DNA from: Curtobacterium sp. L6-1
GTDB lineage: Bacteria; Actinomycetota; Actinomycetes; Actinomycetales; Microbacteriaceae
Direction of reading: 5' to 3'
NCBI RefSeq assembly: GCF_018885305.1
Contig: NZ_CP076544.1
Location: forward strand, 124,001-188,000
DNA length: 64,000 nt
Shown here: in pieces, positions 1 through 64,000 of the stretch
Position numbering within the stretch: position 1 is the stretch's first letter
How the letters are laid out: every line of letters starts with the position of its first letter
Position numbers and translations under genes: made by a program
The notes under the pieces: generated by a model
Told to the model about the DNA's origin: nothing
What the model saw: only the letters and a program-made list of their open reading frames with translations
Database searches by the model: none

Positions 1-2
1 CC

Positions 3-503
3 GAGGACGGTCCCGTCAACGACTTCCTCCGGGCAGTCGGGCTGGGCGGTCTCGCCCGGAGCTGGCTCGGGGACTTCGGCACCGCCCTGCCGTCCATCGG
101 GCTCATCGGCACCTGGGTCGAGTACGGCCTGTGCATGGTGCTCTTCCTGGCCGGTATCGCGACGATCGACCGGTCGCTGTACGAGGCGGCTCGTCTCGAC
201 GGCGCCGGGGCGTTCCGGGAGTTCACGTCGATCACGCTGCCGGCCCTGCGCCCGCAGATCTCCATCGCGCTCATCCTGACCATCACGTTCGCGCTGCGGA
301 ACTTCGACCTGATCTGGAACACCACGCGCGGTGGGCCCGGGACCTCGACCACCGTGCCGAGCGTCTTCGTCTACCAGGACGCGTTCCAGGACCGGGCACT
401 CGGACAAGCGTCCGCCCTCGCTGTGGTCCTGACGGTGCTCATCCTCGCCGTCGTCGCCGTCGTGCAGCTCGCCCTCCGCGAGCGGAAGGGAGCAGCGTCG
501 TGA
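3..503 (+). CDS. Carbohydrate ABC transporter permease, MalF-like (5' end outside window)
   Basis: C-terminal part (about 166 codons) of an integral membrane permease of the CUT1 sugar-importer class. The coding frame is open from base 3, so the apparent Met codon at 135 is internal. The cytoplasmic EAA loop that contacts the ATPase is visible as EAARLDGAGAF followed by a conserved LP (about nt 183-245), flanked by hydrophobic helices. The TGA stop overlaps the GTG start of the next permease by four bases, so the pair is translationally coupled. The alpha-glucosidase further down the operon suggests an alpha-glucoside as cargo; that is inference. Confidence 0.9.
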   Translation, partial: EDGPVNDFLRAVGLGGLARSWLGDFGTALPSIGLIGTWVEYGLCMVLFLAGIATIDRSLYEAARLDGAGAFREFTSITLPALRPQISIALILTITFALRNFDLIWNTTRGGPGTSTTVPSVFVYQDAFQDRALGQASALAVVLTVLILAVVAVVQLALRERKGAAS

Positions 504-1300
504 AGGTCGCCCACAGCGAGACCCTCGTCACCCACGCCGTGCTCGTCGTCGCCGCGCTCGTCGCGGTGTTCCCCCTCGCGTCGGTGATCGTCACCTCGCT
601 GAGCGGGGACGACGGCGGAGTCGGGTTCGACAACTACGTCGACGCCTGGACGCAGGGCGGGTTCGCGTCCGCACTCGTCTCGAGTGCCGTCGTCGCGATC
701 ACGGTCGTCGTCGTGACCGCGACGATCGCCTGCCTGGCCGGGTACGCCCTCGCCCACATGCGGGTGCCCGGCGGCCGGCTGCTCCTCGGCCTCCTGCTCG
801 TCGGGCTCGTCCTGCCGTACGAGGTCACCGTGCTGCCGCTCTACCAGATGCTCGCCGGCTGGGGCCTCGTGGACACGTACTGGGCGCTCATCCTGCCGCA
901 GATCGGTCTGTCGGTGCCGCTCGGGGTGTTCTGGATGCGGTCGTTCTTCGCCTCCGTGCCGGGTGAGCTGCTCGAGGCGGCGCGCATCGACGGTGCGTCC
1001 CGCTTCCGGATCCTCCGCAGCGTGCTGACACCCGTCGCGCTGCCGGCCGTGGCGACGCTCGCGACGATCCTGTTCCTGTTCACGTGGAACGAGTTCCTGC
1101 TCGCGCTCGTGCTCGTGCCGCAGAACGAGGCCGTCCAGACGGCACCGCTGTCGCTGTCGTTCTTCTCCGGCGCCCAGCGCGGTGCCCAGCCCGACGTCAC
1201 CGCCGCAGCCGCCGTGCTCGTCGCGCTACCGATCGTCGTCGCCTACGTCCTGCTCCAGCGCCGACTCATCACCGGGCTGACGGAAGGCGCGGTCAAGTGA
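500..1300 (+). CDS. Carbohydrate ABC transporter permease, MalG-like
   Basis: Second inner-membrane permease of the importer, 266 residues, the usual size for a MalG-type subunit. It has a hydrophobic N-terminal helix, several further membrane segments, an EAA loop (EAARIDGASRF, nt about 972-1005) and the family-typical C-terminus ending GLTEGAVK. The GTG start at 500 is chosen because it sits in the GTGA overlap with the upstream stop; the open frame continues upstream only antisense-like and out of register with the preceding gene. Its own stop overlaps the next GTG start. No ATP-binding subunit follows. Confidence 0.92.
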   Translation: MKVAHSETLVTHAVLVVAALVAVFPLASVIVTSLSGDDGGVGFDNYVDAWTQGGFASALVSSAVVAITVVVVTATIACLAGYALAHMRVPGGRLLLGLLLVGLVLPYEVTVLPLYQMLAGWGLVDTYWALILPQIGLSVPLGVFWMRSFFASVPGELLEAARIDGASRFRILRSVLTPVALPAVATLATILFLFTWNEFLLALVLVPQNEAVQTAPLSLSFFSGAQRGAQPDVTAAAAVLVALPIVVAYVLLQRRLITGLTEGAVK

Positions 1301-2145
1301 CGGCCGGCGGGACCGGCGTGGCCCGGATCCGGTGCGACCAGCTCGCCCCGGTGCTCGGCGACCTCGAGGGCAACGGCAGGAGCATCCTCGCCGCGGTCGA
1401 GCAGGCCGTCGCAGACCGGGTCGACGTGCTCGTCCTGCCGGAGCTCGCCACGACCGGCTACGTCTTCCGGGACGCCGACGAGGCAGCGACCGTCGCGGTC
1501 ACGGCGGACGACCCGCTCTTCGCCCGGGTCGCCGGTGCGCTCGACGGGACGGACACGGTCGTCGTGGTGGGCTTCTGCGAGCGGGACGGTCGCCTCCTGC
1601 GCAACAGCGTCGCGGTCGTGGACCGGACGGGTGTCCGGACCGTCTACCGGAAGACGCACCTGTGGGACCGCGAGACGCTGGTGTTCACGCCGGGGGACGC
1701 CGCGCCTCCCGTTGTCGACACCGCGCACGGCCGCATCGGCGTGCTCGTCTGCTACGACATGGAGTTCCCGGAGATGCCCCGCATGCTCGCGCTCGCGGGA
1801 GCGGACCTCATCGCCGTCCCGACGAACTGGCCGGTCGGGGACCACCCGGAGCGTGACCGCGTCGCCGAGGTGATCGCCGCGCAGGCGGCTGCACGGACCA
1901 ACGGCGTGTTCATCGCGTGCTGCGACCGCGCGGGCACCGAACGCGGCCAGGACTGGAACGAGGCGAGCGTGATCGTCGACCAGTTCGGCTGGGTCGCCGC
2001 CGAGACCGAGGTCGGAGCCGGAGCGACCGCGATCACCGTCGACGTCTTCCCGGCCCTCGCCCGCGACAAGTCCACGAGCCCGCACAACGACTGGATCGGG
2101 GACCGCCGCCCCGAGCTCTACGACCGGAAGGTGCCGACCGCATGA
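1297..2145 (+). CDS. Carbon-nitrogen hydrolase (nitrilase superfamily)
   Basis: A 282-residue amidase-type enzyme hydrolysing a non-peptide C-N bond. The Glu-Lys-Cys triad of the superfamily is complete: Glu49 in LPELATTGY, Lys119 in YRKTHLW and Cys152 in VLVCYDMEFPE. The GTG start is taken from the four-base overlap with the permease stop, and its own stop overlaps the ATG of the glucosidase, so it is an integral part of this sugar operon. Omega-amidase, N-carbamoylase or plain nitrilase-like amidase activity cannot be told apart from sequence alone. Its presence between sugar transport and glucosidase genes is unusual. Confidence 0.9.
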   Translation: MTAGGTGVARIRCDQLAPVLGDLEGNGRSILAAVEQAVADRVDVLVLPELATTGYVFRDADEAATVAVTADDPLFARVAGALDGTDTVVVVGFCERDGRLLRNSVAVVDRTGVRTVYRKTHLWDRETLVFTPGDAAPPVVDTAHGRIGVLVCYDMEFPEMPRMLALAGADLIAVPTNWPVGDHPERDRVAEVIAAQAAARTNGVFIACCDRAGTERGQDWNEASVIVDQFGWVAAETEVGAGATAITVDVFPALARDKSTSPHNDWIGDRRPELYDRKVPTA

Positions 2146-3851
2146 CCACCCCCGACGTGACCGACGCCGACGCGATCGAAGCCGACCCGACCGAGTGGTG
2201 GCGCACCGCCGTCATCTACCAGGTCTACCCGCGGTCCTTCGCCGACCTCGACGGTGACGGGACCGGTGACCTGGCCGGCATCACGGCGCGGCTGGACCAC
2301 GTCGCCGCCCTCGGCGCCGACGCCGTCTGGCTGTCGCCGTTCTACCCGTCCCCGCAGGCCGACGGCGGCTACGACGTAGCCGACTACCGGGAAGTCGACC
2401 CGCGGTACGGCACGCTCGCCGACGCGGACGCCCTGCTCGCGCGGGCCCACGACCTGGGACTGCGGGTCATTGCCGACCTCGTCCCGAACCACTGCTCGGA
2501 CCAGCACGTGCTCTTCCGCGCCGCGCTCGCCGCCGCGCCGGGCAGCCCGGAGCGTGGGATGTTCCACTTCCGCGACGGACGCGGCGGACACGGCGACCTG
2601 CCGCCGAACGACTGGCAGTCGATGTTCGAGGGCCCGGCCTGGACCCGCGTGACCGAGCCGGACGGCACCCCCGGCCAGTGGTACCTGCACCTCTTCGCGC
2701 CCGAGCAGCCGGACTGGAACTGGGACGACCCCCGGGTGCACCGGGAGTTCGAGACGACGCTGCGGTTCTGGCTGGACCGTGGGGTGGACGGGTTCCGCGT
2801 CGACGTGTGCGACGCGATCGTCAAGGCCCCGGGCCTCCCGGACTGGCCGCACGCCACACACGGTGTCGTGGAGCCGGTCGACGGCGTGATGCCGCCGATG
2901 TGGGACCAGGAGGGGATCCACGCCGTCTTCCGCGAGTGGCGCCGGATCCTGGACGAGTACGCGGGCCAGCGCATCCTCTGCGCCGAGGCGTGGCTGCCGC
3001 CGGAGCGGGCGGCACGGATCGTCCGGTCGGACGAGATGCACCAGGCGTTCAACTTCGCGTACCTGTCGCTCCCGTGGGACGCGACCGCGATCCGGGCGAA
3101 CGTCGACACGAGCATCGCCGCGAACGACGCCGTCGGTGCGCCGACCACGTGGGTGCTCTCCAACCACGACGTGATGCGGCACGCGAGCCGCTTCGGCTAC
3201 GACGGCCCGGTCGAGCTCGAGGCCGGTGTCGGCGTGGACGACCCGCAGCCGGACCGTGCCACCGGTCTCCGCCGTGCCCGGGCCGCCACGCTGCTCATGC
3301 TCGGGCTGCCCGGCTCTGCCTACCTGTACCAGGGCGAAGAACTCGGCCTGCCCGAGGTCACCACGCTGCCCGACGCCGTCCGCCAGGACCCCATGTGGGA
3401 GCGCTCCGGCCACCGGATCCGCGGGCGCGACGGGTGCCGGGTCCCGATCCCGTGGACCTCCGACGGACCGTCCTTCGGGTTCTCGTCCGCCGCGGACACG
3501 TGGTTGCCGCAACCGGCCGACTTCGGTGGGTACGCCGTCGCCGCGCAGGAGGGGGACGAGACCTCGACCCTGGCGATGTACCGGCGGGCGCTCGCCGTCC
3601 GACGTCGGTCCGACCTCGGCAGCGGGACCTTGCGCTGGCACGACACCGGTAGCGCAGCCGTGCTGGCGTGGTCGAACGGCCGGGTCACCGTCGTCGGCAA
3701 CCTCGGCTCCGAGCCGGTACGGCTGCCAGCGGGGGAGGCGGTCCTCGGCGGGGACGTCCTGGTCGAGTCGGTGCCGGGCGCGTTCGTGGACGGGGTGCTC
3801 GCTGTCGATGCTGCGGTCTGGTTGACCACGGAGCCCGCCCGCACGACCTGA
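2142..3851 (+). CDS. GH13 alpha-glucosidase / oligo-1,6-glucosidase
   Basis: A 569-residue alpha-amylase-family enzyme expected to release glucose from short alpha-glucosides in the cytoplasm; there is no signal peptide. The start region WWRTAVIYQVYPRSF is typical of GH13 alpha-glucosidases. Conserved regions are DLVPNHCSDQH, GFRVDVCDA with the nucleophile Asp221, ILCAEAWL with the acid/base Glu282, and LSNHDVMRH with Asp343. The ATG at 2142 overlaps the upstream stop (ATGA). It closes the operon with two permeases, so imported alpha-linked oligosaccharides are the likely substrate; maltose, isomaltose or trehalulose type cannot be decided. Confidence 0.93.
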   Translation: MTTPDVTDADAIEADPTEWWRTAVIYQVYPRSFADLDGDGTGDLAGITARLDHVAALGADAVWLSPFYPSPQADGGYDVADYREVDPRYGTLADADALLARAHDLGLRVIADLVPNHCSDQHVLFRAALAAAPGSPERGMFHFRDGRGGHGDLPPNDWQSMFEGPAWTRVTEPDGTPGQWYLHLFAPEQPDWNWDDPRVHREFETTLRFWLDRGVDGFRVDVCDAIVKAPGLPDWPHATHGVVEPVDGVMPPMWDQEGIHAVFREWRRILDEYAGQRILCAEAWLPPERAARIVRSDEMHQAFNFAYLSLPWDATAIRANVDTSIAANDAVGAPTTWVLSNHDVMRHASRFGYDGPVELEAGVGVDDPQPDRATGLRRARAATLLMLGLPGSAYLYQGEELGLPEVTTLPDAVRQDPMWERSGHRIRGRDGCRVPIPWTSDGPSFGFSSAADTWLPQPADFGGYAVAAQEGDETSTLAMYRRALAVRRRSDLGSGTLRWHDTGSAAVLAWSNGRVTVVGNLGSEPVRLPAGEAVLGGDVLVESVPGAFVDGVLAVDAAVWLTTEPARTT

Positions 3852-4062
3852 CCAGGCGGCGTTGCGACACCCCTCCCGGAGCCGCGCACCGCCGGTCGCG
3901 CCGTCGCCCGTCCCTCCGCCCCAGGGCGCCGGCCTGCCGGTTCGCTGACGTGCCCGACCACCGGCTCTCCCCGACCACCGGCGTGCCCGTGCGCCGGTCT
4001 GTCCACCCGCCGCTCGGTCGTCGGTACCGCCGGGAGGCCCGCACCACGTCGGTCGTCCGGGG

Positions 4063-4068
4063 TACCGT
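4063..4068 (+). promoter_or_regulatory. -10 element (TACCGT) of a likely leaderless promoter
   Basis: TACCGT fits the actinobacterial TANNNT -10 pattern and ends six bases before the ATG at 4075. No Shine-Dalgarno sequence fits in that space, and no clear -35 is visible. The 3852-4062 spacer otherwise shows no gene. Confidence 0.5.
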
Positions 4069-4074
4069 CGTCGC

Positions 4075-4584
4075 ATGGACCGTTCGGAGATCCTCGCGGC
4101 CGCTGCAGCGGCCCACGCCGCCCGCATCGCCGCCGCCGGTGGTGACGACGGCGCCGCCCGCGAGCGGGCCGAGGCCGCCTCGGCCGCGCCCGCGCCGGAA
4201 CGCCGTCGGTCGGCGGACGCCGAGCGTGCGGCCGAGGCCGACCGGGCCGCCGACCGGACCGAGGGTGCGCTGTCCGACTGGCGCCGGATGGGCACCCGTC
4301 GCGGGATGACCCCGGACGCCCAGATCCGCAGCGCCTGGACGGTCACGGGCGTGCCCGAACAGGGTGACGCGCGCGCGTTCGCCAACGTGCTGCTCTCGAC
4401 CGCCGGGCACGCCGGTCGTGTGGCGGACGCCGCTCGACGCAACGAACGACTGGCGGGTGCGGCACGAGCGGCCGCCCGTCGCACCGTCCGGCGGTACACC
4501 GACCACGGCGCCGGCATGTCGGCGCTGGGTGACGTGCTCGACGCCGGACCGGTCGGTCGCGACGACGACCCGACCCCGGCCTGA
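4075..4584 (+). CDS. Hypothetical Ala/Arg-rich protein
   Basis: A 169-residue protein of unknown function. The N-terminal third is an alanine-, glutamate- and arginine-rich helical stretch. The remainder (from about residue 65) contains DWRRMGTRRGMTPDAQIRSAW and a helical segment with a GHAGRV motif. No signal peptide or membrane helix is visible. Codon use (G/C-ending) is like the neighbours, supporting a real gene. The ATG is preceded by a TACCGT -10 six bases away instead of a ribosome binding site. I do not recognise the family. Confidence 0.6.
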   Translation: MDRSEILAAAAAAHAARIAAAGGDDGAARERAEAASAAPAPERRRSADAERAAEADRAADRTEGALSDWRRMGTRRGMTPDAQIRSAWTVTGVPEQGDARAFANVLLSTAGHAGRVADAARRNERLAGAARAAARRTVRRYTDHGAGMSALGDVLDAGPVGRDDDPTPA

Positions 4585-4674
4585 GCCCGACCCCCGCCTG
4601 AGCCTGGCGCACGCCCGGCCCGACGCACGGTTCGACCCCGCCCGGCCCACGCACGTCCGGACCGGCCGTCAGGG

Positions 4675-5643
4675 TCAGCGGCGGAAGGGGTCCAGGTTGA
4701 GCACGGTGTCCTCGTACAGGTACTGCTGGTCCCCGTAGACCGTGACGTCCGGGTTCAGCCAGACCAGGTCCTTCACGGACAGCCCGAGCCGGTCCGCGAC
4801 CGCGCCGATGAGGTCCTCGGACGCGATCCGGTACGCCGTCGGGGAGCCGTCCGCCGAGCCGTCGTCGCTCGTCGTGCCCGTCGCGTTCGGTCGCGCCCCA
4901 CCGTCGACCGGATGCACGTTCGTCGTCCGGGCGGGGACCGACCAGCGCACCGGCTGCACCGCGAGCACCTTGTCCGGCCCGAGCTCGACGGGCAGGTCCG
5001 GGCCGGCGGACTCGGCGGCCGAGTAGACGACGACCGCACCGAGCCAGGACGGGTCGACCCGGCCGGGGTCCATGTCGGTCGCCGCCGGGGCCGCTGCACC
5101 CGGGCCGCCGCCGAGCCGGGTGTCGCCGACGCCGTGCCAGGACAGGCCGTCGCCCACCGAGGGCGGGGTCTCGAGGAACGTCGCCCCGACCGGGACCGGC
5201 AGCGTCGACGCGAAGCTCGACCACTGCACGGTCGGGTACCCGTCGTCTCCGACGACGACGCGGTAGTGGAACCGGACGCTGCCCTTCGGCGTGACGACGT
5301 CGGCCTCGCTCATCACGGTGCCGACAGCGATGGGGGAGACCGTCGGGTCGGGTGCCGCCGCCTCGGTCGGCACCGGGGTCGGGGTGCGGGGCGAGGCGGA
5401 CTCCGCGATGCGGCGGGCCTCGGCGCTCGCGCTCGGATCGGCGTCCGGGGTGGCGCTACCGTCGTCGGACGCGGCACTGCGGCTCGGGGCGGGCAGTTCG
5501 TCCGGACCGCGGAGGAACGAGCACCCGCTGGCGGTCGTCGCGAGGACGCCCGCGAGCACGGCGGCCCCGATCAGCCGTGCTGCCCGCAGCCGTGCTGCCC
5601 GCAGCCCTGCGGCTCGTCGTGTGGTGCTGTTCCCCTGGTGCAC
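4675..5643 (-). CDS. Putative lipoprotein with C-terminal LysM-like domain
   Basis: A 322-residue exported protein. After a GTG start (preceded by a GAGGGG ribosome-binding stretch) come basic residues, a hydrophobic segment and the lipobox LATTASGCS, so it should be lipid-anchored to the membrane. A Ser/Ala/Pro/Asp-rich linker follows. The central region (VRFHYRVVVGDDGYPTVQW) is not recognised. The last about 50 residues (TAYRIASEDLIGAVADRLGL ... WLNPD) resemble a LysM module, a peptidoglycan-binding fold. A TAGGCT -10 lies upstream (complement of 5670-5675), giving a normal leader of some 20 bases. The exact role is unknown. Confidence 0.75.
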   Translation of the reverse strand: MHQGNSTTRRAAGLRAARLRAARLIGAAVLAGVLATTASGCSFLRGPDELPAPSRSAASDDGSATPDADPSASAEARRIAESASPRTPTPVPTEAAAPDPTVSPIAVGTVMSEADVVTPKGSVRFHYRVVVGDDGYPTVQWSSFASTLPVPVGATFLETPPSVGDGLSWHGVGDTRLGGGPGAAAPAATDMDPGRVDPSWLGAVVVYSAAESAGPDLPVELGPDKVLAVQPVRWSVPARTTNVHPVDGGARPNATGTTSDDGSADGSPTAYRIASEDLIGAVADRLGLSVKDLVWLNPDVTVYGDQQYLYEDTVLNLDPFRR

Positions 5644-5773
5644 GGTCCCCTCGTTCCCCTCGCCCCGGGAGCCTACCGGTGCCCGCCGACGACGGCGGTC
5701 CGGCGTCGGCCCGGGCAGCGCCCAGCGACCAGGACGAGGCCGGCGCGCCCCGGGGGTGGGATGATCACAGACG

Positions 5774-5804
5774 GTCCACCGGAGGTCCGCCCGTGGTGGT
5801 GGAC
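5774..5804. other. Inverted repeat in the 5' region of the sugar-porter gene
   Basis: GTCCACC (5774-5780) and GGTGGAC (5798-5804) form perfect seven-base arms some 40 bases before the MFS start. Outside it, GATCACAGACG (5764) and GATCACGGACG (5821) form a direct repeat 57 bases apart. This could be a leader hairpin or regulator site; no known riboswitch class is recognised. Confidence 0.3.
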
Positions 5805-5844
5805 CCCTCCGACGCCACGCGATCACGGACGAAGGAGCTCCCGC

Positions 5845-7305
5845 ATGGTCGACACGAGACCGACCGCACCGACCACAGCCCTGCCACCGGTGGGCACCGG
5901 CCCGCACCGCCGCCGGCTCGGACTGCTCGCGCTGGTCGCCACGTTCGGCGGCCTGCTGTTCGGCTACGACACGGGCGTCGTGAACGGTGCCCTCCTCCCG
6001 ATGAAGCAGGAACTCGGCCTGACGAACGTGACCGAGGGGGTCGTCACGAGCTCCCTGCTGTTCGGCGCGGCCCTCGGTGCGGTGCTCGGCGGCCGGATCG
6101 CGGACGGCTGGGGGCGCCGGAAGACGATCCTGGTGCTCGCCGTGCTCTTCTTCGTCGGGACGGTGGCGTGCGTCGCCGCGCCGACCTTCGGCGTGATCGT
6201 CGTCGGCCGCGTGCTCCTCGGGCTGGCGGTCGGCGGTGCGTCCACGGTCGTGCCGGTCTTCCTCGCCGAGCTCGCGCCGTACGAGATCCGGGGGTCGCTC
6301 TCCGGCCGGAACGAGCTGATGATCGTCATCGGGCAGCTGGCGGCCTTCCTCGTGAACGCCGCCATCGGCACGCTCTGGGGCGAGGGCGACGGGGTCTGGC
6401 GGGTCATGCTCGCGGTCTGCGCCCTGCCCGCGATCGCCCTGTTCGTCGGCATGCTCCGCGTGCCCGAGTCCCCGCGCTGGTTGGCGTCGAAGGGCCGTGA
6501 CGCCGAGGCGCTCGCGGTCCTGCGGCAGGTCCGCTCCGACGAGCGTGCGGAGGCCGAGCTCGCGGACATCCGCCGGAGCACCACGGTCGCCCCGGACGAG
6601 CCGCGGGAGAGCGGGTGGCGCACGCTGCTCGGGAACCGCTGGCTCGTCCGCATCGTGCTCGTCGGTGCCGGCCTCGGCGTCGCCCAGCAGCTCACCGGCA
6701 TCAACTCGATCATGTACTACGGCCAGACCGTCCTCATCGAGTCGGGGTTCGAGGCGTCGGCGGCCCTCATCGCGAACATCGCACCGGGGGTCATCGCGGT
6801 GGTCGGCGGCGTCGTCGCGATCCGGAACATGGAGCGCATCGACCGGCGGACGACGCTCGTCCTCGGCTTCTCGCTGACGACGGTCTGCCACTTCCTCATC
6901 GGGACGGCGTCCGTCCTGCTGCCCGCCGGCAACCCGGCGCGGCCCTGGGTGATCCTGGTCCTCGTCGTCGCGTTCGTCGGTTCGATGCAGACGTTCCTCA
7001 ACATCGCCACGTGGGTGGTCCTGTCCGAGATCTTCCCGATGCAGATCCGCGCGCTCGGCATGGGCATCGCGGTGTTCTGCCTGTGGACCGCCAACGCGCT
7101 CCTCGGCCTGTCCTTCCCCTCGCTCGTCGCCGCGACCGGCATCACCGGGACGTTCTTCGGCTTCGGCGTCGTCGGACTGCTCGCCCTGGCCTTCATCTGG
7201 CGCTTCGTGCCGGAGAGCCGCGGCCGCACGCTCGAGCAGGTCGAGGAGGGCGTCACCACCGGGGACGTCGGCGCCGTCGCGACGGCGGGTCGCCGCGGGC
7301 ACTGA
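5845..7305 (+). CDS. Sugar porter family MFS transporter
   Basis: A 486-residue, twelve-helix proton-coupled sugar transporter. Family signatures are present in order: GGLLFGYDTGVVNGAL in helix 1, RIADGWGRRKT between helices 2 and 3, PESPRWL before the central loop, QQLTGINSIMYYG in helix 7, and PESRGRTLEQVE near the C-terminus. The ATG is preceded by GAAGGAG (5831-5837). The gene stands alone and ends just before a large palindromic terminator shared with the convergent gene. The substrate is probably a pentose or hexose, but the sequence does not say which. Confidence 0.93.
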   Translation: MVDTRPTAPTTALPPVGTGPHRRRLGLLALVATFGGLLFGYDTGVVNGALLPMKQELGLTNVTEGVVTSSLLFGAALGAVLGGRIADGWGRRKTILVLAVLFFVGTVACVAAPTFGVIVVGRVLLGLAVGGASTVVPVFLAELAPYEIRGSLSGRNELMIVIGQLAAFLVNAAIGTLWGEGDGVWRVMLAVCALPAIALFVGMLRVPESPRWLASKGRDAEALAVLRQVRSDERAEAELADIRRSTTVAPDEPRESGWRTLLGNRWLVRIVLVGAGLGVAQQLTGINSIMYYGQTVLIESGFEASAALIANIAPGVIAVVGGVVAIRNMERIDRRTTLVLGFSLTTVCHFLIGTASVLLPAGNPARPWVILVLVVAFVGSMQTFLNIATWVVLSEIFPMQIRALGMGIAVFCLWTANALLGLSFPSLVAATGITGTFFGFGVVGLLALAFIWRFVPESRGRTLEQVEEGVTTGDVGAVATAGRRGH

Positions 7306-7342
7306 GCCACGCCGGCGCCGCGACGCGTCGGACCGGACCCAC

Positions 7343-7390
7343 GACGGACGGGAGGCCCGGTACCAGCTGGTACCGGGCCTCCCGTCCGTC
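7343..7390. terminator. Perfect 48-bp palindrome, bidirectional terminator
   Basis: Two 22-base arms beginning GACGGACGGGAGGCCCGG flank the tetraloop AGCT, which is itself palindromic. The element lies exactly between the convergent sugar-porter and quinone-reductase genes. No U-tract follows, as is common for terminators in GC-rich actinobacteria. Its outer stem recurs at other loci in the window. Confidence 0.8.
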
Positions 7391-7403
7391 CTGTGGCTGC
7401 GTC

Positions 7404-8396
7404 CTACGGGCGCAGGAGCACCTTGCCCACGCGGCCGGCGGTGTCGCTCGCGCGCACGGCGTCGCGGGCGTCCTCGAACGCGAAGGTGTCGGAGACGGGG
7501 AGCGTCAGCGAGCCGTCGAGCACCCGGGTGATGAGCTCGCCGAACAGCTGCTGCTTCGTCTCGGCCGGCATGGTGCGGCTGACGACGCTGCCCCAGAAGC
7601 CCTTGACCGTGACCTGCTTGAAGATCACGGCACCGGACGGGATCTCCATCGTCGGCGACGCCATGGCGCCGAAGACGACGAGCGTGCCGTTCTCGGCCAG
7701 GGTCGAGACGATGTCGGCCGCGGCCTTCCCGCCGACGGACTCGACGCCCGCGACGATCGGCGCGCCACCGGTGATCGCGGTGACCTGGTCCTGCCAGTCG
7801 TCCGCGTCGGTGGCGACGATCCGCTCGATGCCCTGGGCGCGGAGCTCCTCGACGCCCTCGGCGCGGCGGACGAGGCCGACCACGTTGACGCCACGGGCCG
7901 CGGCGAGCTGGGCGACCATGCGGCCGACCGCACCGTTGGCGGCGTTCTGGATGAGCCAGTCGCCCTCGTGCAGGTCGAGCGAGTGCAGCAGGCTGATCGC
8001 GCTGAACGGCATCGAGACGAGCTGGGCGGCGGACTCGTCGGGCATCGCCTCGGGCACGGGGATGAGCCCGGCCGCGTCGGCGACGTAGTACTCGGCCCAG
8101 ACGCCGAACGTCCCACCGGCGACGCGCTGGCCGACGGTGAGGTCCGACACGCCCTCGCCGAGGGCCTCGACGACGCCGAGCGCCTCGGTGCCGGACTGGG
8201 CGGGCAGTTCGGGCTTGAAGCCGTACGTGCCGCGGATCGTCCACAGGTCGTGGTTGTGGATCGGGGACAGCACGGTGCGGACGAGCACCTGGCCGGCGCC
8301 CGGGGTGGGGACGGGCCGCTGCTCGACGGTCAGGACGTCGGCGGGCTCGCCGAACTCGGGGTGGACGACGGCGCGCATGGTGGTCTGGTCGGTCAT
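7404..8396 (-). CDS. Zinc-independent quinone oxidoreductase (MDR superfamily)
   Basis: A 330-residue medium-chain dehydrogenase/reductase. The N-terminal GroES-like domain has SPIHNHDLWTIRGTYG and lacks the cysteine cluster of zinc alcohol dehydrogenases. The Rossmann domain carries NAANGAVGRM, matching NADPH-dependent quinone reductases. It starts three bases after the end of ohr, so it is probably co-transcribed with ohrR and ohr and may help detoxify electrophiles or quinones during peroxide stress; that link is inference from gene order. Confidence 0.88.
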   Translation of the reverse strand: MTDQTTMRAVVHPEFGEPADVLTVEQRPVPTPGAGQVLVRTVLSPIHNHDLWTIRGTYGFKPELPAQSGTEALGVVEALGEGVSDLTVGQRVAGGTFGVWAEYYVADAAGLIPVPEAMPDESAAQLVSMPFSAISLLHSLDLHEGDWLIQNAANGAVGRMVAQLAAARGVNVVGLVRRAEGVEELRAQGIERIVATDADDWQDQVTAITGGAPIVAGVESVGGKAAADIVSTLAENGTLVVFGAMASPTMEIPSGAVIFKQVTVKGFWGSVVSRTMPAETKQQLFGELITRVLDGSLTLPVSDTFAFEDARDAVRASDTAGRVGKVLLRP

Positions 8397-8399
8397 GGG

Positions 8400-8822
8400 T
8401 CAGTCCTCCGAGACGGTGATGGTGACGTCGATGTTGCCGCGGGTCGCGTTCGAGTACGGGCACACCTGGTGTGCGGCGTCCGCGAGGGCCTGGGCCTGGT
8501 CGTGCTCCATGCCGGGGATCACGACCTCGAGCACGACGGCGAGCTGGTAGCCGCCCTGGCCGTTCGGGCCGATCTGGACGCGACCGCCGACGGACGAGTC
8601 GGCGACCTTGAGCTTCTGCGAGCGGGCGACGCCCTGCAGTGCGGAGTGGAAGCACGCGGCGTACCCGGCGGCGAAGAGCTGCTCGGGGTTGGCGCCGGCA
8701 CCGGAGCCACCCATCTCCTTCGGGATGGCCATGTCCAGCTCGAACGTGCCGTCGCTGGTCTGGACCTTGCCGTTGCGGCCTTCGCCGGTGGACAGGGCTT
8801 CTGCGGTGTAGAGGACGTCCAT
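8400..8822 (-). CDS. ohr: Organic hydroperoxide resistance protein (Ohr/OsmC)
   Basis: A 140-residue thiol peroxidase reducing organic hydroperoxides, active as a dimer in the cytoplasm. The two redox cysteines are present: Cys57 in GYAACFHSAL and Cys121 in HQVCPYSNATRGN. Length and both motifs match the Ohr branch and not OsmC. The ATG is preceded by GAAGGAAGG. It lies downstream of the MarR-type gene ohrR on the same strand and directly upstream of the quinone reductase. The 134 bases to ohrR contain no obvious separate operator, suggesting transcription from the ohrR promoter. Confidence 0.95.
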   Translation of the reverse strand: MDVLYTAEALSTGEGRNGKVQTSDGTFELDMAIPKEMGGSGAGANPEQLFAAGYAACFHSALQGVARSQKLKVADSSVGGRVQIGPNGQGGYQLAVVLEVVIPGMEHDQAQALADAAHQVCPYSNATRGNIDVTITVSED

Positions 8823-8956
8823 TGCGTCGTTCCTTCCTTCGTGGGGTCTGTGTGGTCTGTGGCCGTGCCGCTCGCTCCGCCGGTGGCGGATGTGGGCGGC
8901 GGGCGCGGTCCGCGCTGGGCGACACCGTCCGCGCCGCGGGGCGCGGAGCCCGTCGC

Positions 8957-9481
8957 TCAGGCCGAGGGCCGGGAGGCGCCGGTCCCGCCCGGCGCGGCGG
9001 TCGCGAGGCCCGCGGGGTCGCTCGGCGCGGCGGGCGCTCCCGGCGCGGGCGTGGTGGCGGCGCGGTGCATCGTCTCGGTGAGGCGCTGCAGCGTCGCGAT
9101 GAGCTCGGCGGCCGACCGCTCGTCGGCCAGGCCGGTGCCCGCCGCGACGGCCGCGGGGACGTGCGCGAGCTCGGTGCGCAGGCTGCGTCCGCGCTCGCCG
9201 GTGGTGACGGTGACGACGCGCTCGTCGGTGCTCCGGCGTTCGCGGCGGACGAGGTCGGCCTGCTCCATGCGCTTGAGCAGCGGCGACAGGGTGCCCGAGT
9301 CGAGCTGCAGGTGGTCGCCGAGGCTCGACACGGTCTGGTCGCCCTCCACCCAGAGGGTCACGAGCACGAGGTACTGCGGGTACGTCAGGCCCCACGGCTC
9401 GAGCAGCGTCCGGTACGCCTGGGTGGTCGCACGGGTCGCCGCGTAGAGGGAGAAGCACACCATCTCGTCGGTCACGGGCAT
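8957..9481 (-). CDS. ohrR: MarR-family peroxide sensor OhrR (one-Cys type)
   Basis: A 174-residue MarR regulator expected to repress ohr until its cysteine is oxidised by organic hydroperoxides. Cys9 in MVCFSLYAATRA is in the position of the OhrR sensing cysteine. No other cysteine occurs in the protein, which is the one-Cys form. The winged helix follows (SSLGDHLQLDSGTLSPLLKRME ... RRSTDERVV). I prefer the ATG at 9481, with AAGGG upstream, over a GTG at 9514 that would add an unusual Cys-rich tail. An Ala/Pro/Gly-rich extension of about 30 residues ends the protein. Confidence 0.9.
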   Translation of the reverse strand: MPVTDEMVCFSLYAATRATTQAYRTLLEPWGLTYPQYLVLVTLWVEGDQTVSSLGDHLQLDSGTLSPLLKRMEQADLVRRERRSTDERVVTVTTGERGRSLRTELAHVPAAVAAGTGLADERSAAELIATLQRLTETMHRAATTPAPGAPAAPSDPAGLATAAPGGTGASRPSA

Positions 9482-9483
9482 GC

Positions 9484-9517
9484 TGCAACCCTTGCACGCG
9501 ATCGTGTTGCACACAAC
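9484..9517. promoter_or_regulatory. Candidate OhrR operator region
   Basis: Two dyads precede ohrR: TGCAA-CCC-TTGCA (9484-9496), which overlaps the ribosome binding region, and GTTG-CACA-CAAC (9506-9517). Their place at the start of a self-regulating MarR gene makes them the best operator candidates. Binding is inferred. Confidence 0.45.
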
Positions 9518-9637
9518 TCAGTCAGCCGGACGCCCAGCAGGATCACGGCGGTCGTCCGCCCACAGCGCACACCGGGTGCCGGAGCGCGCACGGACGGACG
9601 GGTGTCCTCCGGTCCCGTTAGGCTGGCCGGACCGACG

Positions 9638-10645
9638 ATGACCAGCAACCACCCCGCCACAGCACCGACGACGACCACAGCGATCCCGCGAGTCGGCTCC
9701 TCGGTGTCCCACGGCAAGACGATCCTGATCGGCGAGCACGCCGTGGTCTACGGCGCACCCGCCCTCGTCCTGCCCGTGACCGACGTCCGGGTGACGGCCA
9801 CCGCGACGCCGCTGCCCGCCGGCGCCGAGCACACCCTCCGCTCGAGCGTGCACACCGGGCCGGTCTCGACCGCCCCCGCCGCCGTGCTCCCCACCGTGAC
9901 TGCCGTCACCGCGACGCTGCGGCACCTGGCGGGCCTCGGGATCGACCACGCCGCCGACACCGCCTTCGACGTCGTGGTCGACAGCGCCGTCCCCACCGCC
10001 CGCGGCATGGGGTCGAGCGCCGCCGTCGCCGCCGCCGTGACCGCCGCCGTCGCGGACGCCCTCGGCGTGGACCTCGACGCCGCCACCCACCACGAGCTCA
10101 TCCAGGAGTGCGAGCGCGTCGCCCACGGTCGACCGTCCGGGCTCGACGCCCGCGGGGTCGTCGCCGACGAGCCCGTCTGGTTCGAGACCGACGTCGTCGA
10201 GCCCGTGCAGCTCACCGGCCGGTTCGTCTTCGTCGTGGCCGACACCGGCGTCCCGGGCCACACGCGCGAGGCCGTCGCCGCCGTGCGCGCCCGGCACGAC
10301 CGTGCACCGGCGATGGTCGACTCGGTGGTCGAGCGCATCGGCGGACTCGCCCGGCAGGCCCGGGGGACGCTCGTCGACGGCGACGCACAGGCCCTCGGTG
10401 CCACCATGGACGCCGCGCACGAACTGCTGAGCACCCTCGACGTGTCGAGCGGCGACCTCGACCGGCTCGTCGGCGCCGCACGCAGCGCGGACGCCCTCGG
10501 CGCGAAGCTCACCGGAGGCGGACGGGGCGGGTGCGTCCTGGCCCTGGCCGCAGACGACGAGCACGCCGCCCGGATCACCGCCGCACTGCGCGGCGCGGGA
10601 GCCGCCGGAACCTGGACCACCTCGATCGGAGCCCGCGCCTCATGA
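9638..10645 (+). CDS. mvk: Mevalonate kinase
   Basis: A 335-residue GHMP kinase phosphorylating mevalonate to 5-phosphomevalonate. The signatures are HGKTILIGEHAVVYGAPAL near the N-terminus, the glycine-rich ATP loop GMGSSAAVAAA (about residues 123-133) and GAKLTGGGRGGCVLAL near the C-terminus. First gene of a tight mevalonate operon; its stop overlaps the next start. A TAGGCT -10 at 9619-9624 would put the transcript start near 9631, leaving a leader of only a few bases and no Shine-Dalgarno. The 120-base gap to the divergent ohrR holds both promoters. Confidence 0.95.
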   Translation: MTSNHPATAPTTTTAIPRVGSSVSHGKTILIGEHAVVYGAPALVLPVTDVRVTATATPLPAGAEHTLRSSVHTGPVSTAPAAVLPTVTAVTATLRHLAGLGIDHAADTAFDVVVDSAVPTARGMGSSAAVAAAVTAAVADALGVDLDAATHHELIQECERVAHGRPSGLDARGVVADEPVWFETDVVEPVQLTGRFVFVVADTGVPGHTREAVAAVRARHDRAPAMVDSVVERIGGLARQARGTLVDGDAQALGATMDAAHELLSTLDVSSGDLDRLVGAARSADALGAKLTGGGRGGCVLALAADDEHAARITAALRGAGAAGTWTTSIGARAS

Positions 10646-11640
10646 CCGCCACCGCCGTCGCGCACCCCAACATCGCGCTCGTGAAGTACTGGGGGAAGGC
10701 GGACGCCGACCTCGCCCTGCCCGCCACCGGCAGTGTGTCGATGGGGCTCGACGTCTTCCCCACCACGACCTCCGTCACGCTGACCGACCGCCGGGAGGCG
10801 CGTGACACGTTCACCCTGAACGGTCGCGTGGTCGACGATGGTCCGCTCGTGCGCGTCGAGCGCTTCCTCGACCTCGTCCGCGGGATGGCCGGCTCCGACG
10901 CCCGCGCCGCCGTGGTCTCCGAGAACACCGTGCCCACGGGCGCCGGCCTGGCCTCGAGCGCCTCGGGCTTCGCCGCCCTCGCCGTGGCGGCCGCCGCTGC
11001 CTACGGCCTCGACCTGTCCGAGCGCGACCTCTCCCGGCTCGCCCGCCGTGGTTCCGGGTCGGCGACGCGGTCGATCCCGGGCGGGGTGTCGGTCTGGCAC
11101 GCGGGCGACGACGCGGGGTCCTTCGCCGAGACCGTGCCGGCACCGCCGATGGCCATGGTCGTGGTGACGATCAACGACGGCCCGAAGGAGATCGGGTCGC
11201 GCGAGGCCATGCGCCGCACGATCGCCACGTCGCCGTTCTACCCGGCGTGGGTGAGCTCGACGACCGAGACCGTCGGGGACATGCTGGCCGCGTGCGCCGC
11301 CGGCGACTTCACCCGGATCGGCGAGCTCACCGAGAGCAACGCCCTCCGCATGCACGCCACGATCGAGGGCGCGTTCCCTCCGATCCGCTACCTCACCAGC
11401 CGCAGCGTCGCCGTGTTCGACGCCGTCGTCGCGATGCGCGCCGACGGGATCGAGGCCTACGCCACCGCCGACGCCGGCCCGAACGTCGTCGTGCTCTGCC
11501 GCCCCGAGGACCGCGCCCGCGTGGCCGGTGCCCTCGACGGCTTCGGCGCGGTCATCGAGTCGGGCACCGGACCAGCCGCTCGCCTGCTCCGCTCCGAAGA
11601 CCCGGGGGACCACCCCCGAGCAGAGGAGAGCGCAGCGTGA
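10642..11640 (+). CDS. mvaD: Diphosphomevalonate decarboxylase
   Basis: A 332-residue GHMP-fold enzyme converting mevalonate diphosphate to isopentenyl diphosphate with ATP. Diagnostic segments are HPNIALVKYWGK at the N-terminus, VPTGAGLASSASGFAAL (about residues 97-113) for ATP binding, and NDGPKEIGSREAM. The ATG overlaps the mevalonate kinase stop, and the gene ends in a GTGA overlap with the next. This places the last step of the lower pathway second in the operon, a common actinobacterial order. Confidence 0.95.
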   Translation: MTATAVAHPNIALVKYWGKADADLALPATGSVSMGLDVFPTTTSVTLTDRREARDTFTLNGRVVDDGPLVRVERFLDLVRGMAGSDARAAVVSENTVPTGAGLASSASGFAALAVAAAAAYGLDLSERDLSRLARRGSGSATRSIPGGVSVWHAGDDAGSFAETVPAPPMAMVVVTINDGPKEIGSREAMRRTIATSPFYPAWVSSTTETVGDMLAACAAGDFTRIGELTESNALRMHATIEGAFPPIRYLTSRSVAVFDAVVAMRADGIEAYATADAGPNVVVLCRPEDRARVAGALDGFGAVIESGTGPAARLLRSEDPGDHPRAEESAA

Positions 11641-12716
11641 TCGAGTTCCGTGCCCACGGCAAGCTGTTCGTCGCGGGCGAGTACGCCGTCGTCGAGCCGG
11701 GCCAGCCGTCCGTGCTCATCGCCCTCGACCGTGCCATCACGGCCCGGGTGTCCGAGGGCCACGGCGCCGGCAGCGTGCACTCCGAGGAGTACGGCAACCT
11801 CCCGCTCACGTGGACCCGGGCCGAGGACGGCATCGCGCTCGACCGCGAGCACCACCCCTACGACTACGTGATGGCGACGATCGACCTCGTCGAGAAGCTC
11901 CGCGAGGAACTCGGGATCGCACCGCGCTTCCACGACCTGCGCATCGAGAGCCAGCTCGACGACGCCAGCGGCCGGAAGTTCGGGCTCGGCTCCTCCGCCG
12001 CGGTGACCGTCGCGACCGTCGGCGCCCTCGACCGCTTCTACGGGCTCGGCCTGTCGCAGCGCCGACGCTTCATGGTGGCGCTGCTCGCGACCATCAGGGT
12101 GGCGCCCCGCGCGTCCGGTGGCGACCTCGCCGCGAGCACCTTCGGCGGGTGGCTCCGCTACAGCGCCCCCGACCGCGAGGTCCTCGCCGGCATGCTCGAC
12201 GACCACGCGGTCACCGCGATCCTCGACGACGACGCGGCCTGGGCCGGCTTCGACGTCGAGCACCTGCCCGCACCGGCCGACCTGCGCCTCCTCGTCGGGT
12301 GGACGGGCTCGCCGGCGTCCACGACGAAGCTCGTCGGCGTCGTGCGACGGCACCGCGACGGCGACTACGCGGCGTTCCTCGACGCCAGCCGGGCCTGCGT
12401 CGACGACCTGACCACGGGCCTCCGCACCGGCGACGCCGACCGGACCCTCAGCGCCCTCCGCCGCGCGCGCGGCCTGCTGCAGGGCCTCGGCACCTCCGTC
12501 GGGTCGCAGATCGAGACCGAGCGCCTGGCGACCCTCTGCGACGTCGTCGAGGCGGCGGGCGGCGCGGCGAAGCCCTCCGGCGCCGGTGGCGGGGACTGCG
12601 GCATCGCGCTCGTCCCCGCGGACTGCGACACCGCAGCGGTCTTCCGCGCCTGGGAAGCGCACGACATCAGGCACCTCAGCGTCGCGGTGCAACCCGAGGA
12701 AGGGACCACGCGATGA
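11637..12716 (+). CDS. mvaK2: Phosphomevalonate kinase
   Basis: A 359-residue GHMP kinase making mevalonate diphosphate. It shows GKLFVAGEYAVVEPGQPSVL at the N-terminus, the ATP loop KFGLGSSAAVTVATVGAL (about residues 114-131) and KPSGAGGGDCGIAL near the end, the pattern of bacterial phosphomevalonate kinases. The GTG start follows from the GTGA overlap with mvaD and the reading MIEFRAHGKLF. Its stop overlaps the next ATG, so expression of the kinases and the decarboxylase is coupled. Confidence 0.94.
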   Translation: MIEFRAHGKLFVAGEYAVVEPGQPSVLIALDRAITARVSEGHGAGSVHSEEYGNLPLTWTRAEDGIALDREHHPYDYVMATIDLVEKLREELGIAPRFHDLRIESQLDDASGRKFGLGSSAAVTVATVGALDRFYGLGLSQRRRFMVALLATIRVAPRASGGDLAASTFGGWLRYSAPDREVLAGMLDDHAVTAILDDDAAWAGFDVEHLPAPADLRLLVGWTGSPASTTKLVGVVRRHRDGDYAAFLDASRACVDDLTTGLRTGDADRTLSALRRARGLLQGLGTSVGSQIETERLATLCDVVEAAGGAAKPSGAGGGDCGIALVPADCDTAAVFRAWEAHDIRHLSVAVQPEEGTTR

Positions 12717-13777
12717 GTGACCTGCAGACCCCGATCCCCACGAAGTGGGTCGGACCGATCCGCGTCAGCGGCAACGCCGTCGAGGGCGAGCACGAGGTAC
12801 CGCTCGCGACCTACGAGTCCCCGCTCTGGCCGTCCGTCGGCCGCGGTGCCCGGATCTCCCGCATGGTCGAGGGCGGCATCGTCTCGACCGTCGTCGACGA
12901 GCGGATGACCCGCTCGGTGGTGGTCCGCGCCACCAGCGCCGCCGCCGCGCACATCTCGGCCGGACGGATCCTGGCCCGCCAGGCCGAGCTCGAGGAGATC
13001 GTCGTCGGGCAGAGCCGGTTCGCGAAGCTCATCGAGGTGCACCCGGAGATCGTCGGGGACCTGCTGTTCCTGCGCTTCGCGTTCACCACCGGCGATGCCT
13101 CCGGGCACAACATGGTCACGCAGGCGGCGGACACCCTGCTGCCGGCGATCCTGGCGTGGGAGCCCGAGCTGCGGTACGTGTCCATCTCCGGCAACTTCTG
13201 CTCCGACAAGAAGGCCACCGCGGTGAACGGCATCCGTGGCCGCGGGCGGAACACCATCGCCGAGATCGTCATCCCCGGCGAGGTCGTCGAGAAGCGCCTG
13301 CGGTCCTCCACCGAACGGATCGTCGAGCTCAACACGGCGAAGAACCTGGTCGGCTCCACGATCGCCGGGGCCCTGCGTTCCGCCAACGCGCACTACGCGA
13401 ACATGCTGCTCGGCTTCTACCTGGCCACCGGGCAGGACGCCGCGAACATCGTCGAGGGCTCCCAAGGCATCACGCTCGCGCAGGCCCGCGGCGACGACCT
13501 GTACTTCTCGTGCTCGCTCCCGCACCTCATCGTCGGCACCGTCGGCAACGGCAAGGGCAACGACCTGCCCGTCGTCGAGGACGCCCTCGTGCGCCTCGGC
13601 TGCCGGGAGGACCGCGAGCCCGGGGCCAACGCCCGCCGCCTGGCCGCACTCTGCGCCGCCACCGTGCTCTGCGGCGAACTCTCGCTGCTCGCCGCCCAGA
13701 CGAACCCGGGGGAGCTCATGGCCGCCCACGTCGCCATGGAACGACGCGGCCACCGACCGGAAGGAGCGTCCGCATGA
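12713..13777 (+). CDS. mvaA: Hydroxymethylglutaryl-CoA reductase
   Basis: A 354-residue soluble reductase producing mevalonate from HMG-CoA. Catalytic features are SGNFCSDKKATAVNGIRGRG with Asp165 and Lys166/167, a nucleotide-binding GTVGNGKG, and a C-terminal His339 in AAHVAMERRG. The absence of a membrane domain and the length fit the bacterial Streptomyces-like form. The ATG overlaps the upstream stop. The usual neighbour between the phosphomevalonate kinase and this gene in streptomycetes, type 2 IPP isomerase, is missing here. Confidence 0.95.
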   Translation: MSDLQTPIPTKWVGPIRVSGNAVEGEHEVPLATYESPLWPSVGRGARISRMVEGGIVSTVVDERMTRSVVVRATSAAAAHISAGRILARQAELEEIVVGQSRFAKLIEVHPEIVGDLLFLRFAFTTGDASGHNMVTQAADTLLPAILAWEPELRYVSISGNFCSDKKATAVNGIRGRGRNTIAEIVIPGEVVEKRLRSSTERIVELNTAKNLVGSTIAGALRSANAHYANMLLGFYLATGQDAANIVEGSQGITLAQARGDDLYFSCSLPHLIVGTVGNGKGNDLPVVEDALVRLGCREDREPGANARRLAALCAATVLCGELSLLAAQTNPGELMAAHVAMERRGHRPEGASA

Positions 13778-14946
13778 CGACGCAGGCCCCACTGGCCGTG
13801 GGCATCCACGACCTCGCGATCGCCACCGGGCACCACGTGCTCGACCTCGACGACCTCGCCGCCACCACCGGGGTCGACCCGGCGAAGTACCACGTCGGCA
13901 TCGGCCAGGACGCCTTCAGCGTGCCCGCCCCCGACGAGGACATCGTCACGATGGGCGCCGCCGCCGCGAAGGAGGTCCTCGACCGCCACGGCGTCGACGG
14001 CATCCGCACGGTGCTGTTCGCCACGGAGTCGGGCATCGACCAGTCGAAGGCCGCCGGCGTCTTCGTGCACGGGCTGCTCGGGCTGCCCACGAACACCCGC
14101 GTCGTCGAGCTGAAGCAGGCCTGCTACGGCGGGACCGCCGCCGTGCAGATGGCGCTCGGCATCATCGCGCGGGACCCGTCCGAGCGCGTCCTCGTGATCG
14201 CCGCGGACGTCGCCCGCTACGACGTCGACACCGCCGCCGAGCCGACCCAGGGTGCCGGCGCGGTCGCGATGCTCATCGCCGCCGACCCCGACCTCGTCGT
14301 GCTCGAGCCGCAGTCCGGCCTGTTCACCGCCGACGTCGACGACTTCTGGCGGCCGAACGACCGCTCCACGGCACTCGTCGACGGCCGGTTGTCCGTGACC
14401 GCCTACGTCGACGCCTTCATCGGCGCCTGGGACGACCTCGCCTCGCGCGGTGGCCCCGGCATCGAGGCGATCGACCGCTTCGTGCACCACCAGCCGTTCA
14501 CGAAGATGGCGATCAAGGCGCACCGGAAGCTCGCGCAGCACGTCGACGTCCCCTTCGAGGAGACCGAGCTCGCCGTCGGCTTCACGTACAACCGGCAGAC
14601 GGGCAACACCTACACGGCGTCGCTCTGGATCGCGCTCGGGGCCCTGCTGGACCTCGACGACGACCTGGCCGGCGCCCGGATCGGCATGTTCAGCTACGGC
14701 TCGGGCAGCGTCGGGGAGCTCATGACCGGCGTCGTCAGCGAGCGCTACCGCGAGCACCGCCGGGCCGGTCGCGTGGCCGACCTGCTCGCGGCGCGGGTCC
14801 CGCTGTCCGTCGAGGCGTACCGGGAGCTGCACGCTGCTGGTGCCGCGACGAGCGACGACGTCGAGCGCCCCCGCGTGACGGCCGGGCCCTTCCGGTTCGC
14901 CGGCGTCACCGGTGGCGCCCGCCACTACGAGGCGACCGGCGCCTGA
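13774..14946 (+). CDS. mvaS: Hydroxymethylglutaryl-CoA synthase
   Basis: A 390-residue thiolase-fold enzyme condensing acetyl-CoA with acetoacetyl-CoA. The catalytic triad is visible: Glu85 in ATESGID, Cys117 in KQACYGGTAAVQMA and His239 in VHHQPFTKMA. It is last in the mevalonate operon; the ATG overlaps the reductase stop and is served by GGAAGGAG (13759-13766). The convergent GH2 gene ends 72 bases beyond. This gene and its four neighbours cover acetoacetyl-CoA to isopentenyl diphosphate. Confidence 0.95.
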   Translation: MTTQAPLAVGIHDLAIATGHHVLDLDDLAATTGVDPAKYHVGIGQDAFSVPAPDEDIVTMGAAAAKEVLDRHGVDGIRTVLFATESGIDQSKAAGVFVHGLLGLPTNTRVVELKQACYGGTAAVQMALGIIARDPSERVLVIAADVARYDVDTAAEPTQGAGAVAMLIAADPDLVVLEPQSGLFTADVDDFWRPNDRSTALVDGRLSVTAYVDAFIGAWDDLASRGGPGIEAIDRFVHHQPFTKMAIKAHRKLAQHVDVPFEETELAVGFTYNRQTGNTYTASLWIALGALLDLDDDLAGARIGMFSYGSGSVGELMTGVVSERYREHRRAGRVADLLAARVPLSVEAYRELHAAGAATSDDVERPRVTAGPFRFAGVTGGARHYEATGA

Positions 14947-15018
14947 ACCGTCCCGCCCGTGCGGCCGACCGCCCGGGCGTGGCGGACGCGAGGGGTGCCT
15001 CCAGGCCGGGCGCCGCGC

Positions 15019-16917
<1,899 letters not shown>

Positions 16918-16927
16918 GCCACCGCAA

Positions 16928-16943
16928 TTTACAGCGCTGTAAA
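16928..16943. promoter_or_regulatory. LacI-type operator between GH2 and lacI genes
   Basis: TTTACAGCGCTGTAAA is a perfect 16-base palindrome with the central CG typical of LacI-family sites. It lies in the 52-base gap between the divergent GH2 and LacI genes and overlaps the GH2 -10 region, so it can control both. The identical 16-mer occurs at 26043-26058. Confidence 0.85.
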
Positions 16944-16957
16944 GACCGCGTCAACGG

Positions 16958-16963
16958 TACGGT
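16958..16963 (+). promoter_or_regulatory. -10 element (TACGGT) of the LacI gene
   Basis: TACGGT ends six bases before the GTG at 16970, so the transcript probably begins at or next to the start codon. The operator palindrome occupies the space where a -35 would lie, fitting autorepression. Confidence 0.5.
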
Positions 16964-16969
16964 GAGCGC

Positions 16970-17995
16970 GTGGGCCAGGTCACACTGCAGGACGTCGCGG
17001 AGCACGCGGGCGTCTCGATGAAGACCGTATCCAACGTGGTGCGCGGCTACCGGCACGTCAGCGACGCGATGCGGACGCGGGTGCAGGGCTCGATCGACGC
17101 GCTCGGGTACCGGCCCAACGTGTCCGGACGGAGCCTGGCCACCGGACGGACGAACATGCTTGCGTTCGCCTTCCCCGACCTGCGGCGCCCGTACTTCGCC
17201 GAGCTCGCCCACGTGTTCTCGCAGGTCTGCGCCGAGCGGGGCTACCAGCTCCTGCTCGAGGAGACCGCCGGCGCCCCGGGCGGTGAGCTCTCCGCGGTCC
17301 GCGGGCGCGAGGCCGGCGTGGTCGACGGGGTCGTCATCCACCCGCAGGTCCTCACGCCGGCCGAGATCGACAGCGCCCGCGGGGACACCGCGGTGGTCTT
17401 CCTCGGCGAGGACGTCCGACCGCCGGGTGGGGACCTCGTCGCGATCGACAACGTGCGCGCCGCCGCAGAGGCCGTCGCGCACCTGGCCGCCCTGGGCCGT
17501 CGGCGGATCGGGTTCCTCGGGCACGAGGTCGGCGAGCAGTCCCGCACGTCGACGTTCCGCCTCGAGGGCTACCGGGACGGCCTGAGCGCGGCGGGGCTGC
17601 CGTTCGACCCGACGCTCTGCGTGCCACGCGAGGTCGGGGACGCGCAGGGCGCCGAGCTGGCGTTCGGGCGAGCCCTCGACGGCGGACTCTCGATCGACGG
17701 CCTGCTCTGCCGGGACGACCTCGCCGCGGTCGGTGCGCTCCGGGCGATGCGCCTGCGCGGCCTCGAGGCACCGCGGGACGTCGCGGTCGTCGGGTGGGAC
17801 GCGATCGGCCTGGCCGCGAGTCTCGTCCCGAGCCTGACCTCGGTGGCGCCGGACACCGTCGCGCTCGCCGAGGCCGCCCTCGACCGCCTGCAGGAGCGCA
17901 TCGCCGGGCGACCGGGCGACGGGCAGGCGGTGACCGTCGGGCACCGGATCCTGGTGGGGGAGAGCGCGCCGTACCCGGACGGGTCCGTGGACTGA
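16970..17995 (+). CDS. LacI-family transcriptional regulator
   Basis: A 341-residue repressor. The N-terminal helix-turn-helix reads VTLQDVAEHAGVSMKTVSNVV (residues about 4-24), followed by a hinge helix region and a periplasmic-binding-protein-like effector domain (FAFPDLRRPYFAELAHVF ... DGLLCRDDLAAVGALRAM ... VAVVGWDAIG). The GTG start is six bases after a -10, with no Shine-Dalgarno. It is divergent from GH2 across a perfect palindrome. The same palindrome 9 kb away precedes a sugar ABC operon with GH31, so this protein probably controls both. The effector sugar is unknown. Confidence 0.92.
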   Translation: MGQVTLQDVAEHAGVSMKTVSNVVRGYRHVSDAMRTRVQGSIDALGYRPNVSGRSLATGRTNMLAFAFPDLRRPYFAELAHVFSQVCAERGYQLLLEETAGAPGGELSAVRGREAGVVDGVVIHPQVLTPAEIDSARGDTAVVFLGEDVRPPGGDLVAIDNVRAAAEAVAHLAALGRRRIGFLGHEVGEQSRTSTFRLEGYRDGLSAAGLPFDPTLCVPREVGDAQGAELAFGRALDGGLSIDGLLCRDDLAAVGALRAMRLRGLEAPRDVAVVGWDAIGLAASLVPSLTSVAPDTVALAEAALDRLQERIAGRPGDGQAVTVGHRILVGESAPYPDGSVD

Positions 17996-18032
17996 CCCCA
18001 CCGGGCGCCGGTTCGTCGGGTCGCGCGGGGCG

Positions 18033-18539
18033 TCAGCGACCGCCGGACCGGCGCACCCAGCGTTCCTCGTCGAGTCCGGTCCCCGGGTCGACCGCCGGCT
18101 CGCCCTCCGGGGCGAAGCCGTGACGCCGGTAGAAACGCCGCGCCCGCTCGTTGCTCGTGAACACGAGCAGGTGTGCGTCCTCGTCACCCACGGTGGCCGC
18201 GAGGAGCGCGTCCGCGACGCCGGTGCCCTGCGCGTCCTGGTCGACGTAGAGCGTGCAGAGCTCGAGCGCCGGCAGGCCGTCGGCCGGAGCGGAGGCCCGC
18301 GCGGCGCTGGCGACGCCGACGAGCGTCCCGTCCGCCGACCGGGTGGTCATCACGGTCCGTGCGCCGGAGGTGATCCGTCCGGCCCAGCGTGCGGCCCGGG
18401 TCCGGGCGGCCCCGTCGTCGCCGGCCGCGTCGAGGAATTCGTCCGGGACGATGCCGCGGTAGGTCTGCTCCCAGCACCGGGTCTGGAACCGGCCGACCTC
18501 GTCGGCGTCGGCGGCGGTGGCGCGGTCGACCCCGGTCAC
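18033..18539 (-). CDS. GNAT-family N-acetyltransferase
   Basis: A 168-residue acetyl-CoA-dependent acetyltransferase. The acetyl-CoA loop is seen as VDQDAQGTGVADALL, and the C-terminal strand-helix as FTSNERARRFYRRHGF. The N-terminus (RFQTRCWEQTYRGIVPDEFLD) matches the group annotated as acetyltransferases acting on small molecules or protein N-termini; the substrate is unknown. The GTG start overlaps the stop of the TetR gene by four bases, so the two form an operon. Confidence 0.88.
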   Translation of the reverse strand: MTGVDRATAADADEVGRFQTRCWEQTYRGIVPDEFLDAAGDDGAARTRAARWAGRITSGARTVMTTRSADGTLVGVASAARASAPADGLPALELCTLYVDQDAQGTGVADALLAATVGDEDAHLLVFTSNERARRFYRRHGFAPEGEPAVDPGTGLDEERWVRRSGGR

Positions 18540-19294
18540 CGCGGGGCCGCGTCCGACGAGCCGCGTGCCTCGGCGTCGACCACGCGGTCGAGCCACTCGG
18601 CGAGGACGGCACGCTCGGCCGGGGACAGGGCGGCGAGGTCGTCGGTGACGGCACGCAGGGTGAGCGCCGCCGTCCTGGTCGACGAGGACCCGTCCGTCGG
18701 TGCGTCCCCGGGTGCGGGGGCGACGATCTTCGCCATCACGGCCTCGAACACCGTGTCGGCCAGGGCGGGGTGCCGCGCGTCCGCCGGCTCGTCGAGGATC
18801 GCCAGGACGGCACCGGTGCCGGCCGCGTGCAGGAGCCGGACGGCGTCCTGCTCGCGCACCACGAGCCTCCCGGCCGCCGCGACGCGACGGAGGCGTTCCT
18901 CGAGCAGGCGCAGCCCGGCGGCCACGGCGGGGGAGCCCCGTCCCCGGCGGGGGTCGCTCATGATGACGAACAGGTCGGGGTTGGCGAGTCCGAACCCGAT
19001 CGTCAGTTCCCACCCGGTGCGCAGGTCGGCGACGGGGTCGACCTCGTGCTCGGCCGCGGCGTGCACGGCGGCGGCCTTGGTCCGACCGAACTCGGCCATC
19101 GCGTGCTCGGCGACGGCGTCGAGCAGACCGTCCTTGTCCCCGAACAGCCGGTAGATCGTCGGCGGCTGGACGGCGGCGCGGTCGGCGACGGCGCGGGTCG
19201 TGACGCCGGCCGCGCCGTCGGTGCGGAGCAGGTCCGCGGCGGCGGCGACGATCCGACCTCGGACGTCGGCTCGGGGTGTGGGGGCGTCGGGCAC
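18536..19294 (-). CDS. TetR-family transcriptional regulator
   Basis: A 252-residue regulator. The helix-turn-helix occupies about residues 15-55 (GRIVAAAADLLRTDGAAGVT, then VQPPTIYRLFGDKDGLLDAV). The ligand domain is unrecognised and Ala-rich. The GTG start lies six bases from a TATCGT -10, predicting a leaderless message. It is divergent from the NmrA-like gene across 86 bases and is the likely regulator of that gene and itself, the common arrangement for TetR genes. Confidence 0.9.
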   Translation of the reverse strand: MPDAPTPRADVRGRIVAAAADLLRTDGAAGVTTRAVADRAAVQPPTIYRLFGDKDGLLDAVAEHAMAEFGRTKAAAVHAAAEHEVDPVADLRTGWELTIGFGLANPDLFVIMSDPRRGRGSPAVAAGLRLLEERLRRVAAAGRLVVREQDAVRLLHAAGTGAVLAILDEPADARHPALADTVFEAVMAKIVAPAPGDAPTDGSSSTRTAALTLRAVTDDLAALSPAERAVLAEWLDRVVDAEARGSSDAAPR

Positions 19295-19300
19295 GGACCA

Positions 19301-19306
19301 ACGATA
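19301..19306 (-). promoter_or_regulatory. -10 element (TATCGT) of the TetR gene
   Basis: Reads TATCGT on the minus strand, six bases upstream of the GTG at 19294. Nearby, TGCTACCG is repeated directly at 19316-19323 and 19336-19343 (20-base period) in the shared promoter region, a possible regulator site. Confidence 0.5.
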
Positions 19307-19380
19307 ACAACTCCTTGCTACCGCTGTGTTTCCGGTGCTACCGTCACGCTGTTACCACTGGAAGCACGAGGGAGAGATCG

Positions 19381-20247
19381 ATGATCACCATCACCGAAGC
19401 GACCGGAGCGCTCAACGGAGCCACCGCCGACCACCTGCTCGAACGGCTGCCGGCGTCGGAACTGACCGTCGTCACCCGCGACCCGGCCAGGGCGGCACGG
19501 TTCGCCGAGCGCGGCGTCACCGTCCGCCAGGGCGACTACGACGACCCCGACGGGCTGCGGACCGCCTTCGCGGGCGCCGACCAGCTCCTGCTCGTCTCGT
19601 CGAACGACCCGGCCGGCGACACCGTCCGGCAGCACCGCAACGCGGTCGACGCGGCGGTCGCGGCCGGCGTCGGACGCGTGCTCTACACGAGCCACCAGGG
19701 TGCCGCCGCCGGGTCGCCGTTCCTGCCGGCGCAGCACCACGCCGCGACCGAGGAGGCGCTCGCCGCGTCCGGACTTGCCTGGACGTCGCTGCGGAACGGC
19801 TTCTACGCGCACAGCATCACGTGGCTGACGGGCCCCTGGCAGACCACCGGTGTCGTCTCGGTGCCGGCGGACGGCCCGGTCTCGTGGACGGCGCGGTCCG
19901 ACGCGGCCGAGGCGGCGGCGCGGATCCTCCTCGCGGCGGAGCCCCTCGACGGCCCGGTCACGCTCACGGCCGGTGCGGCACCCACGTTCGCGGACCTCGC
20001 CGACATCGCCGCCGAGGTGTCCGGGCGGCCGGTCCGGTACGAGGTCCTGGACGAGGACGAGTGGGTCGCGCGGGCCGTCGCCGGCGGGCAGGACGAGCGC
20101 ATGGTCCGCTTCCTGCTCGGCATGTACCAGGCGGCTGCGCAGGGCTCGTTCGCGGGGACGGACCCGCTGCTGCGCGAGCTGCTGGGGCGGGAGCCGGTCA
20201 GCGCGCGGGACGTGCTCGCCGGGGTGGTGGACGGCGCCGGGCCCTGA
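19381..20247 (+). CDS. NmrA/QOR2-like NAD(P)-binding protein
   Basis: A 288-residue atypical short-chain dehydrogenase of the NmrA/quinone oxidoreductase 2 type. Downstream features fit the family: strand DQLLLVSSNDPAGDTVRQHR, YTSHQGAAAGSPF, and a C-terminal region resembling NmrA-like reductases. The dinucleotide loop is odd: ITEATGALNGATADHLL replaces the first and third glycines of the usual GATGxLG. GAGGGAGAG precedes the ATG. It is paired divergently with the TetR gene. The function may be redox sensing or quinone reduction. Confidence 0.82.
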   Translation: MITITEATGALNGATADHLLERLPASELTVVTRDPARAARFAERGVTVRQGDYDDPDGLRTAFAGADQLLLVSSNDPAGDTVRQHRNAVDAAVAAGVGRVLYTSHQGAAAGSPFLPAQHHAATEEALAASGLAWTSLRNGFYAHSITWLTGPWQTTGVVSVPADGPVSWTARSDAAEAAARILLAAEPLDGPVTLTAGAAPTFADLADIAAEVSGRPVRYEVLDEDEWVARAVAGGQDERMVRFLLGMYQAAAQGSFAGTDPLLRELLGREPVSARDVLAGVVDGAGP

Positions 20248-20319
20248 CGGGCGGCGCGGGGCGTTGCGGGCGCTGACGGGCGACGCGGGGCGGCGCGGGG
20301 CGGGCGGGGCGCTCGCCCG

Positions 20320-22746
20320 TCAGCCCGCGTCCGGGTGCACGCTCCCGAGCAGTTCGACCAGGGCGCCCCGCAGCGAGTCCGGCAGCCCGACCGTCTCGAG
20401 CTCGACGATCCGGTCGGCCCGCGGGACGTCGCGGTCGACGACCTCCCACGCCGTCAGTTTCTCCGGGTTGCCGGCCTGGGCGGCCTCGAGCAGCCGTCGC
20501 GCGTCGTCCCGGGCGTCGACCCCGACGGTCGGCGCACCGGCCAGGGTGAGCACGGCGCCCTCGTCGGTCGCGACGTCCAGGTCGACCGAGAACCGGTCGG
20601 CGGCGACGGCCGAGGTCTCCTGGCCCGCTGCCGGGGCGCCGAGGAACGTGACACGCCACCGTCGGCGCACCGGCACGCTGTCGACGTCGCCCTCGGCGGG
20701 GTCGATCCGGAAGGAGGCGGTGCCCCGGTCCCAGGTCAGCGCCGTCCGGCAGACCCCGGCACCGGACTCGGTGTCCGCGGGCACTGCGTCGGCGGCCGGG
20801 GTGTCGGCCCCGTCGTCCGCGCCGACCGCCTGCCCCTCGCGGTCCTCGACGAGCGTGAACGAGCCGGAGGCACCCGGCGCGACGAGCACCTCGAGCGCGG
20901 CCGGGTTCACCGTGGCGTCGACCTCCTCCGGTGCGGCGAGGGGCAGGATCCCGCCGGCGCGGAGCAGGACCGGGATCGTGTCGAGCGTGCGGTGCAGGTC
21001 CACGAACCGGTCCCCCGCGTAGGTCGTGCCGGTGAACACGTCCGTCCAAGTGCCCGCCGGCAGCCAGGCCCGGGCACGTCCGCGCAGGGTGACCGGGTCG
21101 CGGGGCTCGACGATCGGGGCGACGAGCAGCTCGGTCCCGAAGGCGTACTCGTTCGGCACCCGGTACGCCTCGTCGCGGTGTGGTTCGAGGTGGTAGAGCG
21201 GGCGGACGAGCGGGGTACCGGCGGCGGCGAGGTGGTTCATCGTGTGCAGGTAGGGCACGAGGCGGTGGCGGAAGCGCAGCGCGTCACCCATCGCGGCACG
21301 GGGCTCGGCGGGGAAGACCCACGGCTCCTTGCGGATGAAGGGGTTGTTCGCCGAGTGCAGCCGCATGACGGGCGAGAAGACCCCGAACTGCACCCAGCGC
21401 GTGGCGAGTTCGTCGTCGCGGACACCGCGGGTGTGGCCGCCGATGTCGTGGCTCCACCACGGGTACCCGATGTTCGCGGCGGTCGCGGTGAACTCGGGCT
21501 GGAACGCCAGCGACGCCCACGAGACGACCGCGTCGCCCGAGAACCCGACGGCGTACCGGTGGCTGCCCGGGCCGGCGTAGCGCGAGAACGTCATGCCGGG
21601 GCCGCCGTCGCGTGCCGAGTCGAGCAGGTGGAAGTGGTTGAGCATCCAGAGCGGGTCGACGCCGGGGATGCTCGTGGTCCGGCCCTGCTGCCAGTCGATC
21701 CACCAGAAGTCCACGCCCTGCTCCTCGAGCGGACGGTGCAGGACCGCGAAGTAGGCGCGGAGGAAGTCCGGGTCGGTCGGGTCGAACGCGATCGCCTGCT
21801 CGGTGTCGGGGTCGACCCCCGTCGCGGCCGCCATCGCGGGGTAGGCGTCCTCGAACGCCCGGACACCGTCGGCGGGGTGCAGGTTGAGCGTCGTCCGCAT
21901 CCCGCGGCGGTGCAGCTCGGCGAGGAAGGCCCGCGGGTCCGGGAACAGCGACGGCTCCCACGAGTACCCGGTCCAGCCGTTGCCGAAGCGGGACGGGACG
22001 GAGTCCACCCGGTGCCAGTCCATGTCGATCACCGCGACGGAGAACGGCAGGCGCTCCTCGTCGAACCGGTCGAGCAGCGCAAGGTACGACTCGTCGGAGT
22101 ACGGGTGGTACCGGCTCCACCAGTTCCCGAGCGCCCACCGGGGCATCAGCGTCGGCGGTCCGGACACCGCGTGGAACGCCCGGAGCGCGGCCGCGTAGTC
22201 GCGACCGTACGCGAAGACGCTGACGTCGCGTCGACCCGGGACCCGGCTGCCGACCCACCCGTCGTCCTCGAACAGGAACGACTCGCTGTCGTCGAGCGCG
22301 ACGATGCCGTCGCGGGCGAGCACCCCGGACTCGAGCGGCATCCGTCCGTCGACGTCGTCGAGCGTGCGGCCGGTCCCTCCGAGGTCGCGCGGCTCCTGGC
22401 CGTACCGCCACCGGTTCGCGTCCGGCCCGGAGGTCTCGACGACGAGTCCGGCGGACGAGAACGGACCACCGTCGTACCGCAGGGTCGCGCGGTCGGTCGT
22501 CACCTCGACGCCGGCTCCGCGCCGGACGACCGTGTACTCCGGCACGTCGAGGCGGCGGCGGATCGCGAAGGTGGAGGCGCGGTCCTCGAACCCGCCGTCC
22601 TCGCTCCACTCGATCCGGAACAGGCCGTCCTGCAGGACGGTGATGCGCCAGCGGTCGCCGACGACGACGGCGTCCGGGTCCGCCACGGGGTCGGAGCCGG
22701 GGAAGGGGCGGATGGTGGGCAGGGGGCCGGGGTTCGGTGTGGTCAC
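20320..22746 (-). CDS. GH31 family alpha-glycosidase (alpha-glucosidase/xylosidase-like)
   Basis: An 808-residue GH31 enzyme. The N-terminal beta domain is followed by the barrel with FSVAVIDMDWHRVDSVP, the nucleophile Asp351 in WWIDWQQG and the acid/base Asp405 in FSGDAVVSW; a DUF5110-like C-terminal beta region follows. No signal peptide, so cytoplasmic. The GTG start lies 70 bases downstream of the ABC permease stop, in one operon with the importer. With a GH2 enzyme under the same operator, the substrate may be a mixed alpha/beta-linked oligosaccharide; alpha-glucosidase versus alpha-xylosidase is not settled. Confidence 0.92.
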   Translation of the reverse strand: MTTPNPGPLPTIRPFPGSDPVADPDAVVVGDRWRITVLQDGLFRIEWSEDGGFEDRASTFAIRRRLDVPEYTVVRRGAGVEVTTDRATLRYDGGPFSSAGLVVETSGPDANRWRYGQEPRDLGGTGRTLDDVDGRMPLESGVLARDGIVALDDSESFLFEDDGWVGSRVPGRRDVSVFAYGRDYAAALRAFHAVSGPPTLMPRWALGNWWSRYHPYSDESYLALLDRFDEERLPFSVAVIDMDWHRVDSVPSRFGNGWTGYSWEPSLFPDPRAFLAELHRRGMRTTLNLHPADGVRAFEDAYPAMAAATGVDPDTEQAIAFDPTDPDFLRAYFAVLHRPLEEQGVDFWWIDWQQGRTTSIPGVDPLWMLNHFHLLDSARDGGPGMTFSRYAGPGSHRYAVGFSGDAVVSWASLAFQPEFTATAANIGYPWWSHDIGGHTRGVRDDELATRWVQFGVFSPVMRLHSANNPFIRKEPWVFPAEPRAAMGDALRFRHRLVPYLHTMNHLAAAGTPLVRPLYHLEPHRDEAYRVPNEYAFGTELLVAPIVEPRDPVTLRGRARAWLPAGTWTDVFTGTTYAGDRFVDLHRTLDTIPVLLRAGGILPLAAPEEVDATVNPAALEVLVAPGASGSFTLVEDREGQAVGADDGADTPAADAVPADTESGAGVCRTALTWDRGTASFRIDPAEGDVDSVPVRRRWRVTFLGAPAAGQETSAVAADRFSVDLDVATDEGAVLTLAGAPTVGVDARDDARRLLEAAQAGNPEKLTAWEVVDRDVPRADRIVELETVGLPDSLRGALVELLGSVHPDAG

Positions 22747-22816
22747 GCTGGTGGTCCTGTCTCGGCCGTTCCGGCCGGTGTCGGTCTGGAGGCTCGGCTC
22801 GCGTCCGGCGGGCGGG

Positions 22817-23713
22817 TCAGCTCTTGACGGCGCCCTGCGTCACACCGCTGATCACCCAGCGCTGCGCGAACAGGTACACGACGATCGTCGGTGCCATCGC
22901 CATCAGGTACGAGGCGAAGGCGACGTTGTAGTTCGTGCCGAACTTGCTCTGGAAGATGTTCTGCACGACGGGCAGCGTCTGCAGACCGGGGTCGGCGGTG
23001 ATGAGCGACGGCATCATGAAGTCGTTCCAGGACGCCAGGAACGCGAAGATCCCCACGGTGGCGTTCATCGGTCCGAGCAACGGCAGGATGATCCGCCAGA
23101 ACACCTGCCACGTCGAGGCCCCGTCGATCCGCGCGCTCTCCTCGAGTTCGACCGGGATGGACCGCAGGAACGCCGAGTAGAGCAGCACGCTGAAGGACAG
23201 TTGGAACATGGCGTGCAGGATCGCGACGCCGATCGGGTTGTCGAGCGAGATCATCGCGGTGAGCTTGATCTGCGGCAGGGCCACGACCGGGAACGGCAGG
23301 AACATCGCCGCGAGCAGGTAGACGAACGACCAGCGGAAGAACCGGCGGTGCCAGTTCCGCACGATCGCGTACGAGGCGAACGAGCTGAGCAGCAGGGTGG
23401 CCACGACCGTGAGCGCCGCGACGCCGAGCGACACCGAGAACGACACCGGGAAGCGGGTGAGTGCCCATGCCTCGGCGAAGCTCGCGGGGTTGAACGGCGT
23501 CGGCAGCGACAGGGCGTTGCCGTCGACGGACTGCGCACTCGTCTTGAACGCCATCGCGACGGTGACGTAGAGCGGGACGAGGACGCTCAGCGACGCGATC
23601 GCCAGGATGATCGTCAGCGGCCAGTTGACCCGGTCGAGACGACGGCGGCGCGGGTGGTCGGATGTGGTGCGGGCCGCGGCGGTGGCCGGGGACCGGGTGT
23701 CGATGGCGCTCAT
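22817..23713 (-). CDS. Carbohydrate ABC transporter permease, MalG-like
   Basis: A 298-residue CUT1 permease with a basic cytoplasmic N-terminus, membrane helices beginning WPLTIILAIASLSVLVPLYV, the EAA-type loop (ESARIDGASTWQVFW) and the C-terminal VISGVTQGAVKS. The ATG overlaps the stop of the partner permease by four bases. It acts with the upstream MalF-like protein and binding protein to import a sugar for the GH31 enzyme. No ATPase gene is in the operon. Confidence 0.93.
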   Translation of the reverse strand: MSAIDTRSPATAAARTTSDHPRRRRLDRVNWPLTIILAIASLSVLVPLYVTVAMAFKTSAQSVDGNALSLPTPFNPASFAEAWALTRFPVSFSVSLGVAALTVVATLLLSSFASYAIVRNWHRRFFRWSFVYLLAAMFLPFPVVALPQIKLTAMISLDNPIGVAILHAMFQLSFSVLLYSAFLRSIPVELEESARIDGASTWQVFWRIILPLLGPMNATVGIFAFLASWNDFMMPSLITADPGLQTLPVVQNIFQSKFGTNYNVAFASYLMAMAPTIVVYLFAQRWVISGVTQGAVKS

Positions 23714-24666
23714 GCGAGTCGGAGGTTCCTTCCGCGCGTCACTGCGAGCTGCAGGACCGAGATGAGGACGGTGATGATGAAGAAGACGGTCGCGTTGGCC
23801 ATCTGGTAGGCGTAGTCACCGCCGGTGAAGCCGCCGAAGATCGTCATCGCGACGCTGCTCGTCGCCGATCCGGGACCGCCGTTCGTCAGGCCGACGATGA
23901 CGTCGTAGGCGCCGAGGTAGCCCTTCACGCCGAGCACGGTGTTGATGACGATGAACCCGCCGAGGAGCGGCAGGGTGATCGCGCGCAGCTGCTTCCACGA
24001 CCCGGCGCCGTCGAGGGAGCTGGCCTCGTAGACGTCGGCGGGGATCGAGGTGAGCCCGGCGGTGTAGATGAGGAGCGCGCCGGGGATGGTCTGCCAGGCG
24101 GAGACGATGACGATGGCGAGCCAGGCCAGGTTCGGGTCGCCGAGGATGCTCTGCTCGAGCGGCGCGAAGCCGACCGAGGTGGCCAGGGCGGGCAGCGTGT
24201 TCGAGAAGAGGTAGTTGAACACGTAGGCGACGATGATGCCGGACACCACCATCGGGATGACGAAGACCGACCTGAGCCCGGCGGCGAACCGGACCCGCTT
24301 CGCCAGGCCGATCGCGAGGGCGAGTGCGATGACCTGCGTGACGATCACCGTCACCACCGCGAAGCCGAGCGTGAAGCCGTACGAGCCGATGATCGACGGG
24401 TCGGAGACGAGCGCCCGGTAGTTCTCGATGCCGAGGAAGTGCCACTGCCCGAAGCCGAGGTAGTCGGTGAAGCTGTAGAAGATGCCGACGCACGCCGGGG
24501 CGACGACGAACGCCGTGAACAGCACGAGGGCGGGGACGAGGAACAGGTAGTACATGCCCTCGGTGCGGTGCAGCGAGCCGACGCGGCGCTGGACGCGCGT
24601 GGCCTGGGTGGTCGGGCCGGGCCGGGTGGGGTCGGTCTCGCGGGTCAGGGGGGTCTGCATGCTCAT
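23710..24666 (-). CDS. Carbohydrate ABC transporter permease, MalF-like
   Basis: A 318-residue CUT1 permease. After a polar N-terminal tail come helices starting MYYLFLVPALVLFTAFVV; the EAA loop reads YEASSLDGAGSWKQLRAITLP. The ATG at 24666 is selected because AGGAG lies seven bases upstream (CAGGAGCGACC); an upstream extension is proline/arginine-rich and unlike the family. It sits between the binding-protein gene and the MalG-like gene. Confidence 0.93.
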   Translation of the reverse strand: MSMQTPLTRETDPTRPGPTTQATRVQRRVGSLHRTEGMYYLFLVPALVLFTAFVVAPACVGIFYSFTDYLGFGQWHFLGIENYRALVSDPSIIGSYGFTLGFAVVTVIVTQVIALALAIGLAKRVRFAAGLRSVFVIPMVVSGIIVAYVFNYLFSNTLPALATSVGFAPLEQSILGDPNLAWLAIVIVSAWQTIPGALLIYTAGLTSIPADVYEASSLDGAGSWKQLRAITLPLLGGFIVINTVLGVKGYLGAYDVIVGLTNGGPGSATSSVAMTIFGGFTGGDYAYQMANATVFFIITVLISVLQLAVTRGRNLRLA

Positions 24667-24694
24667 GGTCGCTCCTGGGTCCTGTGCACGCCGG

Positions 24695-26005
24695 TCAGAC
24701 GGTCGCCGAGCGGCCGGCGAGGCGCCGCCAGTCGGCGTCGAGCCGCTGCAGCATCGAGTCGAAGTCACCGCTGCGGATGGCCGACTGCAGGTAGTTGCCG
24801 AGCGGGATGGAGGTGGGGATGAAGGTGCCGGCGCCCTGGTAGAAGGCGCCGTCGTCGACGTACCGCTGGAGGCCCTCGAGGCGCTCGTCGGTCTGCGGGG
24901 GAGCGTCCTCGGTGGTCGAGAACGCCAGGTTGTCCCGGTTGTAGGCGTCGATGACCTCGGGCTGCATGAGGAACTCGACGAGCTCCTGCGCCTGCTCGAG
25001 GTGCGGCGTGGTCGTCGGGATCCAGAGGCCCAGGTCGATGTTCACGCGGGCCTTCCGGTCCTGCGGGTCGTTCGACACCGGGAGCGCGAAGGTGCCGACC
25101 GGCAGGTCCTCGTCGATGAGGGCGATCTGCCCAAGCGCCCATGGTCCCTGCAGGTACATCGCGGCCTCGCCCTGCCCGAAGGCGAGGTTGCCGTCGGCGT
25201 AGGAGCGGGTGGCGTGGTCGGGGTTGAAGAACGACGAGATGGTCTTCGCCCGTTCCATCGGCACGGCGAAGTCCTTCTGGAAGGAGACCGCGGAGTCGGG
25301 GCCGACGTCCGTGCCCAGCTCCTTCATGCGGCGGAAGAACGTGCCGGTGTCGACCAGGCTGCCGACGGAGTAGTCGAACAGGCCCTGCCAGAGGGTCCAC
25401 GTGTCGCGGTCGGTGGCGTAGACGGGCGTGATGTCGGCCTGCTGCAGCGCGGTGCAGACGTCGACGAACTCGTCCCAGGTCGTCGGGACCGGCAGGTCCT
25501 GTTCGGCGAAGATCCGCTTGTTGTAGATCACCCCGGCCGCGGCGAGGGAGAACGGCAGCACGCTGGTGCGGTCCTCGTACTTCGCGTACTGGTTCGTCAG
25601 GCCGTCGATGCTCTTCCGGATGCGGCCGGCGGCGGGGAGGTCGCCGAGGTCGCGGAGCACGCCGCGCTCGATGTACCGCGCGAGTTCGAGGTTGTCGTTG
25701 AAGCACCCGACGTCCGCCGGCTCACCGCGCACGAACTGCGGGGCGATCGCGTTCGAGCTGTCGTGGACGACTCGCATGCCGCGGTTCTCGCGTTCGAAGC
25801 GACGCAGCAGGTCGTCGAAGTAGGCGATGACCTCCTGCTTCTGCTCGTAGAAGCGCAGGGTCGTGCCACCGGTCGCCGACCGTCCGGCGGAGGGGGCGGA
25901 GCACCCGGCGAGTGCCATGGTGCCGAGGGTGAGGCCGCCGACCGCGCCCGCGAGGAACCCACGGCGGCTGAGCGCCGACCGTGCCGTTGTGCTGCTCATG
26001 ACCAT
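24695..26005 (-). CDS. Sugar ABC transporter substrate-binding lipoprotein
   Basis: About 436 residues. The N-terminus has a twin-arginine-like SRRGFLAG followed by a hydrophobic stretch and the lipobox MALAGCS, so it should be exported and lipid-anchored. The mature part is a type-1 extracellular solute-binding fold (FDDLLRRFERENRGMRVVHD ... AAAGVIYNKRIF ... QGEAAMYLQGPWALGQI). Starts at 26011 (GTG), 26005 and 25999 are possible; 26005 gives the best spacing to AGGGAG. First gene of the operon with two permeases and GH31, preceded by the LacI-type palindrome. Confidence 0.92.
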   Translation of the reverse strand: MVMSSTTARSALSRRGFLAGAVGGLTLGTMALAGCSAPSAGRSATGGTTLRFYEQKQEVIAYFDDLLRRFERENRGMRVVHDSSNAIAPQFVRGEPADVGCFNDNLELARYIERGVLRDLGDLPAAGRIRKSIDGLTNQYAKYEDRTSVLPFSLAAAGVIYNKRIFAEQDLPVPTTWDEFVDVCTALQQADITPVYATDRDTWTLWQGLFDYSVGSLVDTGTFFRRMKELGTDVGPDSAVSFQKDFAVPMERAKTISSFFNPDHATRSYADGNLAFGQGEAAMYLQGPWALGQIALIDEDLPVGTFALPVSNDPQDRKARVNIDLGLWIPTTTPHLEQAQELVEFLMQPEVIDAYNRDNLAFSTTEDAPPQTDERLEGLQRYVDDGAFYQGAGTFIPTSIPLGNYLQSAIRSGDFDSMLQRLDADWRRLAGRSATV

Positions 26006-26042
26006 GGTCACTCCCTTTCGCGCTCCATCGCGCCAGCCCAGT

Positions 26043-26058
26043 TTTACAGCGCTGTAAA
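26043..26058. promoter_or_regulatory. LacI-type operator upstream of the ABC/GH31 operon
   Basis: TTTACAGCGCTGTAAA, identical over all 16 bases to the site at 16928-16943, located 38 bases upstream of the binding-protein start. It is the main evidence that the LacI protein at 16970-17995 also regulates this operon. Confidence 0.85.
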
Positions 26059-26141
26059 CGCAAAGTCAACGCCGACGTCGCGTTCTCCTGGGAGGGTCGG
26101 GGCCGGGACGAGCCGCGGGGCTCCGGGACGTCTCGCGGGCG

Positions 26142-26954
26142 TCAGGAGTATCGGCGGGCCGCCCGCAGCGCGGCGTCCGTGTACGACCCGCCGAACAGGA
26201 GGACGTGCAGCAGCAGCGGCGCGAGCTGGTGCAGCTCGACGCGCTCCTGCCACCCGGCGGCCAGCCGGGACTCGGCGTCGTAGGCCGCCAGCACCGTCTC
26301 GAGCCGCGGCAGCCCGAACAGGGCGAGCAGCGCCAGGTCCGTCTCGGCGTGTCCGCCGTGCGGGTTCGCGTCGATGAGCACGGCGCCGGTCGGCTCGGAG
26401 GTGTCCCGCGGCCAGAGCACGTTCCCGGCCCACAGGTCGCCGTGCAGTCGGGCGGGTCCGTCCCCGACCAGCGCCGCCTGCGGGGAGCCGAGCGTGCCGT
26501 CCTCCAGGCGGTCGCAGACGCGCTCGAACACCGCGGCCTCGGCGCCGTCGAACCCGCCGGCATCGACGATGCGCTGCACGAAGTCCCGGATCCGGTACTC
26601 GGCGAAGAACGCACCCCAGGTCGACGGCGCCTCGGACGCCGGGACGAACGGTGTGCGGGAGCGACCCATCCGCAGCGGTCCGTTCGCGGGGAAGCCCGGC
26701 GAGGGCGCTCCCCAGTGCGACGCCCCCGCCGCGTGCGTGTGGGCGAGCGACCGGCCGAAGCGCTCCGCCTGCTGCTTCGTCGGTGCCCCGTCGGAGACGA
26801 ACTCCAGCTCGAGCACCGTCGGCCGCGGGCGCCGGACCACGCGGGCGACGCGGGTCCCACCGCCGTCCTCGGCCTCGGCGAGCCACTCCAGTCCGGCTGC
26901 CTCGGCGGCTGCCTCGTCCGGGGCGGCGAAGGTCTTCACGAACGTCTCCGACAT
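26142..26954 (-). CDS. Fructosamine/ketosamine-3-kinase family protein
   Basis: A 270-residue protein with the aminoglycoside-phosphotransferase-like fold. The catalytic loop is LHGDLWAGNVLW and the metal-binding segment is VLIDANPHGGHAETDLALL, both as in fructosamine kinases that phosphorylate glycated proteins or ketosamines for repair. The ATG has a purine-rich AGGATGGGGG before it, and CAGGAT could also serve as a -10 six bases away. It is monocistronic, between the ABC operon promoter and the LysR gene. Confidence 0.88.
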   Translation of the reverse strand: MSETFVKTFAAPDEAAAEAAGLEWLAEAEDGGGTRVARVVRRPRPTVLELEFVSDGAPTKQQAERFGRSLAHTHAAGASHWGAPSPGFPANGPLRMGRSRTPFVPASEAPSTWGAFFAEYRIRDFVQRIVDAGGFDGAEAAVFERVCDRLEDGTLGSPQAALVGDGPARLHGDLWAGNVLWPRDTSEPTGAVLIDANPHGGHAETDLALLALFGLPRLETVLAAYDAESRLAAGWQERVELHQLAPLLLHVLLFGGSYTDAALRAARRYS

Positions 26955-27046
26955 GCCCCCATCCTGCCGACGACGCCTCCGAGTCGCCGTGGGGCGGGCA
27001 GCGCGCGTCGCAGGGCAACGCGCGTCGCCGGTCAGGGCGTCGCAGG

Positions 27047-27895
27047 TCAGAGCGCGTCGACGAGGGCCGTCGCGAGCGGATGCCACGCGCGCGTCGACGG
27101 CCCGCTCAGCACGAGCGTCCGCTGGAGGTGGGGGACCGTCGGCACCATGACCAGGTCGTCCGGCAGCATCACCCGGCCGAGGGTCGGCACGATCGAGACC
27201 CCCTCGCCGCGCTGGATCATGCCGAACATCGTGCTCATCTCGCGGACCCGGTGGGCGTAGCGGAAGGGCTGCCCGGCGATCTCGTGCATGCGCTGGATCT
27301 GGTACTCGCACCCGCCGCCACCCGCCACCAGGCCGTCCTCGTGCAGGTCGTCGAGGGTCAGGGCGTCGGTGCCCGCGAGGGGGTGGTCGCGTCGGACCAC
27401 GGCGGCCATCTCGTCGGTCGCGACCACGACCCCGCCGTCCGGTACGACCGTCGGGTCGACCAGGACCGCGGCGTCGACCGTGCCCGCCTCGAGCCACTCC
27501 GGCATCTCGTCGTCGTCGCCTTCGTACACCTGCACGTCGACGTCCGGCAGCGTCACCGCCCACAGCTCGCGCAGGCGCGGGAGCAGTCCCTGGCACACGG
27601 TCGGGACAGCGGCGAGGCGCACGGTGCCGCGCGCCGTCGCGGGCCGGACCACGGCCTCCAGGGCGTCGACGGAGGCGAGCACGCTGCGGGCGTGTGCCAG
27701 CAGCCGGTCGCCGAGGGGCGTCGGGACGGCGGCGGTGCCACGCCGGACGACGGGGCCGCCGACCTCGCGCTCGAACCCGGCCACGGCGTGCGACACCGCG
27801 GACTGGCCGACGCCGAGCGCGGTGGCCGCGCTCGTGAACGAGCCGGCGTCGACGGTCGCGACGAAGGCGCGCAGCTGGGGGACCGAGACGCCCAT
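27047..27895 (-). CDS. LysR-family transcriptional regulator
   Basis: A 282-residue LysR regulator. The winged helix-turn-helix is in the first about 60 residues (QLRAFVATVDAGSFTSAATALG, then QSAVSHAVAGFEREVG), followed by an effector-binding domain with VRLAAVPTVCQGLLPRLREL and GEGVSIVPTLGRVML. The ATG is preceded by GAGGAGG. It is divergent from an EamA transporter and most likely controls it. The inducer is unknown. Confidence 0.92.
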   Translation of the reverse strand: MGVSVPQLRAFVATVDAGSFTSAATALGVGQSAVSHAVAGFEREVGGPVVRRGTAAVPTPLGDRLLAHARSVLASVDALEAVVRPATARGTVRLAAVPTVCQGLLPRLRELWAVTLPDVDVQVYEGDDDEMPEWLEAGTVDAAVLVDPTVVPDGGVVVATDEMAAVVRRDHPLAGTDALTLDDLHEDGLVAGGGGCEYQIQRMHEIAGQPFRYAHRVREMSTMFGMIQRGEGVSIVPTLGRVMLPDDLVMVPTVPHLQRTLVLSGPSTRAWHPLATALVDAL

Positions 27896-27922
27896 GCGTC
27901 CTCCTCATGCCGACATGAACCA

Positions 27923-27939
27923 CATGCGTTTGCCGCATG
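27923..27939. promoter_or_regulatory. Candidate LysR-binding dyad
   Basis: CATGCG-TTTGC-CGCATG, a perfect six-base inverted repeat with a five-base spacer, centred in the 70-base gap between the divergent LysR and EamA genes. Position and dyad form fit a LysR-type site; the classical T-N11-A reading can be placed on it. Confidence 0.6.
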
Positions 27940-27965
27940 CGCTGGTGGTGCCGAGACTAGGCCAC

Positions 27966-28901
27966 GTGAACGCCCTCCTCTACGTCCTCGTCGCCCTGAC
28001 CTGGGGCTCGAGCTTCTTCTTCGCGAAGATCGGTCTCGACGGTCTGGCACCCCAGCAGGTCGCCACCGTGCGGACCGTGCTCGGCGCCGTCACGCTCGTC
28101 GTGGTGCTGCTCGTCACCCGTCGCCGGTGGCCGCGGGAGCCGCGGGTGTGGGGGCACCTGCTCGTGGTGGCGGTGTTCCTCAACGCGGTGCCGTCGTCGC
28201 TCATGGCGTGGGCGGAGCAGACCGTCCCCTCCGGGCTCGCGAGCATCTACAACGCGACGACACCGATCATGACGCTGCTCGCCCTGGCCGTGCTCGTGCC
28301 GTCCGAACGGTTGAGCCGCCGGCAGGTCGGCGGGATCGTCCTGGGCATCGTCGGGGTCCTCGTGCTCGTCGGGCCGTGGGACGTCCTCGGCGACCCGGAG
28401 GTCCTGGCCAGCGTGCCGGGTCAGGTCGCCCTGCTCGGCATGACCGCCTCCTACGGCATCGGCCTCGCCTGGCTCCGCCGCTTCGGCGTCGGCGGCGGCT
28501 CCGACCCGACCACCGTCGCGACCGTGCAGCTCACGCTCGCCGCTGTGCTCATGCTGCTGGTCGCGCCCGTCGTCGCCACCGGTGCGGTGCAGCTGGACTG
28601 GAGGATCGTGGGCGCGATGGTCGCGCTCGGTGCGGTGGGCACGGGGCTGGCCTACGCGTGGAACACGCGACTGGTGGGTGCGTGGGGTGCCGGACGGGCC
28701 TCCACCGTCACCTACCTGACGCCGGTCGTCGGGGTCGCGCTCGGGGTCCTCGTGCTCGGCGAGCCGCTCCGGTGGAACGAGCCGGTGGGCGGCCTCGTCG
28801 TGCTCGCGGGGATCGCGCTGGCGTCCGGGCTGCTCGGCGGGCGGCGGCGACACCCGGCGGCTGCCGCGGCCAGTGGAGCAGGGGTGGCCGCGCGCCGCTG
28901 A
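27966..28901 (+). CDS. EamA/DMT-superfamily transporter
   Basis: A 311-residue membrane protein with two EamA repeats and about ten helices, opening VNALLYVLVALTWGSSFFFAKIGL and carrying the second-repeat start VQLTLAAVLMLLVAPVV. Such proteins export metabolites or amino acids; the cargo is unknown. The GTG at 27966 is preferred; in-frame ATGs further upstream (27915, 27924) would place the LysR dyad inside the coding region. The C-terminal tail is Arg/Ala-rich. Its partner regulator is the divergent LysR gene. Confidence 0.88.
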   Translation: MNALLYVLVALTWGSSFFFAKIGLDGLAPQQVATVRTVLGAVTLVVVLLVTRRRWPREPRVWGHLLVVAVFLNAVPSSLMAWAEQTVPSGLASIYNATTPIMTLLALAVLVPSERLSRRQVGGIVLGIVGVLVLVGPWDVLGDPEVLASVPGQVALLGMTASYGIGLAWLRRFGVGGGSDPTTVATVQLTLAAVLMLLVAPVVATGAVQLDWRIVGAMVALGAVGTGLAYAWNTRLVGAWGAGRASTVTYLTPVVGVALGVLVLGEPLRWNEPVGGLVVLAGIALASGLLGGRRRHPAAAAASGAGVAARR

Positions 28902-28917
28902 GCGTCCGGCGAGGAGG

Positions 28918-29445
28918 TCAGCCGTCGATGCGCTGCGCGGAGCGCCGATCGAGTTCGGCGAGCATCGTCCTCGTCCGCCGGAGGACGCGCGGCGTGCTGA
29001 GCAGGAACGCGACCAGGAAACCGACGAACAGCGCGACACCGAACCACCAGTACGGCGAATCGGTCAGGGCGAGCCACAGGGCCAGCGCCGTCGCCGCAAC
29101 GAAGACGAGTGGGCCGGACCAGCGTTGGCGCTCGTGCTGCGCCCGCTGGTGTTCGAGCGCCTGCCGCCACGCGAGCAGATCGGCATCGGCGGGCACCACA
29201 CCCGTGCGGCGGGCACGGGCGAAGGACCGGTCCCGGACCGCCGGCCCGGCCGCCTGCACCTGGCGTCCGACCCACAGGCCGAACACGACACCGAACACCG
29301 CTCCCGTGACGAGCGCGCCCACGACACGGGCCAGGACCGGAGCACCGGGCATCGTGAACGTGGTCCAGAGGAACCAGAACGCCCCGAACGGCAGCCCGGT
29401 GAGGAGCATCAGGACGGGAGTCGACCGGCGCCGGGTGGTCTGCAC
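28918..29445 (-). CDS. Four-helix membrane protein of unknown function
   Basis: About 175 residues. Two N-terminal helices (TPVLMLLTGLPFGAFWFLW; VVGALVTGAVFGVVFGLWVG), a charged helical stretch of about 50 residues (RDRSFARARRTGVVPADADL), then two more helices and a basic C-terminal tail. Consecutive GTG codons at 29448 and 29445 are candidate starts; a CAGGAT hexamer lies six bases before the second. No family is recognised. The 3' end is 17 bases from the convergent EamA gene. Confidence 0.65.
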   Translation of the reverse strand: MQTTRRRSTPVLMLLTGLPFGAFWFLWTTFTMPGAPVLARVVGALVTGAVFGVVFGLWVGRQVQAAGPAVRDRSFARARRTGVVPADADLLAWRQALEHQRAQHERQRWSGPLVFVAATALALWLALTDSPYWWFGVALFVGFLVAFLLSTPRVLRRTRTMLAELDRRSAQRIDG

Positions 29446-29482
29446 CACCCCATCCTGCCGGTGCCGGCGGGTTCGGTCCGGG

Positions 29483-29731
29483 TCAGGAACGGACGGGCAG
29501 CGGTCCGGGTCGCCGCGGGGTCCGGCGGTCGCGCCGTCCGAGGACGACGGCGACCACACCGAGGACGAGCCCGACGAGTCCGGCGAGGAGGAACAGCGGC
29601 ATCAGCAGCGCGAGTCCGATCGGCACCCCGACAGGGCCGAAGCTGCTGTACAGGAGCATCCAGGCGACCCCGGCGAAGCCGACGGCGAGGAGGACGGTGC
29701 TGAGGACGTGGAGCCGGTGCGCTCGGGTCAT
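29483..29731 (-). CDS. Small two-helix membrane protein
   Basis: 82 residues: a short basic N-terminus, two hydrophobic helices (VLSTVLLAVGFAGVAWMLL and IGLALLMPLFLLAGLVGLVL) and a basic tail. The ATG is supported by GGAGGAG ten bases upstream. Function unknown. It is oriented as the four-helix gene downstream (34 bases before that start) and divergent from the UbiA gene. Confidence 0.6.
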   Translation of the reverse strand: MTRAHRLHVLSTVLLAVGFAGVAWMLLYSSFGPVGVPIGLALLMPLFLLAGLVGLVLGVVAVVLGRRDRRTPRRPGPLPVRS

Positions 29732-29838
29732 GGTTGGGGTCTCCTCCGTGTGGTGGTGGGGAGGAGTGTGCCACACGTCCTCCCGACCACATGCCGCTCG
29801 CAGCATGGCTCCTGGCGACCGCGCGCACGCCCGCTCCG

Positions 29839-29844
29839 TACGCT
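29839..29844 (+). promoter_or_regulatory. -10 element (TACGCT) of the UbiA gene
   Basis: TACGCT ends six bases before the GTG at 29851, with no ribosome binding site between, predicting leaderless transcription. Confidence 0.5.
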
Positions 29845-29850
29845 GGCACC

Positions 29851-30720
29851 GTGACCCCTCCCCGCAGGCCCTCGACCCTCCGCCTGCTGTTCGCGTCCTC
29901 GCACCCCGGGCCGACCGTGACCGTGACGGTCCTCGCCACCGTGATCGCCACCGCCGTCGGGCACCCGGTCAGTGTCGTCGTGCTCGTGGCGCTCGCCGTG
30001 GTCGCCGGACAGCTGTCCATCGGCCTCGCGAACGACTGGATCGACGCCGACCGTGACCGGGCCGTCGGTCGGAGCGACAAGCCGGTGGCGCGCGGGCTCA
30101 TCGCCGTCGGGACGGTCCGGGCCGCGGCCGTCGTGACCGCCGCGGTCGCCGTCGTGCTCTCGCTGTTCCTCGGGCCGGTCGCCGCGGTCGCACACGTCGT
30201 CCTCGTCGCCGCGGGATGGGCCTACGACGCCGGCCTGAAGCGCAGCGTCTGGTCGGTCGCGCCCTTCGTCGTCGCGTTCGGGCTGCTGCCCGTCGTGGCC
30301 GTCGCCGCGGGGCCCGACGGGAGGTGGCCGGCGGCGTGGGCGATCGCGACCGGCGCGGTGTTCGGCGTCGCGATCCACTGCACCAACGTGCTGCCCGACC
30401 TGGTCGACGACGCGGCGACCGGTGTGCGGGGGTTCCCGCACCGGCTCGGACTGCACGCGTCCGGGATCGTGGCGTTCGGCTCGCTCGTCGTGGCGGCCGT
30501 CCTCGTGCTCGTCGGGCAGCTCGGCGGCGACGACCCCGTGCAGGGTGTCGGCGCCGTGCTCGCCGTGCTGGGGGCGCTCGTCGTGGTCGTGCTGGCGGTC
30601 GTCGGGGTGCGGCTCGTGCTCACCGGACCGCCGACCCGCACGCTGTTCCGGCTCGTGATCGCGTCGTCGCTCGTGCTGGTGGTCGAGCTCGGCTTCGCGG
30701 GCGCGGCCCTCGTCGCCTGA
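29851..30720 (+). CDS. UbiA-family prenyltransferase
   Basis: A 289-residue integral membrane prenyltransferase with about nine helices. The first Asp-rich motif is NDWIDADRDRAVGRSDKP (about residues 55-72) and the second DLVDDAATGVRG, which together bind the prenyl diphosphate through magnesium. The aromatic or lipid acceptor is unknown; menaquinone or another prenylated lipid is possible. The mevalonate operon in the same window would supply the prenyl donor. The GTG start is chosen because of the adjacent -10 and the family-typical N-terminal length. Confidence 0.87.
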   Translation: MTPPRRPSTLRLLFASSHPGPTVTVTVLATVIATAVGHPVSVVVLVALAVVAGQLSIGLANDWIDADRDRAVGRSDKPVARGLIAVGTVRAAAVVTAAVAVVLSLFLGPVAAVAHVVLVAAGWAYDAGLKRSVWSVAPFVVAFGLLPVVAVAAGPDGRWPAAWAIATGAVFGVAIHCTNVLPDLVDDAATGVRGFPHRLGLHASGIVAFGSLVVAAVLVLVGQLGGDDPVQGVGAVLAVLGALVVVVLAVVGVRLVLTGPPTRTLFRLVIASSLVLVVELGFAGAALVA

Positions 30721-30871
30721 CCCGTCCGGCGACGAGCGCGCGGACCGGAGCCGACCGGAGCAGACCGCCGACGACCGGTGACGGCAGGGGTGCTCGGCAC
30801 GCCCCGGGCCCGGTACCCTCGGACGGTCCCGGCCGTCCGCGCCGGCGAACGCGAACGGGAACGAGGACGAC

Positions 30872-31435
30872 GTGGGCGATGCGGTCCCGGTGCTGCCGGT
30901 GGTGGTGCCACTCGGCATCGTGGTGTTCGTGGCGCTGGTGTCGGTCCTGCTCGCCAGGCGCCGCTTCTCGTTCCCGCGTGCAGCCGTGGCCGCCGCCGTC
31001 GCGGTGTACGCGGCCGGTGTCGTGGCGAACACGGTGTTCCCGGTCTTCCTCCACCGGGTCGGCGGTGCGGACTCGGGCACACTGCCGCTCGTCCTCGTGC
31101 CGTTCGTGGACTACGAGGTCGGCGACGCGGTGACGAACGTGCTGGTCTTCCTGCCGATCGGCGTGCTCGTGCCGCTCCTGCTCGCCCGTCCGACGTGGTG
31201 GCGCGTGCTGGCGACCGCCGCCGGGATCAGCCTCGTCATCGAGCTCACCCAGCTCGTCACCGCCCGCGTCGCCGGGGGCGGACACGTCGCGGACGTGGAC
31301 GACTGGCTGTGGAACGTCGTCGGCGCAGGCGTGGGGTTCGCGCTGTACACGCTGCTGGTGCGGCTGCCCGGCACCGACGCCCTGGTCGAGCGGTTCCGCT
31401 GGACGCCACGAGCGGCGGTTCCGCGCGCGCGGTGA
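30872..31435 (+). CDS. VanZ family membrane protein
   Basis: A 187-residue membrane protein with about five helices and the VanZ-like signature ADVDDWLWNVVGAGVGFALY after LVIELTQLVTARVAGGG. VanZ proteins are linked to low-level teicoplanin resistance, but most family members have no known role. The GTG at 30872 has GAGGAC upstream. A TACCCT -10 at about 30813-30818 would give a normal leader. Separate from UbiA by 151 bases. Confidence 0.85.
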   Translation: MGDAVPVLPVVVPLGIVVFVALVSVLLARRRFSFPRAAVAAAVAVYAAGVVANTVFPVFLHRVGGADSGTLPLVLVPFVDYEVGDAVTNVLVFLPIGVLVPLLLARPTWWRVLATAAGISLVIELTQLVTARVAGGGHVADVDDWLWNVVGAGVGFALYTLLVRLPGTDALVERFRWTPRAAVPRAR

Positions 31436-31448
31436 CCAGCCCGACGAC

Positions 31449-31526
31449 GGCGTCTGCCCGAGACGCCTCGGGATGCCCGAGACGCCGCCACCTTCAGCGG
31501 AGTCTCGACTGCATAGCGGCGTCTCG
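31449..31526. terminator. Two GAGACGCC-type hairpins between convergent genes
   Basis: GGCGTCT-GCCCG-AGACGCC (31449-31467) is a perfect seven-base stem. CGAGACGCCG (31478-31487) pairs with CGGCGTCTCG (31517-31526). They lie in the 161-base gap between the convergent VanZ and monooxygenase genes and probably terminate both. The GAGACGCC/GGCGTCTC word recurs many times in the repeat array at 43.8-44.3 kb. Confidence 0.6.
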
Positions 31527-31596
31527 ACGGGATGGCGGCGTCCCGACCAGACGGGCCCGTACCACCGGCCCAGCACGCCCAGCAGACCCAGCGCCC

Positions 31597-32796
31597 CTAG
31601 GCCCAGGCCATCGCGTAGAGCCGGGCGAGCACCCCCGACGTCGGGAGGGACAGGACGGACCGGAGCAGCGCCTCCCGGCCGACGCCGACCACGCCGGGGA
31701 CCGCGCGTCCGAGGGCCATGTTCGCCTCGGCCTGCCGCCCGGCCCGTCGGGCCGCCGCCTGTCGTCGGCGTGCGTACGCGGGCCACGGCCCGGCCGCGTC
31801 GCTGCGCACCGCCTCGGCGAGCAGCGGTGCGAGGTCGGCGGCGTCCAGCCAGCCGAGGTTCATGCCCTGCCCGCCGATCGGGCTGATCTCGTGGGCGGCG
31901 TCGCCGACCAGGACGACGCGGCCCACGCCGACGCGGTCGGCGGTGCGGCGGCGCACACCGAACGCGCTGAGCATCGAGCACGTGGCCGGGTCCGGTGCGA
32001 CGCCGGTGCGGTCGCGGACGACGGACGCCAGCCGGGAGGCCCGGTGCGCGTCCGGCCCGTCGGCTGCGGACACCGAGCCGGCCGGGTCCGCCAGGGGGTC
32101 GCCGTCGGGCAGCAGCGCGACGTACCGTCGCCGACCGTGGGGGAGCGGGAAGGACTCCAGGACGCCCGACGAGCCCACGTCGACGAGGGCGGCCGAGCGG
32201 TCGTCGTCGGCCTCCGGGTCGGCGAAGTCGCCCATCACGTAGCGGTCCGGGTAGTCCCGCCCGGTCGTGCCGACGCCGAGCAGGTCGCGGACGACGCTGC
32301 GGGCGCCGTCCGCGCCGACGACGAAGGACGCGCGGACGGTGACGGGGCTGCCGTCCCGGTCCGTGCCGGTCGCGACGACGTGGTCGGGGTGGCGGTCCAG
32401 GTCGACGAGGGCGGTGCCGGTGCGCAGCGCATCCGGTGCGGTGGCCTGCAGTCGGGCACGGAGCAGGTGCTCGGTGCGGTGCTGGTCGAGCGTCGCGACG
32501 TAGGGGTGCGTGTCCGAGGCGCCGGCGAACGACAGCGTGCCGAGGACCCGCCCGCGGCTCCGGGCGACCCCGGTCCGCACGAGGACGGCCTCGTCGAGCA
32601 CCGCCTGCGTGAGGCCGACCGCGGCGAAGGCGTCGAGCGACGGCGGGTGGATGCCGATCGCGCGGGAGCCGACCGGGTCGCTGGTGCGGCGTTCCCACAC
32701 CCGCACGGCGGTTCCCCGCGCGGCCAGGAGCGCGCCGAGGAACAGGCCGACCGGTCCACCGCCGACGACGAGGACGTCCGTGCGGTCCGTGGTCAC
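31597..32796 (-). CDS. FAD-dependent monooxygenase (PHBH-like)
   Basis: A 399-residue class A flavoprotein hydroxylase. FAD binding is seen in DVLVVGGGPVGLFLGALLAARG (about residues 7-28), the DG motif in VGADGARSVVRDLLGV, and the GD motif in RVVLVGDAAHEISPIGGQGMN. It should hydroxylate a small aromatic or lipid substrate using NAD(P)H and oxygen; the substrate is not evident. The GTG start sits six bases from a TAGGCT -10. Monocistronic. Confidence 0.9.
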   Translation of the reverse strand: MTTDRTDVLVVGGGPVGLFLGALLAARGTAVRVWERRTSDPVGSRAIGIHPPSLDAFAAVGLTQAVLDEAVLVRTGVARSRGRVLGTLSFAGASDTHPYVATLDQHRTEHLLRARLQATAPDALRTGTALVDLDRHPDHVVATGTDRDGSPVTVRASFVVGADGARSVVRDLLGVGTTGRDYPDRYVMGDFADPEADDDRSAALVDVGSSGVLESFPLPHGRRRYVALLPDGDPLADPAGSVSAADGPDAHRASRLASVVRDRTGVAPDPATCSMLSAFGVRRRTADRVGVGRVVLVGDAAHEISPIGGQGMNLGWLDAADLAPLLAEAVRSDAAGPWPAYARRRQAAARRAGRQAEANMALGRAVPGVVGVGREALLRSVLSLPTSGVLARLYAMAWA

Positions 32797-32802
32797 GCAC
32801 CG

Positions 32803-32808
32803 AGCCTA
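32803..32808 (-). promoter_or_regulatory. -10 element (TAGGCT) of the monooxygenase gene
   Basis: TAGGCT on the minus strand, six bases from the GTG at 32796. The 323-base spacer from here to 33119 also contains the 33056-33077 dyad but no gene that I can support. Confidence 0.5.
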
Positions 32809-33055
32809 CGCAGGGGGACGGGCGCGCCGGCGCAGCCAGGGCCGCGGCCCCCGAGGAGTGCGTCGACGGTCGTGCCGGTGCGGTGTGACGACCACGCCGT
32901 GGGTGCCGTGCTCATCGTCGTCGCCACATCGCCGCCGCGGCCGCGCCCGCCGTGCGGCGCGTGACGGTCGGCACGACGGAGGCCTGAGCCGACCCGTCGA
33001 CTGTCCGGGAACCGCACGACCTGCTGCGTCTGCCCGCGCTCCCATGCGGTCCCGA

Positions 33056-33077
33056 GTTCCGTCACCAGCGACGGAAC
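33056..33077. promoter_or_regulatory. Inverted repeat upstream of the membrane/stress gene pair
   Basis: GTTCCGTC and GACGGAAC, perfect eight-base arms with a six-base spacer, ending 42 bases before the ATG at 33120. It may be an operator or a leader hairpin. Confidence 0.4.
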
Positions 33078-33119
33078 GCCGGCAGCCGCCGGCGCGAGCA
33101 CCAGCGCCAGGAGACAGTG

Positions 33120-33815
33120 ATGAGCACACCCGACGACGACACCCGGCCGCTGCGCGACCAGGACGGGCACGACCACCCGCGCCGGGACCACCCGGACGCC
33201 GACGGCACCGGCCCGACCCGCGCGGTCCCCGCCGAGCGCGGCGCCACGCAGCGCGAGAGCGTCCTCGAGCGCGAGAAGGAGGAGTTCTCCGGCTTCAAGT
33301 GGGGCTCCGCGTTCTTCGGCTGGCTCACCGCCACCGGCACCGCGGTCATCCTCACGGCGATTCTCAGCGCGATCGGCGCGGGCGTCGGCCTCGGCCAGAA
33401 CGGCGGCGACGTCGACGACGCCGCGAAGGACGTCACGCAGAACGGTGACGTCATCGGCATCGTCGGCGCGATCGCCCTCGCCGTGATCCTCTTCGTCGCG
33501 TACTACGCAGGCGGCTACGTCGCCGGTCGCATGGCCCGGTTCTCCGGCGCCAAGCAGGGCGTCGCGGTCTGGATCTGGGCCGTCGTCATCGCGATCGTCG
33601 TGGCGATCGTCACCGCGATCGCCGGCGCACAGTTCAACGTGCTCGGGAACCTGAACAGCTTCCCGCGCATCCCCGTGGACGAGGGCACCCTCACCGTGAC
33701 GGGCATCATCACGCTCGTCGTCGTCGCCCTGATCAGCCTGGTCGGCGCCGTCCTCGGTGGCCTGGCCGGCATGCGCTACCACCGCAAGGTCGACCGCGTC
33801 GGTCTCGGCCGCTGA
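33120..33815 (+). CDS. Multi-helix membrane protein (TIGR04086-like)
   Basis: 231 residues. The first about 65 residues are hydrophilic, Asp/His/Arg-rich and probably disordered. Four membrane helices follow (FGWLTATGTAVILTAILSAI; GIVGAIALAVILFVAYYAGG; VAVWIWAVVIAIVVAIVTAI; VTGIITLVVVALISLVGAVL). The YYAGGYVAGRMARFSGAKQG segment after helix 2 is typical of this small-membrane-protein family. AGGAG lies seven bases before the ATG; a GTG three bases earlier is an alternative. It precedes a PRC-barrel/DUF2382 gene by 97 bases, and the two may form a stress-response unit. Confidence 0.75.
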   Translation: MSTPDDDTRPLRDQDGHDHPRRDHPDADGTGPTRAVPAERGATQRESVLEREKEEFSGFKWGSAFFGWLTATGTAVILTAILSAIGAGVGLGQNGGDVDDAAKDVTQNGDVIGIVGAIALAVILFVAYYAGGYVAGRMARFSGAKQGVAVWIWAVVIAIVVAIVTAIAGAQFNVLGNLNSFPRIPVDEGTLTVTGIITLVVVALISLVGAVLGGLAGMRYHRKVDRVGLGR

Positions 33816-33912
33816 CCCCGAGCCGACCGCGTCGGTCCGGCTCGCCGAGCCCGGGCCGACCCCACAGACTGCACCACCTCACCGAAACCGCCGCACGACG
33901 AAGGGAACGACC

Positions 33913-34839
33913 ATGATCGACTCGAACAACATCAACAGCGTCTTCGACGCGAAGGTCATCGACCCGGACGGCCAGAAGGTCGGCACCGTCAAGCAGGTGT
34001 ACGTCGACCACAACGACGGCCACCCCCTGTTCGCCAGCGTCTCGACGGGCCTCTTCGGCACCTCCGAGTCGTTCGTCCCGCTCGAGGGCGCGGACCTCAC
34101 CGGCGACGAGCTCCGTGTCGCCTACGACAAGGACCGCATCAAGGACGCACCGCGCATCGATGCCGACGGCGACCTCAGCGACGACGAGCAGGACCGCATC
34201 TTCGACCACTACGGCATCGGCGGCGGCAGCAGCACGGGCACGACCTCGACCCACACCGACGACACCGTCGGCGTCGACCCGGACCTCACCCCGACCGACC
34301 CGGCCTCGGCGCACACGGCGACCGGCAGCACGACGTCGGCCACCGACAGCCGCACCGACGGTGCCGCCGGCTACGACACCAGCGCCGACGCGACGGGAGT
34401 CGTGGGCGGCGACGTCACCGACACGACGCGCAGCGCCGGTCACGACACCTCGGGTGCGAACACCGACGACGCGATGACCCGCTCGGAGGAGCACCTCAAC
34501 GTCGGGACGCAGAACGTCCAGACGGGCCGCGCCCGCCTCCGCAAGCACGTGGTCACCGAGCAGCAGAACGTCACCGTGCCGGTGCAGCACGAGGAGCTCC
34601 GCGTCGAGACCGAGCCGATCACCGACGGCAACGTCGGCGCAGCGACCGACGGCCCGGCCCTGTCCGAGGAGGAGCACGAGGTGACCCTCTCCGAGGAGCG
34701 CGTCGTCGTCGACAAGGAGACCGTCCCGGTCGAGCGCGTCCGCCTCGGTACCGAGACCGTCACCGAGCAGCAGCAGGTCTCGGAAGAGGTCGCGCACGAG
34801 GAGATCGAGCTCGACGAGGACGGCACGAACCGCCGCTGA
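33913..34839 (+). CDS. PRC-barrel and DUF2382 domain protein
   Basis: 308 residues. The N-terminal PRC barrel spans about residues 8-95 (VFDAKVIDPDGQKVGTVKQV). A Thr/Ser/Asp-rich low-complexity linker follows (about residues 105-185). The C-terminal DUF2382 region is rich in EE/EQ repeats (RLRKHVVTEQQNVTVPVQHE ... ERVVVDKETVPVERVRLG). Proteins of this form are common in desiccation- or stress-exposed bacteria, and their biochemical role is unknown. AAGGGAACG precedes the ATG. A strong palindromic terminator follows. Confidence 0.9.
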   Translation: MIDSNNINSVFDAKVIDPDGQKVGTVKQVYVDHNDGHPLFASVSTGLFGTSESFVPLEGADLTGDELRVAYDKDRIKDAPRIDADGDLSDDEQDRIFDHYGIGGGSSTGTTSTHTDDTVGVDPDLTPTDPASAHTATGSTTSATDSRTDGAAGYDTSADATGVVGGDVTDTTRSAGHDTSGANTDDAMTRSEEHLNVGTQNVQTGRARLRKHVVTEQQNVTVPVQHEELRVETEPITDGNVGAATDGPALSEEEHEVTLSEERVVVDKETVPVERVRLGTETVTEQQQVSEEVAHEEIELDEDGTNRR

Positions 34840-34856
34840 GTCCAGCGACACTCCAC

Positions 34857-34894
34857 ACGGGAGGCCCGGTGCCGGACGGCACCGGGCCTCCCGT
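34857..34894. terminator. Palindromic terminator after the PRC-barrel gene
   Basis: Seventeen-base perfect arms starting ACGGGAGGCCCGGTGCC around the loop GGAC. It stands between the convergent PRC-barrel and acyltransferase genes. The outer stem matches the 7343-7390 element. Confidence 0.8.
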
Positions 34895-34904
34895 CCGTCG
34901 TGGC

Positions 34905-35010
34905 GACGACCACGGCCAGCGCGCCAGCGGGCGGGCGGGCCGGCTGGCCGGCCCGGCTGGCGGGCCGGTAGGCAGGCGGGCCACCGGGCCACCGGGCCAG
35001 CGGGCCAGAG
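34905..35010. repeat. Low-complexity GGGCCA/GCGGGC repeats
   Basis: The gap between the terminator and the acyltransferase 3' end is built of short imperfect repeats of GGGCCACC, GGGCCAGC and GGCCGGC units. No open frame or RNA gene is supported. Confidence 0.6.
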
Positions 35011-35020
35011 GATCCGCGGG

Positions 35021-36235
35021 TCAGCCGGTCGCTGCGCTGCGGGCCGCGCGGTCCTCGGCGACCAGGCGGTGGGCCTCACGTGCCCGGTTGCGGAGCTTCT
35101 CGACCGGCACCTCGACCGCGTACGCCGCCCCGATGGACACGACGACGGCCACCGCGAACAGCCACACGTTGCCGAGCCACCCGATGGCGAAGGTCCCGAG
35201 CAGCGCGATGACGAGCGGGTGCCAGAGGTACGCAGAGTACGACACCCGGCGGCCGAACCAGGCGACCGGGGCCCACGAGAGGGCGGCCGACACCGGGGTG
35301 CGGACCGACACGAGCCCGCCGATGAGCACCGCCGTGAAGAGCCCCGTCGCCGGCATGAGCAGACCGAACGTCCAGGCGTGCTCGGTCCAGTCGTCGGTGA
35401 TCCAGAACTGCACGCCCACGACGACCGCCGCGCCGACCCAGGTGCCGACGTGCCCGGCGATGCCCGCGGCGAACGACCGCACGCGCTCGTCGTCGAGCAG
35501 GAGCGCGAGCAGGCACCCGGTGGCGAGCGGCACGACGCCGAGCACGGGGGAGAAGTACACGTCCGGGGTCGACCCGCCGGACGGGGTGCGGTAGCTCAGC
35601 CACGACGCTGCCGACGCGGCCACGACGACCACGGACAGGCCGGCCACGAGCGCACGGCGGCGACGGCCGAGGGACAGCAGGAGCAGGAGCACGGGCGGCC
35701 ACACGAGGTAGAACTGCTCCTCCATCGAGAGGCTCCACGTGTGCGCGAAGACGCCCTGCGTGGTGTCCCAGAACGACCGGTAGAGGTTGCCCGTGTAGGT
35801 GAGGGCGATGAACGCGGCCTCACCCGCCGAGAACGACGCGCCCTTGTAGTCGCCGACCCAGTTCCAGAGCAGGAGCCCGGCCACGACGAGCGCGACGAGT
35901 GCCGGGTACAGCCGCAGCAGCCGCTTCCACCAGAAGGACCCGAGACGGATCGTGCCCGTCTTGTCCCGCTCGCGCAGCAGCAGCGTCGAGATCAGGTAGC
36001 CGGACAGCACGAAGAACACCGTGACGCCGATCCAGCCGCCCTCGAACTGCGGGACGTGCAGGTGGTACAGGATCACCGCGACGATCGCGACCGTGCGCAG
36101 CCCGTCCAGTGCGAGGGCACGACCGGCGCGCGGGGTCCGGGCCGGTCCGTGACCCGTCGCGGCGGCGACGCCGGCGGGCGCGGGTGCGGTCCCCGTCGTG
36201 GTCGCGGTGGTCACCGGGGCTGCTGTCCGGGTCAT
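35021..36235 (-). CDS. Acyltransferase 3 (OafA/YrhL-like) membrane protein
   Basis: A 404-residue membrane O-acyltransferase with about ten helices. The N-terminal region ALDGLRTVAIVAVILYHLHV followed by GGWIGVTVFFVLSGYL carries the family's conserved histidine and glycine-rich turn. Such enzymes acetylate or acylate cell-surface sugars or peptidoglycan; the target is unknown. The protein ends soon after the last helix in a basic cytoplasmic tail, so there is no SGNH domain. The ATG at 36235 is six bases from CAGACT; a GTG at 36238 is also possible. Confidence 0.9.
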   Translation of the reverse strand: MTRTAAPVTTATTTGTAPAPAGVAAATGHGPARTPRAGRALALDGLRTVAIVAVILYHLHVPQFEGGWIGVTVFFVLSGYLISTLLLRERDKTGTIRLGSFWWKRLLRLYPALVALVVAGLLLWNWVGDYKGASFSAGEAAFIALTYTGNLYRSFWDTTQGVFAHTWSLSMEEQFYLVWPPVLLLLLSLGRRRRALVAGLSVVVVAASAASWLSYRTPSGGSTPDVYFSPVLGVVPLATGCLLALLLDDERVRSFAAGIAGHVGTWVGAAVVVGVQFWITDDWTEHAWTFGLLMPATGLFTAVLIGGLVSVRTPVSAALSWAPVAWFGRRVSYSAYLWHPLVIALLGTFAIGWLGNVWLFAVAVVVSIGAAYAVEVPVEKLRNRAREAHRLVAEDRAARSAATG

Positions 36236-36335
36236 CACGCCAGTCTGCTCCCGGCGGCCAAGAAGCGCCTCAGTGCTGCCGGATCGCTCTCTCAGGTCCG
36301 GGCCGGGCCGCGCGGAGCGGACGACCGCAGCGACG

Positions 36336-36381
36336 ACGGACGGGAGGCACGTGGGGACGTCCCCACGTGCCTCCCGTCCGT
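36336..36381. terminator. Perfect 46-bp palindromic terminator after ndh
   Basis: Arms of 21 bases beginning ACGGACGGGAGGCACGTGGGG flank ACGT. It lies just downstream of the NDH-2 stop, between two minus-strand genes. The outer stem belongs to the same family as 7343-7390, with a CACG variant in place of CCCG. Confidence 0.8.
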
Positions 36382-36391
36382 TGGGCGGCGG

Positions 36392-37690
36392 CTACTCCGC
36401 CTTCTGCAGCTGCCAGGGCTCCGGCTCGCGGTCGCCGTTCGGGCGCACCGGGCGGACGTCGCCGACGATCGGGATCGAGCGCTTCCGCATGAACCAGACG
36501 TACCGGACGAAGAAGTGGGTGAGCGTCGACATGCGGTTGCCGTTGCCGAGCAGGCTCGTGATGTGGACGAAGACCCACGCGGCCCAGGCGACCGGGCCGA
36601 CCATCGTGATGCCGCCGCGCAGCTGGGCGACCGCGGCGTTCGTGCCGATCGTGGCCATGGTGCCCTTGTCGAAGTACTTGAAGCGCTCGGTCGACTTGCC
36701 CGCGATGAGTCGCTTGATCTGCTCGGCGGCGTGCTTCCCGCCCTGCAGTGCCGGCTGGGCGAGCTGCGCGAGGGCGTCGTCCTGGGCGGCGATGTCACCG
36801 GCCGAGAAGACCCGGTCCACACCCTTGACGCTCAGGTCGTCGTTCACCTGGATGCGCCCGCCGTGGGTCTGCGGGAGGCCCCAGTTGCCGACCTCCTTGT
36901 GCGCGGCGACACCCGTCGCCCAGATGACCTGGGACGCGGGGATGACCTCGCCGCTTGCCAGCCGGACGCCGTCGGGCATGACCTCCTCGACACCGGCGTT
37001 CAGGCGCAGCACGACGCCGCGCTTCCGCAGGATCTTCGCCGCGTACCGGCGCAGGCGCGGGGCGAACGGCTTGAGGAGCTCGCCGCTGCGGTGCACGAGG
37101 GTGATCGAGATGTTGCCGCGCTCGATCTCCGGGTAGGCCCCGACGAGCGCCTGGTCGCGGAGCTCGGCGAGCGCACCGGCCATCTCGACGCCGGTCGCGC
37201 CGCCACCGACGATCACCACGCGGATCTCGTCCGGGCCCTGCTTGGCGGCTGCCTGCTCGAGACGGGTGAACAGCTCGTCGCGGATCCGGAGCGCCTGCGA
37301 GCGGGAGTACATGGAGTACGCGTACTCGTAGGCGCCCGGCGTCCCGAAGTAGCTCGTGTTCACGCCGTTGGCCAGGACGAGGTAGTCGTAGTGCAGGTGC
37401 TCGCCGTCCGACATCTCGGCGATGCGCTCGTCGTGCCGGATGCCGGTGAGGAGCCCGTGCCGGAAGTCCGCGTTCGACTGCCGCGCGCGGAGGCTGCGGA
37501 GGAAGTACGTCACGTCGCCGGCGTTCAGGCCGCCCGTCGCCACCTGGTACATGAGCGGCTGGAACATGTTGTAGACGTGCCGGTCGACCAGCGTCACCCG
37601 CACCGGAGCGTCCTTGAGCTCGCGCATCGCGGCGATCCCGGCGAATCCACCGCCGACGATGACGACGTGCGGGCGGGTGTCCTGCGGCAT
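36392..37690 (-). CDS. ndh: Type II NADH dehydrogenase (NDH-2)
   Basis: A 432-residue single-subunit flavoenzyme passing electrons from NADH to menaquinone at the inner face of the membrane without proton pumping. FAD-binding HVVIVGGGFAGIAAMREL lies at the N-terminus, the NAD-binding VVIVGGGATGVEMAGALAEL in the middle, and SAGDIAA and the quinone-site region QPALQGGKHAAEQI further on. The hydrophobic C-terminal AWVFVHITSLLG may anchor it to the membrane. The ATG at 37690 has GGAG upstream; a longer frame to 37828 is proline/arginine-rich and unlikely. Confidence 0.93.
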   Translation of the reverse strand: MPQDTRPHVVIVGGGFAGIAAMRELKDAPVRVTLVDRHVYNMFQPLMYQVATGGLNAGDVTYFLRSLRARQSNADFRHGLLTGIRHDERIAEMSDGEHLHYDYLVLANGVNTSYFGTPGAYEYAYSMYSRSQALRIRDELFTRLEQAAAKQGPDEIRVVIVGGGATGVEMAGALAELRDQALVGAYPEIERGNISITLVHRSGELLKPFAPRLRRYAAKILRKRGVVLRLNAGVEEVMPDGVRLASGEVIPASQVIWATGVAAHKEVGNWGLPQTHGGRIQVNDDLSVKGVDRVFSAGDIAAQDDALAQLAQPALQGGKHAAEQIKRLIAGKSTERFKYFDKGTMATIGTNAAVAQLRGGITMVGPVAWAAWVFVHITSLLGNGNRMSTLTHFFVRYVWFMRKRSIPIVGDVRPVRPNGDREPEPWQLQKAE

Positions 37691-37960
37691 GGTGAGCTCC
37701 GGGGTCGTGCGGTCAAGGCCACCCAGAAGGCTACGCCGATCGCGCGGCCTCGCCGTCCACCCCGGCGGGCAGCCGGGAGGCGCGGGTCGCCCCGTCGGGT
37801 CAGCCGCCCCGCTGCGGGCGCTCGGCACCGCCTCCGGTGCGAGAGGTGTCGTGGTTCGTGTCGGTCATGCCGGCAGTGCACCGCGCCGACCTTGCAGGAG
37901 TCGAAGACGCCGCTGACCCCGCCCTGCGGATCGTTCCCAGGCCCGGGGGCGGGACCGGCA

Positions 37961-37966
37961 TAGTCT
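37961..37966 (+). promoter_or_regulatory. -10 element (TAGTCT) of the alpha/beta hydrolase operon
   Basis: TAGTCT ends six bases before the ATG at 37973. The upstream sequence offers no convincing -35. Confidence 0.5.
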
Positions 37967-37972
37967 CGGGGC

Positions 37973-38761
37973 ATGCGAGCGCACATCGAGACGGTCCGGG
38001 TCGACGGCCACGGCGTCCGGTTGCGGACGGTCGCGCCGGCCGGACGGGTCCGGGACGCGTTCGCGCCCACGATCGTCCTGGTGCACGGCATCGGGATGTC
38101 GCACCGGTCCTTCCGTCGGGTGCAGGCAGCACTGTCCCGCACGCACCGCACCGTGGCCGTCGACCTGCCGGGCTTCGGCGGGCAGTCGTACGCGGGTCGC
38201 CGGCTCGAGGAGCACGAGTACGCCGACCTCGTCGTCCGCGCGGTCACCGCCCGTGGTGCCGGGGACCTCGTCGTCCTCGGACAGTCGATGGGGGCGCAGA
38301 TCGCCGTCGAGGCCGGGCTCCGCCACCCGGACGTCGTCACCTCGGTCGTGCTGGTCGGCCCCGTCGTCGACGACCGCCGCCGCTCGCTCGTCCGACTGGC
38401 CGCCGCGCTCACCGTCGACTGCGTGGTCGAGGGCGTTCGTATGAACGGCGTGGTCTTCACCGACTACGTCCGCGGTGCGGCGCAGTACCTCCGTGAGCTC
38501 CGGCCGATGCGCGACTACCGGATGATCGAGCGGGTGCGCGGACTCACCGTGCCGGTGCTCGTCATCCGCGGACTGCAGGACCCGGTGTCCCGACACGACT
38601 GGGCGGAACGGGTCGTGGCCGCCGCCGCAGAGGGTGCGCTCGTCGAGCTGCCCGGGCCGCACCACGTGCAGGAGCGGCAGCCGATCGCGGTCGCGCGGCT
38701 CGTGGACGAGTTCCGCCGGGTGCAGACCCTGCAGGCGTCGCGGGACGAGGTCGCGCTGTGA
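37973..38761 (+). CDS. Alpha/beta hydrolase
   Basis: A 262-residue esterase/lipase-fold protein. The oxyanion region is VLVHGIGMSHRSF, the nucleophile elbow LGQSMGAQ, the acid region VIRGLQDPVS and the catalytic histidine in PGPHHVQERQP. No signal peptide. It overlaps the next gene by four bases (GTGA), making an operon of two hydrolases. The substrate is unknown. Confidence 0.88.
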   Translation: MRAHIETVRVDGHGVRLRTVAPAGRVRDAFAPTIVLVHGIGMSHRSFRRVQAALSRTHRTVAVDLPGFGGQSYAGRRLEEHEYADLVVRAVTARGAGDLVVLGQSMGAQIAVEAGLRHPDVVTSVVLVGPVVDDRRRSLVRLAAALTVDCVVEGVRMNGVVFTDYVRGAAQYLRELRPMRDYRMIERVRGLTVPVLVIRGLQDPVSRHDWAERVVAAAAEGALVELPGPHHVQERQPIAVARLVDEFRRVQTLQASRDEVAL

Positions 38762-39492
38762 CGGACCCGACCGTGCGCCCGGCCGAGTCGACGGACGCGG
38801 CGGCAGGCGTGCCTCCCGTCCGGGTCGGACTCGTCCGGCGAGCGCGGTGGGCGGTCCAGGACTGGGTGTACGCCGGGATCTGGCAGGTCCGGAGCCTCGG
38901 CCCGACCACGGCCGACGACTACCGGACCGGCGACCGGCAGGCCGTCGTCGTGATCCCCGGTGTCTACGAGACCTGGCACTTCATGCGTCCGCTGATGGAC
39001 GTCCTGCACGACCGGGGCCACCCGGTGCACGTGCTGACCGGCCTGCGCCACAACGTCCGACCCGTGCCGGTGTCGGCGGAGGCGGTGATGGCGTACCTCG
39101 ACGAGCACGACCTGCGGGGCGTGCTCGTCGTCGCCCACAGCAAGGGCGGGCTGATCGGGAAGTACGCGATGACACGGCTCGACCCGCACGGCCGGATCGA
39201 CCGGATGGTCGCGGTGTCGACGCCGTTCGCCGGTTCGCGGTACGCCGTCCTGGCGCCGGTGCGCCACCTCCGGGTCTTCCGTGCCGCCGACCCCGTGCTC
39301 GCCGGGCTGGCCCGGGAGCTCGACGCGAACGCCCGGATCACGTCGGTGTACGGCGTGTACGACACCCTCATCCCCGGCGGCTGCGAGCTGGCCGGGGCGA
39401 CGAACGTGGAGCTCGAGGTCGGCGGGCACTTCCGGATCCTCGCGGACCGGCGGACCGCGGTGGCGGTCCTGCGCGCGGCGGACGGGGACTGA
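38758..39492 (+). CDS. Lipase/esterase-like alpha/beta hydrolase
   Basis: A 244-residue second hydrolase, GTG start in the overlap with the first. The nucleophile elbow is VVAHSKGG, preceded by VVVIPGVYETWHFMRP as the oxyanion strand; a His near the end (VGGHFRIL) fits the triad. The AHSKGG elbow resembles triacylglycerol-lipase-like proteins. No export signal. Tight coupling with the first hydrolase suggests that both act on the same lipid or ester. Confidence 0.82.
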   Translation: MTDPTVRPAESTDAAAGVPPVRVGLVRRARWAVQDWVYAGIWQVRSLGPTTADDYRTGDRQAVVVIPGVYETWHFMRPLMDVLHDRGHPVHVLTGLRHNVRPVPVSAEAVMAYLDEHDLRGVLVVAHSKGGLIGKYAMTRLDPHGRIDRMVAVSTPFAGSRYAVLAPVRHLRVFRAADPVLAGLARELDANARITSVYGVYDTLIPGGCELAGATNVELEVGGHFRILADRRTAVAVLRAADGD

Positions 39493-39802
39493 CCTCCGGG
39501 CGTCGCCGATCGTCCGCCTCGCCGGTCGTCCGCCGCGTCCGCCGCCTGCCGCGTCCGCCGCCTGCCGCTCCCGTCTCCTGCCGCGCCCGTCTCCCGCCGC
39601 GCCCGTCGCTGCGGCGTGCGTGACGGTCGCGGCCGTCAGCGCGCCGTGCGTGCCCGCTCGGTGAGCCGGGTGTTCGCCGCTGCCGCCGCCTCGGTGATCC
39701 GCGTGAGGAACGCACGGGCGGCCCGCGCCTCCTCGGCCGAGACACCGACCGACCGCTGCCGGCGCTGCACGACGGGTCCGTGCCGCGAGCGCGCTGAACC
39801 GC
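39493..39802. other. 310-base intergenic stretch, CCGCC/CGTCC low complexity
   Basis: The first about 130 bases consist of pyrimidine-rich repeats of CGTCCGCCGCCTGCCG type. The remainder may contain a short minus-strand gene (39636-39770). No hairpin terminator or RNA gene is convincing. Confidence 0.5.
39636..39770 (-). CDS. Possible 44-residue small protein
   Basis: A GTG-initiated frame encoding a mostly helical peptide (SAEEARAARAFLTRITEAAA, then NTRLTERARTAR). Almost all third positions are G or C, as in real genes here, and the sequence looks protein-like. Against it: no Shine-Dalgarno, no close -10, and short length. It follows the acidic-protein gene on the same strand, 32 bases downstream. 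Confidence 0.3.
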   Translation of the reverse strand: MQRRQRSVGVSAEEARAARAFLTRITEAAAAANTRLTERARTAR

Positions 39803-41302
39803 TCAGATGTCGAGGACGCCGTCCACCGCGGCGCTCCGAGGCGGGATGTCCCCGGTGGCGATGTCCTCTTCCAGGTACACGGTGACGTACCCCCAGTCGT
39901 TCGGGCGGCCACTGGCGTCGAACACCCGGTAGCGGCGACGAAGACGGAGGAACGGCACGTCGGTGTGCTCGAACGAGACGACGACCTCGGTGTCCGGCCA
40001 GGTGCCCTCGACGGTCACCTCGACCGCCCGGTGGGCACTCCGGGACCGCCGGAGCTCGTCGGAGTCGGCGGTCCACATCACGCCCGGGTCGCCGAGGCCG
40101 GTGAACGCGTCCCGGAGCGCCGCGGTGCTCGCGGCGACGGCCTCGGCGGACGGTTCGACCATCTGCCAGGAGGCGCCCGCCACGCCCGACAGGTCGAACC
40201 GCCCGACGAAGGGGGCGCGTCGGGCGTCGAGCTCCTCCTCGTCCGCGGCCCAGGCGTCGTCGTCGGTGTCCTCGACCACGGGGGTGGACGGGAGGTCCGC
40301 CGTCGCCACGGAGGCGGGGAAGCCGTCGGACACGTCGACGTGCACCTCGCGTGGCTCGTAGTGCGTGTCCCAGCCGCCGTACGCGGCGGCGAGGAGCCGC
40401 GGACCGGTGGGGTGGAACCGGAGGGTCATCCGGTCGCCCTCGACATGCACGGCGTCGACGAGGTGGTCGACCTGCACCGGGGTCCGGACCCCGTCGTGAC
40501 CGATGCGGACGACCTCGGTGGGCGGGGTGTCGAGCGGGACGGCGGGTGCGTCCTCCGGCGCGGGCTCGTGCTCGCGCTCCCCGTCCGGGTCGTCGACGCC
40601 CGCGTCCTCCTCGGGGTACCCCACGCGGAAGGACCACTGCGAGGCGGTCATCACGACGGACGGGCCGTCGGGGTCGTCGTCGGTGTCGTCGTCCGGGTCG
40701 TCCTCGTCCGGGTCCCGGGCGTCGAGTCCGTCGTCCTCGTGGTAGTGGTCGTGCGACTCGTCCGGCTCGTCCGGCTCGGTCCACGTGTCTCGGTCCGGCC
40801 AGAACGGTCCGGCGGGGGCCCACTCGAGGGTCTCCGGGTCGATGGTGTCCATCCCGTCGGCGGCCTCGTCGTCGTCGTGGCCGTCCACCGCGCGCGTCCA
40901 GGTCGAGGCGTCGCGCGGGTCGCCGATCCACAGCCCGCCGGCGTCGTCCCCGATCGGCCGCCGGTCGCCCAGGTCGACGGAGCACGAGACACCCTCTGGC
41001 GTGATGAACACCGCCGTCCGCTCCGCGAGGTCGATGCCCTCGGCCACGTAGACGACCCAGGCGCCCGTCGGGCTCGGTCGGACTTCGGCGCGGTCGACGG
41101 CGCGTGACGGCAGCACCGCGTCCGGCCACGTGATCCAGCGGACGAACCGCTCGCCCTCGAGGACCGCCGCCACCGGGCGTGAGGCGTCCGGCACGATCGT
41201 CCGGCTCCCGACGACGACCGGGTCGAGCGGGTCGAGGAGATCGGCCGGGGCGAGCGGACCGGTCACGTCGGTCGGGTCGGTCGGGTCGATCACGTCGGTC
41301 AC
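39803..41302 (-). CDS. Large acidic protein of unknown function
   Basis: About 499 residues. The N-terminus holds a TDPTDPTDVT repeat; an N-terminal globular part (residues about 30-150, WVVYVAEGIDLAERTAVFIT) is followed by a strongly acidic segment (about residues 150-270) rich in Asp, Glu and Pro with several DDPDD runs, then a C-terminal globular region (RYRVFDASGRPNDWGYVTVYLEED). No signal peptide or membrane helix. The GTG at 41302 is seven bases from a TAGCGT -10. No family recognised. Confidence 0.75.
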   Translation of the reverse strand: MTDVIDPTDPTDVTGPLAPADLLDPLDPVVVGSRTIVPDASRPVAAVLEGERFVRWITWPDAVLPSRAVDRAEVRPSPTGAWVVYVAEGIDLAERTAVFITPEGVSCSVDLGDRRPIGDDAGGLWIGDPRDASTWTRAVDGHDDDEAADGMDTIDPETLEWAPAGPFWPDRDTWTEPDEPDESHDHYHEDDGLDARDPDEDDPDDDTDDDPDGPSVVMTASQWSFRVGYPEEDAGVDDPDGEREHEPAPEDAPAVPLDTPPTEVVRIGHDGVRTPVQVDHLVDAVHVEGDRMTLRFHPTGPRLLAAAYGGWDTHYEPREVHVDVSDGFPASVATADLPSTPVVEDTDDDAWAADEEELDARRAPFVGRFDLSGVAGASWQMVEPSAEAVAASTAALRDAFTGLGDPGVMWTADSDELRRSRSAHRAVEVTVEGTWPDTEVVVSFEHTDVPFLRLRRRYRVFDASGRPNDWGYVTVYLEEDIATGDIPPRSAAVDGVLDI

Positions 41303-41309
41303 GCCGCCG

Positions 41310-41315
41310 ACGCTA
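41310..41315 (-). promoter_or_regulatory. -10 element (TAGCGT) of the acidic-protein gene
   Basis: TAGCGT on the minus strand, seven bases from the GTG at 41302; the divergent LacI promoter is 70 bases away. Confidence 0.45.
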
Positions 41316-41383
41316 CTGCGCCGGCAGCGGGTGTGGGCGTGGCGGTGGCACATGTCGCACGTCGTGTTCCGCGTCCGTCGCGC

Positions 41384-41389
41384 TACGGT
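41384..41389 (+). promoter_or_regulatory. -10 element (TACGGT) of the second LacI gene
   Basis: TACGGT ends six bases before the ATG at 41396, the same spacing and hexamer as the first LacI gene. GCACATGTCGC lies about 35 bases upstream and may be a regulator site. Confidence 0.5.
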
Positions 41390-41395
41390 GCTGTC

Positions 41396-42403
41396 ATGCG
41401 AGCGACCGTGCGGGACGTCGCGGCCCTCGCCGGGGTGTCGCCGAAGACGGTGTCGAACGTCGTCAACGGCGGCGTCGTCGTCCGACCGGAGACACGCGCC
41501 CGGGTCGAGGCCGCCGTCGCCGAGCTGGCCTACGTGCCCAACTTCTCCGCGCGGGGCCTCCGCAACGGCCGCACCGGCGCGATCGCCCTCACGCTGCCCG
41601 AGCTGTCGAGCGCCTACTCGGCCGACGTCGCCCGGTGGTTCGTCGAACTCGCCCACGACCGCGGTCTCGTCGTGCAGCTGGAGCAGACCGCCGAGGACCC
41701 GGAGCGGGAGCGCGAGCTCGTCTCGCGGGCCCGGGCGCACCTGGTCGACGGGCTGGTGCTCAACCCGGTGTCGTTGAGCGCGAGCACCCTCGCGACCACC
41801 GAGGGCCTGCCGCCGACCGTCGTCATCGGCGAGGTCGAGCCCGAACACGTCGACCAGGTCCACGTCGACAGCCGGGCGGCGGCGCGCGAGGTGACCGGGA
41901 TGCTCCTCGACCGCGGGCACCGGCGCATCGCGATCGTCGGGGCCGCTCGGCAGGACAGCGTCACGGCGACGGCGCGGCTGCGGCAGCTCGGGTACGAGGA
42001 CGCCCTCCGGGCCACGGGCCTCCGCGTCGACCCCGCACTCCGGGTCCCGCTGCCGGAGTGGACGACCGCCTCGGCAGCGCGCACGTTCGCCGACTGGCTC
42101 GACCACCACCCGCTGCCCGACGCGGTCTTCGCCTTCACGGACTCGATCGCGTTCGGCGTGCTGCACGTGCTCGCCGCGCGGGGTGTCCGCGTGCCCGAGC
42201 AGGTCAGCGTGGTCGGGTTCGACGACGTCGACCAGGCCTCGTTCGCGATCCCGGCGCTGACGACGGTGTCCTTCGACCGGCGGGACTTCGCCGGGGCCGC
42301 ACTCGACCTCCTCGAACGGCGGATCTCCGACCGCGACGCCCCGGTGCAGACCGTCGTCGTGCCGCACCGGATCGTCGAGCGCGCGAGCGTCGCGGCGCGC
42401 TGA
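41396..42403 (+). CDS. LacI-family transcriptional regulator
   Basis: A 335-residue LacI repressor. The helix-turn-helix VRDVAALAGVSPKTVSNVVNG has the same KTVSNVV recognition segment as the LacI protein at 16970-17995, so its operator is likely a related palindrome. The effector domain runs from about residue 60 (GAIALTLPELSSAYSADVAR) to PDAVFAFTDSIAFGVLHVLA and VVGFDDVDQASF. It is convergent with the GH10 gene, 45 bases away, and may control the xylanase or sugar genes nearby. Confidence 0.92.
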   Translation: MRATVRDVAALAGVSPKTVSNVVNGGVVVRPETRARVEAAVAELAYVPNFSARGLRNGRTGAIALTLPELSSAYSADVARWFVELAHDRGLVVQLEQTAEDPERERELVSRARAHLVDGLVLNPVSLSASTLATTEGLPPTVVIGEVEPEHVDQVHVDSRAAAREVTGMLLDRGHRRIAIVGAARQDSVTATARLRQLGYEDALRATGLRVDPALRVPLPEWTTASAARTFADWLDHHPLPDAVFAFTDSIAFGVLHVLAARGVRVPEQVSVVGFDDVDQASFAIPALTTVSFDRRDFAGAALDLLERRISDRDAPVQTVVVPHRIVERASVAAR

Positions 42404-42448
42404 CGACCTGCCGCCGGGGACCGACGGTCGGCCAACGGGTCGTGACCG

Positions 42449-43681
42449 TCAGCGGCCGGTGGTCACCCGCACCGCGACCGGACCGTCGCGGCCGATCTCG
42501 ACCGCGGTCTCGACGCCTCCGACACGGACGGCGTGTTCCCCGCGGAACCCGCGGAACGACACGCGTCCGGCCTCGTCGGTGACGAGGGTCGTCCGGCCGG
42601 TCCACCACTCGTCCTTGACCAGCCGTCGGAGTGCGTCGTACGACGGCTTCGGTGTCCCGTCCGCACGCACCAACCCGATCGGTGCGCCGAGCCACGCGCC
42701 CTCGTCGGTGATGCCCCAGTAGGTGATCGCCTCGACCGCGGGGTGGCCGACCAGGCTGCGGTAGTGCCGTTCGAGTTCGTCGGCCTGCCGTGCCTCGCCC
42801 TCCGGGGTCGAGGGCCACGACGCCACCTGGTGGTCGTTGAGGTCGACGATGTGTGCCGGCATGAGCTCGCCGGACACGAGCGAGGTCTCGGTCAGGTGCA
42901 GCGGGAGGCCGTACCGGGCGAAGCGGTCGACCATCGCGAGCATGGTGTCCTCGCCCCAGTAGCCCTGGTGCATGTGGGTCTGCAGGCCGATGGCGTCGAT
43001 CCGGATCCCGGCCTCGAGGACGCCCTCGATGAGACATTCGTACGCGTCGGACAGGTCGAAGTCGTTGAGCAGCAGCGTGACGCCGGGGTTGGTCGTCCGC
43101 GCCTCCTCGACGGCCATCCGGATCATCGCGAGACGACCGCGGTCCAGGGCCAGTGGTGTGATCGCGTTGTCGCCGTTGGTGAAGTGCGGCATGATCACGA
43201 CCTCGTTGATCGCGTCCCATGTGTCCACCAGACCGGTGAAGTCGCGCACCTCGCGGCGGATGCGTTCCCGTTGCAGCCGCTCGACCTCGTCGGTGTCGAG
43301 GCCCAGCAGCCAGTCCGGCTGCACGGTGTGCCAGACGAGCGGATGGCCCTTCGTCGCGACCCCGCGGTCCCGGAACCACGCGGCGGTGCGCTGCAGCCGC
43401 TCGGTGTCGGGGCGTCCCCGCTCCGGTTCGAAGCGACCCCAGTAGAACGGCAGCGTCGCGGTGTTGAACACGTCGAGCCACAGGTCCGCGAGCGCCGGGG
43501 TGCCGACGTCGGGGTCGCCGTTCGCCAGTCCGACGAAGTCGAAGCCGATGTTGCCGAAGCCGAACGCGTGCCGCCGCTGCTCCACCTCGACCGTCGCGCC
43601 GCTGACCGGGGTGCCGTCCGCGTCGGTGACCGTCACGACGGCTTCGCCCGTGCGGTGTGCTGTGTCCTGGTGCGTCGCCAT
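42449..43681 (-). CDS. GH10 family endo-beta-xylanase, no signal peptide
   Basis: A 410-residue GH10 enzyme. The barrel carries HPLVWHTVQPDWL, acid/base Glu160 in WDAINEVV and nucleophile Glu265 in LTETSL, followed by YWGITDEGAW. A short N-terminal beta-sandwich-like stretch (AVVTVTDADGTPVSGATVEV) and a C-terminal one (TTLVTDEAGRVSFRGFRGEH) frame the barrel. The absence of a signal peptide points to cytoplasmic cleavage of imported xylo-oligosaccharides, as known for intracellular GH10 enzymes. GGGAGG precedes the ATG, and a lac-operator-like word lies just upstream. Confidence 0.9.
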   Translation of the reverse strand: MATHQDTAHRTGEAVVTVTDADGTPVSGATVEVEQRRHAFGFGNIGFDFVGLANGDPDVGTPALADLWLDVFNTATLPFYWGRFEPERGRPDTERLQRTAAWFRDRGVATKGHPLVWHTVQPDWLLGLDTDEVERLQRERIRREVRDFTGLVDTWDAINEVVIMPHFTNGDNAITPLALDRGRLAMIRMAVEEARTTNPGVTLLLNDFDLSDAYECLIEGVLEAGIRIDAIGLQTHMHQGYWGEDTMLAMVDRFARYGLPLHLTETSLVSGELMPAHIVDLNDHQVASWPSTPEGEARQADELERHYRSLVGHPAVEAITYWGITDEGAWLGAPIGLVRADGTPKPSYDALRRLVKDEWWTGRTTLVTDEAGRVSFRGFRGEHAVRVGGVETAVEIGRDGPVAVRVTTGR

Positions 43682-43699
43682 CGACGGCCTCCCGATTTG

Positions 43700-43713
43700 T
43701 TGTGAGCGGGAAC
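43700..43713. promoter_or_regulatory. lac-operator-like sequence upstream of GH10
   Basis: TTGTGAGCGGGAAC is identical to the left ten bases of the E. coli lac operator (TTGTGAGCGG) and similar beyond. It lies between a TAAGTT -10-like hexamer and the GH10 ribosome binding site, a good position for a repressor. The palindrome is poor, so binding by a LacI protein is inferred. Confidence 0.4.
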
Positions 43714-43792
43714 TTATCAGGTCCGGCCGGCGGAGGCGAGGGGGTGTTGCGTGTCGGCGCCCGTCCCGACGCACGGGCAGGCAGGGCCCTGG

Positions 43793-44357
43793 ACTCCCGC
43801 CGGATGGGCCACGCGGCGAGACGCCCCCGTCTGCCGACGGCGCCGCTGACGAGGCGTGACGCCACCGGAAGTGGCGGCGTCTTGCGGGTGGAGCGGCGTC
43901 TCGCGCAGACGCCGGTGTCTCGCGCAACAAGGAGCCGGACGGGAGGCGCGGAACGGTCGGGTACCGGGCCTCCCGTCTGGTGGGTTGTGCGGGGGCGAGA
44001 CGCCCCCCCCGCATGGTGCTGCCGCGCCATGCGGGGGGGGGGGGGGAGACGCCCCCGTCTGCCGACCGCGCCGCCGGTCACGCCAGACCCCGCCGGAAGT
44101 GGCGGTGTCTCGCGGGCGGGGCGGCGTCATGCGCAGACGCCGGTGTCTCGCGCGCCGAGGATGCCGGACGGGAGGCGCGTGCGGGCCGGGCGCCGGGCCT
44201 CCCGACGGGTGGGCCATGCGGGGACGAGACGCCCCCGTCTGTCGACGGCGCCGCCGACCAGGCGTGGCGCTGCCGGAAGTGGTGGCGTCTCGCGGGCGGG
44301 GCGGCGTCGTGCGAAGACGCCGGCGTCTCACGCGCCCGGCGGCGTCTCAGGCGCCGG
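43793..44357. repeat. GC-rich intergenic tandem array, three degenerate units
   Basis: Three related units of about 180-230 bases between GH10 and the third LacI gene. Each holds GAGACGCCCCCGTCTG (43818, 44046, 44226), CGGAAGTGGxGGxGTCTCGCGGG and GACGCCGGxGTCTC. A GGACGGGAGGC...GGGCCTCCCG hairpin of the dispersed terminator type joins units 1 and 2 and units 2 and 3. The middle unit carries a roughly 50-base insertion with a C8/G8-ended hairpin and a run of 14 G. The last bases overlap the LacI stop region. No gene is supported in this 665-base gap (43682-44346). Confidence 0.85.
44003..44046. other. 14-bp perfect hairpin running into a G14 homopolymer
   Basis: CCCCCCCCGCATGG (44003-44016) pairs exactly with CCATGCGGGGGGGG (44027-44040) around a ten-base loop. 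The G run continues to 44046, 14 bases in all. It is the longest homopolymer I noticed in the window and a likely site of length variation or sequencing error. Confidence 0.9.
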
Positions 44358-45378
44358 GCGGCGGCGCGGTGCTCGCGCGGACGACCAGCGACGCCGGCAG
44401 CTGCACGTGCGCCGGGACGTCGCGGCCGCCGAGGAGTTCGAGGAGCATCCGCAGTGCCTCGGCACCGAGGTCGTGCAACGGCTGCGCCACCGTCGTCAGC
44501 GGGGGTGTGGCGTTCGCGGCCTGCGGGACGTCGTCGAAGCCGACCACGGACAGGTCCTGCGGCACGCGGAGCCCGAGTTCGCCGGCGACCTGCAGGACCC
44601 CGATCGCGGAGCTGTCGTTCGCCGCGAACACCGCCGTGGGTCGGTCCGGGCGGGAGAGCAATTCGCGGGCGACCTCGGCGGTGGCGGCGGTCTGGTAGTC
44701 GCCGACGCACACGAGGGCCGGGTCGAACGGGATCCCGGCGGCCTCGAGCGACTGGCGGTACCCGATCTCGCGGAGTTCGGCCGAGGCCAGGTCCGCACGG
44801 CCGCGGATGTGCGCGATCCGCCGGTGCCCGAGGCCGATCAGGTGCTCGGTGGCGGCCCGTGCCCCGCCGATGTTGTCCGAGTCGATGGCGGCGTGCCCCT
44901 CGGGGCCGGTGTGCGGGTCGATCGAGACGACCGGGATCGGGGTGCTCGCCATGAGCGTCGTCGGCGTGACCACGATGGCGCCGTCGATGAGCGTGCCGGC
45001 GAGACGGGAGAGGGACCGGCGTTCCCAGCCTGGTCGTGCCTCGCCGCTGACCAGTCCGGCGTAGGCGAGGAGCTCGTACCCGGTGCCGTCGGCGGCCGAG
45101 GAGATGCCCTTGAGGAGCTCGGTCGAGAACGGCTCGAACTCGGTGACCAGGATGCCGATGACGTCGGTGCGCGTGCGGCGGAGGCTGCGTGCGACGAGCG
45201 AGCTCTCGTACCCCAGGTTCTCGATCACCGCGAGCACCCGCTGCGAGGTCGCGGCGGCGACACCGTCACGCCCGTTGATGACCTTGGAGACCGTCGGCAC
45301 CGAGACGCCGGCTGCCCGCGCGACATCGCTGATGGTGGTCCGCCCCGGCGGGGGAGCAGGACGGGCGATGGCATCCAC
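44347..45378 (-). CDS. LacI-family transcriptional regulator
   Basis: A 343-residue repressor with helix-turn-helix TTISDVARAAGVSVPTVSKVING and effector domain features DVIGILVTEFEPFSTELLKG, VVSIDPHTGPEGHAAIDSDN and VFAANDSSAIGVLQVAGELG. The recognition segment (VPTVSKVING) differs from the other two LacI proteins here. The GTG start is six bases from a TACGGT -10. It is divergent from the ABC/GH3 operon and most likely represses it through the 45524-45541 site. Confidence 0.92.
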   Translation of the reverse strand: MDAIARPAPPPGRTTISDVARAAGVSVPTVSKVINGRDGVAAATSQRVLAVIENLGYESSLVARSLRRTRTDVIGILVTEFEPFSTELLKGISSAADGTGYELLAYAGLVSGEARPGWERRSLSRLAGTLIDGAIVVTPTTLMASTPIPVVSIDPHTGPEGHAAIDSDNIGGARAATEHLIGLGHRRIAHIRGRADLASAELREIGYRQSLEAAGIPFDPALVCVGDYQTAATAEVARELLSRPDRPTAVFAANDSSAIGVLQVAGELGLRVPQDLSVVGFDDVPQAANATPPLTTVAQPLHDLGAEALRMLLELLGGRDVPAHVQLPASLVVRASTAPPPGA

Positions 45379-45384
45379 GTCGAC

Positions 45385-45390
45385 ACCGTA
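45385..45390 (-). promoter_or_regulatory. -10 element (TACGGT) of the third LacI gene
   Basis: TACGGT on the minus strand, six bases from the GTG at 45378. Confidence 0.5.
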
Positions 45391-45464
45391 CTCGTCCTCG
45401 GGGCTGGATCAGCAACGTGTGCCGAAGTCGGTTCCGCGCGTCGACATGTGCGTGGTCCGGTGTG

Positions 45465-45474
45465 GGACATGTCC
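45465..45474. promoter_or_regulatory. GGACATGTCC palindrome in the LacI/ABC intergenic region
   Basis: A perfect ten-base palindrome; a second GACATGT lies at 45443-45449. The related word GACATGTG (minus strand) also occurs before the LacI gene at 41396. Possibly a second regulator's site. Confidence 0.3.
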
Positions 45475-45523
45475 GGCAGCGGGCGCCTCCACCCGGAGCA
45501 GCCACCGCGCGCAGCGGACCGAA

Positions 45524-45546
45524 ATCGTTATCGAAATCGATTGACA
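45524..45546 (+). promoter_or_regulatory. Operator abutting the -35 of the ABC/GH3 operon
   Basis: ATCGTTATCGAAATCGAT (45524-45541) is an imperfect 18-base palindrome (14 of 18 positions symmetric) whose last base is the first T of TTGACA (45541-45546), a consensus -35. CATGCT at 45565-45570 could serve as -10 with an 18-base spacer. The layout fits repression by the divergent LacI protein. Confidence 0.65.
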
Positions 45547-45623
45547 GGCGGAAGGAGCGCCAGGCATGCTCTCCGTGCGGCCTCGCGGTCGCATGTCAAC
45601 GACGACTACCGAGGGACTCCACA

Positions 45624-46919
45624 ATGACGAGGAAGAACAGGTTCGCGGCGGCCATCGCCATCGCAGCCGGCACCGCACTGCTCGCCACGGGCTGCTCGAG
45701 CGGCGGCGCAGCCGACGACGGCAACGGCAAGGTCACGATGACCTTCTGGCACAACTCCACCACCGGCCCCGGCAAGGCCTACTGGGCCGACACGGTCAAG
45801 GCGTTCGAGGAGAAGAACCCGAACGTCACGATCAAGATCCAGGCCGTGCAGAACGAGGACCTGGACGGCAAGCTCCAGACCGCGCTCAACTCCGGCGACG
45901 GCCCCGACGTGTTCCTGCAGCGCGGCGGCGGCAAGCTCAACGCGATGATCAACGCCGGACAGCTGCTCGACATCAAGGACTCGATCAGCGCCGACGCGAA
46001 GAAGTCGATCAGCGCCGGCACGTTCTCCGGGTACGACGCGAAGGACGGCACCTACGCCATGCCCGTCGCCGTGCTCCCTGAGGGCATCTGGTACAGCAAG
46101 GACCTCTTCGACAAGGCCGGCATCGAGGGCACGCCCACGACGATGGACGAGCTCAACGAGGACATCGCCAAGCTCAAGGACTCCGGCGTCGACCCGGTCG
46201 CCGTCGGCGCCAAGGACGCCTGGCCCGCCGCGCACTGGTTCTACAACTTCGCCCTCCGCGCCTGCAGCGAGAAGACCCTGACCGGTGCCGCCGAGTCGCT
46301 GAAGTTCGACAACGCGTGCTGGACCGAGGCCGGCGAGCAGCTCGAGGCCTTCAACGACACGAAGCCGTTCAACAAGGGCTTCCTCACCACCGCCGCGCAG
46401 CAGGGCGCCGGCAGCTCCGCCGGTCTCCTCGCCAACCACAAGGCCGCCATGGAGCTCATGGGCGCGTGGGACCCGGGCGTGATCTCCTCGCTTACCCCGG
46501 ACGCCAAGCCGCTGCCCGACCTCGGCTGGTTCCCGTTCCCGGCCGTCGAGGGCGGCAAGGGTGACCCGAAGTCGATGATGGGTGGCGTCGACGGCTACTC
46601 CTGCACCGCGCAGGCCCCGAAGAAGGCGTGCACCGACTTCCTCAACTTCATCGTGCAGAAGGACAACCAGGAGGGCTACTACAAGGCCTTCCAGGCCATC
46701 CCGGTGAACCAGGACGCGCAGTCCGTCGTGTCGGAGCCCTACCTGAAGTCGGCCCTCGCCGCCTACAAGGAGGCCCCGTTCGTCTCGCAGTACCTCGACA
46801 CCCTGTACGGCCAGAACGTCGGCAACGCGATGAACACCAGCGTCGTGGACGTCCTCGCCGGCAAGGGCACCGCCAAGGACATCGTCACCACCACCAACCA
46901 GGCTGCGGCCAAGGGCTGA
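45624..46919 (+). CDS. Sugar ABC transporter substrate-binding lipoprotein
   Basis: 431 residues. The signal peptide KNRFAAAIAIAAGTALL ends in the lipobox LATGCSS, so the mature protein is lipid-anchored outside the membrane. The body is a type-1 solute-binding fold (VTMTFWHNSTTGPGKAYWAD ... LPEGIWYSKDLFDKAGIEG ... KAAMELMGAWDPGV). It is lysine-rich compared with neighbouring proteins, as is common for abundant secreted proteins. GAGGGA precedes the ATG. First gene of an operon with two permeases and GH3; xylo-oligosaccharide is the likely ligand from context. Confidence 0.94.
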   Translation: MTRKNRFAAAIAIAAGTALLATGCSSGGAADDGNGKVTMTFWHNSTTGPGKAYWADTVKAFEEKNPNVTIKIQAVQNEDLDGKLQTALNSGDGPDVFLQRGGGKLNAMINAGQLLDIKDSISADAKKSISAGTFSGYDAKDGTYAMPVAVLPEGIWYSKDLFDKAGIEGTPTTMDELNEDIAKLKDSGVDPVAVGAKDAWPAAHWFYNFALRACSEKTLTGAAESLKFDNACWTEAGEQLEAFNDTKPFNKGFLTTAAQQGAGSSAGLLANHKAAMELMGAWDPGVISSLTPDAKPLPDLGWFPFPAVEGGKGDPKSMMGGVDGYSCTAQAPKKACTDFLNFIVQKDNQEGYYKAFQAIPVNQDAQSVVSEPYLKSALAAYKEAPFVSQYLDTLYGQNVGNAMNTSVVDVLAGKGTAKDIVTTTNQAAAKG

Positions 46920-46921
46920 CC

Positions 46922-47953
46922 ATGACCCTCGACACCTCGCTCGGCACGACCCCGGCCTCCGGGTCGGACGGCGCCGCGGGGTCCACGCAGGCGGGGAGCG
47001 GTGCGTCGAACGCACCGCGCCCCGCCCGGCGTCGGCCCACCAAGCGGCTCGCGGACTGGCGGCAGCGCGCGGAGATCGCCGTCCTCGCCGGTCCCGCCGT
47101 GATCGTCTTCGTCACGTTCGTGATCCTGCCCGTCGGCATGGCCGCGTACTACGGCTTCTACAAGTGGCAGGGCTACGGCCCGCCCACCGACTTCGTCGGG
47201 CTGCAGAACTACCTCATCATCTTCCAGGACCAGGCCTTCCGGTCGGTCCTCATGCACAACGGGTTCATCGTCGTGATGTCCCTCGTGCTGCAGGGTCCGA
47301 TCGCGATCGTGCTGGCACTGCTGCTCAACCAGAAGATGCACGGCCGTGGACTCATCCGCGTCCTCGTCTTCGTGCCGTACGTCATCTCCGAGGTCATCGT
47401 CGGCACCGGGTGGAGCCTCCTGCTCCAGTCCAACGGCGCCGTGAACGACATGTTCCAGAGCATCGGCCTCGGCGGTCTCCGTGCGGACTGGCTGTCGAAC
47501 CCCGACCTCGCCATCTGGACGCTGCTCGTGATCATCTCGTGGAAGTACATCGGCTTCGCGGTGATCCTGTTCCTCGCCGGTCTGCAGAGCATCCCCGAGG
47601 AGCTCTTCGAGGCCGCGGCCATCGACGGCGCCGGCTACTGGCAGATCCAGCGGCGCATCACACTGCCGCTGCTCGGCCCGACCATCCGCATCTGGGCGTT
47701 CCTGTCGATCATCGGGTCGCTCCAGCTGTTCGACCTCGTCTACATCATCTGGGGCCAGTACATCGCCTCGACCGCCGGCACCTCGACGATGGCGACCTAC
47801 ATGGTGGCGAACGGCCGCAACTCCGGGAACTACGGGTTCGGCAGCGCCGTCGCCGTCGTGATGTTCATCATCTCCCTGGCCGTCGCGCTCATCTACCAAC
47901 GCTTCGTGCTGCGCCGGGACACCGCGGGCGCGATCACCGAGAGGAAGAAGTGA
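46922..47953 (+). CDS. Carbohydrate ABC transporter permease, MalF-like
   Basis: A 343-residue CUT1 permease. A long polar N-terminal tail (about 45 residues, Gly/Ala/Ser-rich then basic) precedes the first helix IAVLAGPAVIVFVTFVILPV. The EAA loop is EAAAIDGAGYWQIQRRITLP. It starts two bases after the binding-protein stop and ends in an overlap with the next ATG. Partner of the MalG-like subunit; no ATPase gene in the operon. Confidence 0.94.
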   Translation: MTLDTSLGTTPASGSDGAAGSTQAGSGASNAPRPARRRPTKRLADWRQRAEIAVLAGPAVIVFVTFVILPVGMAAYYGFYKWQGYGPPTDFVGLQNYLIIFQDQAFRSVLMHNGFIVVMSLVLQGPIAIVLALLLNQKMHGRGLIRVLVFVPYVISEVIVGTGWSLLLQSNGAVNDMFQSIGLGGLRADWLSNPDLAIWTLLVIISWKYIGFAVILFLAGLQSIPEELFEAAAIDGAGYWQIQRRITLPLLGPTIRIWAFLSIIGSLQLFDLVYIIWGQYIASTAGTSTMATYMVANGRNSGNYGFGSAVAVVMFIISLAVALIYQRFVLRRDTAGAITERKK

Positions 47954-48834
47954 TGGCCACCACGAGCATCGTCGCCCCCGGGCGTCGGGCGACACGGGAC
48001 CGCCGGTCCAGTGCGGCCATCGGACGCGCCAACCCGCTCACCTACGTCGTCGCGATCCTCTTCGTCGCCGCGAACCTCGCCCCGGTGCTGTACATCGTGC
48101 TGGGCGGCTTCCGGACGAACTCGCAGATCACGACGAGCCCCGCCGGTCTGCCGGCACCGTTCGAGCTCGGCAACTACGGCTCGGTGCTGTCCAGCGGCAC
48201 GTTCTGGCAGGAGCTCGGCAACTCGACCATCAGCGCCGTCGCCACCACCGCGGGCGTCGTCGTGCTCGGCCTCATGGTCAGCTACGTGCTCGCCCGCTAC
48301 CGGTTCGCCGGCCGCGGTGCGCTGTACGCCCTGTTCGCCGCCGGCCTGATGTTCCCGATCACCGTGGCGATCACCCCGCTGTACCTGCTCATCAAGGACC
48401 TCGGTCTGACGAACAGCCTGGCCGGTGTGATCCTGCCGCAGATCGCCTTCGCCCTGCCGACGACGGTCATCATCCTGGTGCCGTTCCTCCGCGCGATCCC
48501 CGACGAACTCGAGGAGGCCGCGTCGATCGACGGTGCCAGCCGCCTCGGCTTCTTCTTCCGGATGATCGTGCCACTGTCCCTGCCGGGCGTCGTCACCGTC
48601 GGCATCCTGGCGTTCATCGCGAGCTGGAACAGCTACATCCTGCCGCTGTTCATCCTCAACAACGAGGGCAGCTACACCCTGCCCCTCGGCGTGCAGGCGT
48701 TCTCGTCGCAGTACTCCGTCGACACCGCCAAGGTGCTCGCCTTCACGTCCATGTCGATGATCCCGGCGCTCGTGTTCTTCACGATCTTCCAGCGCCGGAT
48801 CGTCGGCGGCCTCACCGGGGCGGTCAAGGGATGA
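47953..48834 (+). CDS. Carbohydrate ABC transporter permease, MalG-like
   Basis: A 293-residue CUT1 permease with helices beginning PLTYVVAILFVAANLAPVLY, EAA loop EEAASIDGASRLGFFFRMIV and C-terminus GGLTGAVKG. The TGATG overlap with the upstream stop couples translation, and its own stop overlaps the GH3 ATG. Together these genes form a complete binding-protein/permease set feeding the GH3 enzyme. Confidence 0.94.
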   Translation: MATTSIVAPGRRATRDRRSSAAIGRANPLTYVVAILFVAANLAPVLYIVLGGFRTNSQITTSPAGLPAPFELGNYGSVLSSGTFWQELGNSTISAVATTAGVVVLGLMVSYVLARYRFAGRGALYALFAAGLMFPITVAITPLYLLIKDLGLTNSLAGVILPQIAFALPTTVIILVPFLRAIPDELEEAASIDGASRLGFFFRMIVPLSLPGVVTVGILAFIASWNSYILPLFILNNEGSYTLPLGVQAFSSQYSVDTAKVLAFTSMSMIPALVFFTIFQRRIVGGLTGAVKG

Positions 48835-51302
48835 CGATCACCAACGAACCGCGGCAGACCGCGGACGACCGAGCCGTCCACACGGCCCGGACCGACCTGT
48901 CGGACCCGGCCCCGGGCCTCCCGGCCGTCCCCGAGGTGAGCGACCGCGTCCGCGACCTGCTCGCCCGGATGACGCTCGAGGAGAAGGCGGCGCAGATCGT
49001 CGGCTACTGGCTCGACCAGAACGGCGTCGTCGCCCCGATGCAGGGCGAGATGGCCGCCACACAGGACGCCCAGGCGACCCTGCCGGACGTCACCCGTGAC
49101 GGCATCGGGCACTACACGCGCGTCTACGGCACCCGACCGGTCGACGCCGAGGAGCGAGCCGCCTGGCTCTGGCAGGAGCAGCGGCGCCTCAAGCGGGAGA
49201 CCCGCCTCGGCATCCCGGCGCTCGTGCACGAGGAGTGCCTGACCGGCCTCGCCGCGTGGAAGGCCGCGACGTTCCCGACCCCGCTGGCGTGGGGCGCGTC
49301 GTTCGACCCCGAGCTCGTCGAGCAGGTCGGACGGGCGATCGGCGACTCGATGCGCGAACTCGGCATCCACCAGGGCCTCGCCCCGGTGCTCGACGTCGTC
49401 CGCGACCCGCGCTGGGGACGGGTCGACGAGTGCATCGGCGAGGACCCGTACCTCGTCGGCACCGTGGGCACCGCATACGTCCGCGGCCTGCAGGACGCCG
49501 GCGTCCACGCGACGCTCAAGCACTTCCTGGGCTACTCGTCCTCGCGCGGCGGTCGCAACCACGGTCCGGTCTCGGCCGGACCGCGCGAGATCCGCGACGT
49601 GTTCCTGCCGCCGTTCGAGATGGCGCTGCTCGACGGCGGGGCCCGCTCGGTCATGAACTCGTACACCGAGACCGACGGCGTCCCGATGGCGGCGAGCCCC
49701 GAGTACCTGACCGGGGTGCTCCGCGAGCAGCTCGGCTTCGACGGCACCGTCGTCGCGGACTACTTCGCCATCGCGTTCCTCGAGGTCATGCACGCCGTCG
49801 CTGCCGACCGGGGAGAGGCGGCTGCTCTCGCCCTCGAGGCCGGCATCGACGTCGAACTCCCCACCGGGGACGCATACCTGCAGCCGCTGGTGGACCGCGT
49901 CCGGTCGGGTGCCCTCGACGAGGCGTACGTCGACCGCGCCGTGCTCCGCGCCCTCGCCCAGAAGGAGGCGCTCGGCCTGCTCGACCCCGAGGCCTACGAG
50001 GACGAGCCGCCCACCGGCGTCGACCTCGACTCGCCCCGGCACCAGGCGCTCGCCCGCCGACTGGCCGAGGAGTCCGTCGTGCTGCTCGGCAACGACGGCG
50101 TGCTGCCGGTCCGCGGGAACCCGGCGCGCGTGGCCGTGATCGGCCCGAACGCCGACCGCGCCGAGGCCCTGCAGGGCTGCTACTCGTTCGCGAACCACGT
50201 GCTCGCGGCCCACCCGGGCCTGCCGCTCGGGTTCTCGATCCCGACCGTCGCGGAGGCGCTCACCGCCTCCTTCGCCGACGCCGACGTCCGCCACGTCGCG
50301 GGCTGCGCGGTCGAGGGGACCGACCGCAGCGGCTTCACTGCGGCGGTCGAGGCCGCCACCGCGTCCGAGCTCGCCGTCGTGGTCGTCGGTGACCAGGCCG
50401 GCCTGTTCGGCCGTGGCACCGTGGGGGAGGGCAACGACTCCGAGTCGCTCGACCTGCCCGGTGTGCAGCGCGAGCTCGTGGAGGCCGTGGTCGCCACCGG
50501 CACGCCCGTCGTCCTCGTGCTCCTCACCGGTCGGCCGTACGCGATCAGCTGGGCGCTCGACGGCGACGGGTCCCGACCGGCAGCGGTGCTGCAGGCGTTC
50601 TTCCCGGGGGAGGGCGGCGGCCTCGCGATCGCCGACGTCGTCACCGGGCGGGTCAACCCGTCCGGCCGACTGCCGGTCTCGCTGCCCCGGTCCGCCGGTG
50701 CCCAGCCGTACTCGTACCTGCACCCCGTGCTCGGCGGGCCGTCGGACGTCACCGCGACCGACTCCACGCCGGTCCGGCCGTTCGGCTTCGGCCTGTCCTA
50801 CGCGTCGTTCGCGTACGACGACCTGGTCGTCGACCCCTCGGTCCGCGCGGGCGCGGCCTTCACGGCGAGCGTCACCGTCACGAACACGGGCGAGGTGGCC
50901 GGCGGGCACGTCGTGCAGCTCTTCGGGCGCGATGTGCACGGCTCGGTGACCCGCCCCGTCGTGCAGCTGCTCGGCTACGCACGCGTCGACCTGGACACCG
51001 GCGAGTCCGTGCGGCTCGCGTTCACCGTCCCGTCCACCCGCTTCGCGTTCAGCGACCGGCGGATGGTGCGGGTCGTCGAACCCGGCGACGTCGAGGTCTG
51101 GGTCGGCTCGCACGCCTCGGCATCGGCCTCCGCGGCCGACGCCGACGCCGCGACCGGCGGCGTCATCGTGAACGAGCGCGCCACGGAGGCCCGGGTCCTG
51201 CCCGGCACCGCGACACCGCGGTCGACCGTCGCCGTGGACGGGCCGGTGCACGAGGTCACCACGCGTGACGCCCGACTCGTCACGTGGGAGGTCGCCGGCT
51301 GA
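48831..51302 (+). CDS. GH3 family beta-glycosidase (beta-xylosidase/glucosidase-like)
   Basis: An 823-residue enzyme with the GH3 order: N-terminal barrel (LARMTLEEKAAQIVGYW ... LAPVLDVVRDPRWGRVDE, KHFLGY), nucleophile Asp310 in VVADYFAI, alpha/beta sandwich (VVLLGNDGVLPV ... VVVVGDQAGLFG ... FFPGEGGG) and fibronectin-like C-terminal domain (VTVTNTGEVAGGHVVQLF). No signal peptide. It is coupled to the ABC genes by a four-base overlap, so it should hydrolyse the imported oligosaccharide from its end. With a GH10 nearby, beta-xylosidase is the most likely activity. Confidence 0.93.
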   Translation: MTITNEPRQTADDRAVHTARTDLSDPAPGLPAVPEVSDRVRDLLARMTLEEKAAQIVGYWLDQNGVVAPMQGEMAATQDAQATLPDVTRDGIGHYTRVYGTRPVDAEERAAWLWQEQRRLKRETRLGIPALVHEECLTGLAAWKAATFPTPLAWGASFDPELVEQVGRAIGDSMRELGIHQGLAPVLDVVRDPRWGRVDECIGEDPYLVGTVGTAYVRGLQDAGVHATLKHFLGYSSSRGGRNHGPVSAGPREIRDVFLPPFEMALLDGGARSVMNSYTETDGVPMAASPEYLTGVLREQLGFDGTVVADYFAIAFLEVMHAVAADRGEAAALALEAGIDVELPTGDAYLQPLVDRVRSGALDEAYVDRAVLRALAQKEALGLLDPEAYEDEPPTGVDLDSPRHQALARRLAEESVVLLGNDGVLPVRGNPARVAVIGPNADRAEALQGCYSFANHVLAAHPGLPLGFSIPTVAEALTASFADADVRHVAGCAVEGTDRSGFTAAVEAATASELAVVVVGDQAGLFGRGTVGEGNDSESLDLPGVQRELVEAVVATGTPVVLVLLTGRPYAISWALDGDGSRPAAVLQAFFPGEGGGLAIADVVTGRVNPSGRLPVSLPRSAGAQPYSYLHPVLGGPSDVTATDSTPVRPFGFGLSYASFAYDDLVVDPSVRAGAAFTASVTVTNTGEVAGGHVVQLFGRDVHGSVTRPVVQLLGYARVDLDTGESVRLAFTVPSTRFAFSDRRMVRVVEPGDVEVWVGSHASASASAADADAATGGVIVNERATEARVLPGTATPRSTVAVDGPVHEVTTRDARLVTWEVAG

Positions 51303-51348
51303 CGGGGAACCGGCCGGTGACGGTCGCCGCGGGGGAGCGCGGGACCGT

Positions 51349-51392
51349 CGGACGGGAGGCCCGTGACCAGCTGGTCACGGGCCTCCCGTCCG
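51349..51392. terminator. Perfect 44-bp palindromic terminator after GH3
   Basis: Twenty-base arms beginning CGGACGGGAGGCCCGTGACC around AGCT, between the convergent GH3 and membrane-protein genes. Same outer stem and same AGCT centre as the 7343-7390 element, with a different inner stem. Confidence 0.8.
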
Positions 51393-51421
51393 TCGTGTGG
51401 TCGTGGCGTCCGCGCCGGTCC

Positions 51422-51760
51422 TCAGGAGAGGCGGAGGGCGATCCGCGCCGCGGCGACGAACGGCAGGAGGCCGATCGCGGTGGAGATGCAGGCCAGCCAG
51501 ACCGCAGTGGTCCGGCCCTCCACCGAGCGGAGCCCGACGGCGACGGCCACCGCGACGAGGGCGAGCGGGAAGGTCCCCAACGTCGCCCGCATCGGCCATG
51601 CGATGGGCGCCCAGGCCCGTTCGCTCTCGTACGGCGCGTCGATCGAGACCACGAGCCCGACGACGAGGACGAGCACCTCGATGACGGGTGGCGCTGCGAT
51701 GAGGAGGCCGCGCACCGTGCGCCAACTGTTCCGCCGTCGACCCTGTGCTGCTTCCCCCAT
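51422..51760 (-). CDS. Small membrane protein of unknown function
   Basis: 112 residues with three probable helices (LLIAAPPVIEVLVLVVGLVV; ATLGTFPLALVAVAVAVGL; AVWLACISTAIGLLPFVAAA). The N-terminus is basic. The ATG at 51760 is six bases from a TAGCCT -10, so a leaderless message is likely. It is convergent with GH3 and divergent from the YbaK-like gene. No family recognised. Confidence 0.6.
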   Translation of the reverse strand: MGEAAQGRRRNSWRTVRGLLIAAPPVIEVLVLVVGLVVSIDAPYESERAWAPIAWPMRATLGTFPLALVAVAVAVGLRSVEGRTTAVWLACISTAIGLLPFVAAARIALRLS

Positions 51761-51766
51761 GCCGTG

Positions 51767-51772
51767 AGGCTA
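51767..51772 (-). promoter_or_regulatory. -10 element (TAGCCT) of the small membrane-protein gene
   Basis: TAGCCT on the minus strand, six bases from the ATG at 51760. Confidence 0.5.
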
Positions 51773-51870
51773 GCGAGACAGGGACGGACGGATGGACGAA
51801 CGTGCCGTGCGTTCCGAGGTCTCCGCTCCGGACCGGTCAGCTGCTGACACCTCGTCATCCTGCGCGTCCC

Positions 51871-51876
51871 TAGGGT
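51871..51876 (+). promoter_or_regulatory. -10 element (TAGGGT) of the YbaK-like gene
   Basis: TAGGGT ends six bases before the ATG at 51883; the only purines between are GGAACG, too close to act as a Shine-Dalgarno. Confidence 0.5.
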
Positions 51877-51882
51877 GGAACG

Positions 51883-52476
51883 ATGCCCACGCTGAACCGC
51901 ATGCCCGTCCTGCTCGCCACCGGCTCGATCGCCATCCCCGTCGCCGAGGCCCTGGTCGCCCTGCCGTTCGAGGTGCTCCAGCGCATCGAGGCCGCACCGA
52001 TCGACCCCGAGCTCGCGGACACCGCCGCGTTCTCCGAGGCGTACGGCTTCCCGGTCGCGGGCGGCGCGAACTGCATCGTCGTCGCGGGCAAGCGGGGCGA
52101 GACCGTCACCTACGCCGCGTGCGTGGTGCTCGCGTCCACCAAGCTCGACGTCAACCGGACGGTCAAGGGGCTGCTCGGCGTGCGGAAGGTCAGCTTCGCG
52201 CCGATGGACGACGCCGTGCAGCGGACGCGGATGGAGTACGGCGGCATCACGCCGATCGGACTGCCCGCCGACTGGCCGGTCTACGTCGACTCGCGGGTGC
52301 TCACGGCGCCCGAGGTGGTCATCGGAGCGGGCGTCCGGGGCGCGAAGCTGTTCCTGCCGGGGGCGGTGCTCGCCGAGCTGCCGCGGGTCGAGGTCGTCGA
52401 GGGGCTCGCGGTCGAGCCGGTCGAGACCGACGCGGAGCCGACCACGGGCCCGGACGCGGCCGGTCAGTCCGCCTGA
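51883..52476 (+). CDS. YbaK/EbsC-family protein (aminoacyl-tRNA deacylase-like)
   Basis: 197 residues with the YbaK fold: CIVVAGKRGETVTYAACVVLA, STKLDVNRTVKGLLGVRKVSF containing the conserved lysines, and MEYGGITPIGLP with the GGxxPxG turn. YbaK proteins hydrolyse mischarged aminoacyl-tRNA such as Cys-tRNAPro; the exact substrate here is unknown. The N-terminal about 45 residues precede the canonical domain. The C-terminal tail is acidic and probably flexible. Convergent with hrpA. Confidence 0.85.
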   Translation: MPTLNRMPVLLATGSIAIPVAEALVALPFEVLQRIEAAPIDPELADTAAFSEAYGFPVAGGANCIVVAGKRGETVTYAACVVLASTKLDVNRTVKGLLGVRKVSFAPMDDAVQRTRMEYGGITPIGLPADWPVYVDSRVLTAPEVVIGAGVRGAKLFLPGAVLAELPRVEVVEGLAVEPVETDAEPTTGPDAAGQSA

Positions 52477-52507
52477 CCCGGCGGTCCGGCCCTCGACGCC
52501 CGCCGAC

Positions 52508-52559
52508 GTCAGCGCGAGGGCGAACGTCAGTGCGAGGCCGCGGTCAGCGCGAGGCTGCG
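52508..52559. repeat. Three 17-18 bp tandem copies at the hrpA 3' end
   Basis: GTCAGCGCGAGG-type units start at 52508, 52526 and 52543. The last one includes the hrpA stop (52544-52546) and its final codons; the other two lie downstream and each repeats the stop-codon context. Confidence 0.7.
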
Positions 52560-55500
52560 GTCAGCGCCTTCGTGATCCGCTGCAGCGAGACCGTCTCTGC
52601 GGTCCCGAGCTCCTGCGCGAACAGGCTGAGACGGAACTCCTCGAGCATCCACCGCGTGTGCACGAGCTCCGGGTGCGCGCCGACGGCGGGCGGGAAGGTC
52701 CCGCCGGCCTCGACGTAGCGGTCGGTCGCTCCGGTGACCTCGCGCATCCACTGGGCGTCGCGGCCCGGGTTCTGGAGCAGCTTCGTCACCCGCGCCTCGA
52801 TGCCCTGCAGGTACACCCGGATGCGGCGGAGTCTGTCCAGCCCCGCCACCGAGACGAACCCGGGGAACACCAGCCGTTCCATCTGCTGCCGCATGTCCGA
52901 CAGCGCCGGCAGGAGCGCCATGTTCGTCGCCTGCTTCATCGCCCGCTCCGCGTTCCGCTGTGCGGTCAGGACGGCGGCGACCTCGGACACCGCGGTGAAC
53001 ATGGTGTCGACGACCGTCGCCGAGACGGCGTCGCGGACCTGTTCGAACGCCGTCCGCGAGAACACGAGACCGTCCGGGTGCGACCGGCGGATGCCGGCGT
53101 CGACCACCGCGGCGAGGACGTCGTCGAACAGCGCCGCCGTCGAGGTGTACGGGCTCGCGGCCAGGGCGAGCTTCTCCGGCGCCGTGAGGTGCTGCTGGAT
53201 GTACGACACCGGCGACGGCACCGCCAGCATCACGAGGCGGCGGACCCCGGCCGGCATCCGCACCGTACGGTCGCCCGGGGTGGCGAGGAGCTGCACGCCC
53301 ACGGTCGCCTTCGGGCCGGAGCCCTCCTCGACGAGGGCGGGGTAGGCGCGGATGACGCCGCCCGCCTGCTTCGTGTCGAGCACCTCGGGCAGGTCCTGGT
53401 CCGGCCACCCGGTCAGGCCGGTGCGCTCGATGCGCCGACCGGAGCCGGCGTCGGCGACGCGGGACGAGCCTCCTGAGCGTTGCGTCGCGGCGGCGACGCT
53501 CTGCTGGGTGCGGTCCTTGAGCCTGGTCTGCAGCGCTGCGAGGTCCTTGCCGGCCTCGACCCGGCGGCCGCGCTCGTCGACCACCGCGTACGTCGGCAAC
53601 AGGTGCGCGGGCACCCGGGACATGTCGAAGTCGGACTCGGCGACCGGCACGTGCACGAGGCGCTGGATCGTCTTCGCCAGGGTGGCGCGGAAGCTCTCGG
53701 TCGGGGTCGTCGGGGCGTCGTCGGGCAGCTCGGTGACGATCTTCTCGGCCCAGTCGGCTGCGGGCACGACGTTCTTCCGGATGTGCTTCGGCAGCGCCTT
53801 GATGAGCGCGGTGACGAGTTCCTTCCGCAGGCCGCGCACCTGCCAGTCGAAGCCCTCCTCACGCATCCGCGGCAGGACGGCGAGCGGCACCTGCACGCTG
53901 ACACCGTCGTCCTCGGCGCCCGGCTCGAAGCGGTACCGGACGGCCAACCGCTGGTCGCCGCTGCGCCACTGCGTCGGGTACTCCTCGTCGTCCTCGGCCG
54001 CGGAGGCGGCGGACTCGTCGAGCAGGTCCTCGCGGCGCATCGTGAGGAGGTCGGGCTGGTCACGACGGGTCCGTCGCCACCAGCCCTCGAAGTCGCGGGT
54101 GGTCGCGACCTCGGCCGGGATGCGCGCGTCGTAGAACTCGACGACCGTCTCGTCGTCGAGCAGGATGTCGCGGCGGCGGGTGCGTTCCTCGAGCTGCTCG
54201 AGTTCGCGGCGGAGCTTCCGGTTGGCGCGGTCGAACGCCTGCTGCGAGTCCCACTCGCCCTCGACCAGGGCGTGACGGATGAAGAGCTCGCGGGAGTGCA
54301 CCGGGTCGATGCGGTTGTACTGCACCCGGCGCCGCTGGACGATCGGGACACCGAACAGGGTGACCCGCTCGAAGGCGACGACCGCGCCCTGCTTCTTTTC
54401 CCAGTGCGGTTCGCCGTAGGTGCGCTTGAGCAGGTCGCCCGCCAGCGGTTCGACCCAGGCGGTGTCGATCCGTGCGACGGTCCGCGCGAACAACCGGCTC
54501 GTCTCGACGAGTTCGGCGGCCATCACGGCGTCGGGCTGCTTCTTCGCGAGCACGCTGCCGGGGAACACCACGAAGCGGGTGTTGCGGGAGCCGAGGTAGT
54601 CTCGCTTCTCGCGGTCCCGCAGGCCGATCTGGCTGAGGAGTCCGGCCAGCAGGGCACGGTGCACGGAGTCCGGGTCGTCCTTGCGTTCCTTGCCGACGTG
54701 GATGCCGACCTGCTTCGCCGCCCGTGCGAGCTGTCGGTACAGGTCCTGCCACTCGCGGATGCGGAGGTGGTTGAGGAACTCGGTTTTGCACATCCGGCGG
54801 AAGGCGCTCGAGGACAGCTCCTCCTGCTTCTCCTCCAGGTGGTTCCAGAGGCCGAGCAGGGTGAGGAAGTCGCTCGTGGGGTCGGCGAAGCGGGCGTGCA
54901 GCTGGTCGGCCTGCGCACGCTTCTCGAGCGGACGCTCGCGGGGGTCCTGGATGCTCAGCGCCGACACGATGGCGATGACCTCGCGCCCGACGCCCTGGCG
55001 GCTCGCCTCGAGCACCATCCGGCCGAGTCGCGGGTCGATGGGCAGACGGGTGAGCTGCTTGCCGGTCTTCGTGATCGCGCCGGCGGTGTCGACGGCCCGC
55101 AGCTCGCGGAGCAGGTCGAGGCCGTCCTTCACACCGCGGGAGTCCGGCGGCTGCAGGAACGGGAACGACTCGATGTCGCCGAACCCGAGCGAGATCATCT
55201 GCAGGATGACGGCGGCGAGGTTCGTGCGGAGGATCTCGGGGTCCGTGTACTCCCGACGGCGTTCGAAGTCGTCCTCGGAGTAGAGCCGGATCGCGATGCC
55301 CGCGCTGGTGCGGCCCGCGCGCCCGGAGCGCTGGTTCGCCGACGCCTGCGAGATCGCCTCGATCGGGAGGCGCTGCACCTTCGCCCGCGGGGAGTACCGC
55401 GAGATGCGCGCGGTACCCGTGTCGATGACGTACTTGATGCCGGGCACGGTCAGCGACGTCTCGGCGACGTTGGTCGCGAGCACCACGCGACGACGGACAC

Positions 55501-56434
55501 CCGGGGTCGCGGACCGCTGGAACACCCGGTGCTGGTCCGCGGCGGAGAGCCGTCCGTAGAGCGGCAGGACCTCGGTGCCGGCGTAGTGCTTGCCCTCGAT
55601 GGCGTCCTGCGCGTCGCGGATCTCGTTCTCGCCGGAGAGGAACACGAGGACGTCGCCCGGCTCCTCGCGCGCCAGTTCGTCCAGCGCGTCGGTGATCCCC
55701 TGCAGGGGGTCGCGGTCGTCGGCGTCGGCACCGCCGGCGTTCCGGCCGGCCCCGGCACGCCCGCTTGTCGCCGGTCGGGTGCCGGCCGGACGCTCGTCGA
55801 AGTCGTCGTCCTCGTCGTCGTCACCGGCGACGTCGTCGTCGGCGACCAACGGGCGGTAGCGGATCTCGACCGGGTAGGTGCGGCCGGACACCTCGACGAT
55901 CGGCGCTCCGCCGAAGTGCTCGGAGAACGACTGCGGGTCGATCGTCGCACTGGTGATGATGACCTTGAGGTCCGGTCGGCGGGGGAGCAGCCGCTTCAGG
56001 TAGCCGAGCAGGAAGTCGATGGTGAGGGACCGCTCGTGCGCCTCGTCGATGATGATCGTGTCGTAGCGCTTGAGGTCCCGGTCGAAGTGGATCTCGTTGA
56101 GCAGGATGCCGTCGGTCATCACCTTGATCCGGGTGTTCGCGCTCACCTTGTCGGTGAACCGCACCTGGTAGCCGACGAGGTCGCCCAGCTCGCCGCCGAG
56201 TTCCTCGGACACCCGCTCCGCGATGGTGCGGGCCGCGATCCGGCGGGGCTGCGTGTGTCCGATGCGCTCGCGCCCGAGCTCGAGACAGATCTTGGGCAGC
56301 TGCGTGGTCTTTCCCGACCCGGTGGCGCCGGCGACGATGACGACCTGGTTGTCGCGGATCGCAGCGGCGATGTCGTCCCGCCGCTGCGAGACGGGCAGCT
56401 CCGGCGGGTACGTGATGACAGGGGGATTCGACAT
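52544..56434 (-). CDS. hrpA: ATP-dependent RNA helicase HrpA
   Basis: A 1296-residue DEAH-box helicase, the usual HrpA length. Near the N-terminus are Walker A GATGSGKTTQLPK, then TQPRRIAA, DEAH in IIIDEAHERSL, SAT in ITSATIDPQSF, and motif VI region QRSGRAGR. A low-complexity acidic insert (DDDVAGDDDEDDDFDE) interrupts the RecA domains. The winged-helix/ratchet region and OB fold follow, and the C-terminal half is the DUF3418 region typical of bacterial HrpA. It acts on mRNA and stalled ribosomes. The ATG at 56434 or 56440 is possible; TATCCT lies only a few bases upstream. Confidence 0.94.
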   Translation of the reverse strand: MSNPPVITYPPELPVSQRRDDIAAAIRDNQVVIVAGATGSGKTTQLPKICLELGRERIGHTQPRRIAARTIAERVSEELGGELGDLVGYQVRFTDKVSANTRIKVMTDGILLNEIHFDRDLKRYDTIIIDEAHERSLTIDFLLGYLKRLLPRRPDLKVIITSATIDPQSFSEHFGGAPIVEVSGRTYPVEIRYRPLVADDDVAGDDDEDDDFDERPAGTRPATSGRAGAGRNAGGADADDRDPLQGITDALDELAREEPGDVLVFLSGENEIRDAQDAIEGKHYAGTEVLPLYGRLSAADQHRVFQRSATPGVRRRVVLATNVAETSLTVPGIKYVIDTGTARISRYSPRAKVQRLPIEAISQASANQRSGRAGRTSAGIAIRLYSEDDFERRREYTDPEILRTNLAAVILQMISLGFGDIESFPFLQPPDSRGVKDGLDLLRELRAVDTAGAITKTGKQLTRLPIDPRLGRMVLEASRQGVGREVIAIVSALSIQDPRERPLEKRAQADQLHARFADPTSDFLTLLGLWNHLEEKQEELSSSAFRRMCKTEFLNHLRIREWQDLYRQLARAAKQVGIHVGKERKDDPDSVHRALLAGLLSQIGLRDREKRDYLGSRNTRFVVFPGSVLAKKQPDAVMAAELVETSRLFARTVARIDTAWVEPLAGDLLKRTYGEPHWEKKQGAVVAFERVTLFGVPIVQRRRVQYNRIDPVHSRELFIRHALVEGEWDSQQAFDRANRKLRRELEQLEERTRRRDILLDDETVVEFYDARIPAEVATTRDFEGWWRRTRRDQPDLLTMRREDLLDESAASAAEDDEEYPTQWRSGDQRLAVRYRFEPGAEDDGVSVQVPLAVLPRMREEGFDWQVRGLRKELVTALIKALPKHIRKNVVPAADWAEKIVTELPDDAPTTPTESFRATLAKTIQRLVHVPVAESDFDMSRVPAHLLPTYAVVDERGRRVEAGKDLAALQTRLKDRTQQSVAAATQRSGGSSRVADAGSGRRIERTGLTGWPDQDLPEVLDTKQAGGVIRAYPALVEEGSGPKATVGVQLLATPGDRTVRMPAGVRRLVMLAVPSPVSYIQQHLTAPEKLALAASPYTSTAALFDDVLAAVVDAGIRRSHPDGLVFSRTAFEQVRDAVSATVVDTMFTAVSEVAAVLTAQRNAERAMKQATNMALLPALSDMRQQMERLVFPGFVSVAGLDRLRRIRVYLQGIEARVTKLLQNPGRDAQWMREVTGATDRYVEAGGTFPPAVGAHPELVHTRWMLEEFRLSLFAQELGTAETVSLQRITKALTAASR

Positions 56435-56469
56435 GAGCATTCCAGGATACCGTCCGGGCGCGTCCGCGA

Positions 56470-58314
56470 TCAGCCGAGCTGTGCCGCGAGCTCGTCCGGC
56501 GTGTGGGCGGGCAGTTCGCAGACCCGGTCGTGGCACACGTAGGCGACGCCGTCCTGGCCGTCCCGACCGGCGAAGAGCTCGAACCCGGCCACCGACCACG
56601 CCGCCGCCTGCTCGGGAGTGAGCACCGCGACCACGGTCCCCGGGCGCCGGGCACCGAGGACGGCCCGCTCCATCGCGGCCACGTCGGGCCGGGTACGGTC
56701 GGACGCCACGAGGACGACCTCTCGTGCGGGACGCTGCAGGCCGAGCGCCAGACCGAGGGCGTCGGCGTGCCCGAGGGGACGCTCCACCCCCGTCCGCGCC
56801 CGGTCCGCCACCGATCGGGTCGCCGCCGCACGCAGGCCGTCGTCACCGGTGAGGGCCGCGAGCACCGTGGCGGCGCCCGCCAGCCCGACCGTGCCGGAGC
56901 GCAGGGCCGTCTGCGGCTGCTCCCCGGTCGCCGTGCCGGCAGCGGCGAGCACCGGGTCGACCTCGAGCGCACCGGACAGAGCGTCCTGCACGATCGTCCG
57001 GGCAGTGAGTGCGTACCGGAGTTCCCCGGTGACCAGCGCCAGTTCGAGCAGCCCCTCGGCGAGGAGCCCCAGGTCCTCCAGCGTCGGTGCTGCCGCGGAG
57101 GTCCCCCGCGCCGAGCTCGACCGGACGACGACGTGGCCGTCACGGACGTGCGCGGCGAGCACGGCGTCGGCCGCGCCACGGGCGAGCTCGATCATCTCGT
57201 CGTCACCCGTGCGACCGCCGGCCAGCACGAGTCCGCGGATCGCCAGACCGTTCCACCCGGTCAGGACCTGGTCGTCGAGCGGCGGGGCGTCCAGGTCGCC
57301 GCGCTCGTCGAGCGGCAGGTGGTACCACTCGCCCTCGACCCGGCGGCCGTCGATGGTGGACTCGCTGTCCTGCGCGGCCACGAATGCCCCGTCCGCACGA
57401 CGCAGGGTGTCGCGCAGGAAGTCGGCGATGCCGCGCGCCCGTCCGGCGTCCGCCACGGCGAGCAGTCCGGCGTTGTCGTAGAGCATCCGCTCGTAGTGCG
57501 GCACGGACCAGTCCCGCTGCGTCGCGTAGCGGAACACCCCACCGTCGGCGTCGGTCAGCTCGGACTGCGCGATCGCCGTCCGCGCACGCCCCAGCAGGGC
57601 TCCCGCCGCGGTGTTGCCGTCGGCGGCGGCGTCGTGCAGGAACTCCAGCAGCGGCGCGTTCGGGAACTTCGGTGCCCCACCGAACCCGCCGTACGTGGTG
57701 TCCTCGGCACGCTCCAGGTCGGCGACGACGCCCAGCACCGCGTCGACGGACGGGAGGCCCGGCTCGGCTCCGTCGGACCCCGCGGCCGCTGCGGACGCCG
57801 CGTCCGCCTCCGCCCCCTGCCGGATGGCCCGCGCGACGGCCGATGCGTTCGCGTCCACCTCGTCCCGACGGTCCCGCCAGGCGTCGAGCACCGCCGCGGT
57901 GACCTGCCGGAACGACGGATGCTGCCCGACCGGCTGCGGCGGGTAGTAGGTCCCCGCGTAGAACACCTGCGCGTCGGGCGTCATGAACACCGTCAGCGGC
58001 CACCCGAGCTGTCCCGTGAAGGCGCTCGCGGCGGCCATCGCGCTCGCGTCCACGTCGGGGCGCTCTTCGCGGTCGACCTTCACGGCGACGAAGTCCTGCC
58101 GCAGGAGCGCCCCCACCGCGGGGTCGGAGAAGCTCTCGCGTGCCATGACATGGCACCAGTGGCAGGTCGCGTACCCTATCGACACGAGGACGGGCACGTC
58201 GCGCTCGCGGGCCTCGGCGAACGCCTCCGCACCCCACTCACGCCAGTCCACCGGGTTGTCGGCGTGCTGACGGAGGTAGGGGCTGACGGCGGTCCCGAGC
58301 CGGTTGTCGTTCAT
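56470..58314 (-). CDS. Thioredoxin-domain protein of the YyaL/DUF255 (SSP411) family
   Basis: 614 residues. The N-terminal thioredoxin-like domain carries [17 protein letters not shown], the CxxC as Cys51-His-Trp-Cys54 in [10 protein letters not shown], and [10 protein letters not shown]. An (alpha/alpha)6 barrel follows with [15 protein letters not shown] and [13 protein letters not shown]. The function is uncertain in the family; a redox or sugar-epimerase-like role is suggested by fold. The stretch coding EPGLPSVDA (near 57744-57761) is an exact 18-base copy of a terminator arm. CACGCT lies six bases before the ATG, with GGGAG between. Confidence 0.9.
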
Positions 58315-58363
58315 GCTCCCAGCGTGCCCCGACCGGCCTGAGTGGGCGGGCCTCCCGACCGAT

Positions 58364-58390
58364 CTGTGGACAGGACCGCGCCGTCCACAG
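58364..58390. terminator. CTGTGGAC/GTCCACAG hairpin after the kinase gene
   Basis: Perfect eight-base arms with an 11-base loop in the 88-base gap, 12 bases beyond the kinase stop on the minus strand. It probably ends the epimerase-kinase transcript before the YyaL-type gene's own promoter. Confidence 0.6.
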
Positions 58391-58402
58391 GCGCCGTGCG
58401 CG

Positions 58403-58951
58403 TCAGGCGAGCCAGCCGACCAGTCGGCCGATCCGGCCGGCGATCTCGGCCGGCGTCGACCCGTCGGTGTCCAGCCGCACGACGTGGTCCGGCGCGGTGG
58501 CGTCGAGCCTCCGTGCCGTCGTCGCGCTGTGGTCGACGTCCGCCTGGCGGACGTGTCCTGCCGCACGGTGGTCGAGTCGCCCGTGCGTCACGTCGTCGTC
58601 GGCGCGCAGGAGGACGGCCGTCACCGTCGGGTCGTCGCCCATCGCGGCGGCGAGGCGGGCTGACTCGAGCACGGACACGGTGTTCGTGAACACGAGCCGG
58701 TGGTGTCCGAGGGCCCGGGTGTTGGCCCACAGGGCGGCGAGGTTCCGCTCGGCGAGACGGGCCTCCGGGTGCTCGCGGTGCGGAGCGGGCCACGCCAGGT
58801 CGAGCGAGTCGCCCTCGACGACGACGTGGCGGACCGCGGCGTCGGCGAGGAGGTCGTGGAGCGCCGCGGCCACCGTCGACTTGCCCACCCCGGAGCGACC
58901 GCCGATGACCAGCAGCTCCGAGCGGGGTGGCGGGACGGACGCCGCGGTCAC
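58403..58951 (-). CDS. P-loop small kinase-like ATPase
   Basis: 182 residues with Walker [20 protein letters not shown] at the N-terminus, then [14 protein letters not shown] and a lid region with [18 protein letters not shown]. It resembles nucleotide or gluconate-type kinases (AAA_33), but the substrate is not recognisable. The GTG start lies 15 bases after the epimerase stop, so the two are one transcript. The ligand may be linked to the nucleotide-sugar neighbour. Confidence 0.78.
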
Positions 58952-58966
58952 CGGTCGGCGCGCCGG

Positions 58967-60034
58967 TCAGTTGAGCCCGAGCGACAGCAGCGCGAGCGCC
59001 GCGTCCTCCGGGCCGTAGTCGAACATCCGGTCCCAGAACGGGTCGGCAGCCCACGGCACGTCCCCGTCCGCCGGGGTCCGGCGGGCGGTCTCGACGAGCC
59101 AGTCCAGTTCGGGCCGCACCGCCTCGGCGAAGCGGGGCGGCTCCCACCCCAGGGCCCGTGCGGCCGTCGTGTCGAGCACGAACGGCGACGGCGACGACCA
59201 CGGGGTGACGCCGACGAAGGCGGGCGCGTCCGCACCGAGGAGGACCTCGTCGAACCGGTGGTCGAGGAGCCCCGCGACCGTGCGGACGATCTCGAGCGCG
59301 GTCGGGGCGGTCTCGTCGGCGACGTTGAGAATCCGGCGGTCCGGTGCGTCCGCGATGGTCCGGACGAGGGCGCCGATGCCCGAGGCCGCCGTGGTGTGGT
59401 CGACACCGCGCCCCTCGTCCGCCAGCAGGATCCGCTCCCGGCCGTCCAGGACCCGGCGGACGACGAACCACTCGCGCGGTCGTCCGATGCCGACGCCGTA
59501 CACCTTCGACGGCCGCAGCACGGTGACCGGGGCGCCGTGGTCGAGCAGCACCTGCTCGGCGGCGACCTTGGCCGCACCGTACCCGTCCCGCGAGGTCGGG
59601 TCGCCGTCACCGGGTGCGACGGTCGGCTGCAGTTCGGTGACCGCGCCGCCGAAGACCGGCCGCTCGACGGAGTTCGCGTGGCGTCCCTGCTCGTCGGCGT
59701 AGACGGCCTTCGAGGAGACGAAGACCGTCGACCCGACGTCGTCCAGGAACGGTGCGAGCTGCAGGGCGTCGTCGCGGGTGAGGCCCATGGTGTCCACGAC
59801 CAGGTCGGCGCCGGGGCGGAGCAGGTCGCGCAGCAGCGCGGTGTCCCGCCGGTCGCCCGGGCGGGCGAGGGCTCCGGCCGCGACGAGTTCGTCGGCGACG
59901 GGGCCGCCGCGTCGGGACACGATCTCGACGGTCCAGTCGTCGCCACCGCGTCCGGAGGCGCCGAGGAGTTCGCGGGCGACCTGGGACCCGATGCCGCCGG
60001 TCCCGCCGAGGACCACGGCGCGTCTGCTGCTCAT
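58967..60034 (-). CDS. NAD-dependent epimerase/dehydratase family protein
   Basis: A 355-residue extended short-chain dehydrogenase. The dinucleotide loop is VVLGGTGGIGSQVARELLG, VFVSSKAVY supplies the Ser, and the active-site Tyr-Lys appears as YGAAKVAAEQVL. It ends with a domain accepting a nucleotide-sugar-like substrate (GWEPPRFAEAVRPELDWLVE). The substrate is unknown. The ATG is seven bases from a TAGCGT -10. Followed closely by the P-loop kinase. Confidence 0.88.
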   Translation of the reverse strand: MSSRRAVVLGGTGGIGSQVARELLGASGRGGDDWTVEIVSRRGGPVADELVAAGALARPGDRRDTALLRDLLRPGADLVVDTMGLTRDDALQLAPFLDDVGSTVFVSSKAVYADEQGRHANSVERPVFGGAVTELQPTVAPGDGDPTSRDGYGAAKVAAEQVLLDHGAPVTVLRPSKVYGVGIGRPREWFVVRRVLDGRERILLADEGRGVDHTTAASGIGALVRTIADAPDRRILNVADETAPTALEIVRTVAGLLDHRFDEVLLGADAPAFVGVTPWSSPSPFVLDTTAARALGWEPPRFAEAVRPELDWLVETARRTPADGDVPWAADPFWDRMFDYGPEDAALALLSLGLN

Positions 60035-60041
60035 GGCGCCA

Positions 60042-60047
60042 ACGCTA
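60042..60047 (-). promoter_or_regulatory. -10 element (TAGCGT) of the epimerase gene
   Basis: TAGCGT on the minus strand, seven bases from the ATG at 60034; no Shine-Dalgarno fits between. Confidence 0.5.
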
Positions 60048-60091
60048 GACCGCGGGGCACGGCGCGCCGGACCGACGGGAGGGTCGGACCG

Positions 60092-60943
60092 TCAGGAGGC
60101 GACCGGTTCCCGCCACCACTCGGCGAGGGAGCCGTCGTACACGCGGACCTTGCGGTGCCCGAGGACCGTCAGCGCCAGGGCGTCCACGCACGAGGCGCTC
60201 CCGACACCGCAGTAGGTCACGACCTCGTCCGCCGAGAGCACGGGGGCGAGGGCGCGCTCGAGGTCGGTGTGGCGCAGGAACGCGTTCGACTCGTCGAGGA
60301 GCTCGTGCACGGGGATGGTCGTGCTGCCGGGCACCACGGGCGGGTGGTCGTCGCCGAGCGTGGTGACGTCCGCGGCGAGGACGAGTGCGGCGGGCTCCGA
60401 CCCGTCCACCGCCCGCAGGACGCGGGCGCGGTCGGCCCACAGCGGGCGTTCCTCACCGGCGACGAACGCGTCGCCGTCGGCCGCGGGCCGCGGCGCGCGG
60501 GACAGGGCACCGACGCGCACCGGGCGGCCCTCGTCGCGCCACTTCGGGAAGCCGCCGTCGAGGACGGCGACGGACTCGAAGCCGTACGAGCGGAAGATCC
60601 ACCAGAGGCGGGCGGACCACTCGCCGATGCCGTCGTCGTAGACCACCACCGTGGAGGCGCGGCTCACCCCGATCGCGCGGGCGGCGGACTCGAAACGCTC
60701 GACGTCCGGGCGGGTGAACGGGAGGCCGGTGTCCGGCGACGAGAACGCGTGGATGAGGTCGGCGTAGACGGCGCCGGGGACGTGTCCGTCGTGTTCGTGC
60801 GCGGTCTGCGCGGAGTGCCAGGTCGTGTCGAGGCCGATGCCGTCCGTGTGCACCGAGGCGTCGAGGACGAGGAGGTCGTCCGCGCCGAGGTGGTCGGCGA
60901 GCCACTGCGTCGACACGAGCGGCGAGGTCAGGACGGGGGCCAT
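60092..60943 (-). CDS. Thiosulfate/3-mercaptopyruvate sulfurtransferase
   Basis: 283 residues with two rhodanese domains: the inactive N-terminal one (LVLDASVHTDG ... HVPGAVYADL) and the catalytic C-terminal one with Cys245 in VTYCGVGSASC. The CGVG loop lacks the full CRxGxR form of thiosulfate-specific enzymes, so 3-mercaptopyruvate or another donor is possible. It transfers sulfane sulfur in the cytoplasm. The ATG is seven bases from a TACGGT -10. Monocistronic. Confidence 0.9.
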   Translation of the reverse strand: MAPVLTSPLVSTQWLADHLGADDLLVLDASVHTDGIGLDTTWHSAQTAHEHDGHVPGAVYADLIHAFSSPDTGLPFTRPDVERFESAARAIGVSRASTVVVYDDGIGEWSARLWWIFRSYGFESVAVLDGGFPKWRDEGRPVRVGALSRAPRPAADGDAFVAGEERPLWADRARVLRAVDGSEPAALVLAADVTTLGDDHPPVVPGSTTIPVHELLDESNAFLRHTDLERALAPVLSADEVVTYCGVGSASCVDALALTVLGHRKVRVYDGSLAEWWREPVAS

Positions 60944-60950
60944 GCCGATC

Positions 60951-60956
60951 ACCGTA
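60951..60956 (-). promoter_or_regulatory. -10 element (TACGGT) of the sulfurtransferase gene
   Basis: TACGGT on the minus strand, seven bases from the ATG at 60943. Confidence 0.5.
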
Positions 60957-61042
60957 AACCAGACCTCTGACTCGTGACAGAGAGTCAGCAACAAGGCGAC
61001 ATGCGCGTCCCCACAGGTGCCGAGCCGGTCGGGGAACACGGA

Positions 61043-61079
61043 ACGGACACCACCCGGGCGCTGCCCGTGCGGTGTCCGT
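61043..61079. terminator. Two-tier hairpin terminator after the DHA2 efflux gene
   Basis: ACGGACACC (61043-61051) pairs with GGTGTCCGT (61071-61079). Inside, CGGGC and GCCCG pair around GCT. It lies just past the stop of the minus-strand efflux gene and shares no sequence with the GGACGGGAGG family. Confidence 0.7.
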
Positions 61080-61094
61080 CCCGTTCGCTGCCGC

Positions 61095-62636
61095 TCAGTG
61101 TGCGGCGGCCGGGATGCTCCCCGTCGCGTCCGACCCGGCGCGCTCGAGGCGTGCCAGTCGCACCGACTGTCGGTTGATGAGCAGCCCGCTCGCGATCGCG
61201 ACGAGGACCAGCACGCTGGCCGAGATCGCGAACGCGGCGTGGTACCCGTCGAGCGTGGCCTGGGCCTGCTGCAGCTTCGTCGGTGCCCCGCCCAGTCCGG
61301 AGAGACTGTTCGCGACCACGTCGGCGAAGATCGTCGACAGCAGCGCGGTCCCGATCGAGCCACCGATCTGCTGCATGGTGTTGACCGTGGCCGACGCGAC
61401 GCCGGCATCGGCACGGGCCACCCCGGTCGTGGCGGTGTTCATGGCCGACGAGAAGATCGTGCCCATGCCGAGGCCGATCACGATGAGCGCCGGCAGCACG
61501 GTGCCCGCGTAGGAGCTGTCGAGGTCGGTGCGCAGGAGCAGCAGGAGCCCGGTCGCAGCGACCAGTCCGCCAGCGAAGATGAGCACCTTCGGGCCGACGC
61601 GGGGGAGCAGACGCCCACCGATCTGCGTCGCCGACAGCATGATCGACAGCGGCATCGGCAGGAACGCCAGTCCGGTCTGCAGCGCCGAGAAGCCGAGGGT
61701 CTGCTCGAGGTAGTAAGTCAGGAACAGGAAGATGCCGAACATCCCGATGGCGACCAGGCCGATCGCGACGAACGAACCGCCGCGGTCACGGTCGAGGACG
61801 ACACGCAGGGGGAGCAGCGGGTGTGCGACGCGGGTCTCGATGACGATGAAGGCCGCGATGAGCAGGACACCGCCGGCGAGCATGCCGATCGTGACCGGGT
61901 CGTCCCAGCCGTTGGTCTCGGCGTTCGAGAAGCCGTAGACGACGCCGACCAGACCGGCCGTGATGGTGAGGACGCCCGCCACGTCGATGCGCGGACGCTC
62001 GACCTTCGGCGGCTTCGCCATGAAGACGAGGGCGCCGATGACGCCGAGGACGGCGAACACGACGTTCACGTAGAGGCACCAGCGCCACGAGGCGTACTCG
62101 GTCAGGACGCCGCCGAGCAGCAGGCCGATGGCCGCACCCGAGCCGGCGATCGAACCGAAGATGCCGAACGCGCGACCGCGCTCCTTGGGGTCGCGGAACG
62201 TGGTGGTGAGCATGCCCAGCGCCGACGGGGCGAGCAGCGCGCCGAACACGCCCTGCAGGGCACGGGCCGCGACGAGCAGCCCGAACGAGTCGGCCAGGCC
62301 GCCCAGGACCGAGGCGACGGCGAAGCCGACCAGGCCGATGATGAACGTGTTCTTCCGGCCGAAGAGGTCACCGAGTCGACCGCCGAGGAGCAGCAGCGAG
62401 CCGAACGCCAGCGAGTACGCCGTGACGATCCACTGGCGCTGGTCGGTGCCGAACCCGAGGTCCTGCTGCGCCGAGGGCAGCGCGATGTTCACGATGGTGG
62501 CGTCGAGGACGACCATGAGCTGGGCGAGGGCGATGACCGCGAGGGCGATCCATCGGTGGTCGGTCCGGGCCGGGGTGGGGCCCGCTGTGCTGGGCGTCGC
62601 TCCTGTGGGAGCGGGCGCGGTCTGTTCTGCCGTCAC
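61095..62636 (-). CDS. DHA2-type MFS drug efflux transporter (EmrB/QacA-like)
   Basis: A 513-residue, fourteen-helix proton-driven exporter. Signatures: ALAQLMVVLDATIVNIALP in helix 1, LGGRLGDLFGRKNTFI after helix 2, and the helix 5 antiporter motif GSIAGSGAAIGLLLGGVLTE followed by YASWRWCLYVNV. It should export hydrophobic drugs or dyes. The GTG start has AGAAGGAGG upstream. It is divergent from a TetR gene across a region with two 23-base dyads, the usual arrangement of a ligand-induced pump. Confidence 0.92.
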   Translation of the reverse strand: MTAEQTAPAPTGATPSTAGPTPARTDHRWIALAVIALAQLMVVLDATIVNIALPSAQQDLGFGTDQRQWIVTAYSLAFGSLLLLGGRLGDLFGRKNTFIIGLVGFAVASVLGGLADSFGLLVAARALQGVFGALLAPSALGMLTTTFRDPKERGRAFGIFGSIAGSGAAIGLLLGGVLTEYASWRWCLYVNVVFAVLGVIGALVFMAKPPKVERPRIDVAGVLTITAGLVGVVYGFSNAETNGWDDPVTIGMLAGGVLLIAAFIVIETRVAHPLLPLRVVLDRDRGGSFVAIGLVAIGMFGIFLFLTYYLEQTLGFSALQTGLAFLPMPLSIMLSATQIGGRLLPRVGPKVLIFAGGLVAATGLLLLLRTDLDSSYAGTVLPALIVIGLGMGTIFSSAMNTATTGVARADAGVASATVNTMQQIGGSIGTALLSTIFADVVANSLSGLGGAPTKLQQAQATLDGYHAAFAISASVLVLVAIASGLLINRQSVRLARLERAGSDATGSIPAAAH

Positions 62637-62705
62637 GACAGCCTCCTTCTCGAAGGATGGAAGGGGAGGAGGGGCGCGCGCCGTCGGGCGTCCCGGAGGA
62701 TGGTG

Positions 62706-62728
62706 AAGCGGATGCCGGGCATCCGCTT
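62706..62728. promoter_or_regulatory. TetR-type operator 1
   Basis: AAGCGGATGCC-G-GGCATCCGCTT: perfect 11-base arms around one G, in the gap between the efflux gene and its regulator. Confidence 0.75.
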
Positions 62729-62745
62729 GTGACCACTGTAGCCCA

Positions 62746-62768
62746 AAACGGAGTCACCGCATCCGTTT
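62746..62768. promoter_or_regulatory. TetR-type operator 2
   Basis: AAACGGA and TCCGTTT arms with a nine-base spacer, also 23 bases long and aligned in form with operator 1. The two centres are 40 bases apart, about four helical turns. Confidence 0.7.
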
Positions 62769-62786
62769 GTTCCCAGACTGTTCGTC

Positions 62787-62792
62787 TAGGTT
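62787..62792 (+). promoter_or_regulatory. -10 element (TAGGTT) of the TetR gene
   Basis: TAGGTT ends six bases before the GTG at 62799; operator 2 covers the -35 position, which fits autorepression. Confidence 0.55.
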
Positions 62793-62798
62793 CGTCCC

Positions 62799-63458
62799 GT
62801 GAGCACCACCGGATCCGCGGCCGACCTCGACCGGCCCCTGCGCGCCGACGCCGCGCGCAACCGCGAACTGATCCTGCAGACCGCACGCAAGTGCTTCGCC
62901 GAGCGGGGCATCTCCGTCACGCTGAACGACATCGCCCACGAAGCCGGCGTCGGTGTCGGCACGGTGTACCGGCGCTTCGCCGACAAGGACTCCCTGATCG
63001 AGGCGCTCCTCGCGACCAAGTTCGAGGCGATGAACGCCGCTGCCGCCCGGGCCGCCGAGGAACTCGACCCGCGCGAATCCCTCCGCCTGTACCTGATGGG
63101 CGTCTTCTCCTTCCGGGCCCGCGACCGTGCGCTCGCCGACGCCATCGTCCGTGCGGGCAGGGCCCGGCCCTCGATCGTGCTCGAGCGCGACCGGCTCGAA
63201 CAGCAGGTGGCGACGATCATCGGCCGCGCCAGGGACGCCGGCGTGGTGCGCCCCGGCTTCGACGCCCGCGACCTCCCGATCCTCACGGCGATGGTCGGCA
63301 CGGTCGCCGACGCCACCCGCGAGCACGACCCCGACGCCTGGAAGCGCTACGCCCAGGTGCTGGTCGACGGCGTCCTGCCGCAGGCGGAGCCGGACGAGAT
63401 GGTCGGCGAACCGCTCGACCGCGACGCGCTCGAACGCGCCATGCAGCCGCAGTCCTGA
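62799..63458 (+). CDS. TetR-family transcriptional regulator
   Basis: 219 residues. The DNA-binding domain covers about residues 20-65 (ARNRELILQTARKCFAERGI, LNDIAHEAGVGVGTVYRRFADKDSLIEALL). The ligand domain includes RLYLMGVFSFRARDRALADA, similar to regulators of multidrug pumps. GTG start, leaderless type. It is divergent from the DHA2 exporter and should repress it and itself through the two dyads. The inducer is unknown. Confidence 0.92.
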   Translation: MSTTGSAADLDRPLRADAARNRELILQTARKCFAERGISVTLNDIAHEAGVGVGTVYRRFADKDSLIEALLATKFEAMNAAAARAAEELDPRESLRLYLMGVFSFRARDRALADAIVRAGRARPSIVLERDRLEQQVATIIGRARDAGVVRPGFDARDLPILTAMVGTVADATREHDPDAWKRYAQVLVDGVLPQAEPDEMVGEPLDRDALERAMQPQS

Positions 63459-63488
63459 CGGCGCGGTCGTCCGCGACGCTCCCGCCCA

Positions 63489-63533
63489 CCGGACGGGAGG
63501 CCCGTGGCGGCGTCGCCACGACCCTCCCGTCCG
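63489..63533. terminator. Palindromic terminator between TetR and mannosyltransferase genes
   Basis: Arms of 21 bases beginning CCGGACGGGAGG, with two mismatches, around GCG/T. Convergent-gene position and outer stem place it in the same family as 7343-7390. Confidence 0.75.
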
Positions 63534-63546
63534 GCGGGCGCGCGCC

Positions 63547-64000
63547 CTACAACCAGCTCGGCAGCCAGTAGTGCGACCGGATGAAGTCCCACGACGTCTG
63601 CACGGCCGTCCACATCGGGTACCAGTACGCCGAGGCCAGCACCACGACCGCCAGGTACACGCCGAGCCACACGAGTGCACGGGTCCGTCGGGGTCGTGGG
63701 TCGCGCGCTGACCCGATCAGGTGGCCGATCGCCGCCGCGAGCGCCATGACGAGGAACGGCTCGAACGCCACCGTGTAGAACTGGAACACCGTCCGGTCCA
63801 GGTACATCAGCCAGGGCAGGTACCCCGCGGCGATGCCCATCAGCACGAAGCCGTACTCCCACCGCCGACGGGTGACGAACAGCACGAGCAGTACCACGGC
63901 CGCGATCACCGACGCGTACCAGACGAACGGGTTCGCGACGCCCGTGATCGCCGCGCCGCAGCGGTCGAACCCGCAGCCGTCCTGCCCGGCGTTCGTGCCC
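63547..64000 (-). CDS. Protein O-mannosyltransferase (PMT family), C-terminal part
   Basis: The frame is open to the window edge; about 150 C-terminal residues are present and the N-terminal majority is outside. The visible region has NPFVWYASVIA, GYLPWLMYLDRTVFQFYTVA, further helices and the ending ASAYWYPMWTAVQTSWDFIR then HYWLPSWL, the typical C-terminus of actinobacterial dolichyl/polyprenyl-phosphate-mannose:protein mannosyltransferases. These membrane enzymes mannosylate secreted proteins. Apparent starts at 63909 are internal. Confidence 0.88.
   Translation of the reverse strand, partial: GTNAGQDGCGFDRCGAAITGVANPFVWYASVIAAVVLLVLFVTRRRWEYGFVLMGIAAGYLPWLMYLDRTVFQFYTVAFEPFLVMALAAAIGHLIGSARDPRPRRTRALVWLGVYLAVVVLASAYWYPMWTAVQTSWDFIRSHYWLPSWL

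What the first reader, a model, noticed from the sequence alone, without database searches (positions are those of the whole stretch)
4063..62799. Widespread leaderless-type promoters: TANNNT ending 6-7 nt before the start codon
Fourteen genes on both strands share a TANNNT hexamer with a 6- or 7-nt gap to ATG/GTG and no Shine-Dalgarno. Start codons and hexamers are: 4075 TACCGT, 16970 TACGGT, 29851 TACGCT, 37973 TAGTCT, 41396 TACGGT, 51883 TAGGGT, 62799 TAGGTT, and minus strand 19294 TATCGT, 32796 TAGGCT, 41302 TAGCGT, 45378 TACGGT, 51760 TAGCCT, 60034 TAGCGT, 60943 TACGGT. CANNNT variants occur at 26954, 29445, 36235 and 58314. The constant spacing is far from random. Genes inside operons use Shine-Dalgarno sequences or stop-start overlaps instead. 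Leaderless mRNAs are known to be common in actinobacteria. Five of the fourteen encode regulators, which may mean that this class has its own translation control.
Basis: partly seen in the sequence, partly recalled or inferred. Interest (0 to 1): 0.7.

Follow-up and report, generated by a model that had tools for sequence, protein, structure and literature searches.

The report
Leaderless-gene promoters in a Curtobacterium genome
Many genes of this actinobacterium appear to begin transcription right on their start codon, a layout already known to be common in its phylum; a modest extra is that weaker versions of the promoter tend to carry a helper motif.

Summary
All 14 TANNNT sites are in place, and a motif-blind gene call plus a scan of nearby in-frame starts recovered exactly these 14. 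In an 864-kb sample (25% of the genome) TANNNT peaks sharply at gap 6-7 before ATG/GTG: 148 of 733 genes. Held-out stretches gave 49 sites against 2.2 expected. The genus is Curtobacterium. In five congeners 49 of 49 testable ortholog comparisons (12 genes) keep the hexamer before the same start; five Shine-Dalgarno-type control genes, 0 of 18. For three genes, 30 of 30 genus loci read keep it.

Best explanation: sigma-70-type -10 elements whose transcription start is the start codon, giving leaderless mRNAs, a known actinobacterial class (PMC3160421, PMC3898074). Transcript ends were not measured.

CANNNT variants are real as a class. CANNNT and GANNNT sites carry an extended -10 (TGn) in 24 of 63 against 4 of 148 TANNNT sites; this compensation, known from E. 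coli, repeats in two other genera.

Special translation control finds no support: early-codon A+T content and folding match leadered genes. Regulator enrichment holds for MarR and TetR genes, not for LacI (outside the window) or GntR.

The parts
4063..4068 (+). TACCGT, -10 element, gap 6 to ATG 4075 (169-aa protein, no Pfam match)
   Evidence: kept in 3 of 3 congeners with an ortholog
16958..16963 (+). TACGGT, -10 element, gap 6 to GTG 16970 (LacI-family regulator)
   Evidence: 1 of 1 ortholog; in the other four congeners only a 38-39% paralog was found in the stretches and was dropped
29839..29844 (+). TACGCT, -10 element, gap 6 to GTG 29851 (UbiA family)
   Evidence: 5 of 5
37961..37966 (+). 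TAGTCT, -10 element, gap 6 to ATG 37973 (alpha/beta hydrolase)
   Evidence: 5 of 5
41384..41389 (+). TACGGT, -10 element, gap 6 to ATG 41396 (LacI-family regulator)
   Evidence: 5 of 5; 30 of 30 genus loci read, own genome included
51871..51876 (+). TAGGGT, -10 element, gap 6 to ATG 51883 (aminoacyl-tRNA editing domain)
   Evidence: 5 of 5; 30 of 30 genus loci read, own genome included
62787..62792 (+). TAGGTT, -10 element, gap 6 to GTG 62799 (TetR-family regulator)
   Evidence: 5 of 5, at gap 6 or 7
19301..19306 (-). TATCGT, -10 element, gap 6 to GTG 19294 (TetR-family regulator)
   Evidence: no ortholog in the five sets of stretches, so conservation untested
32803..32808 (-). TAGGCT, -10 element, gap 6 to GTG 32796 (FAD-binding domain protein)
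   Evidence: 5 of 5
41310..41315 (-). TAGCGT, -10 element, gap 7 to GTG 41302 (499 aa, no Pfam match)
   Evidence: no ortholog above 55% identity; a 53% hit in G034 has TAGCGT gap 7 before a GTG six codons downstream
45385..45390 (-). TACGGT, -10 element, gap 6 to GTG 45378 (LacI-family regulator)
   Evidence: 4 of 4
51767..51772 (-). TAGCCT, -10 element, gap 6 to ATG 51760 (112 aa, no Pfam match)
   Evidence: 1 of 1
60042..60047 (-). TAGCGT, -10 element, gap 7 to ATG 60034 (NAD-dependent epimerase type)
   Evidence: 5 of 5, gap 6 or 7
60951..60956 (-). TACGGT, -10 element, gap 7 to ATG 60943 (rhodanese-domain protein)
   Evidence: 5 of 5; 30 of 30 genus loci read, gap 7 in 29 and gap 6 in 1
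26961..26966 (-). CAGGAT, CANNNT variant, gap 6 to ATG 26954 (fructosamine kinase family)
   Evidence: CAGGAT kept in 5 of 5, never TA; overlaps a 4-nt SD match
29452..29457 (-). CAGGAT, CANNNT variant, gap 6 to GTG 29445
   Evidence: only a 43% identical hit was found, with CAGGAT at gap 6, and was not counted; 4-nt SD match, so an SD reading is not excluded
36242..36247 (-). CAGACT, CANNNT variant, gap 6 to ATG 36235 (acyltransferase domain)
   Evidence: 1 of 3: one hit lies at a stretch end and could not be read, one lacks it
58321..58326 (-). CACGCT, CANNNT variant, gap 6 to ATG 58314 (DsbH-type thioredoxin domain)
   Evidence: CACGCT kept in 5 of 5, gap 6 or 7
16926..16931 (-).
   Evidence: gaps 8 and 9 hold 12 and 10 sites in the sample against 1-2 at gaps 10-12

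Best explanation
The hexamers are the -10 elements of sigma-70-type promoters placed so that RNA polymerase starts on the first base of the start codon. The mRNA then has no 5' leader and no Shine-Dalgarno site, and is translated by the leaderless route. Shown here: the hexamer, its 6-7 nt distance, its concentration at starts of genes that are not operon-interior, the lack of a common -35, the scarcity of SD matches, and conservation across the genus. Inferred: that transcription starts on the start codon, that the sigma factor is the housekeeping one, and that leaderless initiation follows. A second, weaker form has C or G in the first hexamer place and is helped by a TGn extended -10.
For: Sharp peak at gap 6/7 at in-frame gene starts, flat controls. 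Held-out set: 49 sites against 2.2 expected. 49 of 49 ortholog comparisons above 55% identity, for 12 of the 14 genes, keep TANNNT at gap 6/7 before the same start; 5 SD-type control genes chosen by eye, 0 of 18. 30 of 30 genus loci read for each of three genes. No common -35 in 83 aligned sites. At gap 7 the base before the start is a pyrimidine in 44 of 51, against 65 of 97 at gap 6 and 374 of 585 in other genes, and the start is ATG in 40 of 51 against 54 of 97, as expected if the codon's own purine is +1. Gaps 8 and 9 hold 12 and 10 sites, gap 10 one, fitting the M. marinum reporter in which leaders under 4 nt are translated (PMC8022548, passages). A non-T first base goes with TGn: GANNNT 14 of 23, CANNNT 10 of 40, TANNNT 4 of 148, repeated in G060 and G050. 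In M. tuberculosis mapped starts have TANNNT 7-12 bp upstream, no -35, and 26% of genes with a primary start are leaderless (PMC3898074, passages).
Against: No transcript ends were measured. TTG is absent at gap 6/7 (0 of 163 in-frame TTG), but TTG starts are rare anyway (8 of 585 non-motif starts), so this does not discriminate. At gap 6 the base before the start does not differ from other genes (65 of 97 against 374 of 585, P=0.65). 45 of 148 motif genes carry a 4-nt or longer SD match and 10 of 192 operon-interior genes have the motif. Across the order the tRNA-editing gene keeps it in 12 of 29 loci. Two of the 14 genes had no usable ortholog. Gene starts come from my own simple caller, not from an annotation.
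Confidence: 0.95

Rival explanations
1. The hexamer is a translation signal in a longer leader, for instance a ribosome or S1 contact, and transcription starts further upstream.
For: A fixed distance to the start codon would also fit a ribosome contact. 45 of 148 motif genes carry a 4-nt or longer SD match.
Against: C or G at the first base goes with TGn and with A in hexamer places 4-5, which is -10 promoter logic. The motif is rare in operon-interior genes, which also need translating (10 of 192). For two of three genes little further upstream is conserved. TANNNT is the mapped -10 in M. tuberculosis.
Confidence: 0.03
2. Chance, plus the reader's choice of start codons.
Against: Held-out peak of 49 against 2.2 expected; flat controls; 49 of 49 ortholog comparisons.
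Confidence: 0.005
3. A special regulatory class: leaderless genes share a translation control that suits regulators.
For: Outside the window MarR 17 of 29 and TetR 12 of 28. Among divergent genes, LacI, TetR and MarR together outside the window 22 of 40 against 73 of 255, P=0.0017, the second set containing some of the first.
Against: LacI 2 of 12 and GntR 3 of 17; with GntR added the divergent comparison is 23 of 48, P=0.011. MarR against GntR across the order 12 of 28 against 6 of 29, P=0.09. No significant difference in early-codon A+T or folding. A C. glutamicum study reports no functional preference (PMC3890552, passages). In the 25 commonest Pfam families of the motif set, regulator families account for roughly 15 of 148 proteins.
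Confidence: 0.1

Closest known systems
TA-led (leaderless) genes, Zheng et al. 2011 (PMC3160421; abstract and passages seen)
   Same: TANNNT around 12 bp upstream of the start codon, counted from the first T; more than 20% of genes in Actinobacteria and Deinococcus-Thermus; taken as leaderless promoters; transcription genes (COG K) more often leaderless.
   Different: Here the extended -10 of CANNNT/GANNNT sites is added and conservation is followed gene by gene in one genus. Curtobacterium, Clavibacter, Leifsonia and Microbacteriaceae do not occur in its main text.
Leaderless transcriptome of M. tuberculosis, Cortes et al. 2013 (PMC3898074; passages seen)
   Same: TANNNT -10, no conserved -35, 26% of genes with a primary start leaderless.
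   Different: Experimental there, sequence only here. TGN preceded 7% of conserved TANNNT there; here TG precedes 4 of 148 TANNNT but 24 of 63 C/GANNNT sites.
YANNNT -10 and short-leader rule in M. marinum (PMC8022548; passages seen)
   Same: C or T at the first position; leaders under 4 nt translated; no consensus -35.
   Different: G at the first position with TGn is not described in the passages seen; TGN preceded 12% of YANNNT there.
TGn compensation in E. coli promoters (PMC2613000, review; passages seen)
   Same: G at -14 makes up for a poor -12 base; Pminor, with G at -12, is a stated case.
   Different: Seen here as a statistical pattern in leaderless-type promoters without a common -35.
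-10 region adjacent to ORFs in Deinococcus-Thermus (PMC12340547; passages seen)
   Same: TANNNT as the -10 of leaderless genes, with a spacing requirement tested by experiment.
   Different: Another phylum.

Membership tests
Leaderless genes with a TANNNT promoter (TA-led class) | TANNNT at a fixed short distance from the start codon, above background | tested here: met
Leaderless genes with a TANNNT promoter (TA-led class) | Start of transcription at or within a few bases of the start codon | not testable with these tools
   needs 5'-end mapping; the pyrimidine before the start at gap 7 is consistent, gap 6 is neutral
Leaderless genes with a TANNNT promoter (TA-led class) | Few Shine-Dalgarno sites | tested here: met
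   5-nt or longer match in 6 of 148 against 215 of 585; 4-nt or longer in 45 of 148 against 398 of 585
Leaderless genes with a TANNNT promoter (TA-led class) | Start codon ATG or GTG only | tested here: inconclusive
   0 of 163 in-frame TTG, but TTG is rare in other genes too (8 of 585)
Leaderless genes with a TANNNT promoter (TA-led class) | Gene not inside an operon | tested here: met
   10 of 192 operon-interior against 135 of 532 others
Sigma-70-type -10 element | TGn extended -10 goes with a poor first -10 base | tested here: met
Classical -35/-10 sigma-70 promoter | Conserved -35 element | tested here: not met
   none in 83 aligned sites; so not filed as this class; mapped M. tuberculosis promoters also lack one

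The most novel reading that the evidence does not exclude
Leaderless promoters in this order come in two exchangeable forms: plain TANNNT, and TGn-[C/G]ANNNT, in which an extended -10 stands in for the missing T at -12. The second form can be held as such (CAGGAT and CACGCT never turn into TA in 5 of 5 congeners each), so C or G at -12 may set a low or activator-dependent output. In addition, divergent MarR and TetR repressor genes are leaderless about twice as often as divergent genes at large, perhaps because a start codon at +1 lets one operator shut transcription while read-through RNA is not translated.
Probability: 0.35. Interest if true: 0.45.

Novelty: new member of a known kind. Interest (0 to 1): 0.3.

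Why it matters
It shows that the leaderless layout can be read from sequence alone in a genus for which two paper searches listed no such description, and it helps to fix start codons for about a fifth of the sampled genes. The TGn exchange gives a testable rule for weak leaderless promoters.

Tried and rejected
Hidden leaderless micro-ORFs: TANNNT-N6/7-ATG/GTG sites wholly outside called genes number 33, 21 at gap 6 and 12 at gap 7, against 4 to 18 at other gaps from 0 to 30. By eye several of the longer ones look like real proteins that my caller missed; the short ones are at chance level. Rejected as a class.

Downstream translation signal: A+T at bases 4-15, 16-30, 31-45 and 61-90 and folding of bases 1-40 give P from 0.08 to 0.4. 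Single-base frequencies at positions 4-12 were printed without a test; some differ by up to 10 points (for instance A at +7, 24% against 34%).

Divergent pairs sharing compact promoters: both genes leaderless in 14 of 124 pairs against 11.0 expected; distance difference P=0.11.

TTG exclusion as proof: dropped, because TTG is rare throughout.

GANNNT alone is partly confounded with Shine-Dalgarno: 11 of 23 carry a 5-nt or longer match. AANNNT at gap 6/7, 6 against 1.8 expected (P=0.011), vanishes without SD genes. Discriminator GG after CANNNT, 15 of 39 against 12 of 142 background and 25 of 148 TANNNT, was not pursued.

Rfam on the window: 0 matches at gathering scores.

Rows dropped: hits of 55% identity or less were not counted (16970 in four genomes, 45378 in one, 41302 in one, 29445 in one). 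In one search one MarR locus (L283), whose row was not shown to me, was left out.

Errors of mine: one search read minus-strand loci in the wrong direction and is replaced. In one search one locus lay at a contig end (L130) and one had the wrong strand (L166); both were printed and read again, and the 30-of-30 counts include them.
Full report
What was given. A reader listed 14 genes with TANNNT ending 6-7 nt before the start codon, plus four CANNNT cases, and proposed leaderless promoters with possible translation control of regulators.

Where it is. The window (73% G+C) is part of a 3.40-Mb single-contig genome. A scan of named genomes with the rhodanese protein gave 7 loci: 5 Curtobacterium, 1 unnamed Microbacteriaceae, 1 distant 29% match. 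The genus name rests on these.

The observation. All 18 sites are present. A codon-usage caller written for this, blind to the motif, gave 55 genes in the window. Scanning in-frame starts near its choice gave the 14 listed genes and no others. In window plus 40 stretches, 148 of 733 genes carry the motif at gap 6 or 7. Internal starts and out-of-frame ATG/GTG are flat. The 342 held-out genes repeat the peak at first-choice starts: 33 and 16 against 1.12 per gap. The refutation test named in the finding, a spacing plot without a peak, was thus run on a quarter of the genome and did not refute it.

What travels with it. By upstream context the motif is in 10 of 192 genes within 30 nt of a same-strand gene, 25 of 109 at 30-100, 37 of 168 beyond 100, 73 of 255 divergent, 3 of 9 at a stretch edge. 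A 5-nt or longer match to the 16S tail (read) occurs in 6 of 148, against 215 of 585 in the rest; a 4-nt or longer match in 45 against 398. No common -35 stands out in the 83 sites of the first set. Gap 7 goes with ATG (40 of 51 against 54 of 97, P=0.007) and with a pyrimidine before it (44 of 51 against 65 of 97, P=0.011; 374 of 585 in other genes); gap 6 does not differ from other genes there (P=0.65). Gaps 8 and 9 hold 12 and 10 sites, gap 10 one.

Conservation. Window proteins were compared with syntenic stretches of five congeners. Twelve of the 14 genes have orthologs above 55% identity: 49 comparisons, 49 with TANNNT at gap 6 or 7 before the same start. 19294 and 41302 could not be tested. 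CANNNT: 26954 5 of 5, 58314 5 of 5, 36235 1 of 3, 29445 none above 55%. Five SD-type control genes, chosen by eye: 0 of 18. Across the genus 30 loci per gene were read, of 39 (rhodanese), 38 (LacI, 77% identity or more) and 33 (tRNA-editing, 72% or more) found in 40 genomes; the own genome is one of each. All 30 keep the site for each gene. Around the LacI gene conservation fades about five bases before the hexamer. Around the tRNA-editing gene it mostly does too, apart from a C (86%) and T (76%) 27 and 26 bases before the hexamer, which in the window is a CTGACA 21 bases from the hexamer, not the usual 17. The rhodanese gene has further conserved blocks. Across the order the tRNA-editing gene keeps the motif in 12 of 29 loci.

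The variants. In the 585 genes without TANNNT, CANNNT stands at gap 6/7 in 40 against 9.2 expected and GANNNT in 29 against 9.3; changes of the second or sixth base show no excess. Among genes without a 4-nt SD match CANNNT is 28 against about 3, none of them operon-interior; GANNNT is 8 against 3.3. TG at the extended -10 position: TANNNT 4 of 148, CANNNT 10 of 40, GANNNT 14 of 23; against TANNNT P=3.6e-5 and 1.7e-11. A in the fourth or fifth hexamer place is also commoner. In 400 kb each of two other genera, one of the same family (G060) and one of another family (G050), the peak repeats (75 of 350 and 50 of 320 genes) and so does TG: 9 of 23 against 2 of 75 (P=2e-5) and 10 of 23 against 4 of 50 (P=8e-4). 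This is how a sigma-70 -10 element behaves: in E. coli a G at -14 makes up for a poor -12 base (PMC2613000, passages). YANNNT as the -10 is reported in M. marinum (PMC8022548, passages). Searches were the only ones near this topic, so I do not claim that the pattern is unpublished.

Regulators. Own-genome family searches, starts pinned by the DNA-binding domain: LacI 5 of 15, TetR 14 of 30 (loci for 30 of 32 matches), MarR 17 of 30 (30 of 40 matches), GntR 3 of 17. Without the window's genes: 2 of 12, 12 of 28, 17 of 29, 3 of 17. Genes not inside operons: 135 of 532. Among divergent genes LacI, TetR and MarR together, outside the window, 22 of 40 against 73 of 255 (P=0.0017); with GntR 23 of 48 (P=0.011); the 255 contain some of these genes. 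Across the order MarR 12 of 28, GntR 6 of 29, P=0.09. Pfam on the 148 motif genes and on 148 drawn at random from 403 others not inside operons (first 330 residues each; 25 commonest families shown): TetR 5 against not listed (so 2 or fewer), MarR 5 against 3, LacI 4 against 2; the first list includes the window's five. So the enrichment is real for MarR and TetR and does not extend to all regulators. Zheng et al. report transcription genes as more often leaderless; the C. glutamicum study reports no preference.

Translation control. Early-codon A+T content and folding do not set these genes apart. Nothing here supports a control beyond the lack of a leader.

Verdict. Leaderless promoters of the known actinobacterial kind, well supported by sequence and not yet proved by transcript mapping. 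The TGn exchange and the MarR/TetR bias are the modest additions.

Noticed in passing
16928-16943: Perfect 16-bp palindrome TTTACAGCGCTGTAAA between the divergent GH2 gene (start 16917) and the LacI-family gene (start 16970). It overlaps the GH2 gene's TAAATT at gap 8 and is centred about 35 bases before the LacI start: a likely shared operator.
   Followed up: partly
60957-61001, upstream of the rhodanese gene (start 60943, minus strand): Blocks beyond the hexamer, including GTCAG-GG 15 to 8 bases before it, are strongly conserved in 29 aligned genus loci, unlike the other two genes; perhaps a regulator site.
   Followed up: partly
L086:8221, L014:14505, L071:3737: Leaderless-type sites marked small protein genes that the simple gene caller missed; by eye they look PspC-like and glutaredoxin-like (names by eye, no search).
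   Followed up: no
51850-51860, upstream of the tRNA-editing gene: A CTGAC-type block about 27 bases before the hexamer is partly conserved in the genus (C 86%, T 76%), too far from the hexamer for a usual -35.
   Followed up: no
41303-41395 and 51761-51882: Two divergent gene pairs have both starts leaderless-type with only 93 and 122 bases between them. In the stretches fetched, 1 of 5 congeners has a 51760 ortholog.
   Followed up: partly
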